Source of the DNA: a virus
Direction: 5' to 3' (one strand)
DNA length: 64,000 nucleotides
IMG/VR virus record: IMGVR_UViG_3300011115_000925
Coordinates: 1 to 64,000 of that record
In this document: one piece after another, positions 1 to 64,000 of the stretch
Position numbering within the stretch: the first letter of the stretch is position 1
Layout: each line of letters opens with the position of its first letter
Notes under the pieces: generated by a model
What the model saw: the letters and a program-made list of their open reading frames with translations, nothing else
Told to the model about the DNA's origin: nothing
Databases searched by the model: none
Program-made: the position numbers and the translations under genes

Positions 1-2094
1 TGGTTTGGGTTTCACTGGCTCAGGCTTCACTGCTTCTGGCTTGGGTTTCACTGGCTCAGGCTTCACTGCTTCTGGCTTGGGTTTCACTGGCTCAGGCTTC
101 ACTGCTTCTGGCTTGGCTTTGGGCTCTTCGGGTTTCACCGGCTCAGGCTTGGCTGCTTCTGGTTTGGGCGCTTCGGCAACTGGTTTAATTGTTTTTTTGG
201 CTGCTTCGTCAAGTTGTTTAGCTACCGCTAATTGTTTTTCAGCTGCTTCTAATTGTTTTTCAGCAGCCACTCGATTTGTTTCTGCTATTTTGGCACGATC
301 TGCTGCTTCTTGTAATTTTTTCTTTTCTGCATCCAAATCAGCTTGAGACGCTTTGCCAGCCTTGACTGCTTTTTCAAGCAGTGCAGTTTTTTCCATCTCT
401 TCTCTTAGAGATTTTTTTGCCAAAGCTTCAGCTTCACTTGCTTGAGTCTTAGACTCGTTTGCCTGAGCTTTTTCCAGTTGTGCTTTTTTTAGATCAGTAT
501 CTGTTGATACAATTTGGTCTGTTGGTGTTTTGCCAGCATTGCGAACATCCAATTTAAAATATGGATTGTTTTGTAAGTAATCAATTATTTCTTTTGTGAT
601 TCCTTTCTGTATGTCAACCACAGTATCTGCTGACAATTTTATTTTGGTACCATCACTGAGATTGATAGTTATACCTTTGTTGACCAATGATTGCAATGCT
701 ATCATTATTTGTTGTTGATCTTTGAGCAGTGCTGCGTACTGTAACAATCTTGGATCGCCGCCAGCTGCTGGTGGTTTGCCATCTTCGGATGTTAATTTTT
801 TTCGATCATCTAGGATCTTTTGCATTTCTGTATTGAAATCTTTTTCAAGAAATTGTCTGGCCTGTTGAGTTTCTGCAAATTTTATTAAGAAATTTTCTCC
901 TGTGCCTGCTTGATAGGCCATGTTGAATTTTTCACTAGTCTTGGCCAGAGCTTGCAATGAACTGTATGCTGCTTCGCCGCCTGATTTGAGTCCTGAAATG
1001 ACATCCTGAGTGTCTTTTACAATCTGCCCTTGTGTGCTGGTATTGGCTTTTTGTGCTGCTTCAGTATTAATCATCCCTGTGGTCAAGTCACGAAAACCTT
1101 GTGCCAGTTCAGGAGATACTTTGGCCAAAATTAAATTTTGTTTTTCAAGTTCGTCAGCAGCCGCAATTTGTTGAGCATCTCCGCTGGCTCTCATGGCTGC
1201 TATTTTGGCACCAAATCTTTGTTCACTCAGTGCTGCTTCTCTTGCAGATTGCTGTTCTTTTCGACTCATACCCAACAGTTTGGCCAATGCATCTTGTTCA
1301 TAGATGTATTTGCGTGTGCCAGCAATCAATTCATCATTGGTCATTTTTTGTGATCGCCCAGCAAGATTTTGCAATCTGATATAGCCCATCATGCTTTCAT
1401 TCACTTGGTCTTGTGTCATGCCCAGGGCAAAAAGATTTTGTCTGTCTTTTTCAAGTGCCTGGCCCAAATTTTCAAATTTTCTACGACCATCAAACGCACT
1501 TCTACCAAACGCTGCCAGTTCTTTGCTGTTTTGATTGACCAGGCCTATATACTCATCCATTTTGAGAATATTGAGACCTAATTTTGAAGCACTTTCACCG
1601 ACTCCTGTCATGCCGTTGCTGGCAGCGGCACCAGTGTCGGCCAATTTGCTGTAGGCATCATATTGTCGGTCTGCCATATTGCTGGCCAAATCATACAAAG
1701 TTGCAGCAACTCTAGCAGTGCCGCCTGACAGCTTGGCCAGGCCTGACAGGAAACTTGCAAACAATGGACTATTTCCTAACGCACCAGCAGCTTTTGATAT
1801 GGTATTTGTAAAGTTTGCAACTGACTCTGCTGTGGCTGCGGTCGACGTACTGAACGCCTGCATGCCACGACGTCCTTCATACAAGGAGCTACCAAGTGAT
1901 CCAGATGCTTTTTGTAAACTGTATAACGAATCTGACGCTGATCTTGATGCCGCTGATTGTGCTCGTTGTACGGCTGACAGTTCTCTTGAAGAATCTGCTG
2001 CACTTGACGTCAGTCTGGAATACCGATCAAACTCGGAACTGAGTCTACTGAGATTTGCGGTAACCGCATTTACTTCGTCATTTAAGTCAGCCAT
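1..2094 (-). CDS. Large coiled-coil structural protein, probable tail tape measure (3' end outside window)
   Basis: The visible 698 codons begin MADLNDEVNAVTANLSRL and have no stop; the gene runs off the left edge. The sequence is rich in Ala, Ser, Gln and Lys with long helical, coiled-coil-like stretches. A small-residue, partly hydrophobic stretch lies near residues 95-145. An acidic and basic heptad-like region lies near residues 535-640. A Pro-Lys-Glu tail starts near residue 655 and includes a 12-residue tandem repeat at the window edge. Length above 698 aa, helical composition and position beside a gp26-like/small-chaperone pair fit a tail tape measure that sets tail length inside the tube (T4 gp29, 590 aa). 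I see no diagnostic motif, so another large virion protein is possible. The start is fixed by AGGTG 8 nt upstream and a TATAAATA box upstream of that. Confidence 0.5.
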   Translation of the reverse strand, partial: MADLNDEVNAVTANLSRLSSEFDRYSRLTSSAADSSRELSAVQRAQSAASRSASDSLYSLQKASGSLGSSLYEGRRGMQAFSTSTAATAESVANFTNTISKAAGALGNSPLFASFLSGLAKLSGGTARVAATLYDLASNMADRQYDAYSKLADTGAAASNGMTGVGESASKLGLNILKMDEYIGLVNQNSKELAAFGRSAFDGRRKFENLGQALEKDRQNLFALGMTQDQVNESMMGYIRLQNLAGRSQKMTNDELIAGTRKYIYEQDALAKLLGMSRKEQQSAREAALSEQRFGAKIAAMRASGDAQQIAAADELEKQNLILAKVSPELAQGFRDLTTGMINTEAAQKANTSTQGQIVKDTQDVISGLKSGGEAAYSSLQALAKTSEKFNMAYQAGTGENFLIKFAETQQARQFLEKDFNTEMQKILDDRKKLTSEDGKPPAAGGDPRLLQYAALLKDQQQIMIALQSLVNKGITINLSDGTKIKLSADTVVDIQKGITKEIIDYLQNNPYFKLDVRNAGKTPTDQIVSTDTDLKKAQLEKAQANESKTQASEAEALAKKSLREEMEKTALLEKAVKAGKASQADLDAEKKKLQEAADRAKIAETNRVAAEKQLEAAEKQLAVAKQLDEAAKKTIKPVAEAPKPEAAKPEPVKPEEPKAKPEAVKPEPVKPKPEAVKPEPVKPKPEAVKPEPVKPKP
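7..114 (-). repeat. Three tandem 36-bp repeats encoding KPEAVKPEPVKP
   Basis: Copies lie at about 7-42, 43-78 and 79-114 and are identical or nearly so. On the minus strand each encodes a 12-residue Pro-Lys-Glu-Val unit. More degenerate KPE/KPEP units continue to about position 170. Such segments form extended, rigid PPII-like linkers. Near-identity at DNA level suggests recent unit expansion; the copy number beyond the window edge is unknown. Confidence 0.85.
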
Positions 2095-2101
2095 GTATTT
2101 T

Positions 2102-2131
2102 ACACCTATAAGTAGTATATATTTATAGGTG
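2102..2131. promoter_or_regulatory. Divergent late-promoter palindrome with shared Shine-Dalgarno arms
   Basis: A perfect 9-bp inverted repeat (CACCTATAA at 2103-2111, TTATAGGTG at 2123-2131) with an 11-nt spacer separates two divergent genes. On the minus strand 2127-2120 reads TATAAATA, the T4 late-promoter consensus. On the plus strand 2107-2114 reads TATAAGTA, one mismatch away. Each arm also supplies the ribosome-binding site of the gene reading the opposite way: AGGTG at 2127-2131 (plus) and its mirror at 2107-2103 (minus). Promoter activity is inferred from the gp55 gene in the same window. Confidence 0.7.
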
Positions 2132-2135
2132 ATTT

Positions 2136-2978
2136 ATGACCCAATTTGCTAACCCGTTGAAACAATATTTTCGGCAACCTGCAATCTACATGCGCTTGCC
2201 CACAGGAGGAAAATATTGGCCTGCAGGAACCATTGACTTGCCGCCAAACGGTGAAATACCAGTTTACCCAATGACTGCCATTGACGAAATAACATATCGT
2301 ACTCCTGATGCGCTGTTCAACGGACAAGCAGTGATCAGTGTGATACAAAGTTGCATGCCCAATATTAAAAATGCCTGGGCAGCACCAGCAGCAGATGTCA
2401 ACAGCATGCTGGTGGCCATAAGATTGGCCAGTTACGGTCATGAATTGGAAATCTCTAGCACTTGCCCTGCTTGTAACACTGCCGAAGACTATGCTGTGGA
2501 TCTGCGGCAAATACTAGATCAATTAAAATTGCCTGATTTTGAAACAACATTGCAGCATGGCGATTTAGAAATTGCATTTGCACCAGTCAGCTATGAACAG
2601 CAAAACAAAAGCAATCAATCGCAATTTGAAGAACAACAAACGATACGAAGCATAACTGAATCTGACATGTCTGAAGAAGAAAAACTTAAAAAACTTAATG
2701 AAGCCATGCAACGCATCACTGAGCTTACGATAGAAGCACTCAAATGGAGTATTTCTGGCATACGTACTCCCAGTGCTATTGTGAGCGAACAAGAATACAT
2801 ACAAGAATTTTTAATCAATTGCGATAGAAAATTGTTCAATGCCATACGTGACCGTGTGATTGGTCTTAGAGAAATCAGTGAGTTGAAGCCACTGGATATC
2901 AAGTGTGGCAATTGTTCACATGAATATCACCAAACAATCACCCTGGATATGACAAGTTTTTTCGGAGCCGCCTCCTGA
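2136..2978 (+). CDS. gp26: T4 gp26-like baseplate hub / tail assembly protein
   Basis: This 280-residue protein resembles the T4 baseplate protein family that includes gp26 (208 aa in T4). The N-terminal part has the pattern YMRLPTGGKYWP followed by IPVYPMTAIDEI and the TPDALFNG segment typical of these proteins. Two Cys pairs, CPAC near residue 111 and CGNC near residue 260, would form a zinc site. A helical Glu/Lys-rich segment lies at residues 150-200. ATG follows an AGGTG Shine-Dalgarno with a 4-nt gap. In T4, gp26 acts in hub assembly; in many phages the equivalent gene beside the tape measure is a tail assembly chaperone. A slippery heptamer near its 3' end may fuse it to the next gene. 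Confidence 0.72.
   Translation: MTQFANPLKQYFRQPAIYMRLPTGGKYWPAGTIDLPPNGEIPVYPMTAIDEITYRTPDALFNGQAVISVIQSCMPNIKNAWAAPAADVNSMLVAIRLASYGHELEISSTCPACNTAEDYAVDLRQILDQLKLPDFETTLQHGDLEIAFAPVSYEQQNKSNQSQFEEQQTIRSITESDMSEEEKLKKLNEAMQRITELTIEALKWSISGIRTPSAIVSEQEYIQEFLINCDRKLFNAIRDRVIGLREISELKPLDIKCGNCSHEYHQTITLDMTSFFGAAS
2957..2963 (+). promoter_or_regulatory. Candidate -1 ribosomal frameshift site, T TTT TTC
   Basis: In the gp26-like reading frame the codons are AGT TTT TTC GGA, so 2957-2963 is a canonical X XXY YYZ slippery heptamer. The zero frame stops 13 nt later at 2976-2978. The -1 frame stays open from the heptamer through ATG 3005 to the stop at 3193, giving a predicted 352-residue fusion. 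The ATG at 3005 has no convincing Shine-Dalgarno. This resembles the G/GT frameshift of tail assembly chaperones; use of the site is inferred. Confidence 0.5.
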
Positions 2979-3004
2979 ATTCCACCGCCGACGAAATTTC
3001 AAAA

Positions 3005-3193
3005 ATGGTAGACGATATGGAACAGGAGGCTGATGAGTTGCGTCGGCAAAGTTTAAAAATGAGTTGGTACATGCGCGGCGGCTTGTCATATGATGATGTA
3101 CTGAGTCTGAGCTATCGTGAACGCGGCATGGTCAGCAAGATAATCAAAGAAAATCTTGAAACTACCAAAACTAGCAAACTGCCTTTCTTCTAA
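3005..3193 (+). CDS. Small tail/baseplate assembly protein (possible frameshift extension of gp26-like protein)
   Basis: The 62-residue protein has an acidic helical start, then MSWYMRGGLSYDDVLSLSYR and a C-terminus ENLETTKTSKLPFF. I recall proteins with this SWYMRGG...ENLETTKK...PFF pattern directly after gp26 homologues in T4-like phages, where they are called baseplate hub assembly (gp51-like) proteins; the name is from memory and uncertain. No Shine-Dalgarno precedes ATG 3005, and the frame is open upstream into the gp26-like gene (LNSTADEISK before the Met). It may therefore be translated only as the C-terminal part of a -1 frameshift product. It ends in TAATG, overlapping the next start. 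Confidence 0.65.
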   Translation: MVDDMEQEADELRRQSLKMSWYMRGGLSYDDVLSLSYRERGMVSKIIKENLETTKTSKLPFF

Positions 3194-3699
3194 TGGACAT
3201 TATCACAGTCACTCGAGACATACTCACCTGGTCAGAAACTTTTGTAGAAGTTCCGCATCCAGCCCTGGGTGGTTGGCCACCTTGCCCATTTGCACGGCAA
3301 GCACGGCTGAAAGGAACTGTGGGCATATTCATTGGCCAGGATCCATATTTTGATCTTGAATCACGTGCTGCATTAGGCATGCAACAGTACGAAGTGATAG
3401 TGTATGCTTATGATCCTACGGAATGGACTTATGATATTTTTTCGCCAAGGTTACAAGCAGCCAATGAAGATTTTTTGTTAGCGGCAGACTTGATTGTGCT
3501 AGAAGATCATCCTACCGACGTTGAAGATGTCAACGGAGTGATCATGAATCAAGGCAAATATGCATTGAGCCTGGTTCAAAGTCTGAGTGACCTTGACCGT
3601 CGTGCTCAGCAGATGGCTGACAAAGATTTTTATCATTCTTGGCCTGAAGAGTATCTAACCGGCTTATTTGAACATAGGAAAGATCCAAGGAAATCATAA
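3193..3699 (+). CDS. Uncharacterised protein with PHPALGGWPPCPFA motif
   Basis: I do not recognise a characterised family. The 168-residue soluble protein has RDILTWSETFVEV followed at residues 21-34 by PHPALGGWPPCPFA, then alternating beta segments. The 'W...V...CPFA' start weakly recalls DUF1415-type proteins, but that is a guess. A single Cys sits in the CPFA motif and could be functional. It is coupled to its neighbours on both sides (TAATG at 3191, and the next ATG overlapping its stop), so it probably works with the downstream amidinotransferase-like protein. No membrane segment or signal peptide. Confidence 0.6.
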   Translation: MDIITVTRDILTWSETFVEVPHPALGGWPPCPFARQARLKGTVGIFIGQDPYFDLESRAALGMQQYEVIVYAYDPTEWTYDIFSPRLQAANEDFLLAADLIVLEDHPTDVEDVNGVIMNQGKYALSLVQSLSDLDRRAQQMADKDFYHSWPEEYLTGLFEHRKDPRKS

Positions 3700-4928
3700 T
3701 GTATAGTGTGCATCAGCCCTGGGATCCGCTGCGAGTTTGTGTGGTAGGTAAAAGTTATCCACCAGAGTTTTATAGCTTTATAAAAAATCCACGACTGCGA
3801 AATTTATTTGAACGCATTGCTGCCGAAACAGAAGAAGATTTTCTCAACCTTGTTGCATTACTTGAAAAGTTCAATGTGAAAATTGTCAGACCAGACGTGC
3901 CCACAGTGCATCTAGACCGACTGCTGACACAGAATCGTCGCATACCCGGACCTGTTAGTATGATCCCAAGAGATCAGATGATCATGATTGGATCTGATTT
4001 TTTTGTTTTTCCGTACGATAAGATCAGCATAAAATCTTCTGGAAACAGTATTACGCTGACCAACTGGACTGAAAAAAATTACAACAATTTCAAAGGACCC
4101 GATTGGCCACAAGAATTCACACCATTTGATCAACTTCCGGCATGGATACGTGAAGAATGCAAAACTTTGTTGAAATTTAATTTTACCCCGGGAGAAGATC
4201 CTGATGAGATCACATCTAAATCTGGCGAGTTTGAATGGTGGAGTCCAATTACAGATCTTGTGAAGTCTGCGGGTAATCCAATAATTGAAAATCAATATCA
4301 TGACATTCTGAATCAAATTCCAACCAATGGAATCACCCGCATTGGAAAAGATTTATTTTTTGGAATATCAGAATCTGCTGAGATTGATAAAATTAAAAAA
4401 ATAACCGAGCATTTTTTTCCTGACTACAGAAATCACATTGTGACCACAGGCGGTCACATTGATGGTTGTTTTACTCCTGTCAAACCAGGTCTCATTGTCA
4501 GCATAAAAGACATGCCCACTTATTCACAAACATTTCCTGATTGGGAAGTTGTTTATTTGCCCGGAGAGAGTTGGGACAAAGTACAATCGTTTTTAGATCT
4601 AAAACAAAAAAATAAAGGACATTGGTGGATCAAGGGCAGCGAATATGACGACGAACTGATTGAATATGTAGAAACATGGTTACAAGACTGGGTAGGATAT
4701 GTTGAAGAAAGTGTGTTTGATGTGAATATTCTTGTGATTGATCAACAAAACGTGATTGTAAACAGCTATAATAAAAAAGCATTTGATGCGTTTGAGCGCC
4801 ACGGTGTAACTCCACACATTTGCCCGTTGAGACATAGATATTTCTGGGACGGCGGCGTGCATTGTGTCACCCTGGATCTAGATCGAGACGGCACACAACA
4901 AGATTGGTTTCCGGGACGAAGCGCATGA
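3699..4928 (+). CDS. Amidinotransferase-like enzyme of the pentein superfamily
   Basis: This 409-residue protein has the order of motifs of glycine/inosamine amidinotransferases (human AGAT is 423 aa; StrB1 about 350). The start is DPLRVCVVGK (family pattern DPLxxVxVG). IPRDQMIMIG at residues 89-98 matches the substrate-binding PRD segment. TGGHIDGCF at 250-258 supplies the catalytic His253 with its Asp. GGVHCVTLDLDRDG at 385-398 supplies the nucleophile Cys389 in the same setting as the GG-HC-T-D--R-G signature of AGAT. Such enzymes move an amidino group from arginine to an amine, or hydrolyse arginine-type substrates. The acceptor is unknown. Catalytic His and Cys are both present, so it is probably active. 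Confidence 0.82.
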   Translation: MYSVHQPWDPLRVCVVGKSYPPEFYSFIKNPRLRNLFERIAAETEEDFLNLVALLEKFNVKIVRPDVPTVHLDRLLTQNRRIPGPVSMIPRDQMIMIGSDFFVFPYDKISIKSSGNSITLTNWTEKNYNNFKGPDWPQEFTPFDQLPAWIREECKTLLKFNFTPGEDPDEITSKSGEFEWWSPITDLVKSAGNPIIENQYHDILNQIPTNGITRIGKDLFFGISESAEIDKIKKITEHFFPDYRNHIVTTGGHIDGCFTPVKPGLIVSIKDMPTYSQTFPDWEVVYLPGESWDKVQSFLDLKQKNKGHWWIKGSEYDDELIEYVETWLQDWVGYVEESVFDVNILVIDQQNVIVNSYNKKAFDAFERHGVTPHICPLRHRYFWDGGVHCVTLDLDRDGTQQDWFPGRSA

Positions 4929-5368
4929 GTTATCAGTTTGCTAGAATAGATCTCAGTCGGACTGACTATGAACCCACTGTAGAGTGGCAGTTCATCACAA
5001 GTCGTGAGCCCGATGTGTTGGCCAAGTTAGATGCTATCTACAAAACCTATTGCACCTACAAACACTTTGCAAGTGTAATGCCCATGTTTCATAGTAGATA
5101 CTGCGACCCAATGGCCGATGTCATAGGATACTATGATTCTGGAAAACTGGTAGCATGGAGCCTGATACGTAAATTTGATCCACACAATGCATTGTGCGAC
5201 CAGTTTGCCTGGACTTATCATCGGCCCAAACTACGCATGGGAATAGAAACTATGAAAACAGAGTGTGCTATCTACAAACAACTGGGATTTAAATACTTGT
5301 ATCTAGAACAAGCACACCTGTACAAGTCAGAAATTGACGGATTTGAAATATTAGGACCACTGGAGTAA
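4925..5368 (+). CDS. GNAT-like acyl/aminoacyl-transferase candidate
   Basis: The ATG at 4925 overlaps the previous stop (ATGA), giving 147 residues; an upstream start at 4862 would add 21 residues lying wholly inside the preceding gene, so it is not used. The central pattern VIGYYDSGKLVAWSLIRKF (beta hairpin), then a tyrosine-rich strand, then ECAIYKQLGFKYLYLEQAHLY resembles the C-terminal GNAT fold of arginyl/leucyl-tRNA-protein transferases, in which a helix is followed by 'LGxxYxYL'. There is no clear acetyl-CoA Q/RxxGxG/A loop, so substrate and activity are open. It sits in an operon with the amidinotransferase-like gene. Confidence 0.55.
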   Translation: MSYQFARIDLSRTDYEPTVEWQFITSREPDVLAKLDAIYKTYCTYKHFASVMPMFHSRYCDPMADVIGYYDSGKLVAWSLIRKFDPHNALCDQFAWTYHRPKLRMGIETMKTECAIYKQLGFKYLYLEQAHLYKSEIDGFEILGPLE

Positions 5369-5371
5369 CAC

Positions 5372-5707
5372 ATGGATTTATACACAATTTGGGCAGACAA
5401 ACAAGGAGACATCTCAGACCTTGACTGGGTCACAGGAATGAAAAGTTTCTTTGATCATTTGGTAAATGAAGACCGTATGGTCACATATCGTATCACAAGA
5501 TGCAAGATGGGATTCCGCAGTATTCCAGACATGCCTGAGTGGATGATCATCATGGAGTTCCGTGACATGGGACAAATGGATTCAGCATTCAAACGAGTGG
5601 CGCCGCTCAAGGGTGAGCTTGAGGATAAACATCGCAGCTTCAATCAGTTTGTGTCAGGCAATATACAACATGCATTGTTTAGAGATTGGCCAGATACCAA
5701 TCTCTAA
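5372..5707 (+). CDS. DUF6614-like small protein
   Basis: The 111-residue protein starts MDLYTIWADKQGDISDLDWV and has an alpha/beta pattern with WMIIMEFRDMGQMDSAF in the middle and HALFRDWPDTNL at the end. This matches my memory of the DUF6614 family of alphaproteobacteria (about 110 aa, dimeric alpha-beta-barrel-like, ending in a FRDFPD-type motif). Function unknown. It follows the previous gene by 3 nt and is the last gene of the plus-strand operon. It converges on a minus-strand gene only 8 nt away, with no hairpin terminator between them. Confidence 0.6.
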   Translation: MDLYTIWADKQGDISDLDWVTGMKSFFDHLVNEDRMVTYRITRCKMGFRSIPDMPEWMIIMEFRDMGQMDSAFKRVAPLKGELEDKHRSFNQFVSGNIQHALFRDWPDTNL

Positions 5708-5715
5708 AGTTTGAT

Positions 5716-6939
5716 TCAGCTTAGATATTCGCACCATTCGGAAAAAATATTTTTCCAGTTCTGGTCAGGATCATACCACTCTAAGAAATTCTTCAGCATC
5801 AAGTGATTGCTAGTATCAACTGCCACGTCTTTGACCAAGTTGATCAGATTGTCAGACGATGAAATTTGATTGACTTTGGCCAATCTGGTATAACACTCGG
5901 TGCGTATTTTTTCAGGAATAGCTGCAACTGACATGCATTCTGGTGTAGTTAGCAAGAAAAATTTCAATGGAATATTGCGCTGTGCAGTCCACGATATCAA
6001 TGTATCCAGGTGCAATAGTGTCAGTGCTTGAACTGTACATTGAATACTCATACTACAAGATTCAGGCATTTGATTGCAAAATTGATCTAGATTGGCTTTG
6101 ATACTGTTCCAATTGCTGCCTTTGCGTACCCAGTCTTGAACATCTCCAATGCCTTCAAGACTGACACAAAAATGCACGTGATCAAAATTACCCAGTTGTT
6201 TGATTGTGTCCAACAATGAGACACTTGCATTGGTCACAATGGTCAAGGCTGTTTTTTGTTTTTGTTGATCAGGAATAGCTGATAGCATTTTTAGCATCTC
6301 TGTGTCCAGCAACGGTTCGCCACCTAATAACTTGATGTTGGGAGTGTGTTTGTCGATTACAAATTTTAACAATTGGTAATTGTTTTTCTCCACAAATGCG
6401 TTTCGAACTTGATTTAGATACGCAGGGTTTTTGGATAGATTATGCACCACCCAGCCAGAGTCTTTGGTTTGTTGCCAATGAGCATATATTTTGCTGCTGT
6501 CAGCTGGATTGCACATGGAGCAGGCAAAATTGCAAACATTTGTCAGCTTGATATCTGCTGCCAGTAGCAGATCATTTTTGTAATCTGTTTTATTTTTGAG
6601 ATAGAGTTTGACCCAGGATTGATCAATCGTGTGACCATGATTCTTGGTAACTGTGTCATTGGATGCTTGACGCAAACTGACTTCACCATGCTTTTCTCTT
6701 TGCCAGCACTTGTTGCATTCTTTTATTTGATTGCCTTGTGAGAGTTGTTGTCTCACATACTGGATGTAATTACTGTTTAACCATTGATCAGCTGATGAAT
6801 CAGGATATTTATAATTCACAGTTCCGGTAAACTCAGTGCTGTCCAGATCCATGTCACAACATGCACAAAAATTTCCAGTATTATCAGTTCTAATTTGAAA
6901 CCATGGTGCAGCACAAAAAGTTGATTTGTCTATGTCCAT
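5716..6939 (-). CDS. Radical SAM enzyme with N-terminal twitch-like Cys motifs
   Basis: The [4Fe-4S]/SAM motif CNFACSMC is at residues 136-143 (CxxxCxxC), preceded by a beta strand (LLLAADIKLTNV) as expected for the TIM-barrel core. LLGGEPLL follows, a GGE SAM-binding motif. The N-terminal 80 residues carry FCAAPWFQI, FCACC and CNKC, a Cys pattern like SPASM/twitch auxiliary-cluster domains but placed before the core. The 407-aa length fits this phage-borne group. Substrate is unknown: SPASM-type enzymes often act on peptides or sugars. It stands apart from its relatives at 50-60 kb, downstream of the structured non-coding region. Confidence 0.85.
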   Translation of the reverse strand: MDIDKSTFCAAPWFQIRTDNTGNFCACCDMDLDSTEFTGTVNYKYPDSSADQWLNSNYIQYVRQQLSQGNQIKECNKCWQREKHGEVSLRQASNDTVTKNHGHTIDQSWVKLYLKNKTDYKNDLLLAADIKLTNVCNFACSMCNPADSSKIYAHWQQTKDSGWVVHNLSKNPAYLNQVRNAFVEKNNYQLLKFVIDKHTPNIKLLGGEPLLDTEMLKMLSAIPDQQKQKTALTIVTNASVSLLDTIKQLGNFDHVHFCVSLEGIGDVQDWVRKGSNWNSIKANLDQFCNQMPESCSMSIQCTVQALTLLHLDTLISWTAQRNIPLKFFLLTTPECMSVAAIPEKIRTECYTRLAKVNQISSSDNLINLVKDVAVDTSNHLMLKNFLEWYDPDQNWKNIFSEWCEYLS

Positions 6940-7402
6940 GATCTATTTAAGAACTTCTAGCGAAGTTCTGTTAATTTCGCTGCGCTCATTAACACTTGTT
7001 TGAATTAGAGCGAAGCGAACAAGTTTTCATGTAGATTGTTTTAGTCAGACGGAACCGTTTTGCACGGTTCCATCTTTTGTCCTCATGTGAGTTGTCACAG
7101 CCAAGACATTGGAAATAGGTGTTTTTACCGTGATGCTAATGGGCTCTGATCTTTCCCTACCTACATCGACTCGCTGGCAACAGCGTCTTAGACCTCGTTC
7201 CTAGTGTCTAAGTGTTTATAGCACGGTTTTTCGTATGCTAACATTCATACTATATCAATGCGTCGGGCGTATGGTTCTACCCTCAGACTCACTTCCGATT
7301 TTTCAGGATAGTCAGATCTACTGACGGGAGTGCATCAATATGTCACGTGTCCGGTTATTCCCCGGTTTTTCCACAGCGGTATTATAAACTGGCCCGCCAA
7401 CC
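6940..7402. other. Structured non-coding interval with many inverted repeats
   Basis: No credible gene lies here. Perfect inverted repeats follow one another: 6950-6969 (8-bp stem), 6970-6993 (6 bp), 6994-7024 (7 bp), 7051-7071 (8 bp, GGAACCGT/ACGGTTCC), 7086-7099 (5 bp), 7172-7185 (5 bp closing a GCAA loop on the plus strand), 7187-7212 (7 bp), 7233-7250 (5 bp) and 7311-7325 (5 bp). The GNRA loop and the trailing ATCTTTT after 7071 read better as plus-strand RNA. A short CCGG hairpin at 7351-7365 is followed by five T. It may be a non-coding RNA, a terminator cluster or an intron remnant; tRNA, tmRNA and RNase P RNA signatures were not found. Confidence 0.55.
7051..7078 (+). terminator. Possible hairpin terminator
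   Basis: An 8-bp perfect stem (GGAACCGT/ACGGTTCC) with a TTTGC loop is followed by ATCTTTT on the plus strand. The reverse strand lacks a T tract. If a plus-strand transcript crosses this interval it could end here; no plus-strand gene lies immediately upstream, so the role is uncertain. Confidence 0.35.
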
Positions 7403-7684
7403 TTAGGTGTTAGATAAAATATAGCCTTTGGGAATCCATGCAACAAACATACTTTTACCTTTTTTATTTTTGCAGGTGTTGCACACCACTTTTCCTGCAT
7501 GTGGTCCAGTAGGTTCATTTATGATTTCCCAATCGTGTTCTTTGTGGATGCCTAGATTTTGCTTGAGATTTTGTCTTTGATCGTGCCATGCCTTGTCAAA
7601 ACCAGATGTTGGATTGGTCCAATACGGGGTATTTAAAAACGCAGTGTCACTTTTGTTGCTTTTATTGTAGTCGAGCCTGGTCAT
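7403..7684 (-). CDS. Small zinc-ribbon-like phage protein
   Basis: The 93-residue protein ends with GPHAGKVVCNTCKNKKGKSM, followed by FVAWIPKGYI. The 'GPHxGKxxCxxC...W(I/L)PK' ending is familiar from short conserved proteins of T4-like and other phages, probably a half zinc ribbon or treble-clef knuckle with one CxxC pair and a His. Its role is unknown; DNA or RNA binding is an inference. Its ATG overlaps the stop of the upstream GIY-YIG gene (ATGA), so the two are co-translated and may cooperate. Confidence 0.6.
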   Translation of the reverse strand: MTRLDYNKSNKSDTAFLNTPYWTNPTSGFDKAWHDQRQNLKQNLGIHKEHDWEIINEPTGPHAGKVVCNTCKNKKGKSMFVAWIPKGYILSNT

Positions 7685-8109
7685 ATTCGATTTAAGATTT
7701 GGCGGCCATGTACCCTTACCTGTATATGGCCATTGTAATAATCTTGTGATTCCAATACCCGTCTACTGAACTGCTCGCGTGCCTCAATGTATGAGCATTC
7801 ACTCTTGCTTGCACAGTAGAAAAGTATTTCTCTGGTGAAATTGTCGGTGCCTAGTTTTTCGATGTCTGCGGATAGTTCTGTACTGGATCCATAATATTGT
7901 TGCCAATCTGAATCAATTTTGCTTCGTATACGCTTTTTCTTTTTGATGCCGTTCTTTTGTTTGACTACTCGGTAAGTTGTTTTGGAGAACTTTGCCAGTT
8001 TTTTGCCTATGTATTTGCGACCAGATAGATTATTTGTGATCAAGTAAACAAAACCCACACATGAGTCGGGCAATGTCTCCACTGGGGTGTTTTGATAAAG
8101 CCATGTCAT
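7681..8109 (-). CDS. GIY-YIG family endonuclease
   Basis: The 142-residue protein holds GFVYLITNNLSGRKYIGKK at residues 19-37: the 'GIY' strand appears as FVY and the 'YIG' element as KYIGKK. A lysine-rich insert (KKKKRIRSK) follows, then DWQQYYGSS and ILFYCASKSECSYIEAREQF, where the conserved Glu of the fold lies. This layout matches the small homing-type or repair-type GIY-YIG nucleases common in T4-like phages. It is free-standing here, between a radical SAM gene and the structured non-coding interval. Whether it is a homing endonuclease or a phage repair/competition nuclease cannot be told. Confidence 0.8.
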   Translation of the reverse strand: MTWLYQNTPVETLPDSCVGFVYLITNNLSGRKYIGKKLAKFSKTTYRVVKQKNGIKKKKRIRSKIDSDWQQYYGSSTELSADIEKLGTDNFTREILFYCASKSECSYIEAREQFSRRVLESQDYYNGHIQVRVHGRQILNRI

Positions 8110-8147
8110 GTTGCAGGTTGATTACTTGAGTCATATAGTTATGCCTT

Positions 8148-9158
8148 TTACCATGAAGTTGCGTATTTTTTGTCGACCGCAGCACTGGCGCACTTAGATT
8201 GGCATTCATACCAACGATAAGTTTCTAATTCTGTTGTCCAAAAAGTATCTGCCAGTACGTGTTCTAATGTGTGATTGTGTAGATTGAATTTTTCTGCCTG
8301 TTGTTGCCATTCTTGATTGTGTGAGTATCTGTTTGCTACCCAGCAGCAGGGGAATAGTCTGCCACGGGCATCTATATATAACCCCTTGTTGCCTATTTTA
8401 CACAACGGAGTAACTCCGTTTTTTGATTGTGTTTCTTGGAATAATTTAATGTTTTTTAAACTGATTGGTGTTGGTAATTTTTCAGTAAAATTCATGATCT
8501 CACGTTCAAATCTATGTGTGCTGCTTACAAAACGATCACTGGGTTGCAAAGGATCATCTACTCCGTAAGACGGATACACACTACCAAATTTGGTGCTGAG
8601 TGTGAGTTGGAATCGATCAACACCTAGTTGTTTTGCAAACTCTTGCATAAAGTCTAGTTTATGTTCGTTAAATTTGAAAGCAATAGCAGCCCACACAATT
8701 TGACAGCGACTTGTAGTTCTAAGTGTTTGCAACCCTGCAATGATGCTATCGTAATTGCTATTGACTCGATAGAGGTTGTTGCTGGCATTGTCATATCCGT
8801 CAATGCTAAAATGTACACTGTCGTTTTGATCTAGTGTTTTTCCCAGTTCTGTCCACCAGGCAAGTTTTTTGTGACTGCCGTTGGTAACAATCACAATCTC
8901 TAAAGGTCGAATGCTCTTTAGATATTGAATAATTGGCACAAGATCATGAGCATAGATAGGGTCGCCATCATCTCCACAGAATGTAATTTTCTCTACATTT
9001 GCTAACACAAACTCAGGAGTAAAGTTTTGTTTAAAAAATTCTAAATCTAGTTCGGTGTTGATAACACCGTCAGGAACTTCTTGACGAGAACATCGTGGAC
9101 AAGCCAGAGTACATTTACTGGATACCTCAATGTGAAAATGCCAAGTCGCTAAAGTCAT
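8148..9158 (-). CDS. Radical SAM enzyme with C-terminal SPASM-like cysteines
   Basis: The 336-residue protein begins with a beta strand and CTLACPRC at residues 16-23 (CxxxCxxC), so it lacks the N-terminal twitch motif of the other six radical SAM proteins here. A FCGDDGDP segment takes the place of the usual GGEP. VTNGS and HFSIDG mark later barrel strands. The C-terminal third has Cys residues in TPLCKIG, LFPCCWV and CQSKC, typical of a SPASM/twitch auxiliary cluster. Peptide modification is the most common role of this architecture. Its ATG overlaps the stop of gp46 by 4 nt, so it is co-translated with a recombination gene. Confidence 0.85.
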   Translation of the reverse strand: MTLATWHFHIEVSSKCTLACPRCSRQEVPDGVINTELDLEFFKQNFTPEFVLANVEKITFCGDDGDPIYAHDLVPIIQYLKSIRPLEIVIVTNGSHKKLAWWTELGKTLDQNDSVHFSIDGYDNASNNLYRVNSNYDSIIAGLQTLRTTSRCQIVWAAIAFKFNEHKLDFMQEFAKQLGVDRFQLTLSTKFGSVYPSYGVDDPLQPSDRFVSSTHRFEREIMNFTEKLPTPISLKNIKLFQETQSKNGVTPLCKIGNKGLYIDARGRLFPCCWVANRYSHNQEWQQQAEKFNLHNHTLEHVLADTFWTTELETYRWYECQSKCASAAVDKKYATSW

Positions 9159-10918
9159 ACCAGTTCGATGTCAGTATTGTAGGATGTAAATCCGTTTTCT
9201 TTTACAACTTTGAGTATGTTTTCTACCCGGCTGGTCAATTCATCTCTGTGACTGACCAACCAAATACTTTTGTGACGTTCACGACTCATCTTTTTCAACA
9301 ATGCTAGAGCGTTCTCCACACCTTGTGTGTCCAGACCAGAGTCAATCATCTCGTCGATGAACAAGATGTTGATGGGTTGATACAAACTCTCCCACACATC
9401 GCGGAATGCCCAACTCATACTCAAGATCAATCTGTTACGTTCACCGCGACTTAAATTATCAAAGTCCAGTTCGCGACCCAGCTCTTCGATGCTCACAGTG
9501 AGATCGTTCTGGAACTTCACAGTATGCGGCAAGCCAATGCGATCAAGATAGTGTGTGAGTCTGCTGTTGAGATAACTCAAGTTCTGATCAATGATTTTCT
9601 TACGCACAAACGAGTCTTTGCTGGTCAGCAGTTTGAGCAAAAACTCTTGATGTTCCTGTATCCTGGTGTATTCGTTTAGCGTTTCATACGAAACTGCCTG
9701 CAGGGCTTGGTTCTGCATGTCCGTGATTTGTTCGCTGTATGGATCATTTTCTGCAGATCTTGTTGCAAAATCCTTGCTTAGTGTATCCACAGTGTTCTTG
9801 TGATTTAATGCCTGTTCTAAACTGTCATAGAACACTTTGGGCGCTGTGCCCAGATTACCAAGTTCTAACAGTTGCTCCTGATGTTCCATGCGTTGTGAAT
9901 CATTGGCCAGCAGTTGCAATGCAAGTTCTTGTAGAGTCTTTTCACGCTGTGCTTTCACAGTGTCAAGACTGTTGTCGTGTATTTCTGTACCGCAAGCAAA
10001 ACACTTGTGGCTGGCAATTTGTGTGAGATCTTTTTTGATTTGATCAAGTTGTTTTTGTAATTTTGTATCGTCTGCATCAATCTGCCGGATCCAACGATTG
10101 GCTTCGTCGATGGCTTTTTTACTTGCATTGTATGTGTCAAGATTTCTGTGTGCTTGTACTTCGATTGCAATATCGATGTGTTCAAGATCAGCAATACCTT
10201 GTGCTAGTGCGTTGACATCTTCGGACTGTTTGCGTAGCCATAGTGTGCGGCGTTTTTCCAAGCTGGCAATCTGTTCTTCGATACGTTTGTTGGCTTCTTG
10301 AACAGCACGGATTCGTAGTTCTTCTGATTGTATGGAGTCTTTGGTGTCTCGGTTGAGCTCTTTGATCCGATCAGCACGTTCGCTCAATAACGTTATGCCC
10401 AGCAGTTGTTCAATGATGGTGCGTTGTTCGTTGGCTTTGAGACTCAAGAACGGCGGTGTATATGTGTTCAAGGCCACGATGTGTTGGAACATGTCGTGAC
10501 TCATACCTAGCACACGTTCAATGGCTTCTTGTGTTTCTCTTGAATCGCCTTGCGCTTCGTCCTGTGCTGCTTGATGTTCGTCATTGACATAGAACTTGAG
10601 CACATTGGGTTTACGACCGCGTTCAATCCTGTAACTTTGTCCGCCCACTGAGAAATCAAGACTGACCATCATGTGTTTGGCATTGGTCTTGTTCACAAGG
10701 TTGTCTTTGCGGATGTTTGATAGTGCCTGACCGTACAATGCATAGCTTAGTGCATTGATGATGGTGGTCTTGCCTGTTCCGTTACGAGAGCCATCACCGC
10801 CCAGATCTAAGTTTTCGCCCAGTACCAGGGTGAGATCAGATCGATCAAAATCAATAGCTTGTGTGGCATTGCCCACACTCATAAAGTTTTTTACTGTGAG
10901 GGTTTTAAGATTTATCAA
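9155..10918 (-). CDS. gp46: gp46-like recombination endonuclease subunit (SbcC/Rad50 family)
   Basis: The 587-residue protein has all parts of a Rad50-type ATPase. Walker A is GSRNGTGKT at residues 43-51. Long coiled coils flank a zinc hook HKCFACGTE near residue 303. The ABC signature LSRGERNR, Walker B INILFIDE, D-loop DSGLD and H-loop LVSHRDE lie in the last 110 residues. T4 gp46 has 560 residues. With gp47 it forms the nuclease that resects DNA ends for recombination-dependent replication and helps degrade host DNA. It overlaps the gene upstream by 14 nt and the radical SAM gene downstream by 4 nt. Confidence 0.95.
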   Translation of the reverse strand: MINLKTLTVKNFMSVGNATQAIDFDRSDLTLVLGENLDLGGDGSRNGTGKTTIINALSYALYGQALSNIRKDNLVNKTNAKHMMVSLDFSVGGQSYRIERGRKPNVLKFYVNDEHQAAQDEAQGDSRETQEAIERVLGMSHDMFQHIVALNTYTPPFLSLKANEQRTIIEQLLGITLLSERADRIKELNRDTKDSIQSEELRIRAVQEANKRIEEQIASLEKRRTLWLRKQSEDVNALAQGIADLEHIDIAIEVQAHRNLDTYNASKKAIDEANRWIRQIDADDTKLQKQLDQIKKDLTQIASHKCFACGTEIHDNSLDTVKAQREKTLQELALQLLANDSQRMEHQEQLLELGNLGTAPKVFYDSLEQALNHKNTVDTLSKDFATRSAENDPYSEQITDMQNQALQAVSYETLNEYTRIQEHQEFLLKLLTSKDSFVRKKIIDQNLSYLNSRLTHYLDRIGLPHTVKFQNDLTVSIEELGRELDFDNLSRGERNRLILSMSWAFRDVWESLYQPINILFIDEMIDSGLDTQGVENALALLKKMSRERHKSIWLVSHRDELTSRVENILKVVKENGFTSYNTDIELV

Positions 10919-11786
10919 ACTTTACTCCGTGATGCTGTAGCATTGTAACAATTTCTTTGGTATTTGTAAACCAATCTGAATATGTATTGTGCGGAACTTC
11001 CACACCAAACTCCACCCAGATGTAGTAGTAGATCACTGCTTGTGTGAAGAGATCATCAATATCATTGATATCAATGCTATTATGTAAATTTTTCCAAACA
11101 TATTGTGCTTTTAAGAAAAATTCAAAATGATTCAAATTAGTTTGATACCATGAAGAATAGAATGCTTCAAAATTGTTTATTTCAAATTGCTGACCTAATA
11201 ATTTACTCAATGATTGGTAATTTAGCACATGATCAACCGGTATATTCAGTGTTGAATGATTTGATCTCCAACTATATCTATAGGCGTGATCTCTGAGGTA
11301 TAAAAAAAACTTTTCTCGTACAGCCCAGTTTTGTGTTGGGTCGTCCCACTTGTTATCATCAGGCATGATCCATTCACCTATGGTTTGCTCACTGTGAGTC
11401 ACAGCAGCCATGCATCTGGTATAAAACAATTTTGATAATAATGGCCATGACCAATCATCATAAACAACTCTAATAGACATATCAGGATGTATGACAGTGC
11501 GGAATTCATCTGAATCGTTGTTGATTCCAGAGTCAATCAAAATAGTCGCAAACTCGGTTTTATCTTGGTCCAGCTGCTGTTTGAGTTGTTGGTACTGTAC
11601 AACGTCAAATTCTGTCATTCCAAAGTATGTAGGCAATGATTCGGGATAGGAATGACTATCTCCGCCTATGCCAAATTCATAGTCAATTATTTGTCCATTG
11701 AATTTTTTACAGTATGCTGATAAAATAACATGAATAAAATGTCCAAATCCTCCTGACGGATACTGTATTGAAACAACTTTTGTCAT
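10905..11786 (-). CDS. Unknown protein between gp47 and gp46, possibly sulfotransferase-like
   Basis: I do not recognise this 293-residue protein with certainty. It starts VVSIQYPSGGFGHFIHVIL, where a strand is followed by a Gly-rich turn and helix; this recalls the P-loop-like PAPS site of sulfotransferase-fold proteins, but the match is weak. The middle is acidic (IDSGINNDSDEFR), and the C-terminal half is aromatic and helical. It is inserted between two genes whose products form one complex and overlaps both (4 nt with gp47, 14 nt with gp46), so expression is coupled to the nuclease. A moron-like insertion is as likely as a functional partner. Confidence 0.5.
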   Translation of the reverse strand: MTKVVSIQYPSGGFGHFIHVILSAYCKKFNGQIIDYEFGIGGDSHSYPESLPTYFGMTEFDVVQYQQLKQQLDQDKTEFATILIDSGINNDSDEFRTVIHPDMSIRVVYDDWSWPLLSKLFYTRCMAAVTHSEQTIGEWIMPDDNKWDDPTQNWAVREKFFLYLRDHAYRYSWRSNHSTLNIPVDHVLNYQSLSKLLGQQFEINNFEAFYSSWYQTNLNHFEFFLKAQYVWKNLHNSIDINDIDDLFTQAVIYYYIWVEFGVEVPHNTYSDWFTNTKEIVTMLQHHGVKFDKS

Positions 11787-12799
11787 AAATTCTGATAAAT
11801 TTTCAATAGCAGTCGGTTGTCGTAGAATTCAGATTCAATGTTGGTGATTTGATCTGTCACAATCTGATCCACTGATTCAAATTTGATCTCACCTGGAGCC
11901 ATGTCTGTGTCTACCGAACTATTCTTGTTGGGTATCAAGGCCATCTCTCTGAGACTGTAGTCTTTGATGTATGTTTCTTTGATAACGTTGGCTTCTTCGT
12001 ATGAAATCTCAATGTCCAAGTTTACACGAACATGCATCTTGGGTGCAAGCAATGCGGCTGCATTGTCAATGATGTTGGCTAGTCCTAACACACGATATCT
12101 AGGTTGATCGGGCCAGGCATGATACACAGGATCCTGTCCCCATTCTAAAATTGTAAGTCCTCGTTCGTCGTCGCCGGCATCAGCATAGTTGTGCGGAAAA
12201 GCATTACCAATATAAGTGATGTTTTTTTTGGTCTGACGTTTGTGAAAATGACCGGTAAACACATGCTCAAAGTTGTTGAAGTCTTCTCGTCGCACCTCGC
12301 CGTGGTCCGGCATCTCTACCATGGCATTCATCAAGTAACCAGGCAGTTCAAAGTGCCCAAACATGTACTTGCCCTTTAGCTTGGGTATGCGTTTGTGATC
12401 ATCTCCACAGAGCCAAGGAGCAATCACAACATCGCCGCTGCTAAACCAATCATTGCAGATTTCCACATTGGGCAGATGTCTGGCCCACTCTACACTTTGG
12501 ATATCACGCTTGTCGCGATAATACAAGTCGTGATTGCCTGGAATAAACAGCACTCGGTCAAAATTTGCATTCATGTGCTCCAGTGCCTGTAGACTGTAAT
12601 GTAACGTGACAATATTTAAGCTGGCACGATTGTTGTGCCAGTCACCTAGGAACATACAGGTCTCGCAGCCTTCTGCCAGGGCCTTGGCAGTGGCCCACTT
12701 GACAAAGTTTAGGCAGTCTTCATTGTGAGTGGTGCTGTTGCTTTTGAGACCAAAATGGATGTCTGTGAAAATTGCAGCTTTGCGAAATAGATTAGTCAT
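11783..12799 (-). CDS. gp47: gp47-like recombination endonuclease subunit (SbcD/Mre11 family)
   Basis: The 338 residues match T4 gp47 (339) in length. Metallophosphoesterase motifs are in order: TDIHFG at 12-17, FLGDWHNNR near 50, PGNHDLYY near 88, the GHFELPG segment near 148, and TGHFHKRQ near 180. These ligate two metal ions for 3'-5' exonuclease and endonuclease activity. It pairs with gp46 for end resection. It is translated in the same operon after gp55, 12 nt downstream of it. Confidence 0.95.
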   Translation of the reverse strand: MTNLFRKAAIFTDIHFGLKSNSTTHNEDCLNFVKWATAKALAEGCETCMFLGDWHNNRASLNIVTLHYSLQALEHMNANFDRVLFIPGNHDLYYRDKRDIQSVEWARHLPNVEICNDWFSSGDVVIAPWLCGDDHKRIPKLKGKYMFGHFELPGYLMNAMVEMPDHGEVRREDFNNFEHVFTGHFHKRQTKKNITYIGNAFPHNYADAGDDERGLTILEWGQDPVYHAWPDQPRYRVLGLANIIDNAAALLAPKMHVRVNLDIEISYEEANVIKETYIKDYSLREMALIPNKNSSVDTDMAPGEIKFESVDQIVTDQITNIESEFYDNRLLLKIYQNL

Positions 12800-12811
12800 C
12801 CTTGTAGTATA

Positions 12812-13720
12812 CTACTCATCCAAGGTACTTACAACCGGACCGGACATGGCTTGCATGCTGTGTTTGCCAGAATTCTGTCGAGTCCACGACGGATTCAAGC
12901 CGTTCATTTCCAGAATGTCATCACGGATGTTTTGATTTTTCTTTTCTATGTTTAGGATCCTAGTGAAGCTATTGGTGATAGCAGCGGTGTAGTAGGCGAA
13001 AGGATTCTGTGATTTGGATTCATCAAATTGCAATCCAATCTGACTCAGCTGTAGTAATGCTTGACCGCGCATTTCTTCATTGTAGGTGTATCCGCGCCAG
13101 TTTGATCGTGTGGCATATCTTTCACACAGTTTCATGAACATGGTGGCCAGCTTGCGAGTCATTTCTCCGTGATCTTTTGAAAATTCTCCAGTTTCCAATG
13201 TGCCACGCCAATGACTGCGCCCCACAATAAATGGAATTTTTTCATTGTCTATGCGATAGTGTTCAAATGGTGGAAAGTTCAGTCGCACATGGTTCAAACT
13301 CAACACTGGCACGTCTAATAGATCCGCCAATGGATCTTCGTCTTCCACGGCGTCATCTAGATCCAAGATGTCTTCCAGACGGCGACGTTTGGCTTTGGCT
13401 TCTGCTTTGGTAATTTTCTTGGGAGCCATGGGCACATGATCCCACATGGTAATGCGAAACACAATGTCTGTGTTGGGGATTTTTTTAGGATCTATGATTT
13501 CACCAGTTTCACGTTTGATGCGATCTGCTCTGTTGCGTCGTGCTTCGGCAGTGGTTCGTTGATTGATCTTGTCAAGACTGGGCAAAATAATATCAAATTG
13601 ATGATCCAGCCCACGATCACGATACCAACAATAGTTGTTTTTGCTTAGATGTATTTCTTTGAGTATATCTCTGTTGTTGAGATAGTTGACACGGGGTGCA
13701 GACTTTGGCAATAAAGACAT
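12812..13720 (-). CDS. gp55: gp55-like late transcription sigma factor
   Basis: The C-terminal half carries the gp55 pattern: a helical segment (KLATMFMKLCERYATRSNWR), then DESKSQNPFAYYTAAITNSF and LNIEKKNQNIRDDIL, corresponding to sigma region 2 and the T4 gp55 segment 'NPEKSKNPFAYFTQIIYYAF'. T4 gp55 has 185 residues; this one has 302, with an extra N-terminal part including a Lys/Arg-rich then Asp-rich stretch near residues 108-140. gp55 replaces host sigma on RNA polymerase and recognises the -10-like TATAAATA. Matching boxes lie before several genes here. Start: AGGAG 5 nt upstream of the ATG. Confidence 0.88.
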   Translation of the reverse strand: MSLLPKSAPRVNYLNNRDILKEIHLSKNNYCWYRDRGLDHQFDIILPSLDKINQRTTAEARRNRADRIKRETGEIIDPKKIPNTDIVFRITMWDHVPMAPKKITKAEAKAKRRRLEDILDLDDAVEDEDPLADLLDVPVLSLNHVRLNFPPFEHYRIDNEKIPFIVGRSHWRGTLETGEFSKDHGEMTRKLATMFMKLCERYATRSNWRGYTYNEEMRGQALLQLSQIGLQFDESKSQNPFAYYTAAITNSFTRILNIEKKNQNIRDDILEMNGLNPSWTRQNSGKHSMQAMSGPVVSTLDE

Positions 13721-13736
13721 GAATTCTCCTGATATG

Positions 13737-13744
13737 TATTTATT
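13737..13744 (-). promoter_or_regulatory. Late-promoter-like box upstream of gp55
   Basis: On the minus strand 13744-13737 reads AATAAATA, one mismatch from TATAAATA, about 17 nt upstream of the gp55 ATG, with AGGAG between them. This would place gp55 partly under its own control. Confidence 0.5.
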
Positions 13745-13799
13745 GTAACAGATTTAGTCAAGTTGTCAACCTTTATATAAACTATGCCGTTTTTGCACC

Positions 13800-13812
13800 T
13801 GCTAAATAAGAT
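13800..13812 (+). promoter_or_regulatory. Late-promoter-like box of the baseplate operon
   Basis: TGCTAAATAAG at 13800-13810 resembles the core of TATAAATA. It lies 15 nt before the first baseplate-operon ATG, with CAGGA (13814-13818) as the Shine-Dalgarno. The implied leader is only about 10-12 nt. The divergent gp55 promoter lies 60 nt away. Confidence 0.5.
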
Positions 13813-13824
13813 ACAGGAACACAA

Positions 13825-15633
13825 ATGGCCAATTACAATCCCAACGACGCAGCAGCATTCAACAAAGCTCTTCAAAGTGGTCTCAGCACAGCTGACGCGG
13901 CCAAACAGGCTGGCATTACTCCTGCGGCTGCTGCTCAGTATGCACTTGGCAGCAACAACAATCTTGGCAGCCAGAATCCCGGAATCGCTGCCACTCCAGC
14001 AACTGAACAATCTACTTTTGCCACTCAGGCAATTCCTCAAACAGCTTCTGGACAACCAGCCCAGGGCGTGCAATTGGCAGCGGCTGCAACTCCACTTCGT
14101 ATAGAAGGAATCGTGGAGAGAAACGGTACCATTACTTTTATACCACAAGATGCTCCTGTTGGTACTACGCCTGGCGCCGGAAATGGCCAAGCTACAACAT
14201 CCGGTCCTGCTAATAAAACTCCCGTTGCCCCGACGGACGGTGGTCGAGGTACTGGCAACATTGAACGGCCAATCGAACAAGCGCCACCATTGCCCAACAA
14301 CACCGTGACACCTGTTATTGCTAATGGTCAACCCCCTGCAGCAGCACCTGCAACAACACCTGCAACAAATGTTCCAGTACCAGTGTTCAACACACCAGGT
14401 GCTGCACAAAACGGTCAAGGCGGCACAGTTCCTATCGTTGCGCCTGCACCAGTGTTCAGCACACCAGGTGCTGCTCAAGATGGTCAGGGTGGCACTGCGC
14501 CCACTGCTGAACCAGCACCAGTGGTCACAGGGCCACGCCCTGGCACTGGATTTGGCGACGGCAATGCTGAAGACCTGGCCTTGTTCCCCACAACTGGCCC
14601 GACACCAGTGGTCACAGGGCCACGCCCTGGCACTGGATTTGGCGACGGCAATGCTGAAGACCTGGCCTTGTTCCCCACAACTGGCCCGACACCAGTGGAT
14701 GAAGAATCAGCATACCCGCCAAATCCTGTAAATTTGCCCAATGACCGCAGAATGAATGATGCTGACTACATCAATTCTTTAGAAACAGCATCCAACAAAT
14801 TCAACACTGTTCAGCAGGCCTCGATAAACTCAACTTACAAACAGCCTGGCAATGGTGATTGGCGATTCCGTATCAGTCTTGCTGAAGGTGCTGATTATCT
14901 TTATAAGGTACCAAATAACTCAGGCAGCGGACCAAATATACTAGCACCATTGGCAACCACCAATGGAGTGGTATTTCCCTACACACCATCAGTCACCACC
15001 AGTTATCAGGCCAAATACAACACATATGATTTGGTTCATTCAAACTATCGTGGAGTTTTTTATCAAGGCAGCGGCGTAAGTGAAATCAGTGTGCGAGGAG
15101 TATTCACTGCACAAGACACCAAAGAAGCTGAATACATGCTGGCAGTGATACACTTTTTCCGATCAGTTACCAAGATGTTCTATGGTAAAGACGAACAACG
15201 CGGAGCACCGCCGCCATTGGTGTATCTTACAGGATTAGGCGACTATCAATTCAACGCACATCCTGCTGTGGTCACAAATTTTGAATATTCTTTACCCAGC
15301 GATGTAGACTACATACGAGCCAACAACCCCAATAATTTTGGTACAGACCTATTGAATCGCCGAGCAGGAGTATTGAACCCGCCTTCCAACCCATTGAGTG
15401 CCATTGCCACTAGACTGGGGCTGTCTGGGTTATTTCCAAATGCTGTGGCGTCTCCACCAGTCTACGGTCCCGTTACCAATTCGGTGACCAACACAGCAAA
15501 AGCCACATACGTGCCTACCAAAATAGATATCAACATAAGTCTATTGCCGGTGCAAACAAGAGATCAAGTCAGCAAACAGTTCAGTCTTAAAGAATTTGCC
15601 ACTGGCAAATTGATACAAGGAGGATTCTGGTAA
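13825..15633 (+). CDS. Baseplate tail-tube cap/initiator-like protein (gp48/gp54 type) with long Pro/Ala-rich N-terminus
   Basis: Of the 602 residues, about 300 at the N-terminus are a low-complexity Ala/Pro/Thr/Gly region with a perfect 29-residue tandem repeat. The folded C-terminal half has FPYTPSVTTSYQAKYNTYDL, then HSNYRGVFY, then ISVRGVFTAQDTKEAEYMLA, then VIHFFRSVTKMFYG. This pattern is familiar from tube-initiator/cap proteins of myoviruses, related in fold to the tail tube. It ends with STYVPTK-like strands and a FSLKEF segment. As the first gene of the operon before gp53 and gp5 it fits T4 gp48 or gp54; which one cannot be decided. The disordered N-terminus is unusual for the family. 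Confidence 0.65.
   Translation: MANYNPNDAAAFNKALQSGLSTADAAKQAGITPAAAAQYALGSNNNLGSQNPGIAATPATEQSTFATQAIPQTASGQPAQGVQLAAAATPLRIEGIVERNGTITFIPQDAPVGTTPGAGNGQATTSGPANKTPVAPTDGGRGTGNIERPIEQAPPLPNNTVTPVIANGQPPAAAPATTPATNVPVPVFNTPGAAQNGQGGTVPIVAPAPVFSTPGAAQDGQGGTAPTAEPAPVVTGPRPGTGFGDGNAEDLALFPTTGPTPVVTGPRPGTGFGDGNAEDLALFPTTGPTPVDEESAYPPNPVNLPNDRRMNDADYINSLETASNKFNTVQQASINSTYKQPGNGDWRFRISLAEGADYLYKVPNNSGSGPNILAPLATTNGVVFPYTPSVTTSYQAKYNTYDLVHSNYRGVFYQGSGVSEISVRGVFTAQDTKEAEYMLAVIHFFRSVTKMFYGKDEQRGAPPPLVYLTGLGDYQFNAHPAVVTNFEYSLPSDVDYIRANNPNNFGTDLLNRRAGVLNPPSNPLSAIATRLGLSGLFPNAVASPPVYGPVTNSVTNTAKATYVPTKIDINISLLPVQTRDQVSKQFSLKEFATGKLIQGGFW
14518..14691 (+). repeat. Perfect 87-bp tandem duplication inside the first baseplate gene
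   Basis: Copies at 14518-14604 and 14605-14691 are identical, and each encodes 29 residues starting PVVTGPRPGTGFGDGNAEDL. Lack of any difference, even at third positions, points to a recent duplication. It lies in the disordered region, next to an older imperfect repeat (PVFNTPGAAQNGQGG and PVFSTPGAAQDGQGG). Confidence 0.9.
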
Positions 15634-15932
15634 TGGCCACCTATGATGCAACCAGTCCCTATTACAACACACCCTATGCCCAGTTCTATCTGGACAAAAT
15701 GGTCAACAGACCCATACCAGCTGGCAATGACGATTTGACTTTTACTATCAATCTTACCTATCAGTATCGTCCTGATCTGTTGGCCTATGACTTGTACGGC
15801 AATGCCGGACTGTGGTGGGTATTTTATCAGCGCAATCCAAACACACTGACAAAACCACCGTTTGACTTTACAGCCAACACTTTTATATATTTGCCAAACG
15901 GTAACACATTGAAATCAGCGTTGGGGTACTAA
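15633..15932 (+). CDS. gp53: gp53-like baseplate wedge subunit
   Basis: The 99-residue protein has PIPAGNDDLTFTINLTYQYR, followed by PDLLAYDLYGNAGLWWVFYQRNPN at residues 48-70. The 'YxxRPDLLAYxxYGNxxLWWVF...NPN' pattern is the LysM-like core of gp53, which clamps wedges around the hub. T4 gp53 is longer (196 aa), so this is a core-only version, common in marine T4-like phages. TAATG overlap with the preceding gene; 3-nt gap to the next. Confidence 0.8.
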   Translation: MATYDATSPYYNTPYAQFYLDKMVNRPIPAGNDDLTFTINLTYQYRPDLLAYDLYGNAGLWWVFYQRNPNTLTKPPFDFTANTFIYLPNGNTLKSALGY

Positions 15933-15935
15933 AAC

Positions 15936-18425
15936 ATGGCTGACAATCTAGCACCTGCTGACGCCGCAACACCACAATCGTATACCGATTCCACGTTGTT
16001 CCAAGCATTGATTGAGCCGCAGCCCAATGTGCTGGATAAATTTGCCAGCTATACATATCAGGCATCAGTGTATCTCATGACTGCAGACCAATATCGAAAT
16101 TTATTAAGCAGCGCCAACAAAACTATTCCTGACAGCCAATTGTTGTTTCAAAGCGGCGGCAAAACTGTTGGTAACAAATTTTTTGACAATGATTTTTACA
16201 TAGACAACATCACATTAGAAACTCAATTGGCTGGAAAACAAACCCAAGGGGCCCACATGGTCACTGATTTAAAATTCACTGTGACTGAGCCAATGGGAAT
16301 AACTCTATTAGATCGACTGTACAATGCGGTGGCAGATTCAGCGCCGCTGGATGCTGCAGGAAATGTAAATTTCAGCGCAGTACAATATCTGATGGCCATA
16401 AGATTTTTTGGATACGATCAAAATGGCAATTTATCAGCGCCAGGGATACCTGCAGCAGTTGGAAAAACTGCCAACCCCAAAGCGGTAGTTATAAAATATA
16501 TTCCTTTCCTTATAAAAAATATCAAGTGGACTGTGGGAACCAAGTTGGTCAGTTACGAAATTGAAGGAGGCCCGGTGGGCCAAATCACCGGCGGCAGCAC
16601 CTCTCGTGGTACTGTGCCATTTGACATTGAACTCAGTGCAAAAACTGTGGGAGAAATTTTGTCTGGGTCTGCCACCTATGCTGCACCCAAGGTTGATGAT
16701 AGAGATAACAGAGTTGCACGACAAGGAAATGCAGCCACCGGTGCAGCGGCACCAACTAGAACTGGTGGCCCTGCCAATGGAGGCAGTCCGTCAGCACCAC
16801 CAAACGCTGGTGCCAGTCCTGGTACTATTACATCTGGGTTGATGGATGCAATGAACAAGTTCCAACAAGATTTAGTTCAGAGGAAAGTTTACAACATTGC
16901 TGACGAATACGAACTTGTGTTTGTTGATGCTGATGAAATAAAACAAGCACAATTAAAAGGACCCCAAAAAGATGTTGATAAAAAAACTGCATCTATGGCG
17001 CCGGGTGCTAATGCTGATCCAAAAAGTTTAGACTCCAGCAAAATACCAGCAAACACCACTCAACGAAACAAACCTATTCCAGCTGGTCAATCAATTACAC
17101 AAGTGATTGACCTTATTATTAGAAATAGTTCTTACATAACCAACCAAGAAAGAGTAATCAACAATCCTGATGGATCCACAGAGGATGGATCCACAGCAAT
17201 TCAAAAACCCATGTCATGGTTTTTGATCACATATTCGGCCACCCCCATTGGCGACAAAATTGATACCCAACGCAATGATTTTGCTTACAAAATAAAATAC
17301 ACCATAACAAAATATGCAGTACCAAATTTTGACAGCAAGTATTTTCCAATTACCACTTTTCCTGGACTGCACAAACAATACAACTATTGGTTTACTGGGC
17401 AAAACACATCAGTATTGGATTATTCAGCAAGTTATGATGCACTATACAATATCACAGTGAATGGCAGCAAAGTTGGCGACTCAGCATACGAACAGCGCAA
17501 GAAATTACTGACCAGCAGCGGCAATGACCTGCCCAAGTACGCTTACAATCCGCGAAGCACTCAAGGCGTTGGCTATGGCGACGGCAAAAGCAACGAGGCC
17601 AGCGCCAATGCTGCTGAATATCTTTACAGTCCAGATACATTGAGCAGTTCCAGGCTGCGAATTGTTGGTGATCCTGCTTGGATACAACAAGGCAGCTTGT
17701 TCAAACCCATTGATGTTGAAACCTACAAAGCCGAATCCAAACTGGGGTTTTTGCCCGACGGTACTATTTCGTTTGACAGTTCTCAGGTGCTGTACGAAAT
17801 TGCCTGGCAACGTCCAGAAGATTATGATCTCAAAAGTGGACTAGCAGATCCTTATGCTAAAACCAGTCTGAAATATGGCCAACGTCTGCCATTGCAAAGC
17901 AACATCTACAATGCTCTGAAAGTAACAAGTGAATTCCGCGCTGGGCAATTTGAACAAACGCTAGAAGGCACATTGTATTTTTACAACAAGCCCAAAGCAA
18001 CAACTACTCCTGCTGCTGCTGCCAATGCCACCGATGGCAGCGACAATAGACTTGCACGACAAGGAACTCCAACACCCGACGGCAGCGACAATAGATTTGC
18101 ACGACAAGGAACTCCAGCATTGACATCAGCTGCACAAGGTCAAACAGGTACAACGTTGGCACCCATTGGAGATCTTGCAAATCAAGCAGGAATCAGAGAT
18201 CCACAACAGCTGAGTCAGCTGGCACAACAAGTGCCTAACATTGTACCATCACAACCAGCAAGCATCCCAACCAGCGGCGGACAACCAGTGGGAACCGCTG
18301 CCCCCAATGGACAATCAGACACAAACAGTTCGCCGCCGGTGGCGGCACCTGGGAGAACAACACTGGATTCTTTACAATCAAATCCAACCAACACTCCACC
18401 TTATTTGACAACTAGAGACGCATAA
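15936..18425 (+). CDS. Large baseplate structural protein, hub (gp27) position
   Basis: The 829-residue protein begins with a folded domain (residues 1-245). It contains NVLDKFASYTYQASVYLMTA, FFDNDFYIDNITLETQLAG and VTDLKFTVTEPMGITLLDRL, a pattern I know from large virion proteins next to gp5 in marine myoviruses. A Gly/Ala/Pro linker (about 250-310) follows, then a second domain (about 310-680) and a disordered tail. The octapeptide DNRxARQG occurs three times, once in the linker and twice in the tail. Position between gp53 and gp5 suggests a hub role like T4 gp27, but sequence alone does not prove it. TAATG overlap with gp5. Confidence 0.55.
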   Translation: MADNLAPADAATPQSYTDSTLFQALIEPQPNVLDKFASYTYQASVYLMTADQYRNLLSSANKTIPDSQLLFQSGGKTVGNKFFDNDFYIDNITLETQLAGKQTQGAHMVTDLKFTVTEPMGITLLDRLYNAVADSAPLDAAGNVNFSAVQYLMAIRFFGYDQNGNLSAPGIPAAVGKTANPKAVVIKYIPFLIKNIKWTVGTKLVSYEIEGGPVGQITGGSTSRGTVPFDIELSAKTVGEILSGSATYAAPKVDDRDNRVARQGNAATGAAAPTRTGGPANGGSPSAPPNAGASPGTITSGLMDAMNKFQQDLVQRKVYNIADEYELVFVDADEIKQAQLKGPQKDVDKKTASMAPGANADPKSLDSSKIPANTTQRNKPIPAGQSITQVIDLIIRNSSYITNQERVINNPDGSTEDGSTAIQKPMSWFLITYSATPIGDKIDTQRNDFAYKIKYTITKYAVPNFDSKYFPITTFPGLHKQYNYWFTGQNTSVLDYSASYDALYNITVNGSKVGDSAYEQRKKLLTSSGNDLPKYAYNPRSTQGVGYGDGKSNEASANAAEYLYSPDTLSSSRLRIVGDPAWIQQGSLFKPIDVETYKAESKLGFLPDGTISFDSSQVLYEIAWQRPEDYDLKSGLADPYAKTSLKYGQRLPLQSNIYNALKVTSEFRAGQFEQTLEGTLYFYNKPKATTTPAAAANATDGSDNRLARQGTPTPDGSDNRFARQGTPALTSAAQGQTGTTLAPIGDLANQAGIRDPQQLSQLAQQVPNIVPSQPASIPTSGGQPVGTAAPNGQSDTNSSPPVAAPGRTTLDSLQSNPTNTPPYLTTRDA

Positions 18426-19945
18426 TGGCACAAAACAACGCACGCAGCAGGGGAAAACCACGCAATTATAAATTTGATCGCGGTGGCATACCAGCAGAAT
18501 TTGGTCCGTTTACTGGTGTGGTAAAATCCACTGCAGACCCCACACGGTCGGGACGATTGAAAGTTTACATTGAAGCATTTGCTGATGGCGGACAATCAGG
18601 GGAAGATGATCCCAACAAGTGGACCACGGTCAGTTACATGCAACAATTTGGTGGATCTACTCCGCCGCAGCCCGCCGGCGGCACCACCAGTGCTGTTGGC
18701 ACGTATCCCGGCAATGAAAACAGTTATGGCATGTGGTTTACTCCACCCGACGTGGGCATCACAGTGCTGTGTGTGTTTGTTGATGGTCAACGAGATCAAG
18801 GTTATTATATTGGAACTGTTCCTGAACAAGGCTTAGGCAGCATGTTGCCAGCCATTGGTGCCACCAGCAATTATTCTATTGACAAAACAAATGTCAATCA
18901 ACAAAAATATTTTGCCAAATCACCAATACTTCCAGTGACAGAAATCAATGTCAACAACGATGAAATTTTTAACAGTCCTACATTTTTCTCACAACGCAAA
19001 CCAGTACATAGCTATGTGGCAGGAATCATGTTTCAACAAGGACTTATTGATGACACCCAACGTGGTCCTATAAACAGTACCAGCCAACGAGAAACTCCAA
19101 GCAGTGTGTTTGGTATAAGCACTCCAGGATCTCCTATCTATCAAGGCGGTATGAAGCCCAATGACATTCGTAAAAAAATCAATGATGGATCTATCACACC
19201 GGGGCAGGCACAGGTGATAGGGCGTGTGGGCGGCCATACACTGGTCATGGATGATGGAGATCTTGAAGATAAAAATGCTTTGTTCCGTCTAAGAAGCAGC
19301 AAAGGTCATCAGATTACCATGAGCGACAGCGGCAACTTTTTTTACATCACTCATGCCAATGGACAAACGTGGCTGGAATTTGGATCTGAAGGTACTGTAG
19401 ATGTGTACTCTACCAATTCTATCAACATGCGTACTGCAGGAGATATAAATTTTCACGCTGACAGAGATATCAATATGTTTGCTGGTAGAGATGTGCAAAT
19501 CAAAAGCACCAGACGCATGCAGTTGGAAAGCATGGAAACCATGATTCTAGATGCTCAAAAAGACATAACTGTGTATAGCAAAAATACCATTGGGGTAAAA
19601 GCAGACGGTGTACTGACCATCAACAGTGCATCTGGCAGCTGGGGCAGCGGCAGCGAATTAATAGTCAAAGCAACTCAGATTGAACTCAATGGACCAGCAG
19701 CCGGAAGTGTTTCTACACCCAACCCCATAACCAAAACACTGTTTGATGAAGTGAAATTCAACACCAGCGCAGGTTGGGAAACCAAAACTGACGGATTGAC
19801 CAGTATCTGTAGTCGAACAACCACTCACGAACCGTATCCCTATCACAACAAAGGTGTAGATGTGCCAGTAGCATTTGAAAGTGGCTATGCAGTGCCACCG
19901 GGTGCTCCTGATGTTCCGCCAGGTGTGGCAATTTCAGCAAACTGA
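18425..19945 (+). CDS. gp5: gp5-like baseplate hub spike, lacking the lysozyme domain
   Basis: The 506-residue protein has an N-terminal OB-fold (GPFTGVVKSTADPTRSGRLK, then GMWFTPPDVGITVLCVFVDG and GYYIGTVPEQG). A linker and a C-terminal triple-stranded beta-helix follow, recognisable from short repeats such as GDINFHADRDINMFAGRDVQ and similar 8-residue turns (about 300-400). T4 gp5 (575 aa) carries a lysozyme domain between these parts; no glutamate-containing lysozyme segment is visible here, so wall digestion must come from elsewhere or is not needed. The trimer forms the membrane-piercing needle of the hub. Confidence 0.88.
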   Translation: MAQNNARSRGKPRNYKFDRGGIPAEFGPFTGVVKSTADPTRSGRLKVYIEAFADGGQSGEDDPNKWTTVSYMQQFGGSTPPQPAGGTTSAVGTYPGNENSYGMWFTPPDVGITVLCVFVDGQRDQGYYIGTVPEQGLGSMLPAIGATSNYSIDKTNVNQQKYFAKSPILPVTEINVNNDEIFNSPTFFSQRKPVHSYVAGIMFQQGLIDDTQRGPINSTSQRETPSSVFGISTPGSPIYQGGMKPNDIRKKINDGSITPGQAQVIGRVGGHTLVMDDGDLEDKNALFRLRSSKGHQITMSDSGNFFYITHANGQTWLEFGSEGTVDVYSTNSINMRTAGDINFHADRDINMFAGRDVQIKSTRRMQLESMETMILDAQKDITVYSKNTIGVKADGVLTINSASGSWGSGSELIVKATQIELNGPAAGSVSTPNPITKTLFDEVKFNTSAGWETKTDGLTSICSRTTTHEPYPYHNKGVDVPVAFESGYAVPPGAPDVPPGVAISAN

Positions 19946-19946
19946 T

Positions 19947-21512
19947 ATGGCAAAATTTACATATTCATTACCAAACGGCAAGTCATTCAACGTTGACGGT
20001 GACGGATTGAATGCTGATCAAGCCAAAGCAATAATTGATCAACAATCCAGTGCAGGTTCTTTGATTGGCCTTAAACCTGGCGCTATCTTGAGTGCAGCCA
20101 CGCAATCAGTCAGTGGGTTGCCTTCTGCACAAGGTGCAGTAAATCAAGCATTGAGTGGAGTAACTGGTGCATTAGGAGCAGGAGTCCCAAGTGCTACTGG
20201 CATCTTGGGAAGTGTCTCAAAGAATTTATCAACAGCAGGCGGAGCATTAAGCGGTAGCCTAGCCCCGGGTATATCAGGGTTGACAGGAGCAATAGGTCCA
20301 GCAGTTACTAATTTGTCGGGTGAAATTACAAATAAATTAGGTGCAGTCAGCTTGGCTGGCAGTGTTGGGTCATTGGCTACCACAGCCATTGGTACTATCA
20401 ATAGAACCATCGGGTCCACCGCAGTAACATCTCCAATTAACACAGCTGATTTTGTCAAACAGATTCCTGCTCTAGGCCCCATTGGCAGTATGAGCCCCAG
20501 TGATGTCAGTGGTGTACTGGCACAATCTAAGAACATAGTAAATCAAGGTGTTAGTATCCTCAGCAATACAAACGGTGCAGGATCATTTGGGTTGAATGTT
20601 CCTCAACTGGAAACAGCAGGAATTTTAAAACCAGGAACCGCAGCATTGGCTGTTGCTTCAGGGGCTTCGTTGTCATCGGTGCTCAAAAGTCCAGCGGTGT
20701 TTACCGGAGTCAATGGTATTAAAAACATAGATTCACTGTTGGCCAATGCTCCTTTGCAATCTACAGTGCAGCAAGACCTCATGGCCAAAGGCACTGCGGC
20801 ATTGGGTGCAGTTGGCATTCCAGTGGCAAGCCTAAGCGCACAAGGTCTGGCAGGTGTGTCGCTAAGTGCAGCCAAAAGTGTGCCCGATACTGAAGCACTG
20901 CTGAAAGGATTGCCGTCATCTGCAGATGCCAAAGCACAATTTAATACTTTGGTCAAAGACGGTTCTTTTGCGGTGAACCTTGCACAAAGCAAAGTGGAGC
21001 CAGTATTCAAAGCAGAAACTACTCCGGTTCCAGCGTCAGACACAGTGGATCGCAGTACCCTAACTAGTGCTACCAACCGGGTATTGGGCAATGACAAGAT
21101 TCCTGCACCCAACTTTGCTACTGCAACTCCTGATGTTGGCGCTATATCACAAACAATACAATCAGGATTCACTGACTTTGGTTCTGCTGTTCAAAGCATA
21201 ATACCAACGTGGAACACAATCAATGAAAAATTAAAAACATTAGAGAATCAACAAGTTATATCTCAACAAGAGTGGATATCTATTGCCGGCCAACAACAAG
21301 CAGCAAATCAATCTTACTTAGATAGTTTATCAAAATACTATGTGCCTGCATCAGCTGTTTATGACAGTGCTCCTGCTGAAATACAAAAAGAATTTAAACC
21401 ACTCAAAGACAAAATATTTGATTCTACTGGTGAGTTAACAGGGCTGGCATTTCCAATTATCAAACGTATTAAACAGTTGGCCAGCAAAATTTCAACCAAT
21501 GTAAGTGCCTAA
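19947..21512 (+). CDS. Gly/Ala/Ser-rich tail-associated protein of unknown function
   Basis: I chose ATG 19947, 1 nt after the gp5 stop; an in-frame start at 19875 would lie inside gp5. The 521 residues begin MAKFTYSLPNGKSFNVDGDG, then continue with a long low-complexity Gly/Ala/Ser/Leu region (residues 50-330) resembling glycine-zipper helices. A more ordinary helical C-terminus includes QQEWISIAGQQQAANQSYLD. Proteins with this start occur between gp5 and gp25 in marine myoviruses as I recall, without assigned function. The small-residue helices could pack inside the tube or insert into a membrane during injection; that is speculation. Confidence 0.6.
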   Translation: MAKFTYSLPNGKSFNVDGDGLNADQAKAIIDQQSSAGSLIGLKPGAILSAATQSVSGLPSAQGAVNQALSGVTGALGAGVPSATGILGSVSKNLSTAGGALSGSLAPGISGLTGAIGPAVTNLSGEITNKLGAVSLAGSVGSLATTAIGTINRTIGSTAVTSPINTADFVKQIPALGPIGSMSPSDVSGVLAQSKNIVNQGVSILSNTNGAGSFGLNVPQLETAGILKPGTAALAVASGASLSSVLKSPAVFTGVNGIKNIDSLLANAPLQSTVQQDLMAKGTAALGAVGIPVASLSAQGLAGVSLSAAKSVPDTEALLKGLPSSADAKAQFNTLVKDGSFAVNLAQSKVEPVFKAETTPVPASDTVDRSTLTSATNRVLGNDKIPAPNFATATPDVGAISQTIQSGFTDFGSAVQSIIPTWNTINEKLKTLENQQVISQQEWISIAGQQQAANQSYLDSLSKYYVPASAVYDSAPAEIQKEFKPLKDKIFDSTGELTGLAFPIIKRIKQLASKISTNVSA

Positions 21513-21532
21513 TTTTTCTTGGTAAATACTGC

Positions 21533-21910
21533 ATGGCTCAAACATTCATAGGGTTCAACACCGTTAATCAAGTTAAAAAATTTACCTTGACTGATTTTCC
21601 ACTGATCAAACAAGATCTCCTGAATGCTTTTAATATCCGCCAAGGTGAATTGCCGGGCAGACCCGAATATGGCACCATATTGTGGAACTTCTTGTTTGAA
21701 CCCCAACTTGAAGAATTGCAAAACAGCATGGTTGCAGAAATACAACGTGTGGCTGGGGGAGATCCTAGAGTTTATATTTCTGACATACAAATTTTTCCGC
21801 AAAACAACGGCATACTGATACAGTTGGAATTGACAATAACTCCATCAACAGACGCTCAACGACTGGCAATATTTTTTGATATTACATCCAGACGAGCCAG
21901 TTATATTTAG
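21533..21910 (+). CDS. gp25: gp25-like baseplate wedge protein
   Basis: The 125 residues (T4 gp25: 132) fit the family along the whole length. DFPLIKQDLLNAFNIRQGE and GRPEYGTILWNFLFEPQLEE contain the G-RP-YG and LFEP elements around the conserved Glu-Pro. A C-terminal beta segment (DIQIFPQNNGILIQLELTI) ends it. gp25 is the sheath-initiator-like core of the wedge with gp6. It belongs to the lysozyme-like gpW/gp25 fold without enzymatic activity. Confidence 0.9.
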   Translation: MAQTFIGFNTVNQVKKFTLTDFPLIKQDLLNAFNIRQGELPGRPEYGTILWNFLFEPQLEELQNSMVAEIQRVAGGDPRVYISDIQIFPQNNGILIQLELTITPSTDAQRLAIFFDITSRRASYI

Positions 21911-21936
21911 GTATAAACTACGCAGTTTTTTGTGTC

Positions 21937-21944
21937 CATAAATA
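21937..21944 (+). promoter_or_regulatory. Late-promoter-like box upstream of gp6
   Basis: CATAAATA at 21937-21944 differs from TATAAATA at one base and lies 29 nt before the gp6 ATG. A second, weaker box, TATAAACT, is at 21912-21919. AAGGTC near 21959-21964 could be the ribosome-binding site. Confidence 0.6.
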
Positions 21945-21972
21945 AACGATAAGGCACAAAAGGTCAAAATCA

Positions 21973-24900
21973 ATGGCAACAACCACTAGACAAACAGCAA
22001 TATTCGGAGTCGAAGACTGGAAACAAATTTACCAGACCTACCGTGAAGCTGATTTTCAAAGCTACGACTTTGAAACTCTACGCAAAAGTTTTGTTGACTA
22101 TCTACGCCTGTACTATCCTGAAACATTCAACGATTACATTGAAAGCAGTGAATTTATTGCTTTACTAGATGTAATGGCATTCATGGGACAAGCACTGGCA
22201 TTCCGTACAGATCTCAACACAAGAGAAAACTACATAGACACAGCTGAGCGCAGAGATTCAGTAGTTCAACTGGCAAATTTGGTCAGCTACACAGCCAAAC
22301 GCAACACAGAATCACAGGGTCTACTCAAAGTGTTTTCAGTTGTGACCACAGAAAATGTCACCGACTACAACGGAATAAATCTCAGCAACGTCACAGTGGA
22401 CTGGGCAGATCCTACCAATCCTGCCTGGCAAGAACAATTTACGGCCATTATCAATGCCAGCTTAGTAGATTCACAACGTGTGGGCCGCCCAGGCAATCGT
22501 CAGACCATCTTGGGTGTGCGTACAGATGAATATGGCATTAATTTGGTTCCAGGTTACTTGCCAGTGATCCCGTACAATGCTACAGTAGATGGCATCTCCA
22601 TGCCATTTGAAGCAATGTCCAGTACTTCAATGGGTGAAAATTATCTTTATGAACCCAGTCCTAGAATAAATCAAACATTTAATATATTGTTCCGCAATGA
22701 TCAACTGGGATTCAACAGCAACAACACTGGATATTTTTTCATGTTCAAACAAGGTGTATTGCAGAATCAAGATTTTAATTTACCTGAGCGTATTGCCAAC
22801 CGCACTGTGAATATCAACATTGAAGGGGTCAATCAAGAAGACCGTTGGTTGTTCCAACTTGACACAGTGGGTACAGTCAACAGAGAATGGCAGTTTACAG
22901 AAAACGTATACTCAGCAGCGGCTGAACAAATTGGTACCAGTCTACGCCCTATATTTTCTGTGACCAGCAGAGCCAATGACCAAATTACACTGGTGTTTGG
23001 AGACGGAGTTTTTAGCGAAATACCAGTGGGGACTTTTCGTTGCTATGTTCGTGCATCCAATGGATTGCAATACATCATCAATCCTGAAGAAATGCAAGCA
23101 GTCAGTTTGCCCATCAGTTACATCAGTCGTACTGGGAATCTTGAAACCATAACATTCACATGTGGTATCACACAACCTGTGAGCAACAGTCAAACACGTG
23201 AACCAATTGCAGAGATCAAACAACGTGCTCCAGCACAATATTACACACAGAACAGAATGGTCAATGGAGAAGACTACAATTTATTTCCATACACCCAGTA
23301 CAACTCTATTCTCAAAAGCAAAGCCCTAAACCGTGCCAGCATTGGAACCAGTCGTTATCTTGACTTGGTGGACAACACTGGCAAATACAGTAGCACCAAC
23401 ACATTTGGCAGCGATGGCGGCCTGTGGGAACAGAACATATTGCCTACAATATTGTTTACCTGGAACACCAGGAATGAAATTGCAGATGTCATAACAAATC
23501 AAGTTCAGCCGCAATTGCTTGCGCCTATTGTAAAACAATTTTACTATGCAAATTTTCCAAGACAGTCAGTCAACACCGGTGCTACAGCAGCAAGCACCTG
23601 GCAACAAAGCACTACACTGGCCAATCAGACCACAGGCTTCTTTCGCAACAGCACAGTCAGCAGCACCTGGCCCAGCGGCACTCCTATACCAGTGGGCAAC
23701 GTTGTAGGCATTACCAATCCTTTTTACTTTGTCACACCGGGTGCGTTGATCAAATTTGTTTCGCCCACTGGATACTACTTTGACCGCAACAATCGACTGG
23801 TGCAAGGATCTCCTTCACGGTCGGATGAAAAACTAGAAATCTGGGCCAGTCCACTGCAAGTGATTGGTGACGGGTACAATGGTGGGCTGGGCAATTTGCC
23901 GTCAGGTGCAGGCCCTGTGTCCTTGAACAACTTTGTGCCCACAGGTGCTATTGTTGACACAATTATTCCGTTGTTTGTGACTGATTTGCCACTGGATCTA
24001 GAAGCAGCCATCAGCGAGCAAATTATTTTGTATCGAAATTTTGGACTGGGCTACGACAATGACGGCTCAGTAACAGGAACACCATATGCTTGGTACTTGA
24101 TTACCAGCACCAATTTGGACCAAAATTCTGCATGGAGCCAGACTGTTCCGGGTATTGCCGGTAACAAAGACGGAGTGAACTCAGACGCCAGCTGGTTAAT
24201 ACAATTTGTCACAGTGAATCAAAGCTACACTATCACATTCCGTGGGCTGCAATACAATTTTGGATCTGTGTTGCAAACAAGATTTTTCTTCTATGAAGGG
24301 CAGAAAATTTACGACAGCCGCACAGGCACAGTGATCAAAGACTACATCAACATGCTGGCAGTCAATACTCAGCCAGATTCTACTGATCATTTGCCCGGCG
24401 ATGTTCCTGTTACCATCATTGGACAACCTGTGGAAAGTGACGGGTATGTTGATGATTTCCAAGTGTTGGTCAGCTACAGAGATGCCGACAGTGACGGCAT
24501 TCCTGACAACCCAGACTTTTTTACAGAAATTGTAGCACCCACTGTCAACGCCAATCAGAAATTTGTATTCCTACAACAGACCGTAGATTTTGATAATTTA
24601 CAACGTTATCTATTGGTTGAGCAAGGTCGTGTGAATTCTGATTATGCAACCATAGACGACATTGAATTGGCCAAGAGCGAATGGAGTCCAGGTCAGGTAT
24701 TTTATGCATACGATCAGGATGCATTTTATGAACTCAGTGTATCAGTGACCGGAGTACGTACTTTGGTATCTGTTTCTGGATGGATTGCTCGAGTTGGTCG
24801 ACAAAGTTTGTATTATCAGTATCGTCACAACTCCCCATTGACCAACAGAATAGATCCTGGAACTACCAACATCATTGACCTTTATGTGGTACCACAGTCT

Positions 24901-25440
24901 TATTATACTGCCTACCAGAATTGGATTAGAGACACCACAGGCACTGTGCCCAAACCAAATGTTCCTACTATTGATGAACTCAACACTGCATATCAAGGAT
25001 TGCAAAACTACAAAATGATCAGCGATAATATTATTTTAAATCCTGTGACTTTCAAACCATTGTTTGGCATGAAAGCAGCGTCTGAATTACGTGCCACTAT
25101 CAAAGTGATACGTGCGTCTAATTCCACTGCCAGCGTTAGCGAAATCAAAAGTTCTGTAGTGGCAGAAACAAACAACTATTTTAGCATTGACAAATGGAAT
25201 TTTGGAGATACTTTTTACTTCTCTGAATTGGCAGCATACTTGCATCGCGTGCTGGGAACTATCATCAGTTCAGTGGTGTTGGTGCCATTGAACTCACAAA
25301 AATATTTTGGTGACTTGTATGAAGTAAGATCAGCACCAAATGAATTATTTGTTAATGCAGCTACTATAGATAATATTGAAGTGATTGATGCACTTACCAG
25401 TACCAATCTACGTACAGCACCAGGCAGTGGAGTAATTTAA
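21973..25440 (+). CDS. gp6: gp6-like baseplate wedge protein
   Basis: The N-terminal 350 residues match the gp6/J-like wedge family: FQSYDFETLRKSFVDYLRLY, PETFNDYIESSEFIALLDVM, FRTDLNTRENYIDTAERRDS and NLVSYTAKRNTES. IAEIKQRAPAQYYTQNRMVN and GEDYNLFPYTQYNSI follow. At 1155 residues it is nearly twice T4 gp6 (660), with extra beta-rich domains after about residue 500. gp6 dimers form the inner iris of the baseplate. It ends TAATG into the giant gene. Confidence 0.9.
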   Translation: MATTTRQTAIFGVEDWKQIYQTYREADFQSYDFETLRKSFVDYLRLYYPETFNDYIESSEFIALLDVMAFMGQALAFRTDLNTRENYIDTAERRDSVVQLANLVSYTAKRNTESQGLLKVFSVVTTENVTDYNGINLSNVTVDWADPTNPAWQEQFTAIINASLVDSQRVGRPGNRQTILGVRTDEYGINLVPGYLPVIPYNATVDGISMPFEAMSSTSMGENYLYEPSPRINQTFNILFRNDQLGFNSNNTGYFFMFKQGVLQNQDFNLPERIANRTVNINIEGVNQEDRWLFQLDTVGTVNREWQFTENVYSAAAEQIGTSLRPIFSVTSRANDQITLVFGDGVFSEIPVGTFRCYVRASNGLQYIINPEEMQAVSLPISYISRTGNLETITFTCGITQPVSNSQTREPIAEIKQRAPAQYYTQNRMVNGEDYNLFPYTQYNSILKSKALNRASIGTSRYLDLVDNTGKYSSTNTFGSDGGLWEQNILPTILFTWNTRNEIADVITNQVQPQLLAPIVKQFYYANFPRQSVNTGATAASTWQQSTTLANQTTGFFRNSTVSSTWPSGTPIPVGNVVGITNPFYFVTPGALIKFVSPTGYYFDRNNRLVQGSPSRSDEKLEIWASPLQVIGDGYNGGLGNLPSGAGPVSLNNFVPTGAIVDTIIPLFVTDLPLDLEAAISEQIILYRNFGLGYDNDGSVTGTPYAWYLITSTNLDQNSAWSQTVPGIAGNKDGVNSDASWLIQFVTVNQSYTITFRGLQYNFGSVLQTRFFFYEGQKIYDSRTGTVIKDYINMLAVNTQPDSTDHLPGDVPVTIIGQPVESDGYVDDFQVLVSYRDADSDGIPDNPDFFTEIVAPTVNANQKFVFLQQTVDFDNLQRYLLVEQGRVNSDYATIDDIELAKSEWSPGQVFYAYDQDAFYELSVSVTGVRTLVSVSGWIARVGRQSLYYQYRHNSPLTNRIDPGTTNIIDLYVVPQSYYTAYQNWIRDTTGTVPKPNVPTIDELNTAYQGLQNYKMISDNIILNPVTFKPLFGMKAASELRATIKVIRASNSTASVSEIKSSVVAETNNYFSIDKWNFGDTFYFSELAAYLHRVLGTIISSVVLVPLNSQKYFGDLYEVRSAPNELFVNAATIDNIEVIDALTSTNLRTAPGSGVI

Positions 25441-28400
25441 TGGCAACCGCACGATCAGTAGATTTTCTCCCACAAATATTTCAAACTGAAACCAACAAAC
25501 AGTTTTTGGCTGCCACACTGGATCAACTCACACAGGAACCCAAGTTTAAAAAAACACAAGGATTCATCGGACGTACTGTGGGTTCGGGTGTCAACCCCAA
25601 TGACAAGTATGTGGTAGAACCAACCGCAGTCAGAAGAGATTATCAACTGGAACCTGGTGTGATCAGCCTAGTGCCTGACACAAACACTATTAAAAATGCC
25701 ATCACTTATCCGGGAATCAATGATGCTGTGTCATTCAGTGGCGGGGATGGTGGTCGTCCAGATCGATTGTACGAAAGCGAATATTACAGTTGGGATCCTT
25801 TTGTAGATTTTGATTCATTTGTAAATTTCAGTCAATATTTTTGGTTGCCAACAGGACCAGATGCTGTGGATGTGGCAGCTTCTACCATTTCCACCAGTGA
25901 CAATTTTGTCGTCACTCGAGAAAATGGAATTTATACATTCTCAGGAGTAGCAGGCAGTAATCCTGTTATTGATCTAGTACGCGGCGGTAACTATACTTTT
26001 CAAATAGCACAGAACAACAAAGAAACTGCAAATTATCGTGTGACTAATTCAGGGATTTCTGCTTATCTACTAGATGGATTACGAAATCCAACCCTCACAC
26101 TGGCACGTGGCAACACCTATGTGTTTAATTTGGTTCTCAACGGCGACTTTCCTTTCTGGATCAAGACTGCACCAGTCACCGGACTTGAAGATGTGTACAG
26201 CACTGGCGTCACGAGAAACGGTGCTCGTACTGGTTTGGTTACATTTACCGTGCCTCAAGACGCTCCGGATATTTTATATTACGCCAGCCAAACTCAGCTC
26301 AACATGCAAGGTACGTTGAATATTGTCAACGGCACTGAAGGAACTGGTCCAGGATTTTGGATACAAGCATTTCCAGGAGTAAGTGGAAAAGATCCAAGCC
26401 AACCAAATATCAGTTCGAGAGATGTGCTGGGCGTATCTAACAATGGCACTGATCTTGGCACTGTGACATTTAATGTTCCTCAAAAAACTGCACAAAATTT
26501 TTATTATTCATTAACACCATTTGGTGTAAATTCCAGCGGCGCATTGACTACTCCAGTTGATATGATATGCGATCTTTCATTCAATCAAGTTGACAATCAA
26601 CTGGTGGACGTGTTCCTGGCCACATATGGCGGCATAGATGGTACAAAAAATCTCAATGGTCGAACTCTGGTATTCACACAGTCACTAACTGATGCTGAAG
26701 CAAGTCTGTGGCAAATCAAATATGTGACCATAGATCTACTGACCTACATCAGTCTATCCAAGCTGGCTGATATTCCAGTACTGAATAAATTCAAAGCAAG
26801 ATACGGAATCAACTACAGCAACACCGAATGGTACAAAAAAGCCAACGGAACATTTGAAAGAATTCCTTTGTTGACCGCTGCACAGGATATATTGTATTAC
26901 CAAGATGGCACAGATCCAGAAATTTTTGGGCGCATCAGATTGATAGAACAAACTGCTGATACCACGCTGTATATTGATGCTATATTAGGTAAAAAATCTT
27001 ATACCAGTGCCAATGGTGTGGTATTCAGCAATGGACTCAAAGTAAAATTTGTCGGCGATGTGTTCCCAACATCGTATGCATCAGGAACACTTGATCTGAC
27101 CATTACTGCTGCACAATCAGGCAGTAACTATCTAACTACTGAATCTACTGCAAATTTATATGTTGGTGAAAAAATCATATTCATTGACAGCATTGGCGGG
27201 GTATCGCCAGGAACATATTATGTTCAAAGTTTAGCAGCCAACGGAACACAATTCAGTATCAGCACACAAAAAGGCGGCGGCGCATATCCATTGCAAGCAG
27301 GCTCGGCCAATGCCCGTGCTATTGCAGTCAGCGATTTAGAATATTATGTGAGCGGTGTAGGAACTGCTATTGAATTATTGCCAGTTGAAAATTTTTCTAC
27401 CCCTGAATTGTACGTGGTTGATGCCAACGACAGCACCATTTATGTAGAACCCGATACAACAGATTATTTAACTATCAATCGTGCCAGTCGAGACCGCAAT
27501 GCCTGGAGTCGAAGCAATCGCTGGTTTCACTCTGATGTTATCAATGCCACAGCAAAGTACAATAACACCACAGCAGTTTTTGATAACAATTATCGAGCCA
27601 AGCGTCCAATCATACAATTCCGTCCCAACATTAGATTGTGGAACATGGGTACCGACGGTAAAAATCCAGTTGATATCATTGATTTTTCACAGACTGATGC
27701 TTTTAGTAATGTGGAAGGATCTACAGGATATTCAGTTGACGGATACACATTGATTGATGGTAGCCGTGTGATATTTGCTGCCGATCAAGATCAAAATGTC
27801 AAAAATAAAATTTATGTAGTGTCATTCATTGTTCCTGACACAGTAGCACCACTGATTGCACAACCTATAATTTCGTTAACGCCGGCGCAAGATAGTGAAG
27901 TATTGATTGATCAATGTACAGTATGTCTGTATGGCACAACATCGCCGGGAGTAACGTTTTGGTTTGATGGTACCACCTGGACTGAAGCACAGCAAAAAAT
28001 ATCTGTGCAGCAGGCCCCGTTGTTTAATATCTACGACACCAATGGATACAGCTTTGGTGATCAAACAAAATATCAAAGTTCCACATTTGTCGGTAGCAAG
28101 TTGTTTAGCTATGCAGTAGGCGACACCAGCATAATTGACCCAATATTGCAATTTCCGTTGCAGTACCTCAATATCAATAATGTAGGCGACATTGTGTTTG
28201 TCAACAACTTGTACAAGGATACTTTTTTATACGTGGCAGATAATGCCAGTGTGACATTGGATATCAGTTCAGGATCAGTCAAAGAGTACATAACTCGTGC
28301 CAGTTATCAACGATTGATAGGCTGGCAAACTGCTGCCACACCAAGTCAATGTTACCAACAATTTAAATTTACCTATACTGGAACCACGCTCAAATTAGAT

Positions 28401-31400
28401 GTCAAAGTTGATGATCCAGTCAACAATACTCCAGCAATCAAAATATATGTAGGATCGGTATTTCAAGCACCCAGCACATACAGTTATCTTACCACAGCAA
28501 CTACCACAACAATCACATTGAATAACACGTATGTTCCTGATGATATCATTGAAGTATTGGCACTGAGCAGTCAGACCAGTAGTTCAGCATTTTATCAGGT
28601 GCCTATCAATTTAGAAAACAATCCATTGAATGGTAACAGTCCGGAATTCACACTTGGAACCATACGCACACACTATGAAAGCATTTGTGAAAATGTTCTC
28701 ACTGTTGTTGGGCCAGTGAATGGTTCCAACAACACAAGAGATCTTGGTAATTTAGTTCCGTATGGATTGACCATCTTACAACAAAGTTCGCCATTGACAT
28801 TGGCGGGATATTTTCTAAGATCTCCAGACTATAATATTTTTGCATCATTGAGTTTTGCCGACAGAGAGTACAACAAATACAAATATCAATTGTTAGATGC
28901 AGTAACAAATCAAACCATTGGATTTGACACAATTGGTCAAGTGTTAGACACAGCTATTCAAAGTATTACTTTGGGCCGGGTTGAATCACAACCGTTCTAT
29001 TGGTCAGACATGTTGCCATCTGGAGCAGTATACACAACTACCACATACACCATTGGCTATACCAATACCAGTAGTTTTGATACTGTGCAAGTTTACAATT
29101 ACCAATCAGCCAATTACTTGGGTATGAATGTTTATCTCAACGAGGTGTTACTGGTTAGAGATCGTGATTATGTTGTGGCCACTGACGGACCACGAATCAG
29201 AATACTAGTTGACCTGGCCATTGGCAGCACATTGGTGTTACAAGAATACAGCGCCACATATGGTAGCTTTGCTCCTAATACTCCTACCAAATTGGGATTG
29301 TACCCAGCGTTTGTGCCTCAAGTGATTACTCAACGAACCAGCAATGGCAACGTACAGGTCACACAAGGGCATGACGGATCAATTACTCCGTTGTTCAATG
29401 ACATACGAGATCAAGTGCTGCTAGAATTTGAAACTAGAATTTATAACAATCTCAAATTAGATGGAAATCCAGTTCCGTTAACAATCGACGATGTGTTGCC
29501 AGGACAATTTCGCAGTACAGGATTCAGCTATTCAGAAATTACTGAAATATTAAATCAAGATTTTTTAAGATATGTAGGAGCAAACAAACTTGATTATCGA
29601 ACACAAGATTTTCGTGCCACAAACGAATTCACCTGGAATTACAGTAGTACCAAGAACAAACTTGACAACAGTCAAAACTTATTAGGCGCCTGGCGCGGCA
29701 TAAATCGATATTTCTATGACACTGAACAACCACAATACACTCCTTGGGAGATGTTGGGATTTAGTAAAAAACCATTATGGTGGGAAGATGTATATGGCCC
29801 TGCTCCGTACACCGGCGATAACTTGGTGTTGTGGGATGATCTAGCAGCCGGCTATGTGGCTGATCCAGTGGCACCGTATTTTCGCCCCAAATATGCACGT
29901 CCGGCCAGCACTGGCTCGATTGCTGAACCTCAACGCGGCGGCATCTGGGGTGCAGGACCATACCCTTCGCTGTTCCCAATCATACCCACCGGAGACGAAG
30001 GACAATTACTCAGCCCGTTCAACAGTGTAATGGGCGTGTACAGCAATGCACAATTTAAGAAAAGTTGGGCACCCGGTGATGGAGGACCAGTAGAAGCTTC
30101 GTGGTGGAACAGTTCTAGTTATCCATTTGCAGTGATGCATGTGCTGGCAGTTACCAAACCAGCCAAATTTTTTGCATTGTTTGCTGACCGTGACTTGTAT
30201 CGTTACAATGAAGAATTTGGTCAATACTTGTTGAATGATCGTTATCGTTTGGATGCCAACGGCATTGAAGTTTACGGCAATGGTGTCAGTAAAGCCAGTT
30301 ACATTGATTGGATAGTTGACTATAATCGTCAATCTGGTATTAACTCCACTGACGAACTCACTGCCGATCTGGCCAATCTTGACGTGAGATTGTGTTACAG
30401 AATGGCCAGTTTTTCTGACAAACAATACATCAAATTATATACTGAAAAATCTAGTCCTAATTCTACCAATACTACATTGATGATTCCCGACGAAAGTTAC
30501 AATCTATTACTTTACAAAAATCAACCATTTGATCGCACTGATTATTCTGCAGTAGTTGTACAAAATGTTCCAGGTGGATATGCAGTGTTTGGCTACAGCA
30601 CATCTTTGCCTTATTTCAAAGTGCTGGCCAGTAAATCTACCGGTCAGCTACGCACTATTTCATCTGGCGGCGCCACTGTACGTGTGCCTACTTTTTACAC
30701 CAACACAGAGGTCCGCGTACCATATGGATTTATATTTGCCAATGAAACCAGTGTGTGCGATTTTTTACTCAGCTACGGCGAATTATCAAAACAACAAGGT
30801 ATAACATTTACCAATCGTGCCAATGGTTACGTATTGGATTGGAATCAAATGTGCCAGGAATTCTTGTATTGGAGCCAACAAGGATGGGGAGAAAATGCTT
30901 TATTAAATTTAAATCCATTGGCTGCTAAACTCACGGTCACACGTGACCAAGCAGTAGTGGACAGCATAGTTGTACAAGCAGCAGATAATGTGTTGCTGGA
31001 TCAAAACAATAGAGAATTACCCACACGCAATCTCAATATCACACGTATCGACAATACATTTACTTGTGAACCATTGACCACACAAACGTTGAGTTTCATT
31101 GATCTAAAGTACACCACCTATGAACACATGATTGTGTTGAATAATCAAAGTGTATTTGGAGATTTAATTTATCAACCTATCACTGGTGCTCGGCAAAATC
31201 GTTTGATCTTGGTGGCTTCTAATACAGCTGACTGGACTGGACAAATTAACACACCGGGATTTATTCTCAATCTAGATAACGTAGAAGAATGGGTTGGGTA
31301 CAAAAGATATACCAAAGGTCAAATAGTAAAATACAAAAATGTGTATTGGAGCGCTCTAAACATTGTACAACCCAGCGAAAAATTCAATTTCAACGAATGG

Positions 31401-34400
31401 GTACAAAGCGATTACACACAGATTGAATTGGGACTGTTGCCTAACTTGGCAAACAAAGCCAATCAGTTGTCCAACAGTTACAATATCAATTCTGCTAATC
31501 TTGAAAAAGACAATGACTTACTGAGCTACGGTCTGATCGGATTTCGTCCACGCCAATACATGGCTGCATTGAATCTTGACGACGTCAGCCAACTCAATGT
31601 GTACAGACAGTTCCTTGGATCCAAAGGCACAATCCTCAGTGCAGAATTATTTTCCAATGCCAACCTTGGCAAAGAAGCTGCTGATTACAGCATATATGAA
31701 AATTGGGCAGTGTTACGGTCTGTCTATGGTGCCAATGCTAATCGCAGTTTTGTTGAATTAAGATTGGACCGTACGTATCTCAGCAGCAATCCTAGTCTAG
31801 TACAAGTGGTGTTACCGCAGCAAGTGAGTTCAGCAGATCAGCAAATATTGCTTAGTAATGTGTGGAAACAAAGTTATAAATTAACTTCACCAGATTTTCT
31901 ACCAACAACCACAATCACACCCACTGACATAGCATTGCCCACAGCAGGATATGTAAATTTGAATGACGCTGATATCACAGTATTTGATATCAATGATTTG
32001 GCCAATATTTCTGCTAATCTTGATGCCATTGCAGTGGGAACGTCAATTTGGATAGCAAAAATAAATGACTACGATTGGAATATATATCGTGCTCAATCAG
32101 TGCCCGGCACTGTACAACATGTATGCGACAATCTAGACGGAACCAGTCGGGTGATATTCAGTCAATCACATGGTTTGTCTGCTGGTGACACATTGATAAT
32201 TAAATTCTTTGATACAGAAGTCAATGGAGTATATCAAGTGTTGAGTGTGAGTAATTTAACCACAGTAAATATTGCATTTCAGTTTGTTCAGAAACGTACT
32301 GTGGCCAATGGACTTGGCCTGGGATTCACGTTGCAGACCATGCGTGTGGCACAGGCGTCAGACGTGATCAATTTGCCATATGCAAATGATGTTGTACCTG
32401 GCGCTAAAGTTTGGGTAGATAACAACGGTGATGATCTATGGGAAGTGATACAAAAACAACAAGTGTTTGTTGACTCATCACAAATTAGTCCGTTACTGCT
32501 GGATGCAGGTGAACAATTTGGAGTTGCTGTTGCACAGGCCACAGCAAGATTGGCTTTGTTTGTTGGCAGCCCAAAATACGGGTTTGGCGGCAGCGCCCAA
32601 AAAGGTGCAGTGTATGTTTATGTTAAAAACTCACAAGATCAATATGCTCCAGTGAGTCCGATAATCGACGCAGATGGCATACTCACACTGGACCGAACTG
32701 GAGTGCGCGGTTACGGAAATGCTGTGGATTTTGGCAATCAAACTTGGGCGGTGGCAGGTGCCAGCAAGAGCCTAGGGCCCAACAGCGAAGTCAACAATGG
32801 GTACGCGTCGGTGATCTATCGAGATCCAGCACTGGGCCAACCGGGTGTGAATCCGTTTACCAATTGGCAGTTGTTGACTCTACCAGGAACCACAACATCA
32901 ACTACTCCGGGTGCAGGAGAGTTTGGATATTCTGTCACAATGAGTCTCGATGAACGTTGGATGTATATCGGTGCACCGGGCCTGAACACAGTGTATGCAT
33001 ACGGTCGTGTGGACTGGCAAGATCAGTTTGTAACCATACTTGGCACCGGAACAACCACTCAATACACCATTTCCAGCACAATACAAATAAACAACAGCAG
33101 TCAACTGAAAGTGCTAATAGATGGGCAACTGCAAACCACCGGTTATTCAATAGATGCAGCATTTGACAAAGTCACGTTCACTACAGCACCCAATTTGGGT
33201 GCCTTGATAAAATTTCAACGCATCAATACTCAACAGCTAGATGCACAAACTTACTATGATGTGTCACAAACATCCACCAGCGGCAGCGGAACCGGTGCCA
33301 AGTTTACCATAACTCGTGTTCGCGGGGAAGTGGGACAGCCTGGCGCTACTCTCGGCGGAGTAGGTGCTACTTCTGTTGGAACAGGTTACGCAGTAGGCAA
33401 TACCATAACCATCGCTGGCGCTAGTTTTGGTGGCACAAACAATATTGTACTAACAATAACATCCATTGGCACAGGTGGCACACTTGATGGTTTTAATATT
33501 GCATATACTCCCCCTGCTTTGGCCACAGTATTTTCATTGAATGAATATTTCTTTACAGCCACCAATATCTATAGTTTTAGTATTGCAGTCGACGGAGTTC
33601 TTTACAGACCCAATATTGACTATACGTTTGATACTGTCACACAAGATTTAACATTTACCGGTGCTGGCCCTGCAGCAGGCACTATAATTATTGCACGAGC
33701 ACAAAGTTACTTTACCTATGTTAATTCTATCACTGCCAGTGGTCTCAGCGCAAGTGATAGATTTGGACATTCAATTGCATGTACCACAGATGGTCGACAA
33801 GTTGTAATTGGAACACCGTATAGCACACAAGACAGCAATGCTGAAGCAGGCTCTGTATACGTATTTGATCGCAATGTACAACGATTTATCTACGGCAGTG
33901 ACGGATCAACTGTGACGTTTACCTTGCTAGGAACTCCAGCAGCGCCAATCAGTGTCATTGTGAACAATGTATTCTTGACCAATCAAACTGACAGCGTGAT
34001 TGGTGCGCCAAATACTTTTTATTGGAACGGTGCCAATACTGTAACAGTCAATGCTGATTTACAATACGGTGATGTGGTCGAAATTGAAACCAATCAATTT
34101 GCTCAGATACAAAAAATCACTCAGAACTCAGTGGCTAATTTTTCAAACTTTGGACAAAGTGTAGACATCTGCAGTTACAATTGCAGTTTGTATGTGGGTG
34201 TACCTCAAAGCAGCGTGCAAATTTACAAAGGTGGCGTGGTTGAACGCGATGTAAATCAAAGCCGTATATATGGTACTACAACATCAACCGTGGCTAATGC
34301 TGCATTAACTGCTGGCAATACTGTGCGTGTGAACAACATGGATGTTGTGGTGCCGGCAGCATGGAGCAACTTAAATTCGTATTATAAAAATGATGTAGTT

Positions 34401-37400
34401 TATAATTTGTCTGGCAGCACCTATACTATCTATGTTGCATTACAAGATGTCCCAGTAGCCACAGTATTGACCAATGTTAGTTATTGGTCTCCAGTCACAA
34501 CAACCACAGTGGCGGCCAGCGTCTATGTACGTGCATTGGCTGCACAGATAAACAGCACAGTGCCCAATGTGATTGCCACCGTTGATGTCAGTGGATATTT
34601 AACTGTGTCAGTTAAAAATAATAATTCAGCTCAGGCCTTTAACAAATTACAAGTGGCACCAGGATCAATTGGCACAGCATTTGCCACACTGGCATTCACT
34701 ACATTTGCATTTACACAAACCATAGTCAGTCCTTATCCTGTAAAATATTCTGCTTTTGGTTCAAGTATAAACATTGCAGATTCGGCCACTACCCTGGTAG
34801 TGGGTGCGCCAAACGGCACTTTGTATTTGATAACTGTGTTTGATGATGGCAATACAGACTTTGATGCTGACAGTACTACATTTATTACTACGGTAATCAA
34901 TAGTGGTGCAGTGTACACATATGACTATTTGCCAAGTGCAAGTATGAGTATATCAAATCCAGGCAAGTTCTTGTTTGGCCAACAGATCAACAACAGTGAA
35001 GTAAATGCATTAGATACATTTGGATCAACTGTCAGCTATGTTGATGGGATTTTGGTTGCTGGTGCTCCAAACAATGATGTAGGCGATAGTACGGCAAATT
35101 ATGGGCGAATTTTCTTGTTTGAAAATCCCACCCGCACTCCCGCCTGGACAGTGATACGACAACAGCAACCAGTGGTAGATGTCAGTTTACTCAATGGAGT
35201 ATTCACGTACGATCGTATTACCAGTGCTACCACACAGTTCTTTGACTTTTTTGATCCTCTTCAAGGCAAAATATTAGGTGCTGCACGGCAAAATATTGAT
35301 TATATCAGCGGCATAGATCCTGCCAACTACAACATTGGCCCCAGCGGTATCAATGGTGCCACCTGGTGGGCTGGACATGTTGGTGAAGTATGGTGGGATA
35401 CCAGCACAGTGCGTTTTATTGATCCCAATCAAGACGACATAACTTATGCCAGTCGACGATGGGGGCAAAATTTTCCTGGAAGTTCAATAGATATATATCA
35501 ATGGATTTTGAGCACAGTGCCTCCAGCCAGTTATACTGGTCCAGGTGTGCCGTACAGCACTTCAAGTTACAGCATCAATACTAGACTCAACCGAGACGGT
35601 ATATTTGCCACTGAATACTATTTCTGGGTGCGTGGGATCACAACCACTGCTGTGCAAGAAGGAAAAACACTCAGCGTGGCCACTGTGGCACAGTACATAG
35701 AAAATCCACGTGCCAGTGGGATAACTTACATGGCACCAATCAATGCCAGCACCGTTGCTCTTTACAATGCTGCTGAATACATAGTGGCATCGGACACAGT
35801 GCTCAACATATCATTTGACAGAGAAGCTACGGAAAGCAACGTACATACCGAATATGAACTGATTGCCGAAGGAAAACCAGACGCATTTTTGAGCACAAAC
35901 CTCTATCGCAAATTGCAAGACAGTTTCTGCGGAGTTGATACATTTGGTAACAATGTGCCAGACGCTAATCTCAGTCCAGCAGAACGTTATGGTGTGCAAT
36001 TTAGACCACGGCAAAGCATGTTTGTGGATAGATTTGATGCTCTTAAAAATTATCTCACAAGAGTAAATGATGTACTGGCAAGATTTACAATTTCTGAAAG
36101 TCGCAGTTTCAATCTTCTCAATAGTGCAGAACCTGAGCCAAGTGCAGCCTCAGGTCAATGGAATTTGCGTGTGGCAAATTTAGAGATATTGGGATTCCAA
36201 AATATCTATACAGTCCCAATGGGATATCGCTATTTGGTGGTAACTGACAGTAATAATCGTGGCCTGTGGACCATCTATACTGTGACAGCCAGCGATCAAG
36301 TGTCAGGCGAACGTCTATTACGATTGTCATTTGTTCAAGGATATAACACTGCTGATTATTGGAGTTATATTGATTGGTATCTTCCAGGATACAATTCCAG
36401 CACCAAGGTACTGGCAGAAGTTGCCAACAAAGCTGGACTAAGAACTTTGGAGTTGGCAGTGGGCAGCAGCGCTCAAGTTACTGCAAATTCTCAAGGTAAA
36501 TGGGAAATATACTTGCTAACTGACACAGGGTGGGAACGTGTTGGATTACAAGATGGAACAATTGCATTCTCTGCAGAGTTATGGGATTACCAATTGGGTA
36601 GATTTGGTTTTGATATTGAAGTGTTTGATGCTCAATACTATGATCAAGAACCTGTAAAAGAAACACGAAAAATTATTCAAGCCATCAATGAAGAATTATT
36701 AATTAATGATCTGCTAATAGAACGTAATCTTGCTTTGACGTTGATGTTTAACTATGTGTTAAGCGAATTTGCTGCACCCGAATGGTTGGTCAAAACCAGT
36801 CTAATTGATGTGGATCATAGAATACGTGATCTAGTACCATATCAAAACTATCGCCGCGACAATCAAGAATTTGTAATTGATTATATCAAAGAAGTCAAAC
36901 CTTATCATGTGCAACTACGTGAATTTAATCTACGTTATAACGGCGCAGATCAGTATCTAGGAAGTCTAACTGACTTTGATGTTCCAGCATATTATAATAC
37001 TTCATTGACTGTGCCACAATACACCAGTCCTATATTGTTACCGTATGAGCATGGCTCGTCAGACGTTGCTAATTTTTCAAGCGATTTACCATCCAATAGC
37101 ACGGTATGGTCTGCGTTCCCGTACAATCAATGGTATAACAATTATTTGTTGACATTGACTGCTGTAAATATTGTTGACAACGGCACAGGTTATACAGAAC
37201 CGCCATTGGTAATCATTGGCAATGTGTGGACCGCCAATACAGCAGTGTCTATAAATCAACAACTGTTTTATGTTGATGGTAATGTGACCAATTTGTATAC
37301 TGTGGTAGCAAATGGAACTACAGGCATAATACCTCCGACATTTACAACCAGCGGAACTCAGACTGACGGCACCGCTATGTTGGCGTATGCAGGTCTTGCT

Positions 37401-40400
37401 GCTACTGCAACAGCAGTAATCAACAGCTTGGGTCAGGTAGTGGCAATAAATGTAACCAGTTCAGACGCAGTATATCGGTCAACTCCTGCTATATCATTTG
37501 CTGGCGGCGGCGGAGTTGGGCGAGATGCTAGAGCCTATGCAATTATAAAACCAGGCCTTGCACGAAGTTTTAAAACTACTATCAAATATGATAGATTCCA
37601 ATATTTCAGTGATGTTCAAGATTGGAGTTCCAGCGGAACTTATCAAGATGGCCAATTGGTAAGATACGATGATCGTGTATGGCAAGCTGCCAGTGCAGAT
37701 TCTACCGCAGTGGTAGGTCCTGATTTTAGTCTTGAAGATTGGACACCAATTCCGGCTCAAGATTTAACTGGTGTAAATCGCACAATGGGATTGTATGTGC
37801 CTGGAGTAAATCAACCAGGATTGGATTTGCCTTTGCTAATTGATGGGGTTGATTATCCAGGAGTTCAAGTATATGGCAATTATTTCTTAGGAACTGCTCT
37901 CACCGATGCCACTTATGCAAGCTCGTTTACAGATGCCACATTAGGCGACACTTTTTCCAGTATCAATGTTGATGGCGGCGAATTTATAGGATTGTACGAA
38001 GGGCATGCTCCTGAAGAACTGGTCAATGGTGCAGAATTTGACACACTCGATCTGCGTGTGTACACACGACCAGGCGCAGATTGGAACAGAGATGGTCATG
38101 GTTTCCAAATGGCAGATCGACGTTATCTGTATGAAGCAGCAATTACCAACACAGTTAGTTGGGCGGGCCTAGTTGAAAATCCAGTGAACATTTCTGTAGT
38201 CAATACCACTACCAATTTACCATTGAGTTTGAACGTTGACTACACTGTGGATTGGGTATTACAGACTCTCACAGTGTTGACTGTGGCCGATGGGGATATC
38301 TTAAGCATCACTGCTTACGAACTTGGCGGCGGCAGTCAATTGTATCGTGACAATTTTGCAGGCACAGGTTTGCAAACTGTGATAATTCCAGTAAATGCCG
38401 CTGAAATTATAAGTTTAGCAATATTTGTCAATGGAACATTAACAAGTGGCGCTACCTGGACGCCATATGTTGCAAGTGTGGACTGGAATCAGCTGTCTAG
38501 TTATTCGTTCAAAGACGTGGTCAATATCAATGACGGTAGTTCTGCAGAAACTTATTATCGAGCAATAAAAAATGTACCAGCCGGCGTTGAAATTACCAAC
38601 GTTGCATACTGGTTGGAATTTGTACCTACGTTCGAATCAATTGTTAATTTTGGGACAGTATACAACACCACTGACGAAATTGCACTGACTGCATTTGGCG
38701 TGTCAACCATTGATGCTGGCTATTTTGTAATTGGTAGACAGTACACAATTACTCAAGTTGGAACCACTGATTTCGTAGCCATTGGAGCCGGAGCAAACAC
38801 AGTAGGCACAGTGTTCACGGCCAATGGTGTAGGATCGGGCACAGGTCAAGCATCTACAACATACAGTTGGAGTGCTCCACAAACTCAATACATTGTGGCT
38901 GACGCAAATTTTGTCACATTCAAAACCACTACTTTGACCAATTCTGTTCAAGGCAGTAATCTTGCCAACATGATTGTCACACGCAATGGATTGAGATTGC
39001 AGCCGCCCGAAGGAAGAGAATGGATCAGCGATGGAAGTTCATTGTCATTTGGTCTTCCGACTCGCGGCGGCTACAGCCAGAGTATTATAAATGCCACCAC
39101 AGATGTCATAGTCTGGGTTGACGAAATATTACAACAACAAAGCATAGGTGGTGTTCCGGGCACATATAGCGTGACTCCATACGTGGCTGCCAATGACCGT
39201 GAGGTGGTGTTCAATGTGGCACCGCCAGCAGGAGCTAGAATATTGATCACAGTGACTACTCAAGCTGGATATGATTTAGTCGGCAACAGTCTACAAATTG
39301 TGGGAGGTGTGAATCTCAACGATTTATTCGCAGTGACAACTTTCAATGACACTTCGCAACTGAATCCATTGACATTGGTGTTCAATGGGCCAGTGATTAC
39401 AGGTGTGGAAGTTGCGGATCCGTTTGACCCGCTGCCAAACGATCCAGCGTATAATAGTCAACCGGGCAGTTTTGATTACGCTACAGTTAACAATACACAA
39501 TGGAGTTTTTCATACAGCAAAGGTGCGGCTGTGTATGACAATCAATTCTGGTTAGAACGTGCCAATGTCAGCCCATCTAGACTTTGGGTCACATTGGACG
39601 GATATGCATTGACCAACAGCATAGATTACACAGTAGAAGGTGAATATCTAATACTAACATCGGGTGCAATCAAACCTGATCAGATAATGGTCATAACAGA
39701 AATTACCAATAGCATTGTGCCAGATGCAATAGCATTCCGTATATTTCAAGACATGCGCGGCGTGCAGGCCACATATCGTATGACCACTGCCACTACCACA
39801 GTATTGACACAGCCACTCAGTGCCACAGACAACATAATGTATGTGGAAAATGTATCAGCACTGGGTCATCCCAATCTTGAACTGGGTGTGTTTGGAGTAT
39901 GTACAGTGGATGGTGAACGCATCATGTACAGAGATATTGATGCAGCAACCAATACCATTGCGGGACTCATGAGAGGTACTGCTGGTACAGCCGCAGCTGA
40001 CCATTTGGTAAATGCTGCTGTGTACAATCTCAGCCGCGGTAATTTATTACAAAGCAGCTATCAAGATTACATTGTGTCAGACACCAGCACTGGAGATGGG
40101 TCTACCACGGTGTTTTATGCACCAAGTATAAATGTCAATGATTTTGTTGACAGCAGCAGTGAAGCTCCTGCAATTGAAGTATATGTTGGCGGCACACGAC
40201 AATATGCTTACAGTGACACAACTGCCACCAGCCAATACCGTTGGTTTGTGACAGATTTTGACCCATTGGCAGTGGATTTTGTTGTAGATAACACTGTGTA
40301 TCCTCCACTATTTGCCCCGGCTCCCAATGTAGAAGTCACAATATTGGTACGCCAGGGAGTGACCTGGTATCAACGCGGAGTTACCACACCCAGTGACGGA

Positions 40401-40454
40401 ATTGCTCTGCAAGATACTGACACTGTTGCTGCAAGGTTTTTACGTGGTTTATAA
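25440..40454 (+). CDS. 5004-residue giant baseplate/fibre protein with FG-GAP propeller and CBM-like modules
   Basis: One uninterrupted reading frame of 15 kb overlaps gp6 by TAATG and takes the place of T4 gp7 (1032 aa) in gene order. The N-terminus (SVDFLPQIFQTETNKQFLAA) looks like the part that docks on the wedge. Residues about 2360-3220 hold seven FG-GAP-like units (FGVAVA, YGNAVD, FGYSVT, FGHSIA, FGQSVD, FGSSIN, FGSTVS, most followed by an (V/I)GxP or GAP turn and a VYVY/VYTY strand), a likely beta-propeller. Near residues 1950, 2975, 4060 and 4350 lie W-x-Y-x-G-x-V-x-Y-x-W modules resembling CBM5/12. The rest is Thr/Asn/Tyr-rich beta structure. The C-terminus ends GVTWYQRGVTTPSDGIALQD and then ARFLRGL. 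Likely role: peripheral baseplate and surface binding. Confidence 0.7.
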   Translation: MATARSVDFLPQIFQTETNKQFLAATLDQLTQEPKFKKTQGFIGRTVGSGVNPNDKYVVEPTAVRRDYQLEPGVISLVPDTNTIKNAITYPGINDAVSFSGGDGGRPDRLYESEYYSWDPFVDFDSFVNFSQYFWLPTGPDAVDVAASTISTSDNFVVTRENGIYTFSGVAGSNPVIDLVRGGNYTFQIAQNNKETANYRVTNSGISAYLLDGLRNPTLTLARGNTYVFNLVLNGDFPFWIKTAPVTGLEDVYSTGVTRNGARTGLVTFTVPQDAPDILYYASQTQLNMQGTLNIVNGTEGTGPGFWIQAFPGVSGKDPSQPNISSRDVLGVSNNGTDLGTVTFNVPQKTAQNFYYSLTPFGVNSSGALTTPVDMICDLSFNQVDNQLVDVFLATYGGIDGTKNLNGRTLVFTQSLTDAEASLWQIKYVTIDLLTYISLSKLADIPVLNKFKARYGINYSNTEWYKKANGTFERIPLLTAAQDILYYQDGTDPEIFGRIRLIEQTADTTLYIDAILGKKSYTSANGVVFSNGLKVKFVGDVFPTSYASGTLDLTITAAQSGSNYLTTESTANLYVGEKIIFIDSIGGVSPGTYYVQSLAANGTQFSISTQKGGGAYPLQAGSANARAIAVSDLEYYVSGVGTAIELLPVENFSTPELYVVDANDSTIYVEPDTTDYLTINRASRDRNAWSRSNRWFHSDVINATAKYNNTTAVFDNNYRAKRPIIQFRPNIRLWNMGTDGKNPVDIIDFSQTDAFSNVEGSTGYSVDGYTLIDGSRVIFAADQDQNVKNKIYVVSFIVPDTVAPLIAQPIISLTPAQDSEVLIDQCTVCLYGTTSPGVTFWFDGTTWTEAQQKISVQQAPLFNIYDTNGYSFGDQTKYQSSTFVGSKLFSYAVGDTSIIDPILQFPLQYLNINNVGDIVFVNNLYKDTFLYVADNASVTLDISSGSVKEYITRASYQRLIGWQTAATPSQCYQQFKFTYTGTTLKLDVKVDDPVNNTPAIKIYVGSVFQAPSTYSYLTTATTTTITLNNTYVPDDIIEVLALSSQTSSSAFYQVPINLENNPLNGNSPEFTLGTIRTHYESICENVLTVVGPVNGSNNTRDLGNLVPYGLTILQQSSPLTLAGYFLRSPDYNIFASLSFADREYNKYKYQLLDAVTNQTIGFDTIGQVLDTAIQSITLGRVESQPFYWSDMLPSGAVYTTTTYTIGYTNTSSFDTVQVYNYQSANYLGMNVYLNEVLLVRDRDYVVATDGPRIRILVDLAIGSTLVLQEYSATYGSFAPNTPTKLGLYPAFVPQVITQRTSNGNVQVTQGHDGSITPLFNDIRDQVLLEFETRIYNNLKLDGNPVPLTIDDVLPGQFRSTGFSYSEITEILNQDFLRYVGANKLDYRTQDFRATNEFTWNYSSTKNKLDNSQNLLGAWRGINRYFYDTEQPQYTPWEMLGFSKKPLWWEDVYGPAPYTGDNLVLWDDLAAGYVADPVAPYFRPKYARPASTGSIAEPQRGGIWGAGPYPSLFPIIPTGDEGQLLSPFNSVMGVYSNAQFKKSWAPGDGGPVEASWWNSSSYPFAVMHVLAVTKPAKFFALFADRDLYRYNEEFGQYLLNDRYRLDANGIEVYGNGVSKASYIDWIVDYNRQSGINSTDELTADLANLDVRLCYRMASFSDKQYIKLYTEKSSPNSTNTTLMIPDESYNLLLYKNQPFDRTDYSAVVVQNVPGGYAVFGYSTSLPYFKVLASKSTGQLRTISSGGATVRVPTFYTNTEVRVPYGFIFANETSVCDFLLSYGELSKQQGITFTNRANGYVLDWNQMCQEFLYWSQQGWGENALLNLNPLAAKLTVTRDQAVVDSIVVQAADNVLLDQNNRELPTRNLNITRIDNTFTCEPLTTQTLSFIDLKYTTYEHMIVLNNQSVFGDLIYQPITGARQNRLILVASNTADWTGQINTPGFILNLDNVEEWVGYKRYTKGQIVKYKNVYWSALNIVQPSEKFNFNEWVQSDYTQIELGLLPNLANKANQLSNSYNINSANLEKDNDLLSYGLIGFRPRQYMAALNLDDVSQLNVYRQFLGSKGTILSAELFSNANLGKEAADYSIYENWAVLRSVYGANANRSFVELRLDRTYLSSNPSLVQVVLPQQVSSADQQILLSNVWKQSYKLTSPDFLPTTTITPTDIALPTAGYVNLNDADITVFDINDLANISANLDAIAVGTSIWIAKINDYDWNIYRAQSVPGTVQHVCDNLDGTSRVIFSQSHGLSAGDTLIIKFFDTEVNGVYQVLSVSNLTTVNIAFQFVQKRTVANGLGLGFTLQTMRVAQASDVINLPYANDVVPGAKVWVDNNGDDLWEVIQKQQVFVDSSQISPLLLDAGEQFGVAVAQATARLALFVGSPKYGFGGSAQKGAVYVYVKNSQDQYAPVSPIIDADGILTLDRTGVRGYGNAVDFGNQTWAVAGASKSLGPNSEVNNGYASVIYRDPALGQPGVNPFTNWQLLTLPGTTTSTTPGAGEFGYSVTMSLDERWMYIGAPGLNTVYAYGRVDWQDQFVTILGTGTTTQYTISSTIQINNSSQLKVLIDGQLQTTGYSIDAAFDKVTFTTAPNLGALIKFQRINTQQLDAQTYYDVSQTSTSGSGTGAKFTITRVRGEVGQPGATLGGVGATSVGTGYAVGNTITIAGASFGGTNNIVLTITSIGTGGTLDGFNIAYTPPALATVFSLNEYFFTATNIYSFSIAVDGVLYRPNIDYTFDTVTQDLTFTGAGPAAGTIIIARAQSYFTYVNSITASGLSASDRFGHSIACTTDGRQVVIGTPYSTQDSNAEAGSVYVFDRNVQRFIYGSDGSTVTFTLLGTPAAPISVIVNNVFLTNQTDSVIGAPNTFYWNGANTVTVNADLQYGDVVEIETNQFAQIQKITQNSVANFSNFGQSVDICSYNCSLYVGVPQSSVQIYKGGVVERDVNQSRIYGTTTSTVANAALTAGNTVRVNNMDVVVPAAWSNLNSYYKNDVVYNLSGSTYTIYVALQDVPVATVLTNVSYWSPVTTTTVAASVYVRALAAQINSTVPNVIATVDVSGYLTVSVKNNNSAQAFNKLQVAPGSIGTAFATLAFTTFAFTQTIVSPYPVKYSAFGSSINIADSATTLVVGAPNGTLYLITVFDDGNTDFDADSTTFITTVINSGAVYTYDYLPSASMSISNPGKFLFGQQINNSEVNALDTFGSTVSYVDGILVAGAPNNDVGDSTANYGRIFLFENPTRTPAWTVIRQQQPVVDVSLLNGVFTYDRITSATTQFFDFFDPLQGKILGAARQNIDYISGIDPANYNIGPSGINGATWWAGHVGEVWWDTSTVRFIDPNQDDITYASRRWGQNFPGSSIDIYQWILSTVPPASYTGPGVPYSTSSYSINTRLNRDGIFATEYYFWVRGITTTAVQEGKTLSVATVAQYIENPRASGITYMAPINASTVALYNAAEYIVASDTVLNISFDREATESNVHTEYELIAEGKPDAFLSTNLYRKLQDSFCGVDTFGNNVPDANLSPAERYGVQFRPRQSMFVDRFDALKNYLTRVNDVLARFTISESRSFNLLNSAEPEPSAASGQWNLRVANLEILGFQNIYTVPMGYRYLVVTDSNNRGLWTIYTVTASDQVSGERLLRLSFVQGYNTADYWSYIDWYLPGYNSSTKVLAEVANKAGLRTLELAVGSSAQVTANSQGKWEIYLLTDTGWERVGLQDGTIAFSAELWDYQLGRFGFDIEVFDAQYYDQEPVKETRKIIQAINEELLINDLLIERNLALTLMFNYVLSEFAAPEWLVKTSLIDVDHRIRDLVPYQNYRRDNQEFVIDYIKEVKPYHVQLREFNLRYNGADQYLGSLTDFDVPAYYNTSLTVPQYTSPILLPYEHGSSDVANFSSDLPSNSTVWSAFPYNQWYNNYLLTLTAVNIVDNGTGYTEPPLVIIGNVWTANTAVSINQQLFYVDGNVTNLYTVVANGTTGIIPPTFTTSGTQTDGTAMLAYAGLAATATAVINSLGQVVAINVTSSDAVYRSTPAISFAGGGGVGRDARAYAIIKPGLARSFKTTIKYDRFQYFSDVQDWSSSGTYQDGQLVRYDDRVWQAASADSTAVVGPDFSLEDWTPIPAQDLTGVNRTMGLYVPGVNQPGLDLPLLIDGVDYPGVQVYGNYFLGTALTDATYASSFTDATLGDTFSSINVDGGEFIGLYEGHAPEELVNGAEFDTLDLRVYTRPGADWNRDGHGFQMADRRYLYEAAITNTVSWAGLVENPVNISVVNTTTNLPLSLNVDYTVDWVLQTLTVLTVADGDILSITAYELGGGSQLYRDNFAGTGLQTVIIPVNAAEIISLAIFVNGTLTSGATWTPYVASVDWNQLSSYSFKDVVNINDGSSAETYYRAIKNVPAGVEITNVAYWLEFVPTFESIVNFGTVYNTTDEIALTAFGVSTIDAGYFVIGRQYTITQVGTTDFVAIGAGANTVGTVFTANGVGSGTGQASTTYSWSAPQTQYIVADANFVTFKTTTLTNSVQGSNLANMIVTRNGLRLQPPEGREWISDGSSLSFGLPTRGGYSQSIINATTDVIVWVDEILQQQSIGGVPGTYSVTPYVAANDREVVFNVAPPAGARILITVTTQAGYDLVGNSLQIVGGVNLNDLFAVTTFNDTSQLNPLTLVFNGPVITGVEVADPFDPLPNDPAYNSQPGSFDYATVNNTQWSFSYSKGAAVYDNQFWLERANVSPSRLWVTLDGYALTNSIDYTVEGEYLILTSGAIKPDQIMVITEITNSIVPDAIAFRIFQDMRGVQATYRMTTATTTVLTQPLSATDNIMYVENVSALGHPNLELGVFGVCTVDGERIMYRDIDAATNTIAGLMRGTAGTAAADHLVNAAVYNLSRGNLLQSSYQDYIVSDTSTGDGSTTVFYAPSINVNDFVDSSSEAPAIEVYVGGTRQYAYSDTTATSQYRWFVTDFDPLAVDFVVDNTVYPPLFAPAPNVEVTILVRQGVTWYQRGVTTPSDGIALQDTDTVAARFLRGL
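32500..35110 (+). other. Seven FG-GAP-like propeller blades within the giant protein
   Basis: Units begin near nucleotides 32517, 32713, 32923, 33764, 34150, 34755 and 35022. Spacing is 65-75 codons for close pairs and 130-280 codons where other domains are inserted between blades. The typical unit reads FGxxV-x8-10-(L/V)x(V/I)GAP...GxVYVY. FG-GAP repeats form integrin-alpha-type seven-bladed propellers that bind calcium and protein or glycan ligands; the calcium DxDGxxD loops are not obvious here. Confidence 0.6.
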
Positions 40455-40460
40455 ACAAGG

Positions 40461-40468
40461 TAAATAAA
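40461..40468 (+). promoter_or_regulatory. Late-promoter-like box after the giant gene
   Basis: GGTAAATAAAAT (40459-40470) lies immediately before the next start at 40474, and TTATAAAC overlaps the end of the giant gene at 40449-40456. The latter gives a more usual leader length. Both are weak matches to TATAAATA. Confidence 0.3.
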
Positions 40469-40473
40469 ATATC

Positions 40474-40623
40474 ATGCCAACTACAATGCCAAACAAACCA
40501 GCTGCACCAGTACCAGCACCCAGAGTAAACAAACCCAACGAAAGTGGGTCAATTTCGGTACAAGCACACATGAGGATTTATGATCCCAAAACACAAAAAA
40601 CCTATGTGGAGGGACGAGCATGA
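40474..40623 (+). CDS. 49-residue Pro-rich virion-operon protein
   Basis: A short gene encodes MPTTMPNKPAAPVPAPRVNK, then SGSISVQAHMRIYDPKTQKT and YVEGRA. The proline-rich start and the 'ISVxxHxRIxDP...VxEGRA' ending recall short proteins sitting between wedge and fibre genes in marine myoviruses; function unknown. Its stop overlaps the next ATG (ATGA), which supports its being translated. It may be a linker or adaptor peptide. Confidence 0.6.
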   Translation: MPTTMPNKPAAPVPAPRVNKPNESGSISVQAHMRIYDPKTQKTYVEGRA

Positions 40624-41225
40624 TCACTCCTGGACTGTGCAAAATTGAAGGATTTGTCAAAATTCTTGACCCAAATTCAGGCGAAGTTCTAGTAGATAAA
40701 AAGAATGCCATCCATTATGAAAACATTTCTATTGCCATGGCACAGACCTTGAGCAACAGAGACTTAGGTTATATCTATTTGATGGCATTCGGCAACGGTG
40801 GCAGTAGTGTTGATCCTACTGGGGTGATCACGTACCTGCCCCCAAATACCACAGGACAAAATGCCGATCTTTACAACCAAACTTACCAAAAAGTGGTAGA
40901 TGATAATTCCGCAGCAGACACTGATCCTGAAAACAACAAGATGACAGTGTTACACACATCTGGAAATCTATACACTGATATTTTGGTAAGTTGTTTGTTG
41001 GACTACGGCGAACCTCCAACTCAGCAGGCCTTTGATAACTCAACCAACTTTAACGGTGAATATGTGTTTGATGAGTTGGGCCTCAAATCTTGGAACGGCT
41101 CAACAGACAATCTTCGACTGATTACCCATGTGATTTTTCATCCAGTGCAAAAAAGTCTAAATCGTCAAATTCAGATAGACTACACGCTGAGAATTCAGAC
41201 ATTGAGTAATATCAATGCTGTATAA
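40620..41225 (+). CDS. Uncharacterised tail structural protein
   Basis: The 201-residue protein starts MITPGLCKIEGFVKILDPNS with NAIHYENISIAMAQTLSNRD downstream. It is mostly beta with an acidic Asn/Asp-rich loop near residues 90-110. ELGLKSWNGSTDNLRLITHV and a C-terminal IQIDYTLRIQ strand follow. It is coupled to the short gene upstream (ATGA) and ends inside the next promoter. The context suggests a baseplate or fibre connector; no homologue is named with confidence. Confidence 0.6.
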   Translation: MITPGLCKIEGFVKILDPNSGEVLVDKKNAIHYENISIAMAQTLSNRDLGYIYLMAFGNGGSSVDPTGVITYLPPNTTGQNADLYNQTYQKVVDDNSAADTDPENNKMTVLHTSGNLYTDILVSCLLDYGEPPTQQAFDNSTNFNGEYVFDELGLKSWNGSTDNLRLITHVIFHPVQKSLNRQIQIDYTLRIQTLSNINAV

Positions 41226-41228
41226 ATA
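41221..41228 (+). promoter_or_regulatory. Perfect late-promoter box TATAAATA
   Basis: An exact TATAAATA overlaps the stop codon of the upstream gene and lies 25 nt before the fibre gene ATG at 41254. CAGGAACAGG (41236-41245) is the ribosome-binding region. This is the clearest plus-strand late promoter in the window. Confidence 0.75.
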
Positions 41229-41253
41229 TTGATAACAGGAACAGGTAATTCAA

Positions 41254-43266
41254 ATGGCATATACAATTAATTTAACTAACGGTACAATTTTTGCTACTGT
41301 CAATGATGGCACCGTTAATAACGCTAGTAGCATGACGCTGGTGGGCAAAAACTATGCTGGGTATGGTGAATTTTTAGACGAAAACTTTATTCACCTGCTG
41401 GAAAATAGCGCAAATACCACAGCCCCAGGGTCACCACTCACAGGACAATTATGGTGGGACAGCACCAATGCATTGATGAAAGTATATAACGGTACTGCTT
41501 TCAAAGTCATGACTGGATCTACCAGCGCAGCCAGCGCACCCAGCAATGTAATCACTGGCGATTTATGGTGGGACACAACCAATTCACAATTGAAAATTTA
41601 CAACGGAGCATCTTGGATCGTGGTTGGCCCAGCTTATACTTCTGCTGAAGGCACAGCCGGTGCCATTCCTGAAACAATCACTGACTCAGGAGCCACTCCG
41701 CACTATGTGACCAGTCTGTATGTGAACAACACCCGAGTGGCCATTGTGAGTAAAGACGCTAATTTTACTCCATCTGCTCCTACTGTTACCACATTCCCTA
41801 CCATATACAATGGTATCACTTTGTACAATACCAGTTCTCCAGTTTATGCAGGAACAGCAACCAATGCACAATTACTAGACAGCCTAGACAGCACTGATTT
41901 CATGCGAGCCACGGCCAACACATCAACCACTGGTACATTGGCAGTTTTGAACAATTTTGGATTTACTGTGGGCAGTGCCAATGTCTTTTCGGTAACTACA
42001 ACTACCACCGATGCCAACATTAGAAGCAACATTTCTAATGGTAATCTGGTAATGCAGGCCAACGTATCTGGTAATATATACAACGTAGCAAGAATAGTGG
42101 GCAGCACTGGTGTATTTGCAGTGTCAAATGCCATGACTGCCGGTACCACTGTGTCGGCTGTGGGCAATGTGACTGGTGGCAATATTGCCACAGCAGGGCA
42201 AGTCACTGCCACTGCCAACATCACTGGTGGCAACATTATTTCGTCTGCTGCGGTATCAGGTGTTTCTTTGGTTTCTTCGGGCAACGTTGACAGTGGTAAT
42301 CTGCGTACCGGAGGACAAATCAGTGCAGCAGGCAATATTACTTCAGCAGCCAACGTAGCAGGTACGTATTTTATTGGCAATGGTTCAGCATTGACAGGTT
42401 TGAGTTTGGGCGTGAGTGTTACCAAGTTTGTGAACGGTACCAGTGAAGGTAATGTTGGCACGTCGGGCGGCAATATAAACTTCAACGTGGGTGGTGTGAG
42501 CAATGTGGTTGTGATTGATACCACCACTTTGTACGCCAATGTGCTCAGCGCACAGAGCATTACCAAATCAGGAACCAATGCCATTGGTAATATTGGATCC
42601 AGCTCCAGCTTCTTTAACACTGTGTTTGGTAACATTTACAACGGTACTGTGGTCAGTGTAGCAGGCAATGTCACTGGTGCTAATATCAATACTGGTGGGT
42701 TGGTCAGTGTTGGAACAACTGTAAATGCCACAGGCAACATCACTGGTGGTAATTTAATCACTGCTGGTTTGGTCAGTACTGCCAGCATTACCAAAACTGG
42801 TAGCAATGCAGTGGGCAATATTGGTAGTTCCAGCAACTATTTCAATCAGGTGTTTGCCACAGCTACCACTGCACTGTACGCCGACGTTGCTGAACGTTTT
42901 GCAGCTGATGAAGTACTAGAACCAGGAACTGTGGTTGAACTGGGCGGATCACAAGAAATTACTCGCGCTGTAACTGACCTAAGTGAAAATGTGTTTGGGG
43001 TTATCAGTACCAGGCCAGCTTACACAATGAATGGTGGCGCCGGAGAAGATTCAACTCATCCAAAAGTTGCCATGACAGGTCGCGTTCCGGTCAACGTTGT
43101 TGGTATAATACGCAAAGGCGATCGGCTAGTAGCCGCAGGAGCAGGCCTAGCAAGAGCAGCTCAGCTGGGCGAAGCCACAGCATTCAACGTGATTGGACGC
43201 AGTTTGGTAGATAAAAATACCACAGAACAAGGTACAGTTGAAGCCATTGTGACCATCAAAAACTAA
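41254..43266 (+). CDS. Tail fibre protein with C-terminal YADVAERF chaperone-like domain
   Basis: Of 670 residues, the N-terminus contains two copies of an LTGQLWWDSTNALMKVYNGT-type unit (residues 62-125), common in phage fibres. Residues 190-540 are a repetitive Asn/Gly/Thr/Val shaft with units such as GNVTGGNIATAGQV. The end (from about 545) is ALYADVAERFAADEVLEPGT, then VELGGS, VFGVISTRPAY and GRVPVNVVG. The 'YADxAERx...GxVVxLxG...GVxSxxPA' pattern matches the intramolecular-chaperone/peptidase G2-like tip of many fibres, which aids trimerisation and may self-cleave. It probably binds the host surface. Confidence 0.82.
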   Translation: MAYTINLTNGTIFATVNDGTVNNASSMTLVGKNYAGYGEFLDENFIHLLENSANTTAPGSPLTGQLWWDSTNALMKVYNGTAFKVMTGSTSAASAPSNVITGDLWWDTTNSQLKIYNGASWIVVGPAYTSAEGTAGAIPETITDSGATPHYVTSLYVNNTRVAIVSKDANFTPSAPTVTTFPTIYNGITLYNTSSPVYAGTATNAQLLDSLDSTDFMRATANTSTTGTLAVLNNFGFTVGSANVFSVTTTTTDANIRSNISNGNLVMQANVSGNIYNVARIVGSTGVFAVSNAMTAGTTVSAVGNVTGGNIATAGQVTATANITGGNIISSAAVSGVSLVSSGNVDSGNLRTGGQISAAGNITSAANVAGTYFIGNGSALTGLSLGVSVTKFVNGTSEGNVGTSGGNINFNVGGVSNVVVIDTTTLYANVLSAQSITKSGTNAIGNIGSSSSFFNTVFGNIYNGTVVSVAGNVTGANINTGGLVSVGTTVNATGNITGGNLITAGLVSTASITKTGSNAVGNIGSSSNYFNQVFATATTALYADVAERFAADEVLEPGTVVELGGSQEITRAVTDLSENVFGVISTRPAYTMNGGAGEDSTHPKVAMTGRVPVNVVGIIRKGDRLVAAGAGLARAAQLGEATAFNVIGRSLVDKNTTEQGTVEAIVTIKN

Positions 43267-43279
43267 ACAGGAATAGACA

Positions 43280-44260
43280 ATGACTTATTCATCAGGCAGC
43301 TTGATACAATCAGCAGACTACAACGGGTTTGTTGGTCCCACTGCCAGCGGCGGAACAGCCAACGCAAATGTCAACGATATTTGGGGTGCAGGATCAGGAG
43401 ATAAAGGTTATGGGCAAACTGCTGTGTCTAACTCTAGTGTGGCTGGCACCATTACCGCTACACAATGGGCCAGCTTGGTCAACACCTTGAGCAGTTTGGG
43501 CAGCAAAACCAATACTACTATTACCACAAGAACAGCACCCACTGCTGGCGGCACAATTGGCATCTTGGCAGCACTCAACACTGATCTTACTGCGGTCACC
43601 ACCAATAGAAACAATGCAGTAAGTGTTGGCTCAACGTATTCATCTTGGACTGGCACCAATAGCAAAACTGCTGCCACATCGGGAGCAACTTGGACTATCA
43701 CAATTACCAACACTGTGACATTCGCTGATTCAGCCTCAGCTCGTTATTTTTTCAACGGCGGCGGCCTTATTTCTTTACTGAATGGTAAATCCAGTACAGG
43801 TGCAACAGGAGATCCTCCATGGAACGCACTGGCCGCAGCCTGTGGTACCATTGTTTTTAGTGGAGCAGCAGCCAGTCATACCATTGCAGGTGTTGCATAT
43901 ACTGGAACTACCAAAATTGGCGGATCAGGAACCCCTACCACACTGAGCACCGCCACAGGATATTACGCATTGACCGCAGGCGCCGCTGCCACAATTATTT
44001 TCAAACAATTTTCGGCAACTGCTCCTTACACTTCTAATTTCATACAGCACAGCGTGGCATTAAATGCTGGCGCAAACATACTGACATTTACCACACTATG
44101 GTCAGCCAGTGACGGTGATCCTATATCAGGAGGAACGGCTCCTACCGGTATTACCCCCGGCACTGCACCTTGCACTATTTGTTATTATGTTCCTCCTGCC
44201 ACAACCTACTTGCCCACTGCAAGTTGGGGAACTCCCACAGTGGCAGCCACCACAGCTTAA
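43280..44260 (+). CDS. Fibre-associated Gly/Thr/Ser-rich structural protein
   Basis: The 326 residues begin MTYSSGSLIQSADYNGFVG with DIWGAGSGDKGYGQTAVSN, a start common in phage proteins encoded just after fibre genes. The rest is Thr/Ala/Gly-rich beta structure with SARYFFNGGGLISLLNG in the middle. It follows the fibre gene by 13 nt and is the last gene before a strong terminator, so it closes the structural operon. Likely a fibre tip, decoration or fibre-assembly protein; this is from context. Confidence 0.65.
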   Translation: MTYSSGSLIQSADYNGFVGPTASGGTANANVNDIWGAGSGDKGYGQTAVSNSSVAGTITATQWASLVNTLSSLGSKTNTTITTRTAPTAGGTIGILAALNTDLTAVTTNRNNAVSVGSTYSSWTGTNSKTAATSGATWTITITNTVTFADSASARYFFNGGGLISLLNGKSSTGATGDPPWNALAAACGTIVFSGAAASHTIAGVAYTGTTKIGGSGTPTTLSTATGYYALTAGAAATIIFKQFSATAPYTSNFIQHSVALNAGANILTFTTLWSASDGDPISGGTAPTGITPGTAPCTICYYVPPATTYLPTASWGTPTVAATTA

Positions 44261-44263
44261 CCA

Positions 44264-44289
44264 AAAGGGCCAATTGGCCCTTTACTTTT
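44264..44289 (+). terminator. Intrinsic terminator of the tail operon
   Basis: AAAGGGCC (44264-44271) pairs perfectly with GGCCCTTT (44276-44283) around an AATT loop and is followed by ACTTTT. It sits 4 nt after the stop of the last fibre-region gene. The A tract on the left makes it potentially bidirectional. Confidence 0.85.
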
Positions 44290-44309
44290 GATTGCGTATT
44301 GTGTATAAT
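44281..44309 (+). promoter_or_regulatory. Sigma-70-like promoter at the head of the accessory operon
   Basis: TATAAT at 44304-44309 lies 17 nt after TTTACT (44281-44286; four of six match TTGACA), overlapping the terminator's T tract. Transcription would start about 44316, on the A of the first ATG. TATAATAC could instead be a poor late box; either choice implies almost no leader. Confidence 0.55.
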
Positions 44310-44315
44310 ACACAC

Positions 44316-44621
44316 ATGAACCCAGAAGATTTAATTGCTCATGCTCGCTCTAGATTCAATCACGAATCAGCTAAACGGTTACTCAAAGAAAAATATCAAG
44401 CCCGAATGCTGTTTGCTCATGCTGGAGGCATGTGGCGTGCTGGTCCTGAACTAGTAGTGTTGCTGGCCACAGTACCTCCGGGCAATGCAGTGATACTGGA
44501 CTTGTACGACAATCCCATCCAGGTCAATCCTGAACAACTTCGCACCCTGGCTGTGCAATGCTGGCAAGAACAGATGAATGCCTGGTTACTAGAACACGAA
44601 CAAGTGAACAAGCAACGATGA
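44316..44621 (+). CDS. Conserved small phage protein (101 aa)
   Basis: ATG 44316 gives MNPEDLIAHARSRFNHESAK, a helical protein with LLKEKYQARMLFAHAGGMWR, VVLLATVPPGNAVILDLYDN and PEQLRTLAVQCWQEQMNAWL. Proteins of this length with 'LKEKYxAxLxFAxxGGMxxA...ILDxxxNPIxV' occur in T4-like phages as I recall, without known function. A TTG at 44292 would add eight residues across the promoter and is rejected. No Shine-Dalgarno exists in the tiny leader, so translation may be leaderless. Its stop overlaps the next ATG. Confidence 0.65.
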   Translation: MNPEDLIAHARSRFNHESAKRLLKEKYQARMLFAHAGGMWRAGPELVVLLATVPPGNAVILDLYDNPIQVNPEQLRTLAVQCWQEQMNAWLLEHEQVNKQR

Positions 44622-45463
44622 CAACCGGTGCATTGATATTTGCATTTAACAATGAAAAAACAGACTATGTGGCTCTGGCAGCTTGGTCAGCTGCCAACAT
44701 ACATAGACATCTTGACATTCCGGTAGCAGTGGTCACAGATAACGAACATCATCCTGCACTCGCAGCGTTTGATCAAGTGATCTTTGCAGAGCCATCATCG
44801 GGTGGAACCAGGAACTTTGAAGACTACGGTGCCACTGTGACCTGGCACAATGCCGGCCGGCCTGATGCATACAATCTCACACCGTGGCATAATACCTTGC
44901 TTTTAGATGCAGACTATATAGTGGCCAGTGATCAATTGAAACACATTTGTACCAATGGTAGAGATTTACAAGCCTACACAAGATCGACAGACATACATAA
45001 CAATCAAAATTTAGATCAGTTTGGCAATCCTGCCATGAGCATGCATTGGGCCACAGTAGTACAATTTCGTAAATGCACACAGGCCCGCTACACGTTTGAT
45101 TGTATGAACATGATCAAACAAAATTGGCAGCATTACAGAGACATCTATCATATTCACAGCAGTACATACCGCAACGACTACTCGCTAAGTATAGCAATAA
45201 ACTTATTGAATGGGCATGTACCACATATCAGCAACAACTCAATTGCCGGCGCATTGGTAAATGTGTACCCCAGCGATACGCTAACACAACTACATGAAGA
45301 TTGTTATCGTGTGGCCTGGACTGATTCAAATAGAAAAAAACATCATGTGGATCTAGCAAACCAAGATTTACATGCCATGGGCAAAAGAGATTTAGAGGTC
45401 ATAGTTGAAAATTACACAAGAGCAAGGCTACTTAATAACAGCCTGGAACTCAGCCACAGTTGA
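44618..45463 (+). CDS. Glycosyltransferase-like protein (GT-A, DAD motif)
   Basis: ATGA coupling sets the start at 44618 (281 aa); the longer frame from 44558 lies inside the upstream gene. ALIFAFNNEKTDYVALAAWS at the N-terminus and VAVVTDN near residue 40 form the nucleotide-binding strands. LLLDADYIV near residues 94-102 gives the DxD metal/nucleotide-sugar motif. A Trp/His-rich acceptor half follows (SMHWATVVQFRK). Such proteins are frequent in marine phage accessory loci. Donor and acceptor sugars are unknown. Confidence 0.65.
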   Translation: MTTGALIFAFNNEKTDYVALAAWSAANIHRHLDIPVAVVTDNEHHPALAAFDQVIFAEPSSGGTRNFEDYGATVTWHNAGRPDAYNLTPWHNTLLLDADYIVASDQLKHICTNGRDLQAYTRSTDIHNNQNLDQFGNPAMSMHWATVVQFRKCTQARYTFDCMNMIKQNWQHYRDIYHIHSSTYRNDYSLSIAINLLNGHVPHISNNSIAGALVNVYPSDTLTQLHEDCYRVAWTDSNRKKHHVDLANQDLHAMGKRDLEVIVENYTRARLLNNSLELSHS

Positions 45464-46166
45464 TTACGTAGACTGCGCGAGATCATTGGTTCAAACATTA
45501 AAACATTGGCATCCAGATGCCAAAGTGTGCTTGGTCACGGATACAGATGTGTCTGATCGGTTGTTTGATCATGTGCAAGTAATCACACGTACCAATTTTG
45601 CCAATCCCTATGCTGATGACTGGCAGGTGTTCTATCGATCACCATTTCGTGAAACTATTAAACTGGAAGCAGACATGTGGATTACCAGTTCAATCGATCA
45701 CTGGTGGAATCTGTTTCGCAAACGTGATTTAGTGATCAGCACAGGTTGCAGAAACTGGCAAGATCAACACAGCACAGCAAGGCATTATCGTAAAATATTT
45801 GATGCAAATCATTTGCCTGATGTGTACAATGCTGTCACTTACTGGAGATTGAGTACCACAGCAAAAGAATTTTTTGATTTGACACGCAACATATTTGAGC
45901 ACTGGACTGAATACCGCAAGCTATTGAAATTCCCAGATGAGACAGCATCAACAGATTTGGTCTACGCAATGGCAGCACAGATCATCGGACCCGAACTGGT
46001 AACTTTACCATTTGCTACATATCCCAAAATAGTTCACATGAAACGACATCATGCTGGTACACAAACAGAAAATTGGAAAAAAGAATTGATTTGGGAATGG
46101 GATCGCGGCAGTTTACGTGTGCAGACTTTAACACAATCAGGAGCGTTTCATTACCATGTCAAATGA
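45405..46166 (+). CDS. Glycosyltransferase-like protein, TTG start
   Basis: The frame opens at TTG 45405, preceded by AGAGGT with a 6-nt gap, and overlaps the previous gene by 59 nt; no ATG gives a complete protein. The 253 residues show GYLITAWNSATVDYVDCARS, CLVTDTDV, then KLEADMWIT near residue 85, where EAD replaces the DxD of its neighbour. PDVYNAVTYWR and a C-terminal PFATYPKIVHMKRH follow, as in the neighbouring GT-like protein. It looks like a diverged paralogue of the upstream gene. The 59-nt overlap indicates tight coupling. Confidence 0.62.
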   Translation: MKITQEQGYLITAWNSATVDYVDCARSLVQTLKHWHPDAKVCLVTDTDVSDRLFDHVQVITRTNFANPYADDWQVFYRSPFRETIKLEADMWITSSIDHWWNLFRKRDLVISTGCRNWQDQHSTARHYRKIFDANHLPDVYNAVTYWRLSTTAKEFFDLTRNIFEHWTEYRKLLKFPDETASTDLVYAMAAQIIGPELVTLPFATYPKIVHMKRHHAGTQTENWKKELIWEWDRGSLRVQTLTQSGAFHYHVK

Positions 46167-46506
46167 ACCCGTAACTGAACAAGAATTTTGGAGTATCTTG
46201 GCAGCCATGCCTGAATCTCAACCAGTTTTCTTTAGACTGTATCATGATGATCGCGGGCGTGTATTATTCTACAGCATGGAGGATGTTCCAGGTACATACA
46301 TTGAAATTGATGCAGAAACTTTTGCGTTACAGTCCACAAACGTCAGAGTACAAGATGGCCGCCTGGTTGAAGTGGTCTGGATGACCAGTGAAAAACTTCA
46401 ACCAATGGAAACTGGTACACCCTGCCACCCCACAGACATAACCGTAATAGTTTCACCAAACGATCCGCACACCAAATGGAGCAAAAAAACACATGAACAA
46501 AATTGA
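46156..46506 (+). CDS. Uncharacterised small protein (116 aa)
   Basis: I do not recognise it. MSNEPVTEQEFWSILAAMPE opens with a helix; FFRLYHDDRGRVLFYSMEDV and PGTYIEIDAETFALQSTNVR form a compact beta domain; the C-terminus is polar and probably flexible. Overlaps of 11 nt upstream and 14 nt downstream bind it to two glycosyltransferase-like genes, suggesting an accessory subunit. No Cys pairs, membrane segment or signal peptide. Confidence 0.55.
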   Translation: MSNEPVTEQEFWSILAAMPESQPVFFRLYHDDRGRVLFYSMEDVPGTYIEIDAETFALQSTNVRVQDGRLVEVVWMTSEKLQPMETGTPCHPTDITVIVSPNDPHTKWSKKTHEQN

Positions 46507-47416
46507 CACAGCAGATTTAGATTGCATTTATCTCACCTACGACGAGCCACAACGTGAAGAATTCTGGGTAAAGATCAAGAACATGATTCCGTGGGCCAAA
46601 CGTGTGGATGGTGTTCGCGGGTCTGATGCAGCACACAAAGCCGCTGCTGCTGCCAGTGACACAGAACGTTTTATTTTGATTGATGGCGACAACTTGCCTT
46701 CTGCAGATTTTTTCAACAAAACATTGGAATTGCCCACAGCTGACTACGAGCAAGCAGTGTTCCGCTGGCGTGCTAGAAATCATGTCAACGGACTCATGTA
46801 TGGCAATGGTGGCATCAGTAGTTGGACACGTGAATTTGTGAATGCCATGCGTACACACGAAGCCACTGATGGACGTACAGAAACACAAGTTGAGTTTTGC
46901 TTTGATCCCTTGTACTGGGCCATGCATGATTGCTACAGCACAACATATCCAGCGCAATCACCGTTCCATGCTTGGCGTGCAGGATTCCGCGAAGGTGTAA
47001 AGATGTGCCTGAACAAAGGTGCCAGACCCACAGTGGATGAATTTAAAAATCAAGTACTGCGTAATCTTGATCACCTGACCATATGGCACAACATTGGATC
47101 TGACGTAGAAAACGGAGAATGGTGTATGGCCGGTGCAAGACAAGGCACATACATGACCATGCTGACCAACTGGGATTACACACTGGTGCAGGACTTTGAT
47201 GCACTGGCTGAAATTTGGGCCACGGTAAAAGATGGCCAGCCGAGAATACTAAGCAATCAACTAGGGCCAGAGATGGGTACACAGCTGGACCTGCCAATGG
47301 CCATATTGGAATCTGAGCAAAGTGCGTTTTTCAAATATCATTATCGATCAAACTGGTATAATCGCGGTGCTATGGTTCGAGAGATAGATGTGATCAGACA
47401 ACAAGAAGGTTGGTGA
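46493..47416 (+). CDS. Glycosyltransferase-like protein (DGD motif)
   Basis: The 307-residue protein starts DLDCIYLTYDEPQREEFWVK, then WAKRVDGVRGSDAAHKAAA, and RFILIDGDNLPSADFF near residues 57-72. The sequence of an N-terminal strand, a 'VDGVRG' turn and an IDGD metal-binding motif is typical of GT-A-fold phage glycosyltransferases. The later part has a His/Trp-rich segment (LDHLTIWHNIGSDVENG) that could bind acceptor. TGATG overlap with the SGNH gene downstream. Confidence 0.65.
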   Translation: MNKIDTADLDCIYLTYDEPQREEFWVKIKNMIPWAKRVDGVRGSDAAHKAAAAASDTERFILIDGDNLPSADFFNKTLELPTADYEQAVFRWRARNHVNGLMYGNGGISSWTREFVNAMRTHEATDGRTETQVEFCFDPLYWAMHDCYSTTYPAQSPFHAWRAGFREGVKMCLNKGARPTVDEFKNQVLRNLDHLTIWHNIGSDVENGEWCMAGARQGTYMTMLTNWDYTLVQDFDALAEIWATVKDGQPRILSNQLGPEMGTQLDLPMAILESEQSAFFKYHYRSNWYNRGAMVREIDVIRQQEGW

Positions 47417-48318
47417 TGATTAAATTATCACCAGATAATTTAATTCAATATTTTACATTGCCTAATGTAAATACCACTGAGTCCTTGTTGGGAAAAAATC
47501 CGTACGATATTGTCACAAGAGATTCTGACACACTACTGGTCACCATTGGGGATTCTTGGACTTGGGGCGCTGACCTTACCGCCAAACATATTGGGTTGCA
47601 TATCGATCGTAATTGTGATGATAATTATCGATTAGATAATGTGTATGGCGGAGTACTTGCAGACTACTTGCAAGCAGACTTTTTAAACCTTGGCGAGCCT
47701 GGCTCTAGCAATTGGCACATAGCTCGTAAATTAGCAGAACTTGCTAACATATCACATGATCTAAGTTATCAAAAAATTATTATTATTTGCATTTTTACAG
47801 AAACTGGTAGGGACTTCAATTCTCTCGACGATGTTACAATTGATTATCGTGATTGGTTAATTAATAATGTAGTAGATTACACAAGTTATTATGACTTTTT
47901 AAAATTTGTAAATCAACAAATTTCAGCTAAAATAATCAAGTCTTTAACCAGTCTGAGTTCGGCATGCAAGATATACTTTGGAACCAACTTTGTAGACCCT
48001 ATTGGATACGAACAATTACAAGAGTATTTTTTAGACTATTCTTGGTTAAAAATTATTTGTCAACGTAATAATCTTGCTTACATGCCTGATGCTTGTTATA
48101 TGGTATTTCCTTGGGTGATTGAAAAATTTGAATGTTTGTTTGATTTTGCACCCGAACTTGATCGTGATCAATGGTTAATTTGGATGTCAGAGTTGGCTGA
48201 GGATGCCAATGTACGAGCAACATTATGTAAAAAAGATTCAGTAAACTTCAATCAGTTGTTGCATCCAACAGCATCAAATCATAGATATTTTGCCGAGTAC
48301 CTGTTGACACAATTATGA
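47416..48318 (+). CDS. SGNH/GDSL hydrolase-like protein
   Basis: I use ATG 47416, overlapping the previous stop; TTG 47410 would add two residues. LLVTIGDSWTWG contains the block I GDS (Ser47). VYGGVLADYLQADFLNLGEP and GSSNWHIARKL resemble the block II-III region. LLHPTASNHRYFAEYLL at the end gives the block V His, with a Pro-Thr-Ala in front rather than the standard DxxH. The family hydrolyses esters, often O-acetyl or acyl groups on glycans, or transfers them. A second, shorter SGNH-like protein lies at 56380. Length 300 aa. Confidence 0.68.
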   Translation: MIKLSPDNLIQYFTLPNVNTTESLLGKNPYDIVTRDSDTLLVTIGDSWTWGADLTAKHIGLHIDRNCDDNYRLDNVYGGVLADYLQADFLNLGEPGSSNWHIARKLAELANISHDLSYQKIIIICIFTETGRDFNSLDDVTIDYRDWLINNVVDYTSYYDFLKFVNQQISAKIIKSLTSLSSACKIYFGTNFVDPIGYEQLQEYFLDYSWLKIICQRNNLAYMPDACYMVFPWVIEKFECLFDFAPELDRDQWLIWMSELAEDANVRATLCKKDSVNFNQLLHPTASNHRYFAEYLLTQL

Positions 48319-49262
48319 TCAATCAATACACACTCAGTCTGGCCAATGATAAAATTTGGGCAATTGATCATCTGATAGGATTCTTAGTCCACAATCAAGG
48401 TAAAGATATTGTTTTACATGTTAATCCAGAAGCACACTGTCTATATTCTTGCGGACTATACGCCATATTAGAAAAGTTTCAATTTAACAGTGTGACTATT
48501 TTTACAAACAATGTACTTGAAACTCATCCAACATATCAAATTAAATATCGTAACATCAATACATTTTTTAGTGATAGTAAAAAATACAATCTGAGTGCGT
48601 CTGGCAAATGGAATGAACAAAAAATATTTGGAGCGTTTTACGGCAGACCCACTGCCAATCGTCTTGGCATTGCCAGTTATCTATACTCAAAATACAACAA
48701 TCAGAGCGAAATTCTGCTGGCATCAAGAGTTGATTTAGTTGACAGTCGGGTGACATTTGAATTGGATAAACTGTTTGAATACGACATCGACAGCATGTCG
48801 CGTGTTGCTTATCTAATTGAAAATTTTAATTTTGGTGGAATTGATTACACTCCAATGGGAAATTTGTTTACCTACGATACACCGTTAAACAGTTTGTATG
48901 AAAATATTCTAGTAGACATCATCAGTGAACCAAATATTAAAGGAAATACATTTTTCCCTACAGAAAAATTAGTAAGGCCGGTGTTGTTGAAAAAACCATT
49001 TATTGCAATGGCTTCAAAAAATTACTTGGAGTATGTACGGCAAATGGGGTTTCATACGTTCAATGAGTTTTGGGACGAAACGTATGATGGATACGAAGGC
49101 AGTGAACGCTACTTAAAAATTTTATCATTAATAAGTACGTTGGCTTCTAAATCAAAAAAAGAATTGTATGATCTTTATAATTTCATGCAGTTTCAAATTG
49201 ATCACAATTACAATTTGATTGTTAATAAATTGTACACCAAAAAAATCACATTGATTAACTAA
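48315..49262 (+). CDS. TEK-motif family protein, copy 1 (possible GT-B-like transferase)
   Basis: The 315-residue protein shares with three others here a C-terminal block: TEKLVRPVLLKKPFIAMASK (residues about 216-235), then EYVRQMGFHTFNEFWDETYD. FGAFYGRPTANRLGIASYLY near residue 100 corresponds to the 'NGRxRPHRxxLxxxL' segment of its relatives. I cannot name the family. 'TEK..KP..'-type motifs near the C-terminus are used by GT10-like fucosyltransferases to hold the nucleotide sugar, so a GT-B transferase is a reasonable guess. It overlaps the SGNH gene by 4 nt. Confidence 0.55.
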   Translation: MINQYTLSLANDKIWAIDHLIGFLVHNQGKDIVLHVNPEAHCLYSCGLYAILEKFQFNSVTIFTNNVLETHPTYQIKYRNINTFFSDSKKYNLSASGKWNEQKIFGAFYGRPTANRLGIASYLYSKYNNQSEILLASRVDLVDSRVTFELDKLFEYDIDSMSRVAYLIENFNFGGIDYTPMGNLFTYDTPLNSLYENILVDIISEPNIKGNTFFPTEKLVRPVLLKKPFIAMASKNYLEYVRQMGFHTFNEFWDETYDGYEGSERYLKILSLISTLASKSKKELYDLYNFMQFQIDHNYNLIVNKLYTKKITLIN

Positions 49263-49267
49263 CCAGT

Positions 49268-50281
49268 ATGCCTACCACAATTTTTATAACAGGTATTGCA
49301 GGATTTTTGGGTAGCCACCTAGCTGATCATTTTATCAGACTGGGATATCATGTCAAAGGAAATGATAATTTGATAGGTGGGTGCCAAAGTAATATTCCAG
49401 CCAAAGCAGAGTTTTATAACATCGACTGTAACAACTTGTCAGCATTGACCACTGCAATGACCAATGTAGATATTGTAGTTCATTGTGCTGCCACAGCATA
49501 TGAAGGGCTAAGTGTGTTCAGCCCAAGTTTTGTAGTTAATAATGTCATGCAGGCCAGCACAAGTGTAATTTCGTCAGCTATACAAAATAAAGTCAAACGC
49601 ATAGTGTATTGCAGCAGTATGGCCAGATACGGCAACCAGAAAACACCGTTTGTTGAGTCAATGACTCCCGCACCTGTTGATCCATACGGCATAGCCAAGG
49701 TGGGTGGGGAATTGATATTAAAAAATTTATGTGACATCAACGGCATTGAGTGGAATATTGCAGTACCACATAACATCATTGGTACTAGACAAAAATACGA
49801 TGACCCATTTCGAAATGTTGTTAGCATTATGATTAATCGATGCTTGCAAAATAAACCGCCGGTGATATACGGCAACGGCACCCAGAAACGATGTTTTTCG
49901 TATATCGACGACTGCGTGTATTGCTTGATCAAGTTAGTGACTGACACCAACATCACAAGCCAAACTGTAAATATAGGCCCTGATGAAGAATTTGTGACTA
50001 TTAACGAGTTGGCTGCACTTGTGATGGAACTCACAGAGTACAATGGCACCCCGTTGTATGTTAATCCGCGACCACTGGAAGTATCACTTGCTACATGCAG
50101 TTCTGATCTTGCCAGGCAGTTGCTAGACTATAAAACATCAACAACCTTACGCGAAGCAGTAACCCAGACCATGAACGGTATAAAACAATCAGGAGTACGA
50201 CCGTTTGATTACAAATTCCCAGTTGAAATTAACAACAGCTTGACTCCGATAACCTGGCATAATGAATACTTTAACAAATAA
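49268..50281 (+). CDS. NAD-dependent sugar epimerase/dehydratase (extended SDR)
   Basis: The 337 residues have the NAD-binding GxxGxxG as TGIAGFLGSHL (residues 8-18). The catalytic Ser lies in YCSSMARYG (114-122), and Tyr140 and Lys144 sit in DPYGIAKVGGEL. The substrate half includes NIIGTRQKYDDPFRNVV and YGNGTQKRCFSYIDD, the latter being the YG-G-Q-R-F-YVDD element of UDP-glucose 4-epimerase-like enzymes. It converts a nucleotide-linked hexose (epimerisation or related), supplying donors for the neighbouring transferases. Exact substrate unknown. Confidence 0.9.
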   Translation: MPTTIFITGIAGFLGSHLADHFIRLGYHVKGNDNLIGGCQSNIPAKAEFYNIDCNNLSALTTAMTNVDIVVHCAATAYEGLSVFSPSFVVNNVMQASTSVISSAIQNKVKRIVYCSSMARYGNQKTPFVESMTPAPVDPYGIAKVGGELILKNLCDINGIEWNIAVPHNIIGTRQKYDDPFRNVVSIMINRCLQNKPPVIYGNGTQKRCFSYIDDCVYCLIKLVTDTNITSQTVNIGPDEEFVTINELAALVMELTEYNGTPLYVNPRPLEVSLATCSSDLARQLLDYKTSTTLREAVTQTMNGIKQSGVRPFDYKFPVEINNSLTPITWHNEYFNK

Positions 50282-51668
50282 TAAAGGTGACGAGTCTGTA
50301 GACAACAAGAGCCGGTTCCTTAACTCTGCTGAGCAAATGGCAGAGAACCTGGGCCCTGCACTATGTCTTGCCAAATGGAAACAGGTAAGTTTACATTTGC
50401 CCACTGGATTAAATAACAGTTGCTACCATCCGCCGTTGCACTCTATATCCGTTGAAGATATTGGCCGCAATCCGGCAGCATTACACAATACAGATCATAA
50501 AAAACAACAACGCAAGTTGATGTTAGCAGGCGAACGTCCAGCAGAGTGTCAGTATTGTTGGAACATGGAAGATCTAAGCAAACTCAGTGATCGACATTAT
50601 AGATCAGGCGAACCCTGGGCAGCAGTGGATTTTGAAAAAATAAAAAACTCAACTGGAGATGAACAAGATGTCGTACCGTCATATGTGGAAGTCAATTTTA
50701 ACAATGCCTGTAACCTTAAATGCAGCTATTGCAGTCCGCAGTTCAGCTCTAGCTGGCAACAAGAAATTGACCGCTACGGTGCCTTTCCTACTTTGGTTCC
50801 TCATAACGCTCCTGAGCATTTTATCGGCCACCGCAGGCCTATTCCTGCCCGTGATCACAATCCTTACGTAGAAGCATTCTGGGCTTGGTGGCCCAGTCTA
50901 TATCCTGAGCTCAAGCATTTCCGAATGACCGGCGGCGAGCCGCTGATGGATCGTAATACCTATCAAGTGTTTGACTATGTGCTGGACCATCCCAAGAGTG
51001 ACTTGCATCTAGCTGTGACATCAAACTTCAGTGTAGAGCCCAAACTGTCTACCAAGTATTTTGATTATGTAAAAAGATTGTGCAATACTGATATTGAACA
51101 TTTCATGCAGTATGTGAGCCTTGACTCAGGCATAGGGCCTCAAGCTGAATACATACGCCACGGGTTAGACTTTGCTCGATTGCAGAACAATGTGGAAACA
51201 TATCTTCGAGACATTCCATATCGCAACAGTCTCACTTTTATTGTGACCATGAACAATCTGGCAGTGACTGGATTCTTACCATTAATGCAATGGATCTTGG
51301 ATCTACGACGCAGACATAGTCAAACATATCAACGTGTGTGGTTTGATACACCTATACTGCGACAACCTGCCTGGCAAAGCCTACAAACATTGCCCGAAAG
51401 CTATGCTGCAAAATTGGAACAAGCCCGCGACTTTATGTTGGAGAATCTAGAAACAGACGCTGATCCGTTTCACGGATTCAAAGACTATGAGGTGCAACGA
51501 CTGGAACGTGATATTGCCTGGATGCGATCCTCTGCGCCGCAGCCCAGTGCAATGGCAGACTTTGCAAGATTTTTTAACGAACACGATCGCCGCAGAGGCA
51601 CTGACTTCAAGGCCACATTCCCAGAAATGATCACCTGGTGGAAACAATGCGGTCTACATGCTAGGTAA
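50262..51668 (+). CDS. Radical SAM enzyme, CxHPP variant 1
   Basis: The 468-residue protein has the SAM cluster motif CNLKCSYC at residues 150-157, and FRMTGGEPLMD gives the GGE motif. In its N-terminal 105 residues the usual 'PW...PCC' twitch pattern is replaced by CLAKW, SCYHPPLHSI and CQYCW. LHNTDHKKQQRKLMLAGERP links them. The protein at 53806 has the same variant, so the two form a subgroup. Substrate unknown. It overlaps the epimerase by 20 nt and the next gene by 11 nt. Confidence 0.85.
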   Translation: MNTLTNNKGDESVDNKSRFLNSAEQMAENLGPALCLAKWKQVSLHLPTGLNNSCYHPPLHSISVEDIGRNPAALHNTDHKKQQRKLMLAGERPAECQYCWNMEDLSKLSDRHYRSGEPWAAVDFEKIKNSTGDEQDVVPSYVEVNFNNACNLKCSYCSPQFSSSWQQEIDRYGAFPTLVPHNAPEHFIGHRRPIPARDHNPYVEAFWAWWPSLYPELKHFRMTGGEPLMDRNTYQVFDYVLDHPKSDLHLAVTSNFSVEPKLSTKYFDYVKRLCNTDIEHFMQYVSLDSGIGPQAEYIRHGLDFARLQNNVETYLRDIPYRNSLTFIVTMNNLAVTGFLPLMQWILDLRRRHSQTYQRVWFDTPILRQPAWQSLQTLPESYAAKLEQARDFMLENLETDADPFHGFKDYEVQRLERDIAWMRSSAPQPSAMADFARFFNEHDRRRGTDFKATFPEMITWWKQCGLHAR

Positions 51669-52776
51669 TCACAAAGTCGTTGTGGATGAATGGGCCGAAG
51701 TTTGGGATCTCCTCAAACCCTATGCCGACGGCAGCTTCTGGCGCTGGAGTGATTTAACTCTTGATCCGTCGACTGTGTATATTGTTGGGCGAGTGGTGCT
51801 CAAAGAGAACTGGCAATCCATAACCGAATGGGCACACCAACATCCGGGAAAAATAGTGTTTTGCAATCCTGCTGAAGGATCTCAGACTATATTACTGCAA
51901 CTGAAAAGATTGATGATTTCTGAGCAAATCAAATCAGGAGAAATATTGTTGCTGACCTCAGGAGATCTAGAATCTGGGTGGAACTATTGCAAGACTGATT
52001 GTTATTTTTCCAACATTGTCGAATATCTTGAAAACATTGGCGCACACGAATCTTGGCCGCAAGTGTATCACAAAAAAAACAAACCATATGATTTTTTGTT
52101 TTTGAATGGACGCCTAAGGCCACATCGCAAATATCTAATAGATCAACTACGACAGAAGAAATTATTGGATCGAGCACTGTGGACCAACTTAGGCGAGCAA
52201 GTGGAAATGTCCTGGACCAGCACATTGTTAACCGAATCAAACGAGCCAGTTAGATTGTTGCCCGAGCAGTATGAGATACCTCGTGCCTTACCCAACATGT
52301 CAGAATTGCCAACAGGATTTGTCAAACATCACCTGTTTGGAAACACCTGGGGCGATGCCATAGTCAATCCTGCGGCCTATGTGGACACGTCGTTTTCGTT
52401 GGTAACAGAAACCATATTTGATTATCCGCACACATTCCGAACAGAAAAGATCTGGAAGCCCATGATCATGTGTCATCCATTTGTGGTGGCTGCCAACCGC
52501 GGCTACTATCGAGACCTGCATAATGCAGGGTTTGAAACATTCGGCAACTTGATCGACGAGTCATTTGACCAGATTGACGATCCTACCGATCGTGCCAATA
52601 GAGTGGTTGCAGTTGTGAAAGATATATGCTATAATGGTGCTGAGGCTTTCTTAGAAGCTGCCAGAAGTGCATGTAAATACAACTATCAGCAACTTCGCGA
52701 TCACAACAAACAACAACGTGCTGCTCTGTCAGCTCAACTTGAGATTTATATAAATGCCAACACACACTATAGCTAG
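51658..52776 (+). CDS. TEK-motif family protein, copy 2
   Basis: The 372 residues include DFLFLNGRLRPHRKYLIDQL near residue 142, SFSLVTETIFDYPHTFRTEK and IWKPMIMCHPFVVAANRGYY near 250-282, then DLHNAGFETFGNLIDESFDQ. This is the most typical copy of the family. The layout (an Arg/His 'RPHR' element, then a C-terminal T-E-K with a KP and a PF) could bind a nucleotide sugar or phosphate donor. No GT signature is secure. Overlaps of 11 and 23 nt with its neighbours suggest it works with radical SAM variant 1. Confidence 0.58.
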   Translation: MLGNHKVVVDEWAEVWDLLKPYADGSFWRWSDLTLDPSTVYIVGRVVLKENWQSITEWAHQHPGKIVFCNPAEGSQTILLQLKRLMISEQIKSGEILLLTSGDLESGWNYCKTDCYFSNIVEYLENIGAHESWPQVYHKKNKPYDFLFLNGRLRPHRKYLIDQLRQKKLLDRALWTNLGEQVEMSWTSTLLTESNEPVRLLPEQYEIPRALPNMSELPTGFVKHHLFGNTWGDAIVNPAAYVDTSFSLVTETIFDYPHTFRTEKIWKPMIMCHPFVVAANRGYYRDLHNAGFETFGNLIDESFDQIDDPTDRANRVVAVVKDICYNGAEAFLEAARSACKYNYQQLRDHNKQQRAALSAQLEIYINANTHYS

Positions 52777-53809
52777 AACTTTCCCCACCAAATGGGTGTA
52801 TGGTGAGTACGAAGAAAAAATACTACACAGTCTTTCAGCACAGATCGACAGTCGATTTCCTGATCAAAACAATTTAATTTTAAATTTTACCTGGCATGGG
52901 CCGTGGACTGATACCGAAGTTGACGACTATATCTCAACTGGCAAAAAGATTGATCAGTTGTTTATTGTGTGTACTGTGGATGGTTACCTAGGCACGTTGG
53001 ATCATTACATAAAACGATTAAAAGACACTGTTGGAGTTTCCACTGTGCATTGGGTGGGGAATTTTGAAAATAGTCCTTTTGAATTTAATTTTTTTGCCAT
53101 AGTATGCAGAGATCATTTCAAGAAGTACAACACACAAGATCTAATTCTGACTGATGTGAAACATGCATTTGTCAGTTACAATCGCAAACCTTATCCACAC
53201 CGATTAGAGTTTGTTCGAGAACTAGTGAATACCGGATTAAACAATCATGGCGTGATAACAATGGGTCGCAGTTTTCCCGGAGAAGACCACGGATTATTCA
53301 TGAGCATAGGAGAGCGTGAAGAAGATTATGTAAAATATGGACATTGGTACGAGCCAGGAACAGAGTCAACTCCTCATGTGATTCCGCATGATCTTTTTAG
53401 CTTACACAATTGGCCAGTGTGGCAACATCATTTTTTACATGTGACGGGAGCAACTATATTTCCTGATTATTTGCCGGTGTTTGTTAATCAGATACATTTT
53501 AAACCCATTATTGGACTGCGTCCATTCATAATAAATGGACAGAGCAAGCAAAGTGCGTATCTCAGAAAACACGGATTCCGAACTTTTGAAAAATGGTTTC
53601 CTGGAACAGAAGTCAATACTTCACCGCCTGAGGCAGCAGAACAAAGTAAAAATCAATTGGTCAAGACCTTGCAAACCTTAGTAAAATTGTCGCCCACAGA
53701 AATGCTAGACATGTACCAAAGCATGCTGCCTGATTTGTTACACAACCGCCAGCGTTGGTTTGAGTGGGCAGATGAGCAGGCAGCGTTGGCAGAAAATATA
53801 TTTCAATGA
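52754..53809 (+). CDS. TEK-motif family protein, copy 3 (diverged)
   Basis: The 351-residue protein keeps AFVSYNRKPYPHRLEFVREL near residue 136 (family RPHR element) and QIHFKPIIGLRPFIINGQSK, then YLRKHGFRTFEKW, near 246-280. The first motif lacks T-E-K: NQIHFKP stands where TEKxxKP is expected, so a loss of the acidic residue is possible and the copy may be altered in activity. It overlaps its neighbours by 23 and 4 nt. Function inferred only from the family. Confidence 0.55.
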   Translation: MPTHTIARTFPTKWVYGEYEEKILHSLSAQIDSRFPDQNNLILNFTWHGPWTDTEVDDYISTGKKIDQLFIVCTVDGYLGTLDHYIKRLKDTVGVSTVHWVGNFENSPFEFNFFAIVCRDHFKKYNTQDLILTDVKHAFVSYNRKPYPHRLEFVRELVNTGLNNHGVITMGRSFPGEDHGLFMSIGEREEDYVKYGHWYEPGTESTPHVIPHDLFSLHNWPVWQHHFLHVTGATIFPDYLPVFVNQIHFKPIIGLRPFIINGQSKQSAYLRKHGFRTFEKWFPGTEVNTSPPEAAEQSKNQLVKTLQTLVKLSPTEMLDMYQSMLPDLLHNRQRWFEWADEQAALAENIFQ

Positions 53810-55152
53810 ATGATTTAGAATTTAAACACACAGTATTAGACCCTCTCTCAGCCAGTTTTTGTGCGGCAAAATGGTATAACGCAACCATTTGGTTAGGAAG
53901 TGGACAGACCACAAGTTGTCATCACCCGCCAGCCCATTTAGTGGACGTATCTATGTTATCCGCTAACCCTAAGCTACTGCACAATACTCCACAAAAGAAA
54001 GAAGATCGTCGCAAGATGATCAACGGGGAGCGTCCCCCTGGCTGTGAGTATTGCTGGAAGATTGAAGACATGGGTCGTGACGCTGTGAGCGACCGTGTGT
54101 ATAAAAGTCGAATTTATCCTATAGAGGCATTAGATGAAGCATTTGAAACTCCGGCAACTACTGACGTTAACCTACGAACCCTTGAAATTGCATTTGACCG
54201 CACTTGTCAATTTGCTTGTAGCTATTGTAACCCTGCTTTTAGTAGCACTTGGGTTAACGATATACGAAAGAATGGACCTTATAACGGACTTGTTAGTGAT
54301 GGTCGGAACCATTTTACTCACACTCACGATAGCAGCCAACTTTATAAATTCGGTCAAACTAATCCGTATGTGGAAGCATTCTTCCGATGGTGGGAAACAG
54401 ACCTCCATCGAACACTACAAGAACTAAGAGTCACTGGCGGCGAACCACTGATGAGCGCCGAAACTTGGAAACTGATTGATTGGTTTCGGCATAATCCTGG
54501 CCGCAGCCAAACAAGATTAGCAATCAATTCAAATTTAGGCACAGCAGTAGACTTGGATCGATTGTTAGACAGCATCACAGGATTGGAAGTGGACATATAC
54601 ACATCAAACGAAAGCATAGGCTTACAAGCTGAATACATCAGAGACGGACTGGTATGGGACGACTGGGCCAACAATGTAGAACGCCTGTTGGACTCGAGAA
54701 AGTTACGTGGTATACATGTGATGAACACTATCAATGCCTTGTGCTTGGATACATTGGATCAGTTCTTGGAATGCATAATGAACTGGAAACTAGAATACGG
54801 TCGTGATGCTGTGAGTTTTACATTGAATATATTAAGATTCCCTAGCTTTCAGTCTCCACTGGTGTTGCCTGACAACCTGCGTATGGTATATCGACAACGC
54901 CTGATCACATGGCTAGAACATTGGGCAGGTAGTGAGTTTTTACACGAACACGAACTCAATCATGTACAGCGCCTGATAGATTATTTGGATGTGGTCAAGA
55001 CTCCTCATTCAGAAGCATTTGAAATGCCCAAATTGTTGAGCGACTTCAAACAGTTCTATACACAATACGATCAACGACGCGGCAAAGACTTTGGCCTGGC
55101 GTTTCCCACATTAAAACACTGGTATGACTCAATACAAATACAACAGCAGTGA
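53806..55152 (+). CDS. Radical SAM enzyme, CxHPP variant 2
   Basis: The 448 residues contain CQFACSYC at 134-141 and LRVTGGEPLMS. The N-terminal region carries SCHHPPAHLVDV, LHNTPQKKEDRRKMINGERP and CEYCWKIED, closely parallel to the protein at 50262. Both keep RRGxDF before the end (YDQRRGKDFGLAFPTLKHW here). The pair probably arose by duplication; the intervening TEK-family genes also look duplicated. It may act on a related but distinct substrate. Overlaps its neighbours by 4 and 29 nt. Confidence 0.85.
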   Translation: MNDLEFKHTVLDPLSASFCAAKWYNATIWLGSGQTTSCHHPPAHLVDVSMLSANPKLLHNTPQKKEDRRKMINGERPPGCEYCWKIEDMGRDAVSDRVYKSRIYPIEALDEAFETPATTDVNLRTLEIAFDRTCQFACSYCNPAFSSTWVNDIRKNGPYNGLVSDGRNHFTHTHDSSQLYKFGQTNPYVEAFFRWWETDLHRTLQELRVTGGEPLMSAETWKLIDWFRHNPGRSQTRLAINSNLGTAVDLDRLLDSITGLEVDIYTSNESIGLQAEYIRDGLVWDDWANNVERLLDSRKLRGIHVMNTINALCLDTLDQFLECIMNWKLEYGRDAVSFTLNILRFPSFQSPLVLPDNLRMVYRQRLITWLEHWAGSEFLHEHELNHVQRLIDYLDVVKTPHSEAFEMPKLLSDFKQFYTQYDQRRGKDFGLAFPTLKHWYDSIQIQQQ

Positions 55153-56383
55153 TTTGGTACGTGCTACTGAACTCACAAACCGCGAGCAATTTTTGCTTGC
55201 CGAATCAAAAACTTTTTGTATCTATCCTTGGATACATCTGCATGCTTACCCCACTGGAGAAGCATATCCTTGTTGCCATGCAGAAATGAAATATCCAGTG
55301 GGCAATTGCAGAACCAATACATTGAATGAAATTTGGCAAGATAAACCCATGCAAAAACTACGGTCAGACATGTTGAATGAAACTGCCAATCCTGCATGCG
55401 GACGTTGTTACGAACAAGAACAATCAGGATTCTTTAGTGGCCGTAAAAGTGCAAATAAACATCACGGGCACCATGTTAAAAAATTAGAACAAAATCCTTT
55501 TGAAATGACCTATTGGGATATACGATTCTCAAATCTTTGCAATTTAAAATGCCGTAGTTGTGGTCACATATTTTCAAGCCAATGGTATCAAGATCAAGCC
55601 AAACTAGCCGGCGGCGACTGGAAAGCTCGTAATCCTGTGTTGAATTATGCAGGCCGTACAGAAACTGACATGTGGGAACAATTGTTACCTCATATAGATT
55701 ATGTTGAACAGATCTATTTTGCCGGCGGCGAACCACTGTTGATGGAAGAGCACTATCGCATTTTGGATGAACTGGTTCGTCGAAAAAGATTTGACGTACG
55801 GTTAATATACAATACCAATTTTACTCATACTGATTTAAAAGGTCAGAGTGTATTCAATTACTGGAAACAATTTGATAGCGTAGCAGTAGGTGCCAGCCTT
55901 GACGGGTCGGGGAAGTATGGTGAGTACATACGCAAAGGAACAGACTGGCAGAAAGTTGAACAAAATAGAATTGAAATGTTGAATATCTGCCCTGATGTGG
56001 ACTTTTATATCAGTCCCACACTCAGTATAATGAATGCCTGGCATCTGCCAGACTTTCACCGTGATTGGGTTAGCCGTGGTTTTATAAAACCACAAGATCT
56101 CAATGTAAACATATTGCAAGATCCGTTGCATTATCGAATCGATATTGCTCCTGTGAAATACAAACAACGACTACGTGTAAAATATCAAGAACACATGGCA
56201 TGGTTAGAAGGTCAGGATTCTTTGCAACGTGCTACTGAAGGCTTCAACTCAGCAATTAACTTTATGATGGCCACAGACAACACACATCTCATTGACACAT
56301 TCTGGCGCAAAACACACGAACTTGATGCTATAAGAAATGAAAAACTACTAGATACAATTCCTGAACTTGAGGCATTGACATGA
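55124..56383 (+). CDS. Radical SAM enzyme with N-terminal FCxxPW/PCC twitch motif, copy A
   Basis: Motif CNLKCRSC is at residues 139-146 of 419, with IYFAGGEPLLM after it. The N-terminal twitch-like motif is FCIYPWIHLHAYPTGEAYPC, followed by a second Cys, and CGRCYEQEQSG is near 92-102. The 'FCxxPWxxxxxxPxGxxxPCC' pattern occurs in many phage radical SAM proteins without known substrate. A His-rich stretch (NKHHGHHVKK) at 111-120 may bind metal. It starts inside the previous gene (29-nt overlap) and ends ATGA into the short SGNH-like gene. Confidence 0.85.
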   Translation: MTQYKYNSSDLVRATELTNREQFLLAESKTFCIYPWIHLHAYPTGEAYPCCHAEMKYPVGNCRTNTLNEIWQDKPMQKLRSDMLNETANPACGRCYEQEQSGFFSGRKSANKHHGHHVKKLEQNPFEMTYWDIRFSNLCNLKCRSCGHIFSSQWYQDQAKLAGGDWKARNPVLNYAGRTETDMWEQLLPHIDYVEQIYFAGGEPLLMEEHYRILDELVRRKRFDVRLIYNTNFTHTDLKGQSVFNYWKQFDSVAVGASLDGSGKYGEYIRKGTDWQKVEQNRIEMLNICPDVDFYISPTLSIMNAWHLPDFHRDWVSRGFIKPQDLNVNILQDPLHYRIDIAPVKYKQRLRVKYQEHMAWLEGQDSLQRATEGFNSAINFMMATDNTHLIDTFWRKTHELDAIRNEKLLDTIPELEALT

Positions 56384-56967
56384 ACAAAGGTCTTGCGCTA
56401 GGATGTAGCCATACCGCCGGTGTAGGAATCAACTACTCTGATTGTTATGTAACTTTTTTAAGTCAGCACTATCAGACTACTATTAAAAATTTAGCAGTGC
56501 CTGGCGGCAGTCATGAACAAGTTGAAAGCAATCTAATAAATGAGATCAAAAATGATTGCCCAGATTTTGTAATAGTACAATGGCCAAATCCATTCCGGCG
56601 TACAATTTGGAATGGCGAACGCTCAAATTTAGAAAATATAACAAATGCAAGTTCGGTGTTTAAGCAATTACTAAAGCTAGGGGAAAAAAATTTTTATACC
56701 CCGTGGATACAAAGCATTGTTACCTGTAACACTGTTTGCACTGTGGCCAAAGTACCAATTGTAAATATCATGTTAGAAAATCTTGAAGAACAATATTATT
56801 TAAAATTAAAAAAAGAAGGTATTGTTTTACATGTGGATGAAAAACTTCCTGGAAAAACTTGGTTGTTTGATAGTGCTGCCAATGACAATATGCATCATAG
56901 TGCCCGGTGCCATAGAGCATGGGCCGATAGACTTGTAGGATTAATAGATGAAAATACCGCACGATAA
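56380..56967 (+). CDS. Short SGNH-like hydrolase
   Basis: The 195-residue protein begins MNKGLALGCSHTAGVGINYS, where GCSH (residues 8-11) stands for the GDS/GCS block I nucleophile of SGNH proteins. NLAVPGGSHEQVESNLINEI resembles block II (G and N) and FVIVQWPNPFRR block III. DNMHHSARCHRAWADRLVG at the end supplies block V His. Half the size of the SGNH-like protein at 47416. Two SGNH proteins in one operon suggest acyl or acetyl groups are added or removed during synthesis. Overlaps its neighbours by 4 and 20 nt. Confidence 0.62.
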   Translation: MNKGLALGCSHTAGVGINYSDCYVTFLSQHYQTTIKNLAVPGGSHEQVESNLINEIKNDCPDFVIVQWPNPFRRTIWNGERSNLENITNASSVFKQLLKLGEKNFYTPWIQSIVTCNTVCTVAKVPIVNIMLENLEEQYYLKLKKEGIVLHVDEKLPGKTWLFDSAANDNMHHSARCHRAWADRLVGLIDENTAR

Positions 56968-58159
56968 ATTTTGTGTTTTGCCTTGGATCAGTATCGAAGC
57001 CAGCCCAATTGGCACAGTACGACCCTGCTGTTTAGCCGATGATGAAATTGTGGACGACAACGGTGAAAAATTTCAACTGGCCACAGCAGACTTTGCTGAC
57101 ATACAAAACAGCAATCACATGCGTGATTTGCGTGGAGATTTTTTAGCAGGAAAAAAACCTCAGACATGTCGTAAGTGTTGGAATGAAGAACGATCAGGCC
57201 GCACAAGCAAACGTATGCACACATTAGATCGTCTAAAACATGTTCTCAAAGATCAAGAGTGGACCAGTGATGCTAAACCGCTGATGTTCCTGGATCTCAA
57301 GCTGGGTAATATCTGCAATCTCAAATGTAGAATATGCGGTTCATGGTCAAGTTCTCAATTTGCCAGTGAAGAAATTGCCTGGCTGCCCCGAGAGGAACAA
57401 AAAACTAGTCACGCTTATCAGATGCTACGAGCTGGAGCCTGGCCCAAAGAAAACACACAATTCTGGACTCAGATTGATAGTGTATTGTCTGACATACGTT
57501 ACATTGAATTCACCGGCGGCGAACCTTTCATGATTGAACAACATTTTGACATGTTGCAAGGCATAGTAGATCGTGGTATTGCAGCTCAAGTAGAAATACA
57601 CTACAACACCAACGGCACACAATGGCCCGAGCGCGGACCAGAAATTTGGCGGCATTTTAAAACAGTAGAAGTGGCATTTAGTATAGACGATGTGGGGGCC
57701 AGATTTGATTATCAACGCACCAACGCAGACTGGGCAGTGGTGTTAGACAATATTACAAGTTTTCAATATCTTAAAGATCAACTGCCCAACTTGCGGTTAC
57801 AATGCTGTTCAACAGTGAATGTGTTCAATGTGCGTTACATTGATGAACTGGCACGCTGGATAGCCCTGCAACGGTTTGACTTTGTGTACTGGAACATGAT
57901 GCATGACGCCTGGTACTTTAGCATAGCCACTTTGCCCGACACTGCAAAAACACAAATTATTGCACACCTAGAATCGGCCAATGTGCCCGATCAATACCAA
58001 GACGAATTTGAGCGCATAGTAGATTTCATGCGTAACGGAGCATCCACCGACGGATTCATGACACGTATGAAGATAGCCGATCTAGACAGAAAACGCAATC
58101 AAGATTTACGAACAGTGGCTCCTGAATTTGCACAGATAATAGAATACACAGGTCCATGA
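56948..58159 (+). CDS. Radical SAM enzyme with N-terminal FCxxPW/PCC twitch motif, copy B
   Basis: CNLKCRIC lies at residues 123-130 of 403; IEFTGGEPFMI is the GGE motif. The N-terminus carries FCVLPWISIEASPIGTVRPC with a second Cys, and CRKCWNEERSGRTSKR near 74-89. The CRKCWNEE-SGR segment is shared with copy A and marks the link to the barrel. Core strand motifs SIDD and NTNG are present. It overlaps the SGNH-like gene by 20 nt and the next TEK-family gene by 4 nt. Confidence 0.85.
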   Translation: MKIPHDKFCVLPWISIEASPIGTVRPCCLADDEIVDDNGEKFQLATADFADIQNSNHMRDLRGDFLAGKKPQTCRKCWNEERSGRTSKRMHTLDRLKHVLKDQEWTSDAKPLMFLDLKLGNICNLKCRICGSWSSSQFASEEIAWLPREEQKTSHAYQMLRAGAWPKENTQFWTQIDSVLSDIRYIEFTGGEPFMIEQHFDMLQGIVDRGIAAQVEIHYNTNGTQWPERGPEIWRHFKTVEVAFSIDDVGARFDYQRTNADWAVVLDNITSFQYLKDQLPNLRLQCCSTVNVFNVRYIDELARWIALQRFDFVYWNMMHDAWYFSIATLPDTAKTQIIAHLESANVPDQYQDEFERIVDFMRNGASTDGFMTRMKIADLDRKRNQDLRTVAPEFAQIIEYTGP

Positions 58160-59163
58160 CTGTTGTATTAATGTTTCCGGCCAGTCTGACGCCCTGGCAC
58201 ACTCAATGCATGCTGCAAGGATGTCCATTTGAGATTTTTGATCCAGATATCGAGTACCCAACCTCAACTGTATTTTTATACAACATGTATGGTCCTTACC
58301 AGGAATATATCAAGCAACATCTTGATCAAGGGTACCGAGTCATATATGATGCCAAAAATGAACACTATGTGAATCCTGACAAACATTGGGTGCTGGACGA
58401 ATTTGTGGCACATCCAGGTCAAGGAATGTTTTTGATATCCGGACATGAGCCACAAACAATTGCTGGAGTAACAATAGCAGCCACACCTTATTGGTATTGG
58501 ATAATTGACCAGACAGAGTTTAAAAAATTTGGATACGACCAGTATCGGTGGAACCCCACATACAAATTTGATTTTTTCATGCAGATAAGCCTGCCTAGAG
58601 TCGACAGAGACGTGCTGTATGATATAATGGCGCCTGTGTTGCATCGCGGATTACACAGTTATCGCAGTCGTGGAATATTTTTGCCCAATGATGTTGACAC
58701 AACAGCAGTACCGGATTGGCAACGATATACTAATTTTGATTGGATTGATCAATGCAATCTCACCGTGATAGTGGAAACTAACATCGACGACGCTACCATA
58801 ACTGGAACCAGTATAACAAAAAATGATCAGTGGTTCTTGTGCGAAAAAACTTATAAACCTATTGCGTATGGCCATCCTTTTTTACAAGCAGGCACCTGCG
58901 GCAATTTAAATTATGTACGGCAGCAAGGATTTGAAACTTTTCCCGAACTATGGGATGAAAGCTATAGCAATTTGCCACACTACACTGATCGCGTCCGTGC
59001 TATAATGAGTATCATCCAATCATTTGACCCTGCTGCATTGTCAATGCCCATTGTTCGAGAAAAATTAAAATACAATCAAGCAAGATTTTTTGACAAAGAG
59101 TTAACCGCAAAATTCCTAGCAGAAACCATCACAAATCCTATTATTGAGTTTGCCAATGACTAA
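58156..59163 (+). CDS. TEK-motif family protein, copy 4
   Basis: The 335 residues end with the family block: WFLCEKTYKPIAYGHPFLQA near 225-244, then YVRQQGFETFPELWDESYSN. Here CEK replaces TEK. FDFFMQISLPRVDRDVLYDI near residue 138 is in the place of the RPHR segment. VIVETNIDDA near residue 205 precedes the block, as in copy 2. Placed between two radical SAM genes and overlapping both by 4 and 8 nt. Confidence 0.58.
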   Translation: MTVVLMFPASLTPWHTQCMLQGCPFEIFDPDIEYPTSTVFLYNMYGPYQEYIKQHLDQGYRVIYDAKNEHYVNPDKHWVLDEFVAHPGQGMFLISGHEPQTIAGVTIAATPYWYWIIDQTEFKKFGYDQYRWNPTYKFDFFMQISLPRVDRDVLYDIMAPVLHRGLHSYRSRGIFLPNDVDTTAVPDWQRYTNFDWIDQCNLTVIVETNIDDATITGTSITKNDQWFLCEKTYKPIAYGHPFLQAGTCGNLNYVRQQGFETFPELWDESYSNLPHYTDRVRAIMSIIQSFDPAALSMPIVREKLKYNQARFFDKELTAKFLAETITNPIIEFAND

Positions 59164-60445
59164 ACCAGACACATTGTGCATGGCACCTTGGGTGCATACC
59201 TATCTCTCTCCGCAGACCGAGCGTCGCATGTGCTGTGCATCTAGAGAACCTGCACAAAATTTTGAACAATACATTGATACTGCATCAGGCACAGGTACTT
59301 ACATACCAATCACCCTAGAACAGCATTGGAACAGTGATCACATGCGATCAGTCCGTCGCCGCATGATGGCTGGAGAACGCCTGTCTGAATGTGAAGTTTG
59401 CAATGATCAGCTACTGAACACTGATGTTTACCGCACATATTTTTGGCAACTTTTTAAACATAAATATTCAGACGCAATGGCAGCTACTAGTAAAGATGGA
59501 TTTTATGAACCGTTGCCAGTGAGTTGGGATTATAGATTTAGTAACTTTTGTAATTTTAAATGTAGAACTTGCGGAGACATGTTGAGCAGTGCTTGGGAGT
59601 CAGAACAAAAGACACACCGCATGGTCGACTGGAGCAATTCCAAAAACAACTGGATGCGTCCCGAAGTGCGAAAAAAGATCACTCAGTTCCAAGACAGTCA
59701 AATTGAGCAAGAGTTTAGCGATGCCGTAGAACAGCACAGAGTAGAAGAGGTATACTGGGTAGGCGGCGAACCCTTGATGTACGAACAGCACTGGCAGTAC
59801 ATGCAGCGCATAATAGAATTAGGGGACGGACCAAGAGTATATGCTAGATACAATACAAACTTATCAAGAGTGGATTATCGCGGGATCAACTTGTATCGCG
59901 ATATTTTGTCTGGGCTTAGGGATTGGCAGATATGTGCAAGTCTCGACGGCACAGGCCCAATTGGAGAATACATTAGAACAGGCCTTGACTATGATCAATG
60001 GCTTGAAAACTTCCGTGGAGCAATTGCAATCCAACGTCACCCACGTCAAGTCAGAATTGACTTTACGCTCACTCTGCCCGGAATGTTTGAAGTTGGCCCG
60101 ATTACAGAACTCGCTGGACAACTTGGCGTCGATGTCTTGGCCAAAGTGATCTTCTCATTCAGCCCTGACATTGTAATGAGCCCGTTGGCACTGCCCAGGC
60201 ATTTGTTGCATCCGTGGTTGGATGAATTGATTGCCAAAACATCAGGTGCCATGCAGGCGGTATTGATGCAGTTAAAAAATCGACCCACTTTTGAAGAACA
60301 ATGGCCGGATACCTATCAACAAAGTCTTGCCCAAGGTCGTGCTCGTGTGTTACAATTGGAACAGATAAGAACACAATCTGTAACAATGACTGATATCCTA
60401 TCAGCCAGACCTGCGGTATTAAAATGGTGGATGAACATTGCTTAA
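59156..60445 (+). CDS. Radical SAM enzyme with modified twitch motif, copy C
   Basis: ATG 59156 gives 429 residues; TTG 59144 would add four inside the previous gene. CNFKCRTC is at 132-139 and VYWVGGEPLMYE carries the GGE motif. The N-terminus LCMAPWVHTYLSPQTERRMC, then C, keeps the Cys pattern though with Met in place of Pro before CC. CEVCNDQ is near 79. Fifth radical SAM gene of this operon and seventh in the window. The stop overlaps the following TTG start by 8 nt. Confidence 0.85.
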   Translation: MTKPDTLCMAPWVHTYLSPQTERRMCCASREPAQNFEQYIDTASGTGTYIPITLEQHWNSDHMRSVRRRMMAGERLSECEVCNDQLLNTDVYRTYFWQLFKHKYSDAMAATSKDGFYEPLPVSWDYRFSNFCNFKCRTCGDMLSSAWESEQKTHRMVDWSNSKNNWMRPEVRKKITQFQDSQIEQEFSDAVEQHRVEEVYWVGGEPLMYEQHWQYMQRIIELGDGPRVYARYNTNLSRVDYRGINLYRDILSGLRDWQICASLDGTGPIGEYIRTGLDYDQWLENFRGAIAIQRHPRQVRIDFTLTLPGMFEVGPITELAGQLGVDVLAKVIFSFSPDIVMSPLALPRHLLHPWLDELIAKTSGAMQAVLMQLKNRPTFEEQWPDTYQQSLAQGRARVLQLEQIRTQSVTMTDILSARPAVLKWWMNIA

Positions 60446-61475
60446 TTCAATTGAACTAGATTTACGAAGTGCAGACAACAAACTGCTGACTGTGTACGTT
60501 GATGTGTACGACAATAGCCTTGCACATAAATGGCTTGCAGCATTGACTCATCTGATTGATAACAAATATCATTTGGAAAAAAATTATTGTTGGCTAGGCT
60601 GGGTCGAAAGTGCTCGCTCCGTGGAATATATTTGTACTCAAATCAATTGCAGCATACATGCAATCAATGCAGCAGGACTGGGTTATGTAATACAAGATTT
60701 TTTTACACCATCCAATACCACTACAGACGATGGAAAAATTGATCATGCACACATGAATCAATTACATAGTTATTTTGAAGATCTGCAAGGAGTGTCTGGA
60801 GCAATGAGTCCATATTACAACATTGCTGACAATACCACAAGATGGCACATACGTCAATTGAACTTGCTGTGTCATGAACTAGAAAGTCTGGTGTTGAGTA
60901 TTCGTAAATTAAAAACGGCACCCGAATGGCGCCGACCATCACAGTTGATGTGTTGGTTACAATCTCCAAGATTCTTGCTAGAACCAGAAGACTATGAACT
61001 GTTTGGTATTGACACAATCAATCGAGAATTAGGCGGTGTATATGTAGGAGTAAATAAAGCAGTAGGAAAACATCACTGGGAAGTTTTCAATGATGAAGGA
61101 CGAGACAGTCGAGTTGGCGAACTTGCTACCAGCACACTCAGATCTCAAACTGAAGCAGCTGGCGATTTTGATATTGAGTGGGCAAATAATCCTGGCGCCT
61201 TTCCGTGGCAAATCAAAATGCTTGGAGAATTCCGCACCTGGTTGATAAAAAATGGATTTGATCCTGATGATAAAACGTTGACCATTGGACATCCTAAAAT
61301 CGCACAAGTAGATTTGGTTCGCAGTTTTGGTACCACAGATTACAGTAAAATTTGGGAAAAAATATCAGCACATCTAGATGTGTATAAAATACGAACTGGA
61401 ACAGTCGAAGCTACATACGACTATCGCTGGAGCGATGAGGACTATGATCAACAACAAATAAAGGAATTGTCATGA
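60438..61475 (+). CDS. Uncharacterised 345-aa protein, TTG start
   Basis: TTG 60438 overlaps the previous stop and opens LNSIELDLRSADNKLLTVYV. The middle is helical (RWHIRQLNLLCHELESLVLS); the C-terminal half has SPRFLLEPEDYELFGIDTIN and GGVYVGVNKAVGKHHWEVFN. No catalytic motif is evident. I recall similar-length proteins in marine phages beside carbamoyltransferase genes, without function. The Trp-rich acidic end (YDYRWSDEDYDQQQ) is notable. It overlaps the next small gene by 4 nt. Confidence 0.55.
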   Translation: MLNSIELDLRSADNKLLTVYVDVYDNSLAHKWLAALTHLIDNKYHLEKNYCWLGWVESARSVEYICTQINCSIHAINAAGLGYVIQDFFTPSNTTTDDGKIDHAHMNQLHSYFEDLQGVSGAMSPYYNIADNTTRWHIRQLNLLCHELESLVLSIRKLKTAPEWRRPSQLMCWLQSPRFLLEPEDYELFGIDTINRELGGVYVGVNKAVGKHHWEVFNDEGRDSRVGELATSTLRSQTEAAGDFDIEWANNPGAFPWQIKMLGEFRTWLIKNGFDPDDKTLTIGHPKIAQVDLVRSFGTTDYSKIWEKISAHLDVYKIRTGTVEATYDYRWSDEDYDQQQIKELS

Positions 61476-61573
61476 ACTGGATTAAAAATTTATGGAACAG
61501 AATCACATTAGAAATTCGCTATCGTAAAAAACTACGAGAACTTCGCAAGCGCGACCCATTCATCTACAAATGA
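61472..61573 (+). CDS. 33-residue basic protein before carbamoyltransferase
   Basis: A small gene encodes MNWIKNLWNRITLEIRYRKK then LRELRKRDPFIYK. It is an amphipathic, strongly basic helix with a distinctive RDPFIYK end, which I have seen in short proteins of marine T4-like phages. Its ATG overlaps the upstream stop (ATGA) and its stop overlaps the carbamoyltransferase ATG (ATGA). This perfect double coupling argues strongly that it is translated. It may be a membrane-surface tether or a subunit. Confidence 0.68.
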   Translation: MNWIKNLWNRITLEIRYRKKLRELRKRDPFIYK

Positions 61574-63048
61574 ACTATTTGGGAATATCTGCTGGGTTTC
61601 ACGATGCAGCCGTCAGCGTGATCAGTCATGACGGCAACATCTTGTTTGCTGCTCACAGTGAACGATATAGCAAAAACAAGCATGATAAAAATCTCTGTAA
61701 AAATTTATTGTTGGATGCAATGGATTACACAGACCCTAGTCAGATTGAGTATCACTATTACGAACGGCCATGGGTCAAGGCCATGCGACAATTACGCAGT
61801 GGCGAAGGTTTTAAATGGCCCACCTGGAATAGATTGCTAGGAAATTCTTACAATTTCTTAGACCAACCTCAAATACACACTCATACTCATCACTTGTGCC
61901 ATGCAGCCGCAGGGTTTCAGACCAGTCCCTTTGAAGATGCCACTGTAGTGGTGATTGATGCTATTGGAGAGTTTGATACTATCACTATCTGGGATGCTTG
62001 GTATGATTTCTCAACAGGTAAAGCTGAATACAAAAAGTTGTGGAGCATGAAGTATCCAAACAGCATTGGTTTATTCTATTCGGCAATGACCAAAAGAGTT
62101 GGGCTACGACCGCTTGATGAAGAATACATTCTAATGGGCATGGCAGCGTATGGAAAACCCATACATCTAAAGGATATGATAAATCAGTTGGTGGACAGCA
62201 AAGATATATTCACTTTCAAGCAGAATCTACACATAGGTGTTGATGAAGATTTCTTAAAAGATGCTGACAATTACAACATCGCTAGTACGTCTCAAGAGTT
62301 GGTAGAACACATGATCTCTAGAGTAATGAGCAAAGCTAGAATGATAGGTTCTAGTAAAAATCTAGTATACGGTGGTGGAGTAGCGTTGAATTGTTTAGCA
62401 AACAGATTATTGGGGAACTTTTATGAAAAAATTTGGATCATGCCCAACCCCGGCGACGCCGGCAACAGCCTTGGCGCAGCGTGTCTGGGGTACGGTGCAA
62501 AAGTCAATTGGCGTGACTGTTTCTTGGGTCATAATATTCCTGGTGATTATCCTGTTAATTCCATTCTTGATGTATTACTCACTGACAAAATTGTTGGTGT
62601 GGCTAGTGGCCGAGCGGAGTTTGGGCCCAGGGCACTAGGCAATCGCAGCTTGTTGGCAGACCCAAGAGGCAACAAAATAAAGGATCAGGTGAATGAAATC
62701 AAACGCAGACAAAAATTCAGACCCTTTGCTCCGGTTATTCTTGAGGAGTATGTTGATCAATATTTTGATATGCCTCGCCATTGGCACAACAGTAGGTATA
62801 TGCAAGTGGTCGGTACTTGCAGGAATCCTGAGTTGTTTCCTGCTATTGTTCATCACGACGGCACTAGTCGTATACAAACTGTACCCAATGATGGAAGCGG
62901 AATTCGACAACTATTGGAAAAGTGGCATTTTATGACCGGCTGCCCGATGCTATTAAATACCAGTCTAAACATACGCAATGAGCCCATGGTCAATGACCGT
63001 ACAGATGCTGATAGATTTGAAAAATTATACAAAATAAAAGTGTGCTAA
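61570..63048 (+). CDS. Carbamoyltransferase of the NodU/CmcH family
   Basis: The 492-residue protein has the Kae1-like N-terminal domain (MNYLGISAGFHDAAVSVIS) with the metal-binding THTHHLCHAAAGF at residues 104-116. VVVIDAIGEFDT, YGGGVALNCLANR and MPNPGDAGNSLGAACLGYG are further conserved blocks. The C-terminal YrdC-like-partner domain shows GRAEFGPRALGNRSLLADPR and RQKFRPFAPVI. These enzymes make carbamoyl-AMP from carbamoyl phosphate and ATP and carbamoylate a hydroxyl of a sugar or antibiotic (NodU, CmcH, TobZ). It is likely a tailoring step on the glycan made by this operon. Confidence 0.92.
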   Translation: MNYLGISAGFHDAAVSVISHDGNILFAAHSERYSKNKHDKNLCKNLLLDAMDYTDPSQIEYHYYERPWVKAMRQLRSGEGFKWPTWNRLLGNSYNFLDQPQIHTHTHHLCHAAAGFQTSPFEDATVVVIDAIGEFDTITIWDAWYDFSTGKAEYKKLWSMKYPNSIGLFYSAMTKRVGLRPLDEEYILMGMAAYGKPIHLKDMINQLVDSKDIFTFKQNLHIGVDEDFLKDADNYNIASTSQELVEHMISRVMSKARMIGSSKNLVYGGGVALNCLANRLLGNFYEKIWIMPNPGDAGNSLGAACLGYGAKVNWRDCFLGHNIPGDYPVNSILDVLLTDKIVGVASGRAEFGPRALGNRSLLADPRGNKIKDQVNEIKRRQKFRPFAPVILEEYVDQYFDMPRHWHNSRYMQVVGTCRNPELFPAIVHHDGTSRIQTVPNDGSGIRQLLEKWHFMTGCPMLLNTSLNIRNEPMVNDRTDADRFEKLYKIKVC

Positions 63049-63726
63049 ATGAATCATAAAAAATTTAAACTCTACGAGAAAAAAGCCTTGAAGACTGTGT
63101 ACTCTGAACAAGGCGGCAGTTTTCACAATGTGGTAATTGAAACCCATGCAAAAAGTTTCTTACCAAAATTAAATGTCAACCCAGATTCACTGATTGTGGA
63201 CATTGGCTGCGGCCCCGGCGAGTTCATGCAAACGGCTCGGGATCAAGGTTACAACAATCTACTTGGTGTAACCCTCAGCAAAGAAGATATCAAAGTTTGT
63301 AATAAACTAGGATTTAAAACATTGAACTCGGACATGAGTGACCTTGCACTGGATGACAACAGCGTTGATCTCATCTGGTGTAGACATGCAATAGAACACA
63401 GCCCTTATCCGTTGTTTACACTGTACGAATTTCATAGAGTGCTCAAAGATCAGGCCATGGCGTTTATTGAAGTACCTGCACCAGACAATGATCGTGTGTT
63501 CATACATGAAAACAACCCCAATCACTACAGCATCCTGGGCGAAAGAATGTGGCAAGGATTGTTTTACAAATCAGGATTTGACGTTGTGAGTTTTCATCAC
63601 TACAACATGACCACTGAAGTCATTGTTGTTCCTGAACGGTCTTATTTGTTTGTGATTAAAAAATCAACTGAAAGTCTAGCAGAAAAATTCTTACGAGATT
63701 TTGAACTCAAAATCTCAGACGATTGA
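63049..63726 (+). CDS. Class I SAM-dependent methyltransferase
   Basis: The 225-residue protein starts directly after the carbamoyltransferase stop. Motif I is IVDIGCGPGEF at residues 49-59; LNSDMSDLALDDNSVDLIWC is the motif II-III region, and RHAIEHSPYPLFTLYEFHRV with LKDQAMAFIEVPAP completes the UbiE/Methyltransf_11 pattern. It probably O- or N-methylates a small molecule or glycan in the same pathway. Start ATG 63049 has no strong Shine-Dalgarno, suggesting reinitiation after the abutting stop. Confidence 0.88.
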   Translation: MNHKKFKLYEKKALKTVYSEQGGSFHNVVIETHAKSFLPKLNVNPDSLIVDIGCGPGEFMQTARDQGYNNLLGVTLSKEDIKVCNKLGFKTLNSDMSDLALDDNSVDLIWCRHAIEHSPYPLFTLYEFHRVLKDQAMAFIEVPAPDNDRVFIHENNPNHYSILGERMWQGLFYKSGFDVVSFHHYNMTTEVIVVPERSYLFVIKKSTESLAEKFLRDFELKISDD

Positions 63727-63731
63727 CTTGG

Positions 63732-64000
63732 ATGATTCATAACACCAAAAAGTTTTGGAATGACGAAAAATTGTGTCGTCCCTTTGCTTATTCAAACACA
63801 ATCACTCATAATTACAGTCAAAGCGATCAAGATATCTGGGTGTTGAGCATGCTGGACGGGTTACACGACGGTACCTATCTTGACATAGGAGCTGGCTGGC
63901 CCGAGCACATAAGCAACACAGCATTATTAGAACTACAATTTGGCTGGCGCGGTGTCAGTTTAGATTACCAAGATATGTATCCAGACATGTGGGCAGCAGC
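63732..64000 (+). CDS. FkbM-like methyltransferase (3' end outside window)
   Basis: The visible 89 codons begin MIHNTKKFWNDEKLCRPFAY and contain NYSQSDQDIWVLSMLDGLHD, then GTYLDIGAGWPEHISNTALL and ELQFGWRGVSLDY. 'SQxxQDxxV...GxFxDIGAxxPxxxSNTxxLExxxGWxGxxI' is the FkbM-family pattern (SAM-binding motif I at GTYLDIGA). These enzymes O-methylate sugars and polyketides. The gene starts 5 nt after the previous stop. Confidence 0.8.
   Translation, partial: MIHNTKKFWNDEKLCRPFAYSNTITHNYSQSDQDIWVLSMLDGLHDGTYLDIGAGWPEHISNTALLELQFGWRGVSLDYQDMYPDMWAA

Follow-up and report, generated by a model that had tools for sequence, protein, structure and literature searches.

Cassettes of radical SAM (RS) genes together with glycosyltransferases (GTs) have been reported in phage host-recognition regions (PMC7029224). 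The host recognition cluster of pelagimyophages resembles the locus described here in that both are hypervariable and lie next to fibre genes in T4-like aquatic phages. Its RS cassettes vary by genome and a carbamoyltransferase is not mentioned (PMC7029224), whereas the locus here has a core of constant content and order that includes the genes RS1-RS5, TEKb, g18, and CARB. A T4-like environmental viral genome carries 12 radical SAM genes (PMC5332604), and is likewise that of a large aquatic phage with multiple RS genes. In the accessible part of that report, they are interpreted as Fe-S metabolism, without a product, gene order, or partner enzymes. Mycobacteriophage glycosyltransferases reportedly act on their own virion (cited in PMC12619734), which is the acceptor favoured and predicted here. 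Carbamoyltransferases also occur in cyanophages: the T4-like Synechococcus phage S-SSM5, for example, has a relative of CARB a few genes from a tail-fibre gene, but with 27-29% identity and in a stretch lacking the RS family found here (N_Twi_rSAM). To our knowledge, mycobacteriophage virion glycosylation involves no radical SAM core. CARB resembles the NodU/TobZ/GdmN/NovN O-carbamoyltransferases in both Pfam domains and in its PDB matches, and differs from them in its coupling to radical SAM enzymes. No published description of the whole gene set was found. The radical SAM genes of aquatic phages have so far been counted without an assigned product; here, they fall into five ancient orthogroups without redundancy, which keep one order and defined partners in more than 100 phage contigs. 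This turns an unexplained RS abundance into a testable pathway.

The window analysed comprises bases 1-64000 of the 102,964-base virus record IMGVR_UViG_3300011115_000925, and the island thus extends beyond it. The island is probably a phage carbohydrate pathway of soluble cytoplasmic enzymes, by which a radical-modified, carbamoylated sugar would be made and attached. The initial annotation had described about 20 co-directional, overlapping genes, and 21 genes are present at 44316-64400, all on the + strand. Most neighbours overlap by 4-59 nt, with the exception of gaps of 5 nt before 49268, 94 nt before 61570, and 0 nt before 63049. The putative virion fibre/tail genes FIB1, FIB2, and FIB3 (40620..44260, +) were recognised from sequence and position, and have no Pfam match above cut-off. 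They are always immediately upstream of the cassette (FIB2 and FIB3 in 80/80 loci containing GTc, FIB1 in 78/80). A terminator hairpin with a perfect stem (44264-44283, +) lies between FIB3 and the first gene of the operon, g01, and immediately behind it a scan found the sigma70-type promoter TTTACT-N17-TATAAT (44281-44309, +; 10/12 matches). The TATAAT box ends 6 nt 5' of the g01 ATG, so the mRNA is predicted to be nearly leaderless. The terminator and a TATAAT-like box right before the ATG recur in nearly all of the 35 homologous loci listed, and a TATAAT box near the ATG is no general rule at the other genes of the record. The operon does have the promoter of its own that had been claimed for it, and this makes a simple joint expression with the fibre genes less likely. 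Terminator and promoter set the island apart from the fibre operon and fit early expression, as would be expected if the same sugar chemistry were aimed at the host, with LPS/O-antigen or capsule precursors remodelled and superinfection or progeny re-adsorption blocked. This host-directed reading has a substantial chance, though one well short of even; the invariable tie of the cassette to fibre genes speaks against it, and no host has been identified.

All five radical SAM genes of the initial annotation are borne out. RS1 (50262..51668; 319.5 bits), RS2 (53806..55152; 289 bits), RS3 (55124..56383; 394.7 bits), RS4 (56948..58159; 336.6 bits), and RS5 (59144..60445; 278.3 bits), all core genes on the + strand, give full-length matches to the profile N_Twi_rSAM (NCBIfam NF033640) at 278-395 bits against a cut-off of 170 bits. 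Each contains exactly one CxxxCxxC. RS6 (5716-6939; 240.6 bits) also belongs to this family, whose model name gives no reaction; here it appears as an ordered multi-enzyme set. The CxxxCxxC and the N-terminal auxiliary-cluster cysteines are at least 97% conserved in 71-100 orthologues per enzyme, including the cluster cysteines of RS1 in 100 sequences. The six-RS and six-TEK paralogue alignments were too divergent for pattern scans, for which single proteins and a three-RS alignment were usable. In the tree, RS1 occupies its own clade, which includes marine-type and bacterial members, and RS2 is its sister. RS1-RS5 are five orthogroups predating the split from divergent marine-type phages. Relatives of RS3 were found on 121 IMG/VR contigs, of which 80 (71-95% identical) were kept; RS1-RS5 co-occur in 77-80 of these 80 loci (RS2 in 79, RS4 in 80, RS5 in 78). 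Among phage isolates, RS3 matched only the Vibrio phages K566 and K567 and one marine fragment. K566 has RS genes in common with the island and is without TEK, g18, and CARB. No match in phage isolates was obtained for RS1, TEKd, TEKf, GTc, FIB3, or the start of the repeat protein. A defence role as viperin/pVip was rejected, with PADLOC scores of 18-29 bits over partial stretches and NCBIfam scores of 12-33 bits against a cut-off of 180.

The carbamoyltransferase, CARB (61570..63048, +), is a core gene confirmed by Pfam (PF16861, E 1.6e-47; PF02543, E 4.8e-37), with 128.6 and 161.7 bits for Carbam_trans_N and Carbam_trans_C against cut-offs of 24 and 27. Its PDB relatives are NovN, GdmN, and TobZ, which places it near the sugar and antibiotic O-carbamoyltransferases, and carbamoyl transfer to a hydroxyl is predicted from the sequence. 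The amidinotransferase AMID (64391-65428, -), past the window in the same record, is related to GATM/StrB1/SxtG/HsvA. It has no full-length Pfam match; it matches PDB amidinotransferases over the C-terminal 65 residues (E 1e-14), and C330, H191, and adjacent residues are conserved. Catalytic or cluster residues are conserved throughout the five RS families, CARB, AMID, and the GT candidates. In bacteria, N_Twi_rSAM genes lie close to NodU-type carbamoyltransferase genes in 8/45 loci, with about 0.3 expected. One such locus (L106) also has DegT-like and Wzm/Wzt-like genes, identified by eye; its combination of RS, CARB, and Wzm/Wzt-like genes is in line with a host target. A marine virus fragment contains AMID2-like, SGNH-like, CARB, and RS genes within one 8-kb stretch. 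The RS, carbamoyltransferase, amidinotransferase, and DegT aminotransferase families co-occur in antibiotic pathways, and TobZ, GdmN, and StrB1 are among the relatives of CARB and AMID. A diffusible, aminocyclitol- or nucleoside-like small molecule, carbamoylated and amidinated, is nevertheless a very improbable product, given the many glycosyltransferase candidates, the location next to fibre genes, and that no export or self-resistance genes were seen.

The three GT-like genes described earlier are GTa (44618..45463, +; DAD motif), GTb (45405..46166, +; EAD motif), and GTc (46493..47416, +; DGD motif). Their motifs are conserved in 89-96 homologues, but none of the three has a significant Pfam or NCBIfam match, and they are regarded as GT-A-like glycosyltransferase candidates. 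D117 and D119 of GTa are at least 97% conserved (89 sequences), as E88-A-D90 of GTb (91 sequences) and D64-G65-D66 of GTc (96 sequences) are conserved. GTc occurs in 308 IMG/VR loci, and GTa and GTb in 80/80 and 79/80 of the GTc loci compared. GTb is phrog_1903, of unknown function. The small conserved protein g04 (46156..46506, +) is present in 77/80 GTc loci, and g01 (44316..44621, +), another small conserved protein without a Pfam match, keeps its position in related loci. GTc is paralogous (E 1e-14) to the C-terminal domain of a W/Y-rich repeat protein of 1326 aa (genome 67673-71653, +), past the window, which has a GT-A-like domain at its end. The repeat protein occurs together with RS genes in 44/45 records, the 45th being interrupted by a contig end, and its ORF ranges from 540 to 1462 aa. 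This association would also suit RS enzymes that mature the W/Y-rich repeats or the fibres in RiPP-like fashion, since peptide maturation is a common role of SPASM/twitch RS enzymes and there are weak, sub-threshold similarities to such maturases. Such protein maturation is unlikely. The repeats are divergent units of about 65 aa, not short identical cores, they are followed by a terminal GT-A-like domain, and the cargo is of sugar type. PqqD-like recognition domains occur in just 2/135 immediate neighbours at the bacterial loci. No RiPP precursor peptide or recognition element was seen among the window proteins scanned, a scan that was not exhaustive for very short precursors.

The four TEK-family genes of the initial annotation (g07, g10, g11, and g16) are homologous, and two further copies, TEKe (65415-66689, -) and TEKf (66559-67674, -), lie downstream in the same record. 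TEKb (51658..52776, +), present in 76/80 RS3 loci, is a core gene and a GT-B-like glycosyltransferase candidate. Its AF2 model (pLDDT 93.8) matches mostly GT-B glycosyltransferases in the PDB, but at low significance (E 0.0097 at best, with a TM of about 0.4), so that 'GT-B' is not a family assignment. E263-K264 and K267 of TEKb are invariant. The TEK motif, which we take to resemble that of GT10 fucosyltransferases, led to no such assignment: Pfam, NCBIfam, and PDB profiles gave no match, and the fold only a weak one to 2nzy. The phage-specific core protein g18 (60438..61475, +), present in 71/80 RS3 loci, is unrelated to the TEK family by homology comparison. Its AF2 model (pLDDT 86.8) has no match in the PDB, and its ten matches elsewhere are uncharacterised phage proteins. 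The slot between RS5 and g18 holds zero inserts in 89 loci.

Comparison with about 150 related IMG/VR loci shows that the initial annotation merged two things, an invariant core and interchangeable cargo. The core, shared by many uncultured phages of aquatic origin, has the order FIB1-FIB2-FIB3-g01-GTa-GTb-g04-GTc-RS1-TEKb-RS2-RS3-RS4-RS5-g18-CARB, continued past the window by AMID, TEKe/TEKf, and the W/Y-repeat GT-A protein. In these loci, 1426/1426 core genes share one strand, and the gene overlaps are found again. The cargo, 435 ORFs in 90 clusters, sits in fixed slots, and comprises deoxysugar enzymes, extra RS and TEK genes, and methyl-, acyl-, and aminotransferases; after RS, its clusters are mainly of the GDP-mannose dehydratase/epimerase, RmlD, hexapeptide transferase, DegT, and methyltransferase families. 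The RS-TEK-TEK-RS-RS-SGNH-RS-TEK-RS order given for this phage is correct. The cargo of this phage includes TEKa (48315..49262, +; from the biggest cargo cluster, 54 ORFs), TEKc (52754..53809, +; cluster of 14), and TEKd (58156..59163, +; cluster of 42), all TEK members by homology. The epimerase EPI (49268..50281, +), an NAD-dependent sugar epimerase/dehydratase, is confirmed by Pfam (PF01370, E 3.6e-42), and has relatives in 16/80 RS3 loci. As for the two SGNH proteins, SGNH1 (47410..48318, +; few loci) is weakly GDSL/SGNH hydrolase-like, below the Pfam cut-off (GDSL, E 0.017), and SGNH2 (56380..56967, +; cargo cluster of 9) is a candidate without a Pfam match. The first methyltransferase, MT1 (63049..63726, +; few loci), is SAM-dependent by Pfam (PF08241, E 5.3e-17), but the second, MT2 (63723..64000, +; ending at genome 64400), is putative, with no Pfam or NCBIfam match. 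EPI2, DegT, PIG-L, and EPI3 (71639-75228, -) follow past the window. As the window's epimerase, SGNH, methyltransferase, and TEKa, TEKc, and TEKd genes vary between phages, a single pathway of all the roughly 20 genes is not supported. The number of cargo clusters and the big differences among phages would suit a hypervariable island that merely collects tailoring genes, with no single pathway. For the island as a whole this is quite unlikely; it is the right description of the cargo and is disfavoured for the core, which has an invariant order on a single strand and in which RS1-RS5 are old, separate orthogroups. Distances between core genes are weakly correlated, so core genes recombine and yet stay together. 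Homologues occurring separately, which would have spoken against coupling, are not seen for the core: RS genes are present in 60/60 GTc loci with enough downstream sequence. What stands is that a set of genes next to the fibre genes is functionally coupled and has its own promoter, and that its enzymes indicate sugar chemistry.

In the proposed carbohydrate pathway, variable cargo enzymes (epimerases/dehydratases, aminotransferase, deacetylase, acyl- and methyltransferases), several of which have assigned families, would make or decorate nucleotide-activated sugars. The five non-redundant N_Twi_rSAM enzymes, an assignment resting on enzyme class and intact cluster cysteines, may abstract hydrogen from the sugar or growing glycan, and so epimerise, dehydrate, or dehydrogenate sugar carbons. 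In aminoglycosides, such radical chemistry is performed by BtrN, AprD4, and NeoN, which are twitch/SPASM enzymes. The NodU/TobZ-type carbamoyltransferase would cap a hydroxyl and the amidinotransferase an amino group. The GT-A-like (GTa, GTb, GTc, repeat protein) and GT-B-like (TEK) candidates, judged by motifs and fold resemblance, may build and attach the product, and we infer that a polymer is modified. The core would supply a common backbone and the cargo a decoration differing between phages. Counted in favour of the sugar pathway are the fixed core order, the conserved residues, the CARB and AMID relatives, the sugar-type cargo, the TEKb model, the bacterial RS-CARB linkage, L106, the marine fragment, the retention of a recombining core, the constancy of the repeat protein, and the absence of transmembrane segments from the verified proteins of the 44-76 kb region. 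Counted against it are the weak TEKb fold matches, the separate promoter, g18, which it does not explain, and a modest glycan enrichment among immediate neighbours at the bacterial loci, of which only a few out of 135 have GT2 or epimerases; in addition, no N_Twi_rSAM member with an established reaction was found.

The likeliest acceptor is the phage's own fibre proteins, at roughly even chances, followed at clearly lower probability by host envelope precursors at the inner membrane. Modification of the host O-chain has been proposed for the GTs of the corresponding pelagimyophage region (PMC7029224). The transmembrane scan of the verified 44-76 kb proteins found no flippase, polymerase, or ABC exporter of a self-contained O-antigen or capsule locus, and the island likewise lacks a ligase and a membrane-bound transferase, which weighs against a host target. 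WaaG, an LPS-core glycosyltransferase, is soluble. As soluble LPS-core transferases exist, proteins without membrane segments are compatible with a host target, and action on host lipid-linked precursors is not excluded by their absence. With the virion as acceptor, it is tentatively suggested that five distinct radical SAM enzymes act one after another on a single glycan, and that the result is a carbamoylated, radical-modified virion sugar that cargo swaps diversify in the manner of a bacterial O-antigen locus, an arrangement not previously described. The gene set points to a sugar substrate for the uncharacterised N_Twi_rSAM family, and suggests that the fibre locus of large phages is a site of complex carbohydrate chemistry run by the phages themselves. 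The label 'marine' is doubtful for this phage; a marine branch exists but is more distant, and the nearest relatives presumably come from lake metagenomes, judging from sample ids.

The initial annotation had proposed about 20 coupled genes running in one direction, and 21 are found on a single strand at 44316-64400, most of them overlapping. The five radical SAM genes it named (RS1-RS5) all score above the NCBIfam cut-off for N_Twi_rSAM, the radical SAM enzymes bearing an N-terminal twitch domain. The four TEK-motif family genes are likewise present within the window, and two more lie just past its end on the opposite strand. The window covers the initial 64 kb of a virus record with 102,964 bases, and the island extends to about 75.2 kb. 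This outer part comprises an amidinotransferase (AMID), TEKe, TEKf, a repeat protein, two epimerases, a DegT aminotransferase, and a PIG-L deacetylase. The repeat protein (genome 67673-71653; L008 4673-8653) has 1326 residues, twelve divergent W/Y-rich repeats of ~65 residues, and a C-terminal domain resembling the glycosyltransferase candidate GTc. The length of its ORF ranges from 540 to 1462 aa among phages, and the start codons of this gene and of the divergent TEKf overlap. Directly 5' of the fibre genes, the tail/baseplate region contains one ORF of 5004 residues (25440-40454).

An RS3 search of IMG/VR matched 121 contigs, of which 80 were kept for gene counts. The co-occurrence in metagenomic viral contigs that had been suggested as a check is borne out for the core, whose genes are each present in 69-80 of the 80: RS1-RS5 in 77-80, TEKb in 76, GTc in 73, the conserved phage protein g18 in 71, and the carbamoyltransferase CARB in 69, in identical order. 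A second, GTc-based search gave 308 contigs. RS genes are present in all 60 GTc loci with enough downstream sequence, and the fibre and glycosyltransferase-like genes FIB1-FIB2-FIB3-GTa-GTb-GTc lie upstream of them in 78-80 of 80. All 1426 counted core genes share one strand and overlaps recur between loci, in a sample that, being picked by RS3 or GTc similarity, is mostly one phage clade.

The epimerase, SGNH, and methyltransferase genes, previously placed in a single pathway, are instead interchangeable cargo. Inserts occupy defined slots between core genes: GTc-RS1 (filled in 105/145 loci), RS4-RS5 (49/115), CARB-AMID (31/61), and RS3-RS4 (26/130), while RS5-g18 is filled in 0/89. The 435 inserted ORFs group into 90 clusters. 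The Pfam families seen most often among the clusters, with counts that overlap, are radical SAM (14), GDP-mannose dehydratase/epimerase (7), RmlD (6), SPASM (4), and hexapeptide transferase (3), followed with 2 clusters apiece by AMP-binding enzymes, DegT, and methyltransferases. Toward the far end of the record, genome 87244-89177 and 101075-102279 (L009 4344-6277 and 18175-19379) contain sulfotransferase-, SGNH-, and cytidylyltransferase-like ORFs, identified by eye.

Each RS retains the cysteines of its two iron-sulphur clusters, with at least 97% conservation (71-100 sequences apiece). CARB groups with NodU/TobZ/GdmN/NovN and AMID with GATM/StrB1/SxtG, and the motifs DAD, EAD, and DGD are kept in GTa, GTb, and GTc. 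The TEKb model is very confident (pLDDT 93.8), with weak PDB matches, mostly to GT-B glycosyltransferases. The g18 model is also confident; it has no PDB match, and its ten matches are uncharacterised phage proteins. Verified island proteins lack transmembrane segments, apart from one weak, borderline segment in g01, which indicates soluble chemistry without a flippase or polymerase of its own. Twitch/SPASM enzymes with sugar substrates occur in aminoglycoside pathways. The carbamoyl-, amidino-, and glycosyltransferase partners and deoxysugar enzymes point to carbohydrate. That the RS enzymes are peptide maturases is less likely, given how far the W/Y-rich repeats diverge and that the cargo is of sugar type.

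The claim of a separate promoter is supported, as a predicted terminator followed by TTTACT-17-TATAAT stands between FIB3 and g01, the first island gene. Of 35 distinct homologous loci, nearly all keep the hairpin and, after it, a TATAAT-like box at the same distance, so the cassette is probably transcribed apart from the fibre genes. The TATAAT lies a few bases 5' of the ATG, and judging from this sequence the mRNA may be nearly leaderless. The phage's own fibres are the favoured acceptor because the island adjoins their genes. The host envelope is a close rival, consistent with the separate promoter and with published opinion on pelagimyophages (PMC7029224). RS genes and glycosyltransferases are already on record in such phage regions (PMC7029224, PMC5332604), and an aquatic jumbo phage lineage has core glycosyltransferases, with radical SAM unmentioned there (PMC12619734). 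Full-text searches of open-licence papers gave no description of an invariant core with five RS genes, of the partners of this core, or of its conserved promoter.

A tree of 122 RS proteins resolves RS1-RS5 as five supported clades, each uniting the window's relatives with divergent marine-type phage contigs, and bacterial relatives branch outside. These marine-type contigs (L090-L092) are binned into bacterial MAGs, and their RS3 is about 49% identical. RS1-RS5 are thus not recent duplicates. Between-phage distances correlate weakly from one core gene to another (Spearman mostly 0 to 0.45, 37 complete loci; low RS3 values are partly an effect of locus choice by RS3 similarity), which means that core genes recombine, yet all are kept in order.

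Among 40 bacterial genomes with N_Twi_rSAM genes, carbamoyltransferase genes number ~1.4 per genome, so ~0.3 are expected within 45 loci of at most 21 kb. They are observed in 8 of the 45, not all independent, as L148 and L150 are syntenic relatives. Glycan genes are only modestly enriched among immediate bacterial neighbours. Within 8 kb of the marine virus fragment AG-345-D19 lie CARB and an N_Twi_rSAM gene, together with two SGNH-like genes and one resembling AMID2. In Vibrio phages K566/K567 there are four RS genes, about 21% identical, and no TEK, g18, or CARB; other phage isolates searched are almost devoid of island genes.

Several further genes were noted. AMID2, a second amidinotransferase-like gene (3699-4928, plus strand), has 37% identity to AMID in one segment, and its closest relative seen is that of AG-345-D19, near CARB and RS genes. 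A sixth N_Twi_rSAM gene (5716-6939, minus strand, 240.6 bits) lies beyond the structural genes, on the side opposite the island. On the same side are a distinct radical SAM gene with a cysteine-rich C-terminal region (8148-9158, minus strand) and, between the two, a GIY-YIG homing endonuclease-like ORF seen by eye (7681-8109, minus strand). The phage-like loci L133 and L120 (contig NZHE01000012.1), binned as Rickettsiales, have more than 10 radical SAM genes 3' of the same fibre/GT genes. One bacterial genome has tandem RS2-, RS4-, and RS5-like genes close to an integrase-like gene (L154) and another RS cluster adjoining ATP synthase genes (L142); these are possibly a cellular source or a captured island.
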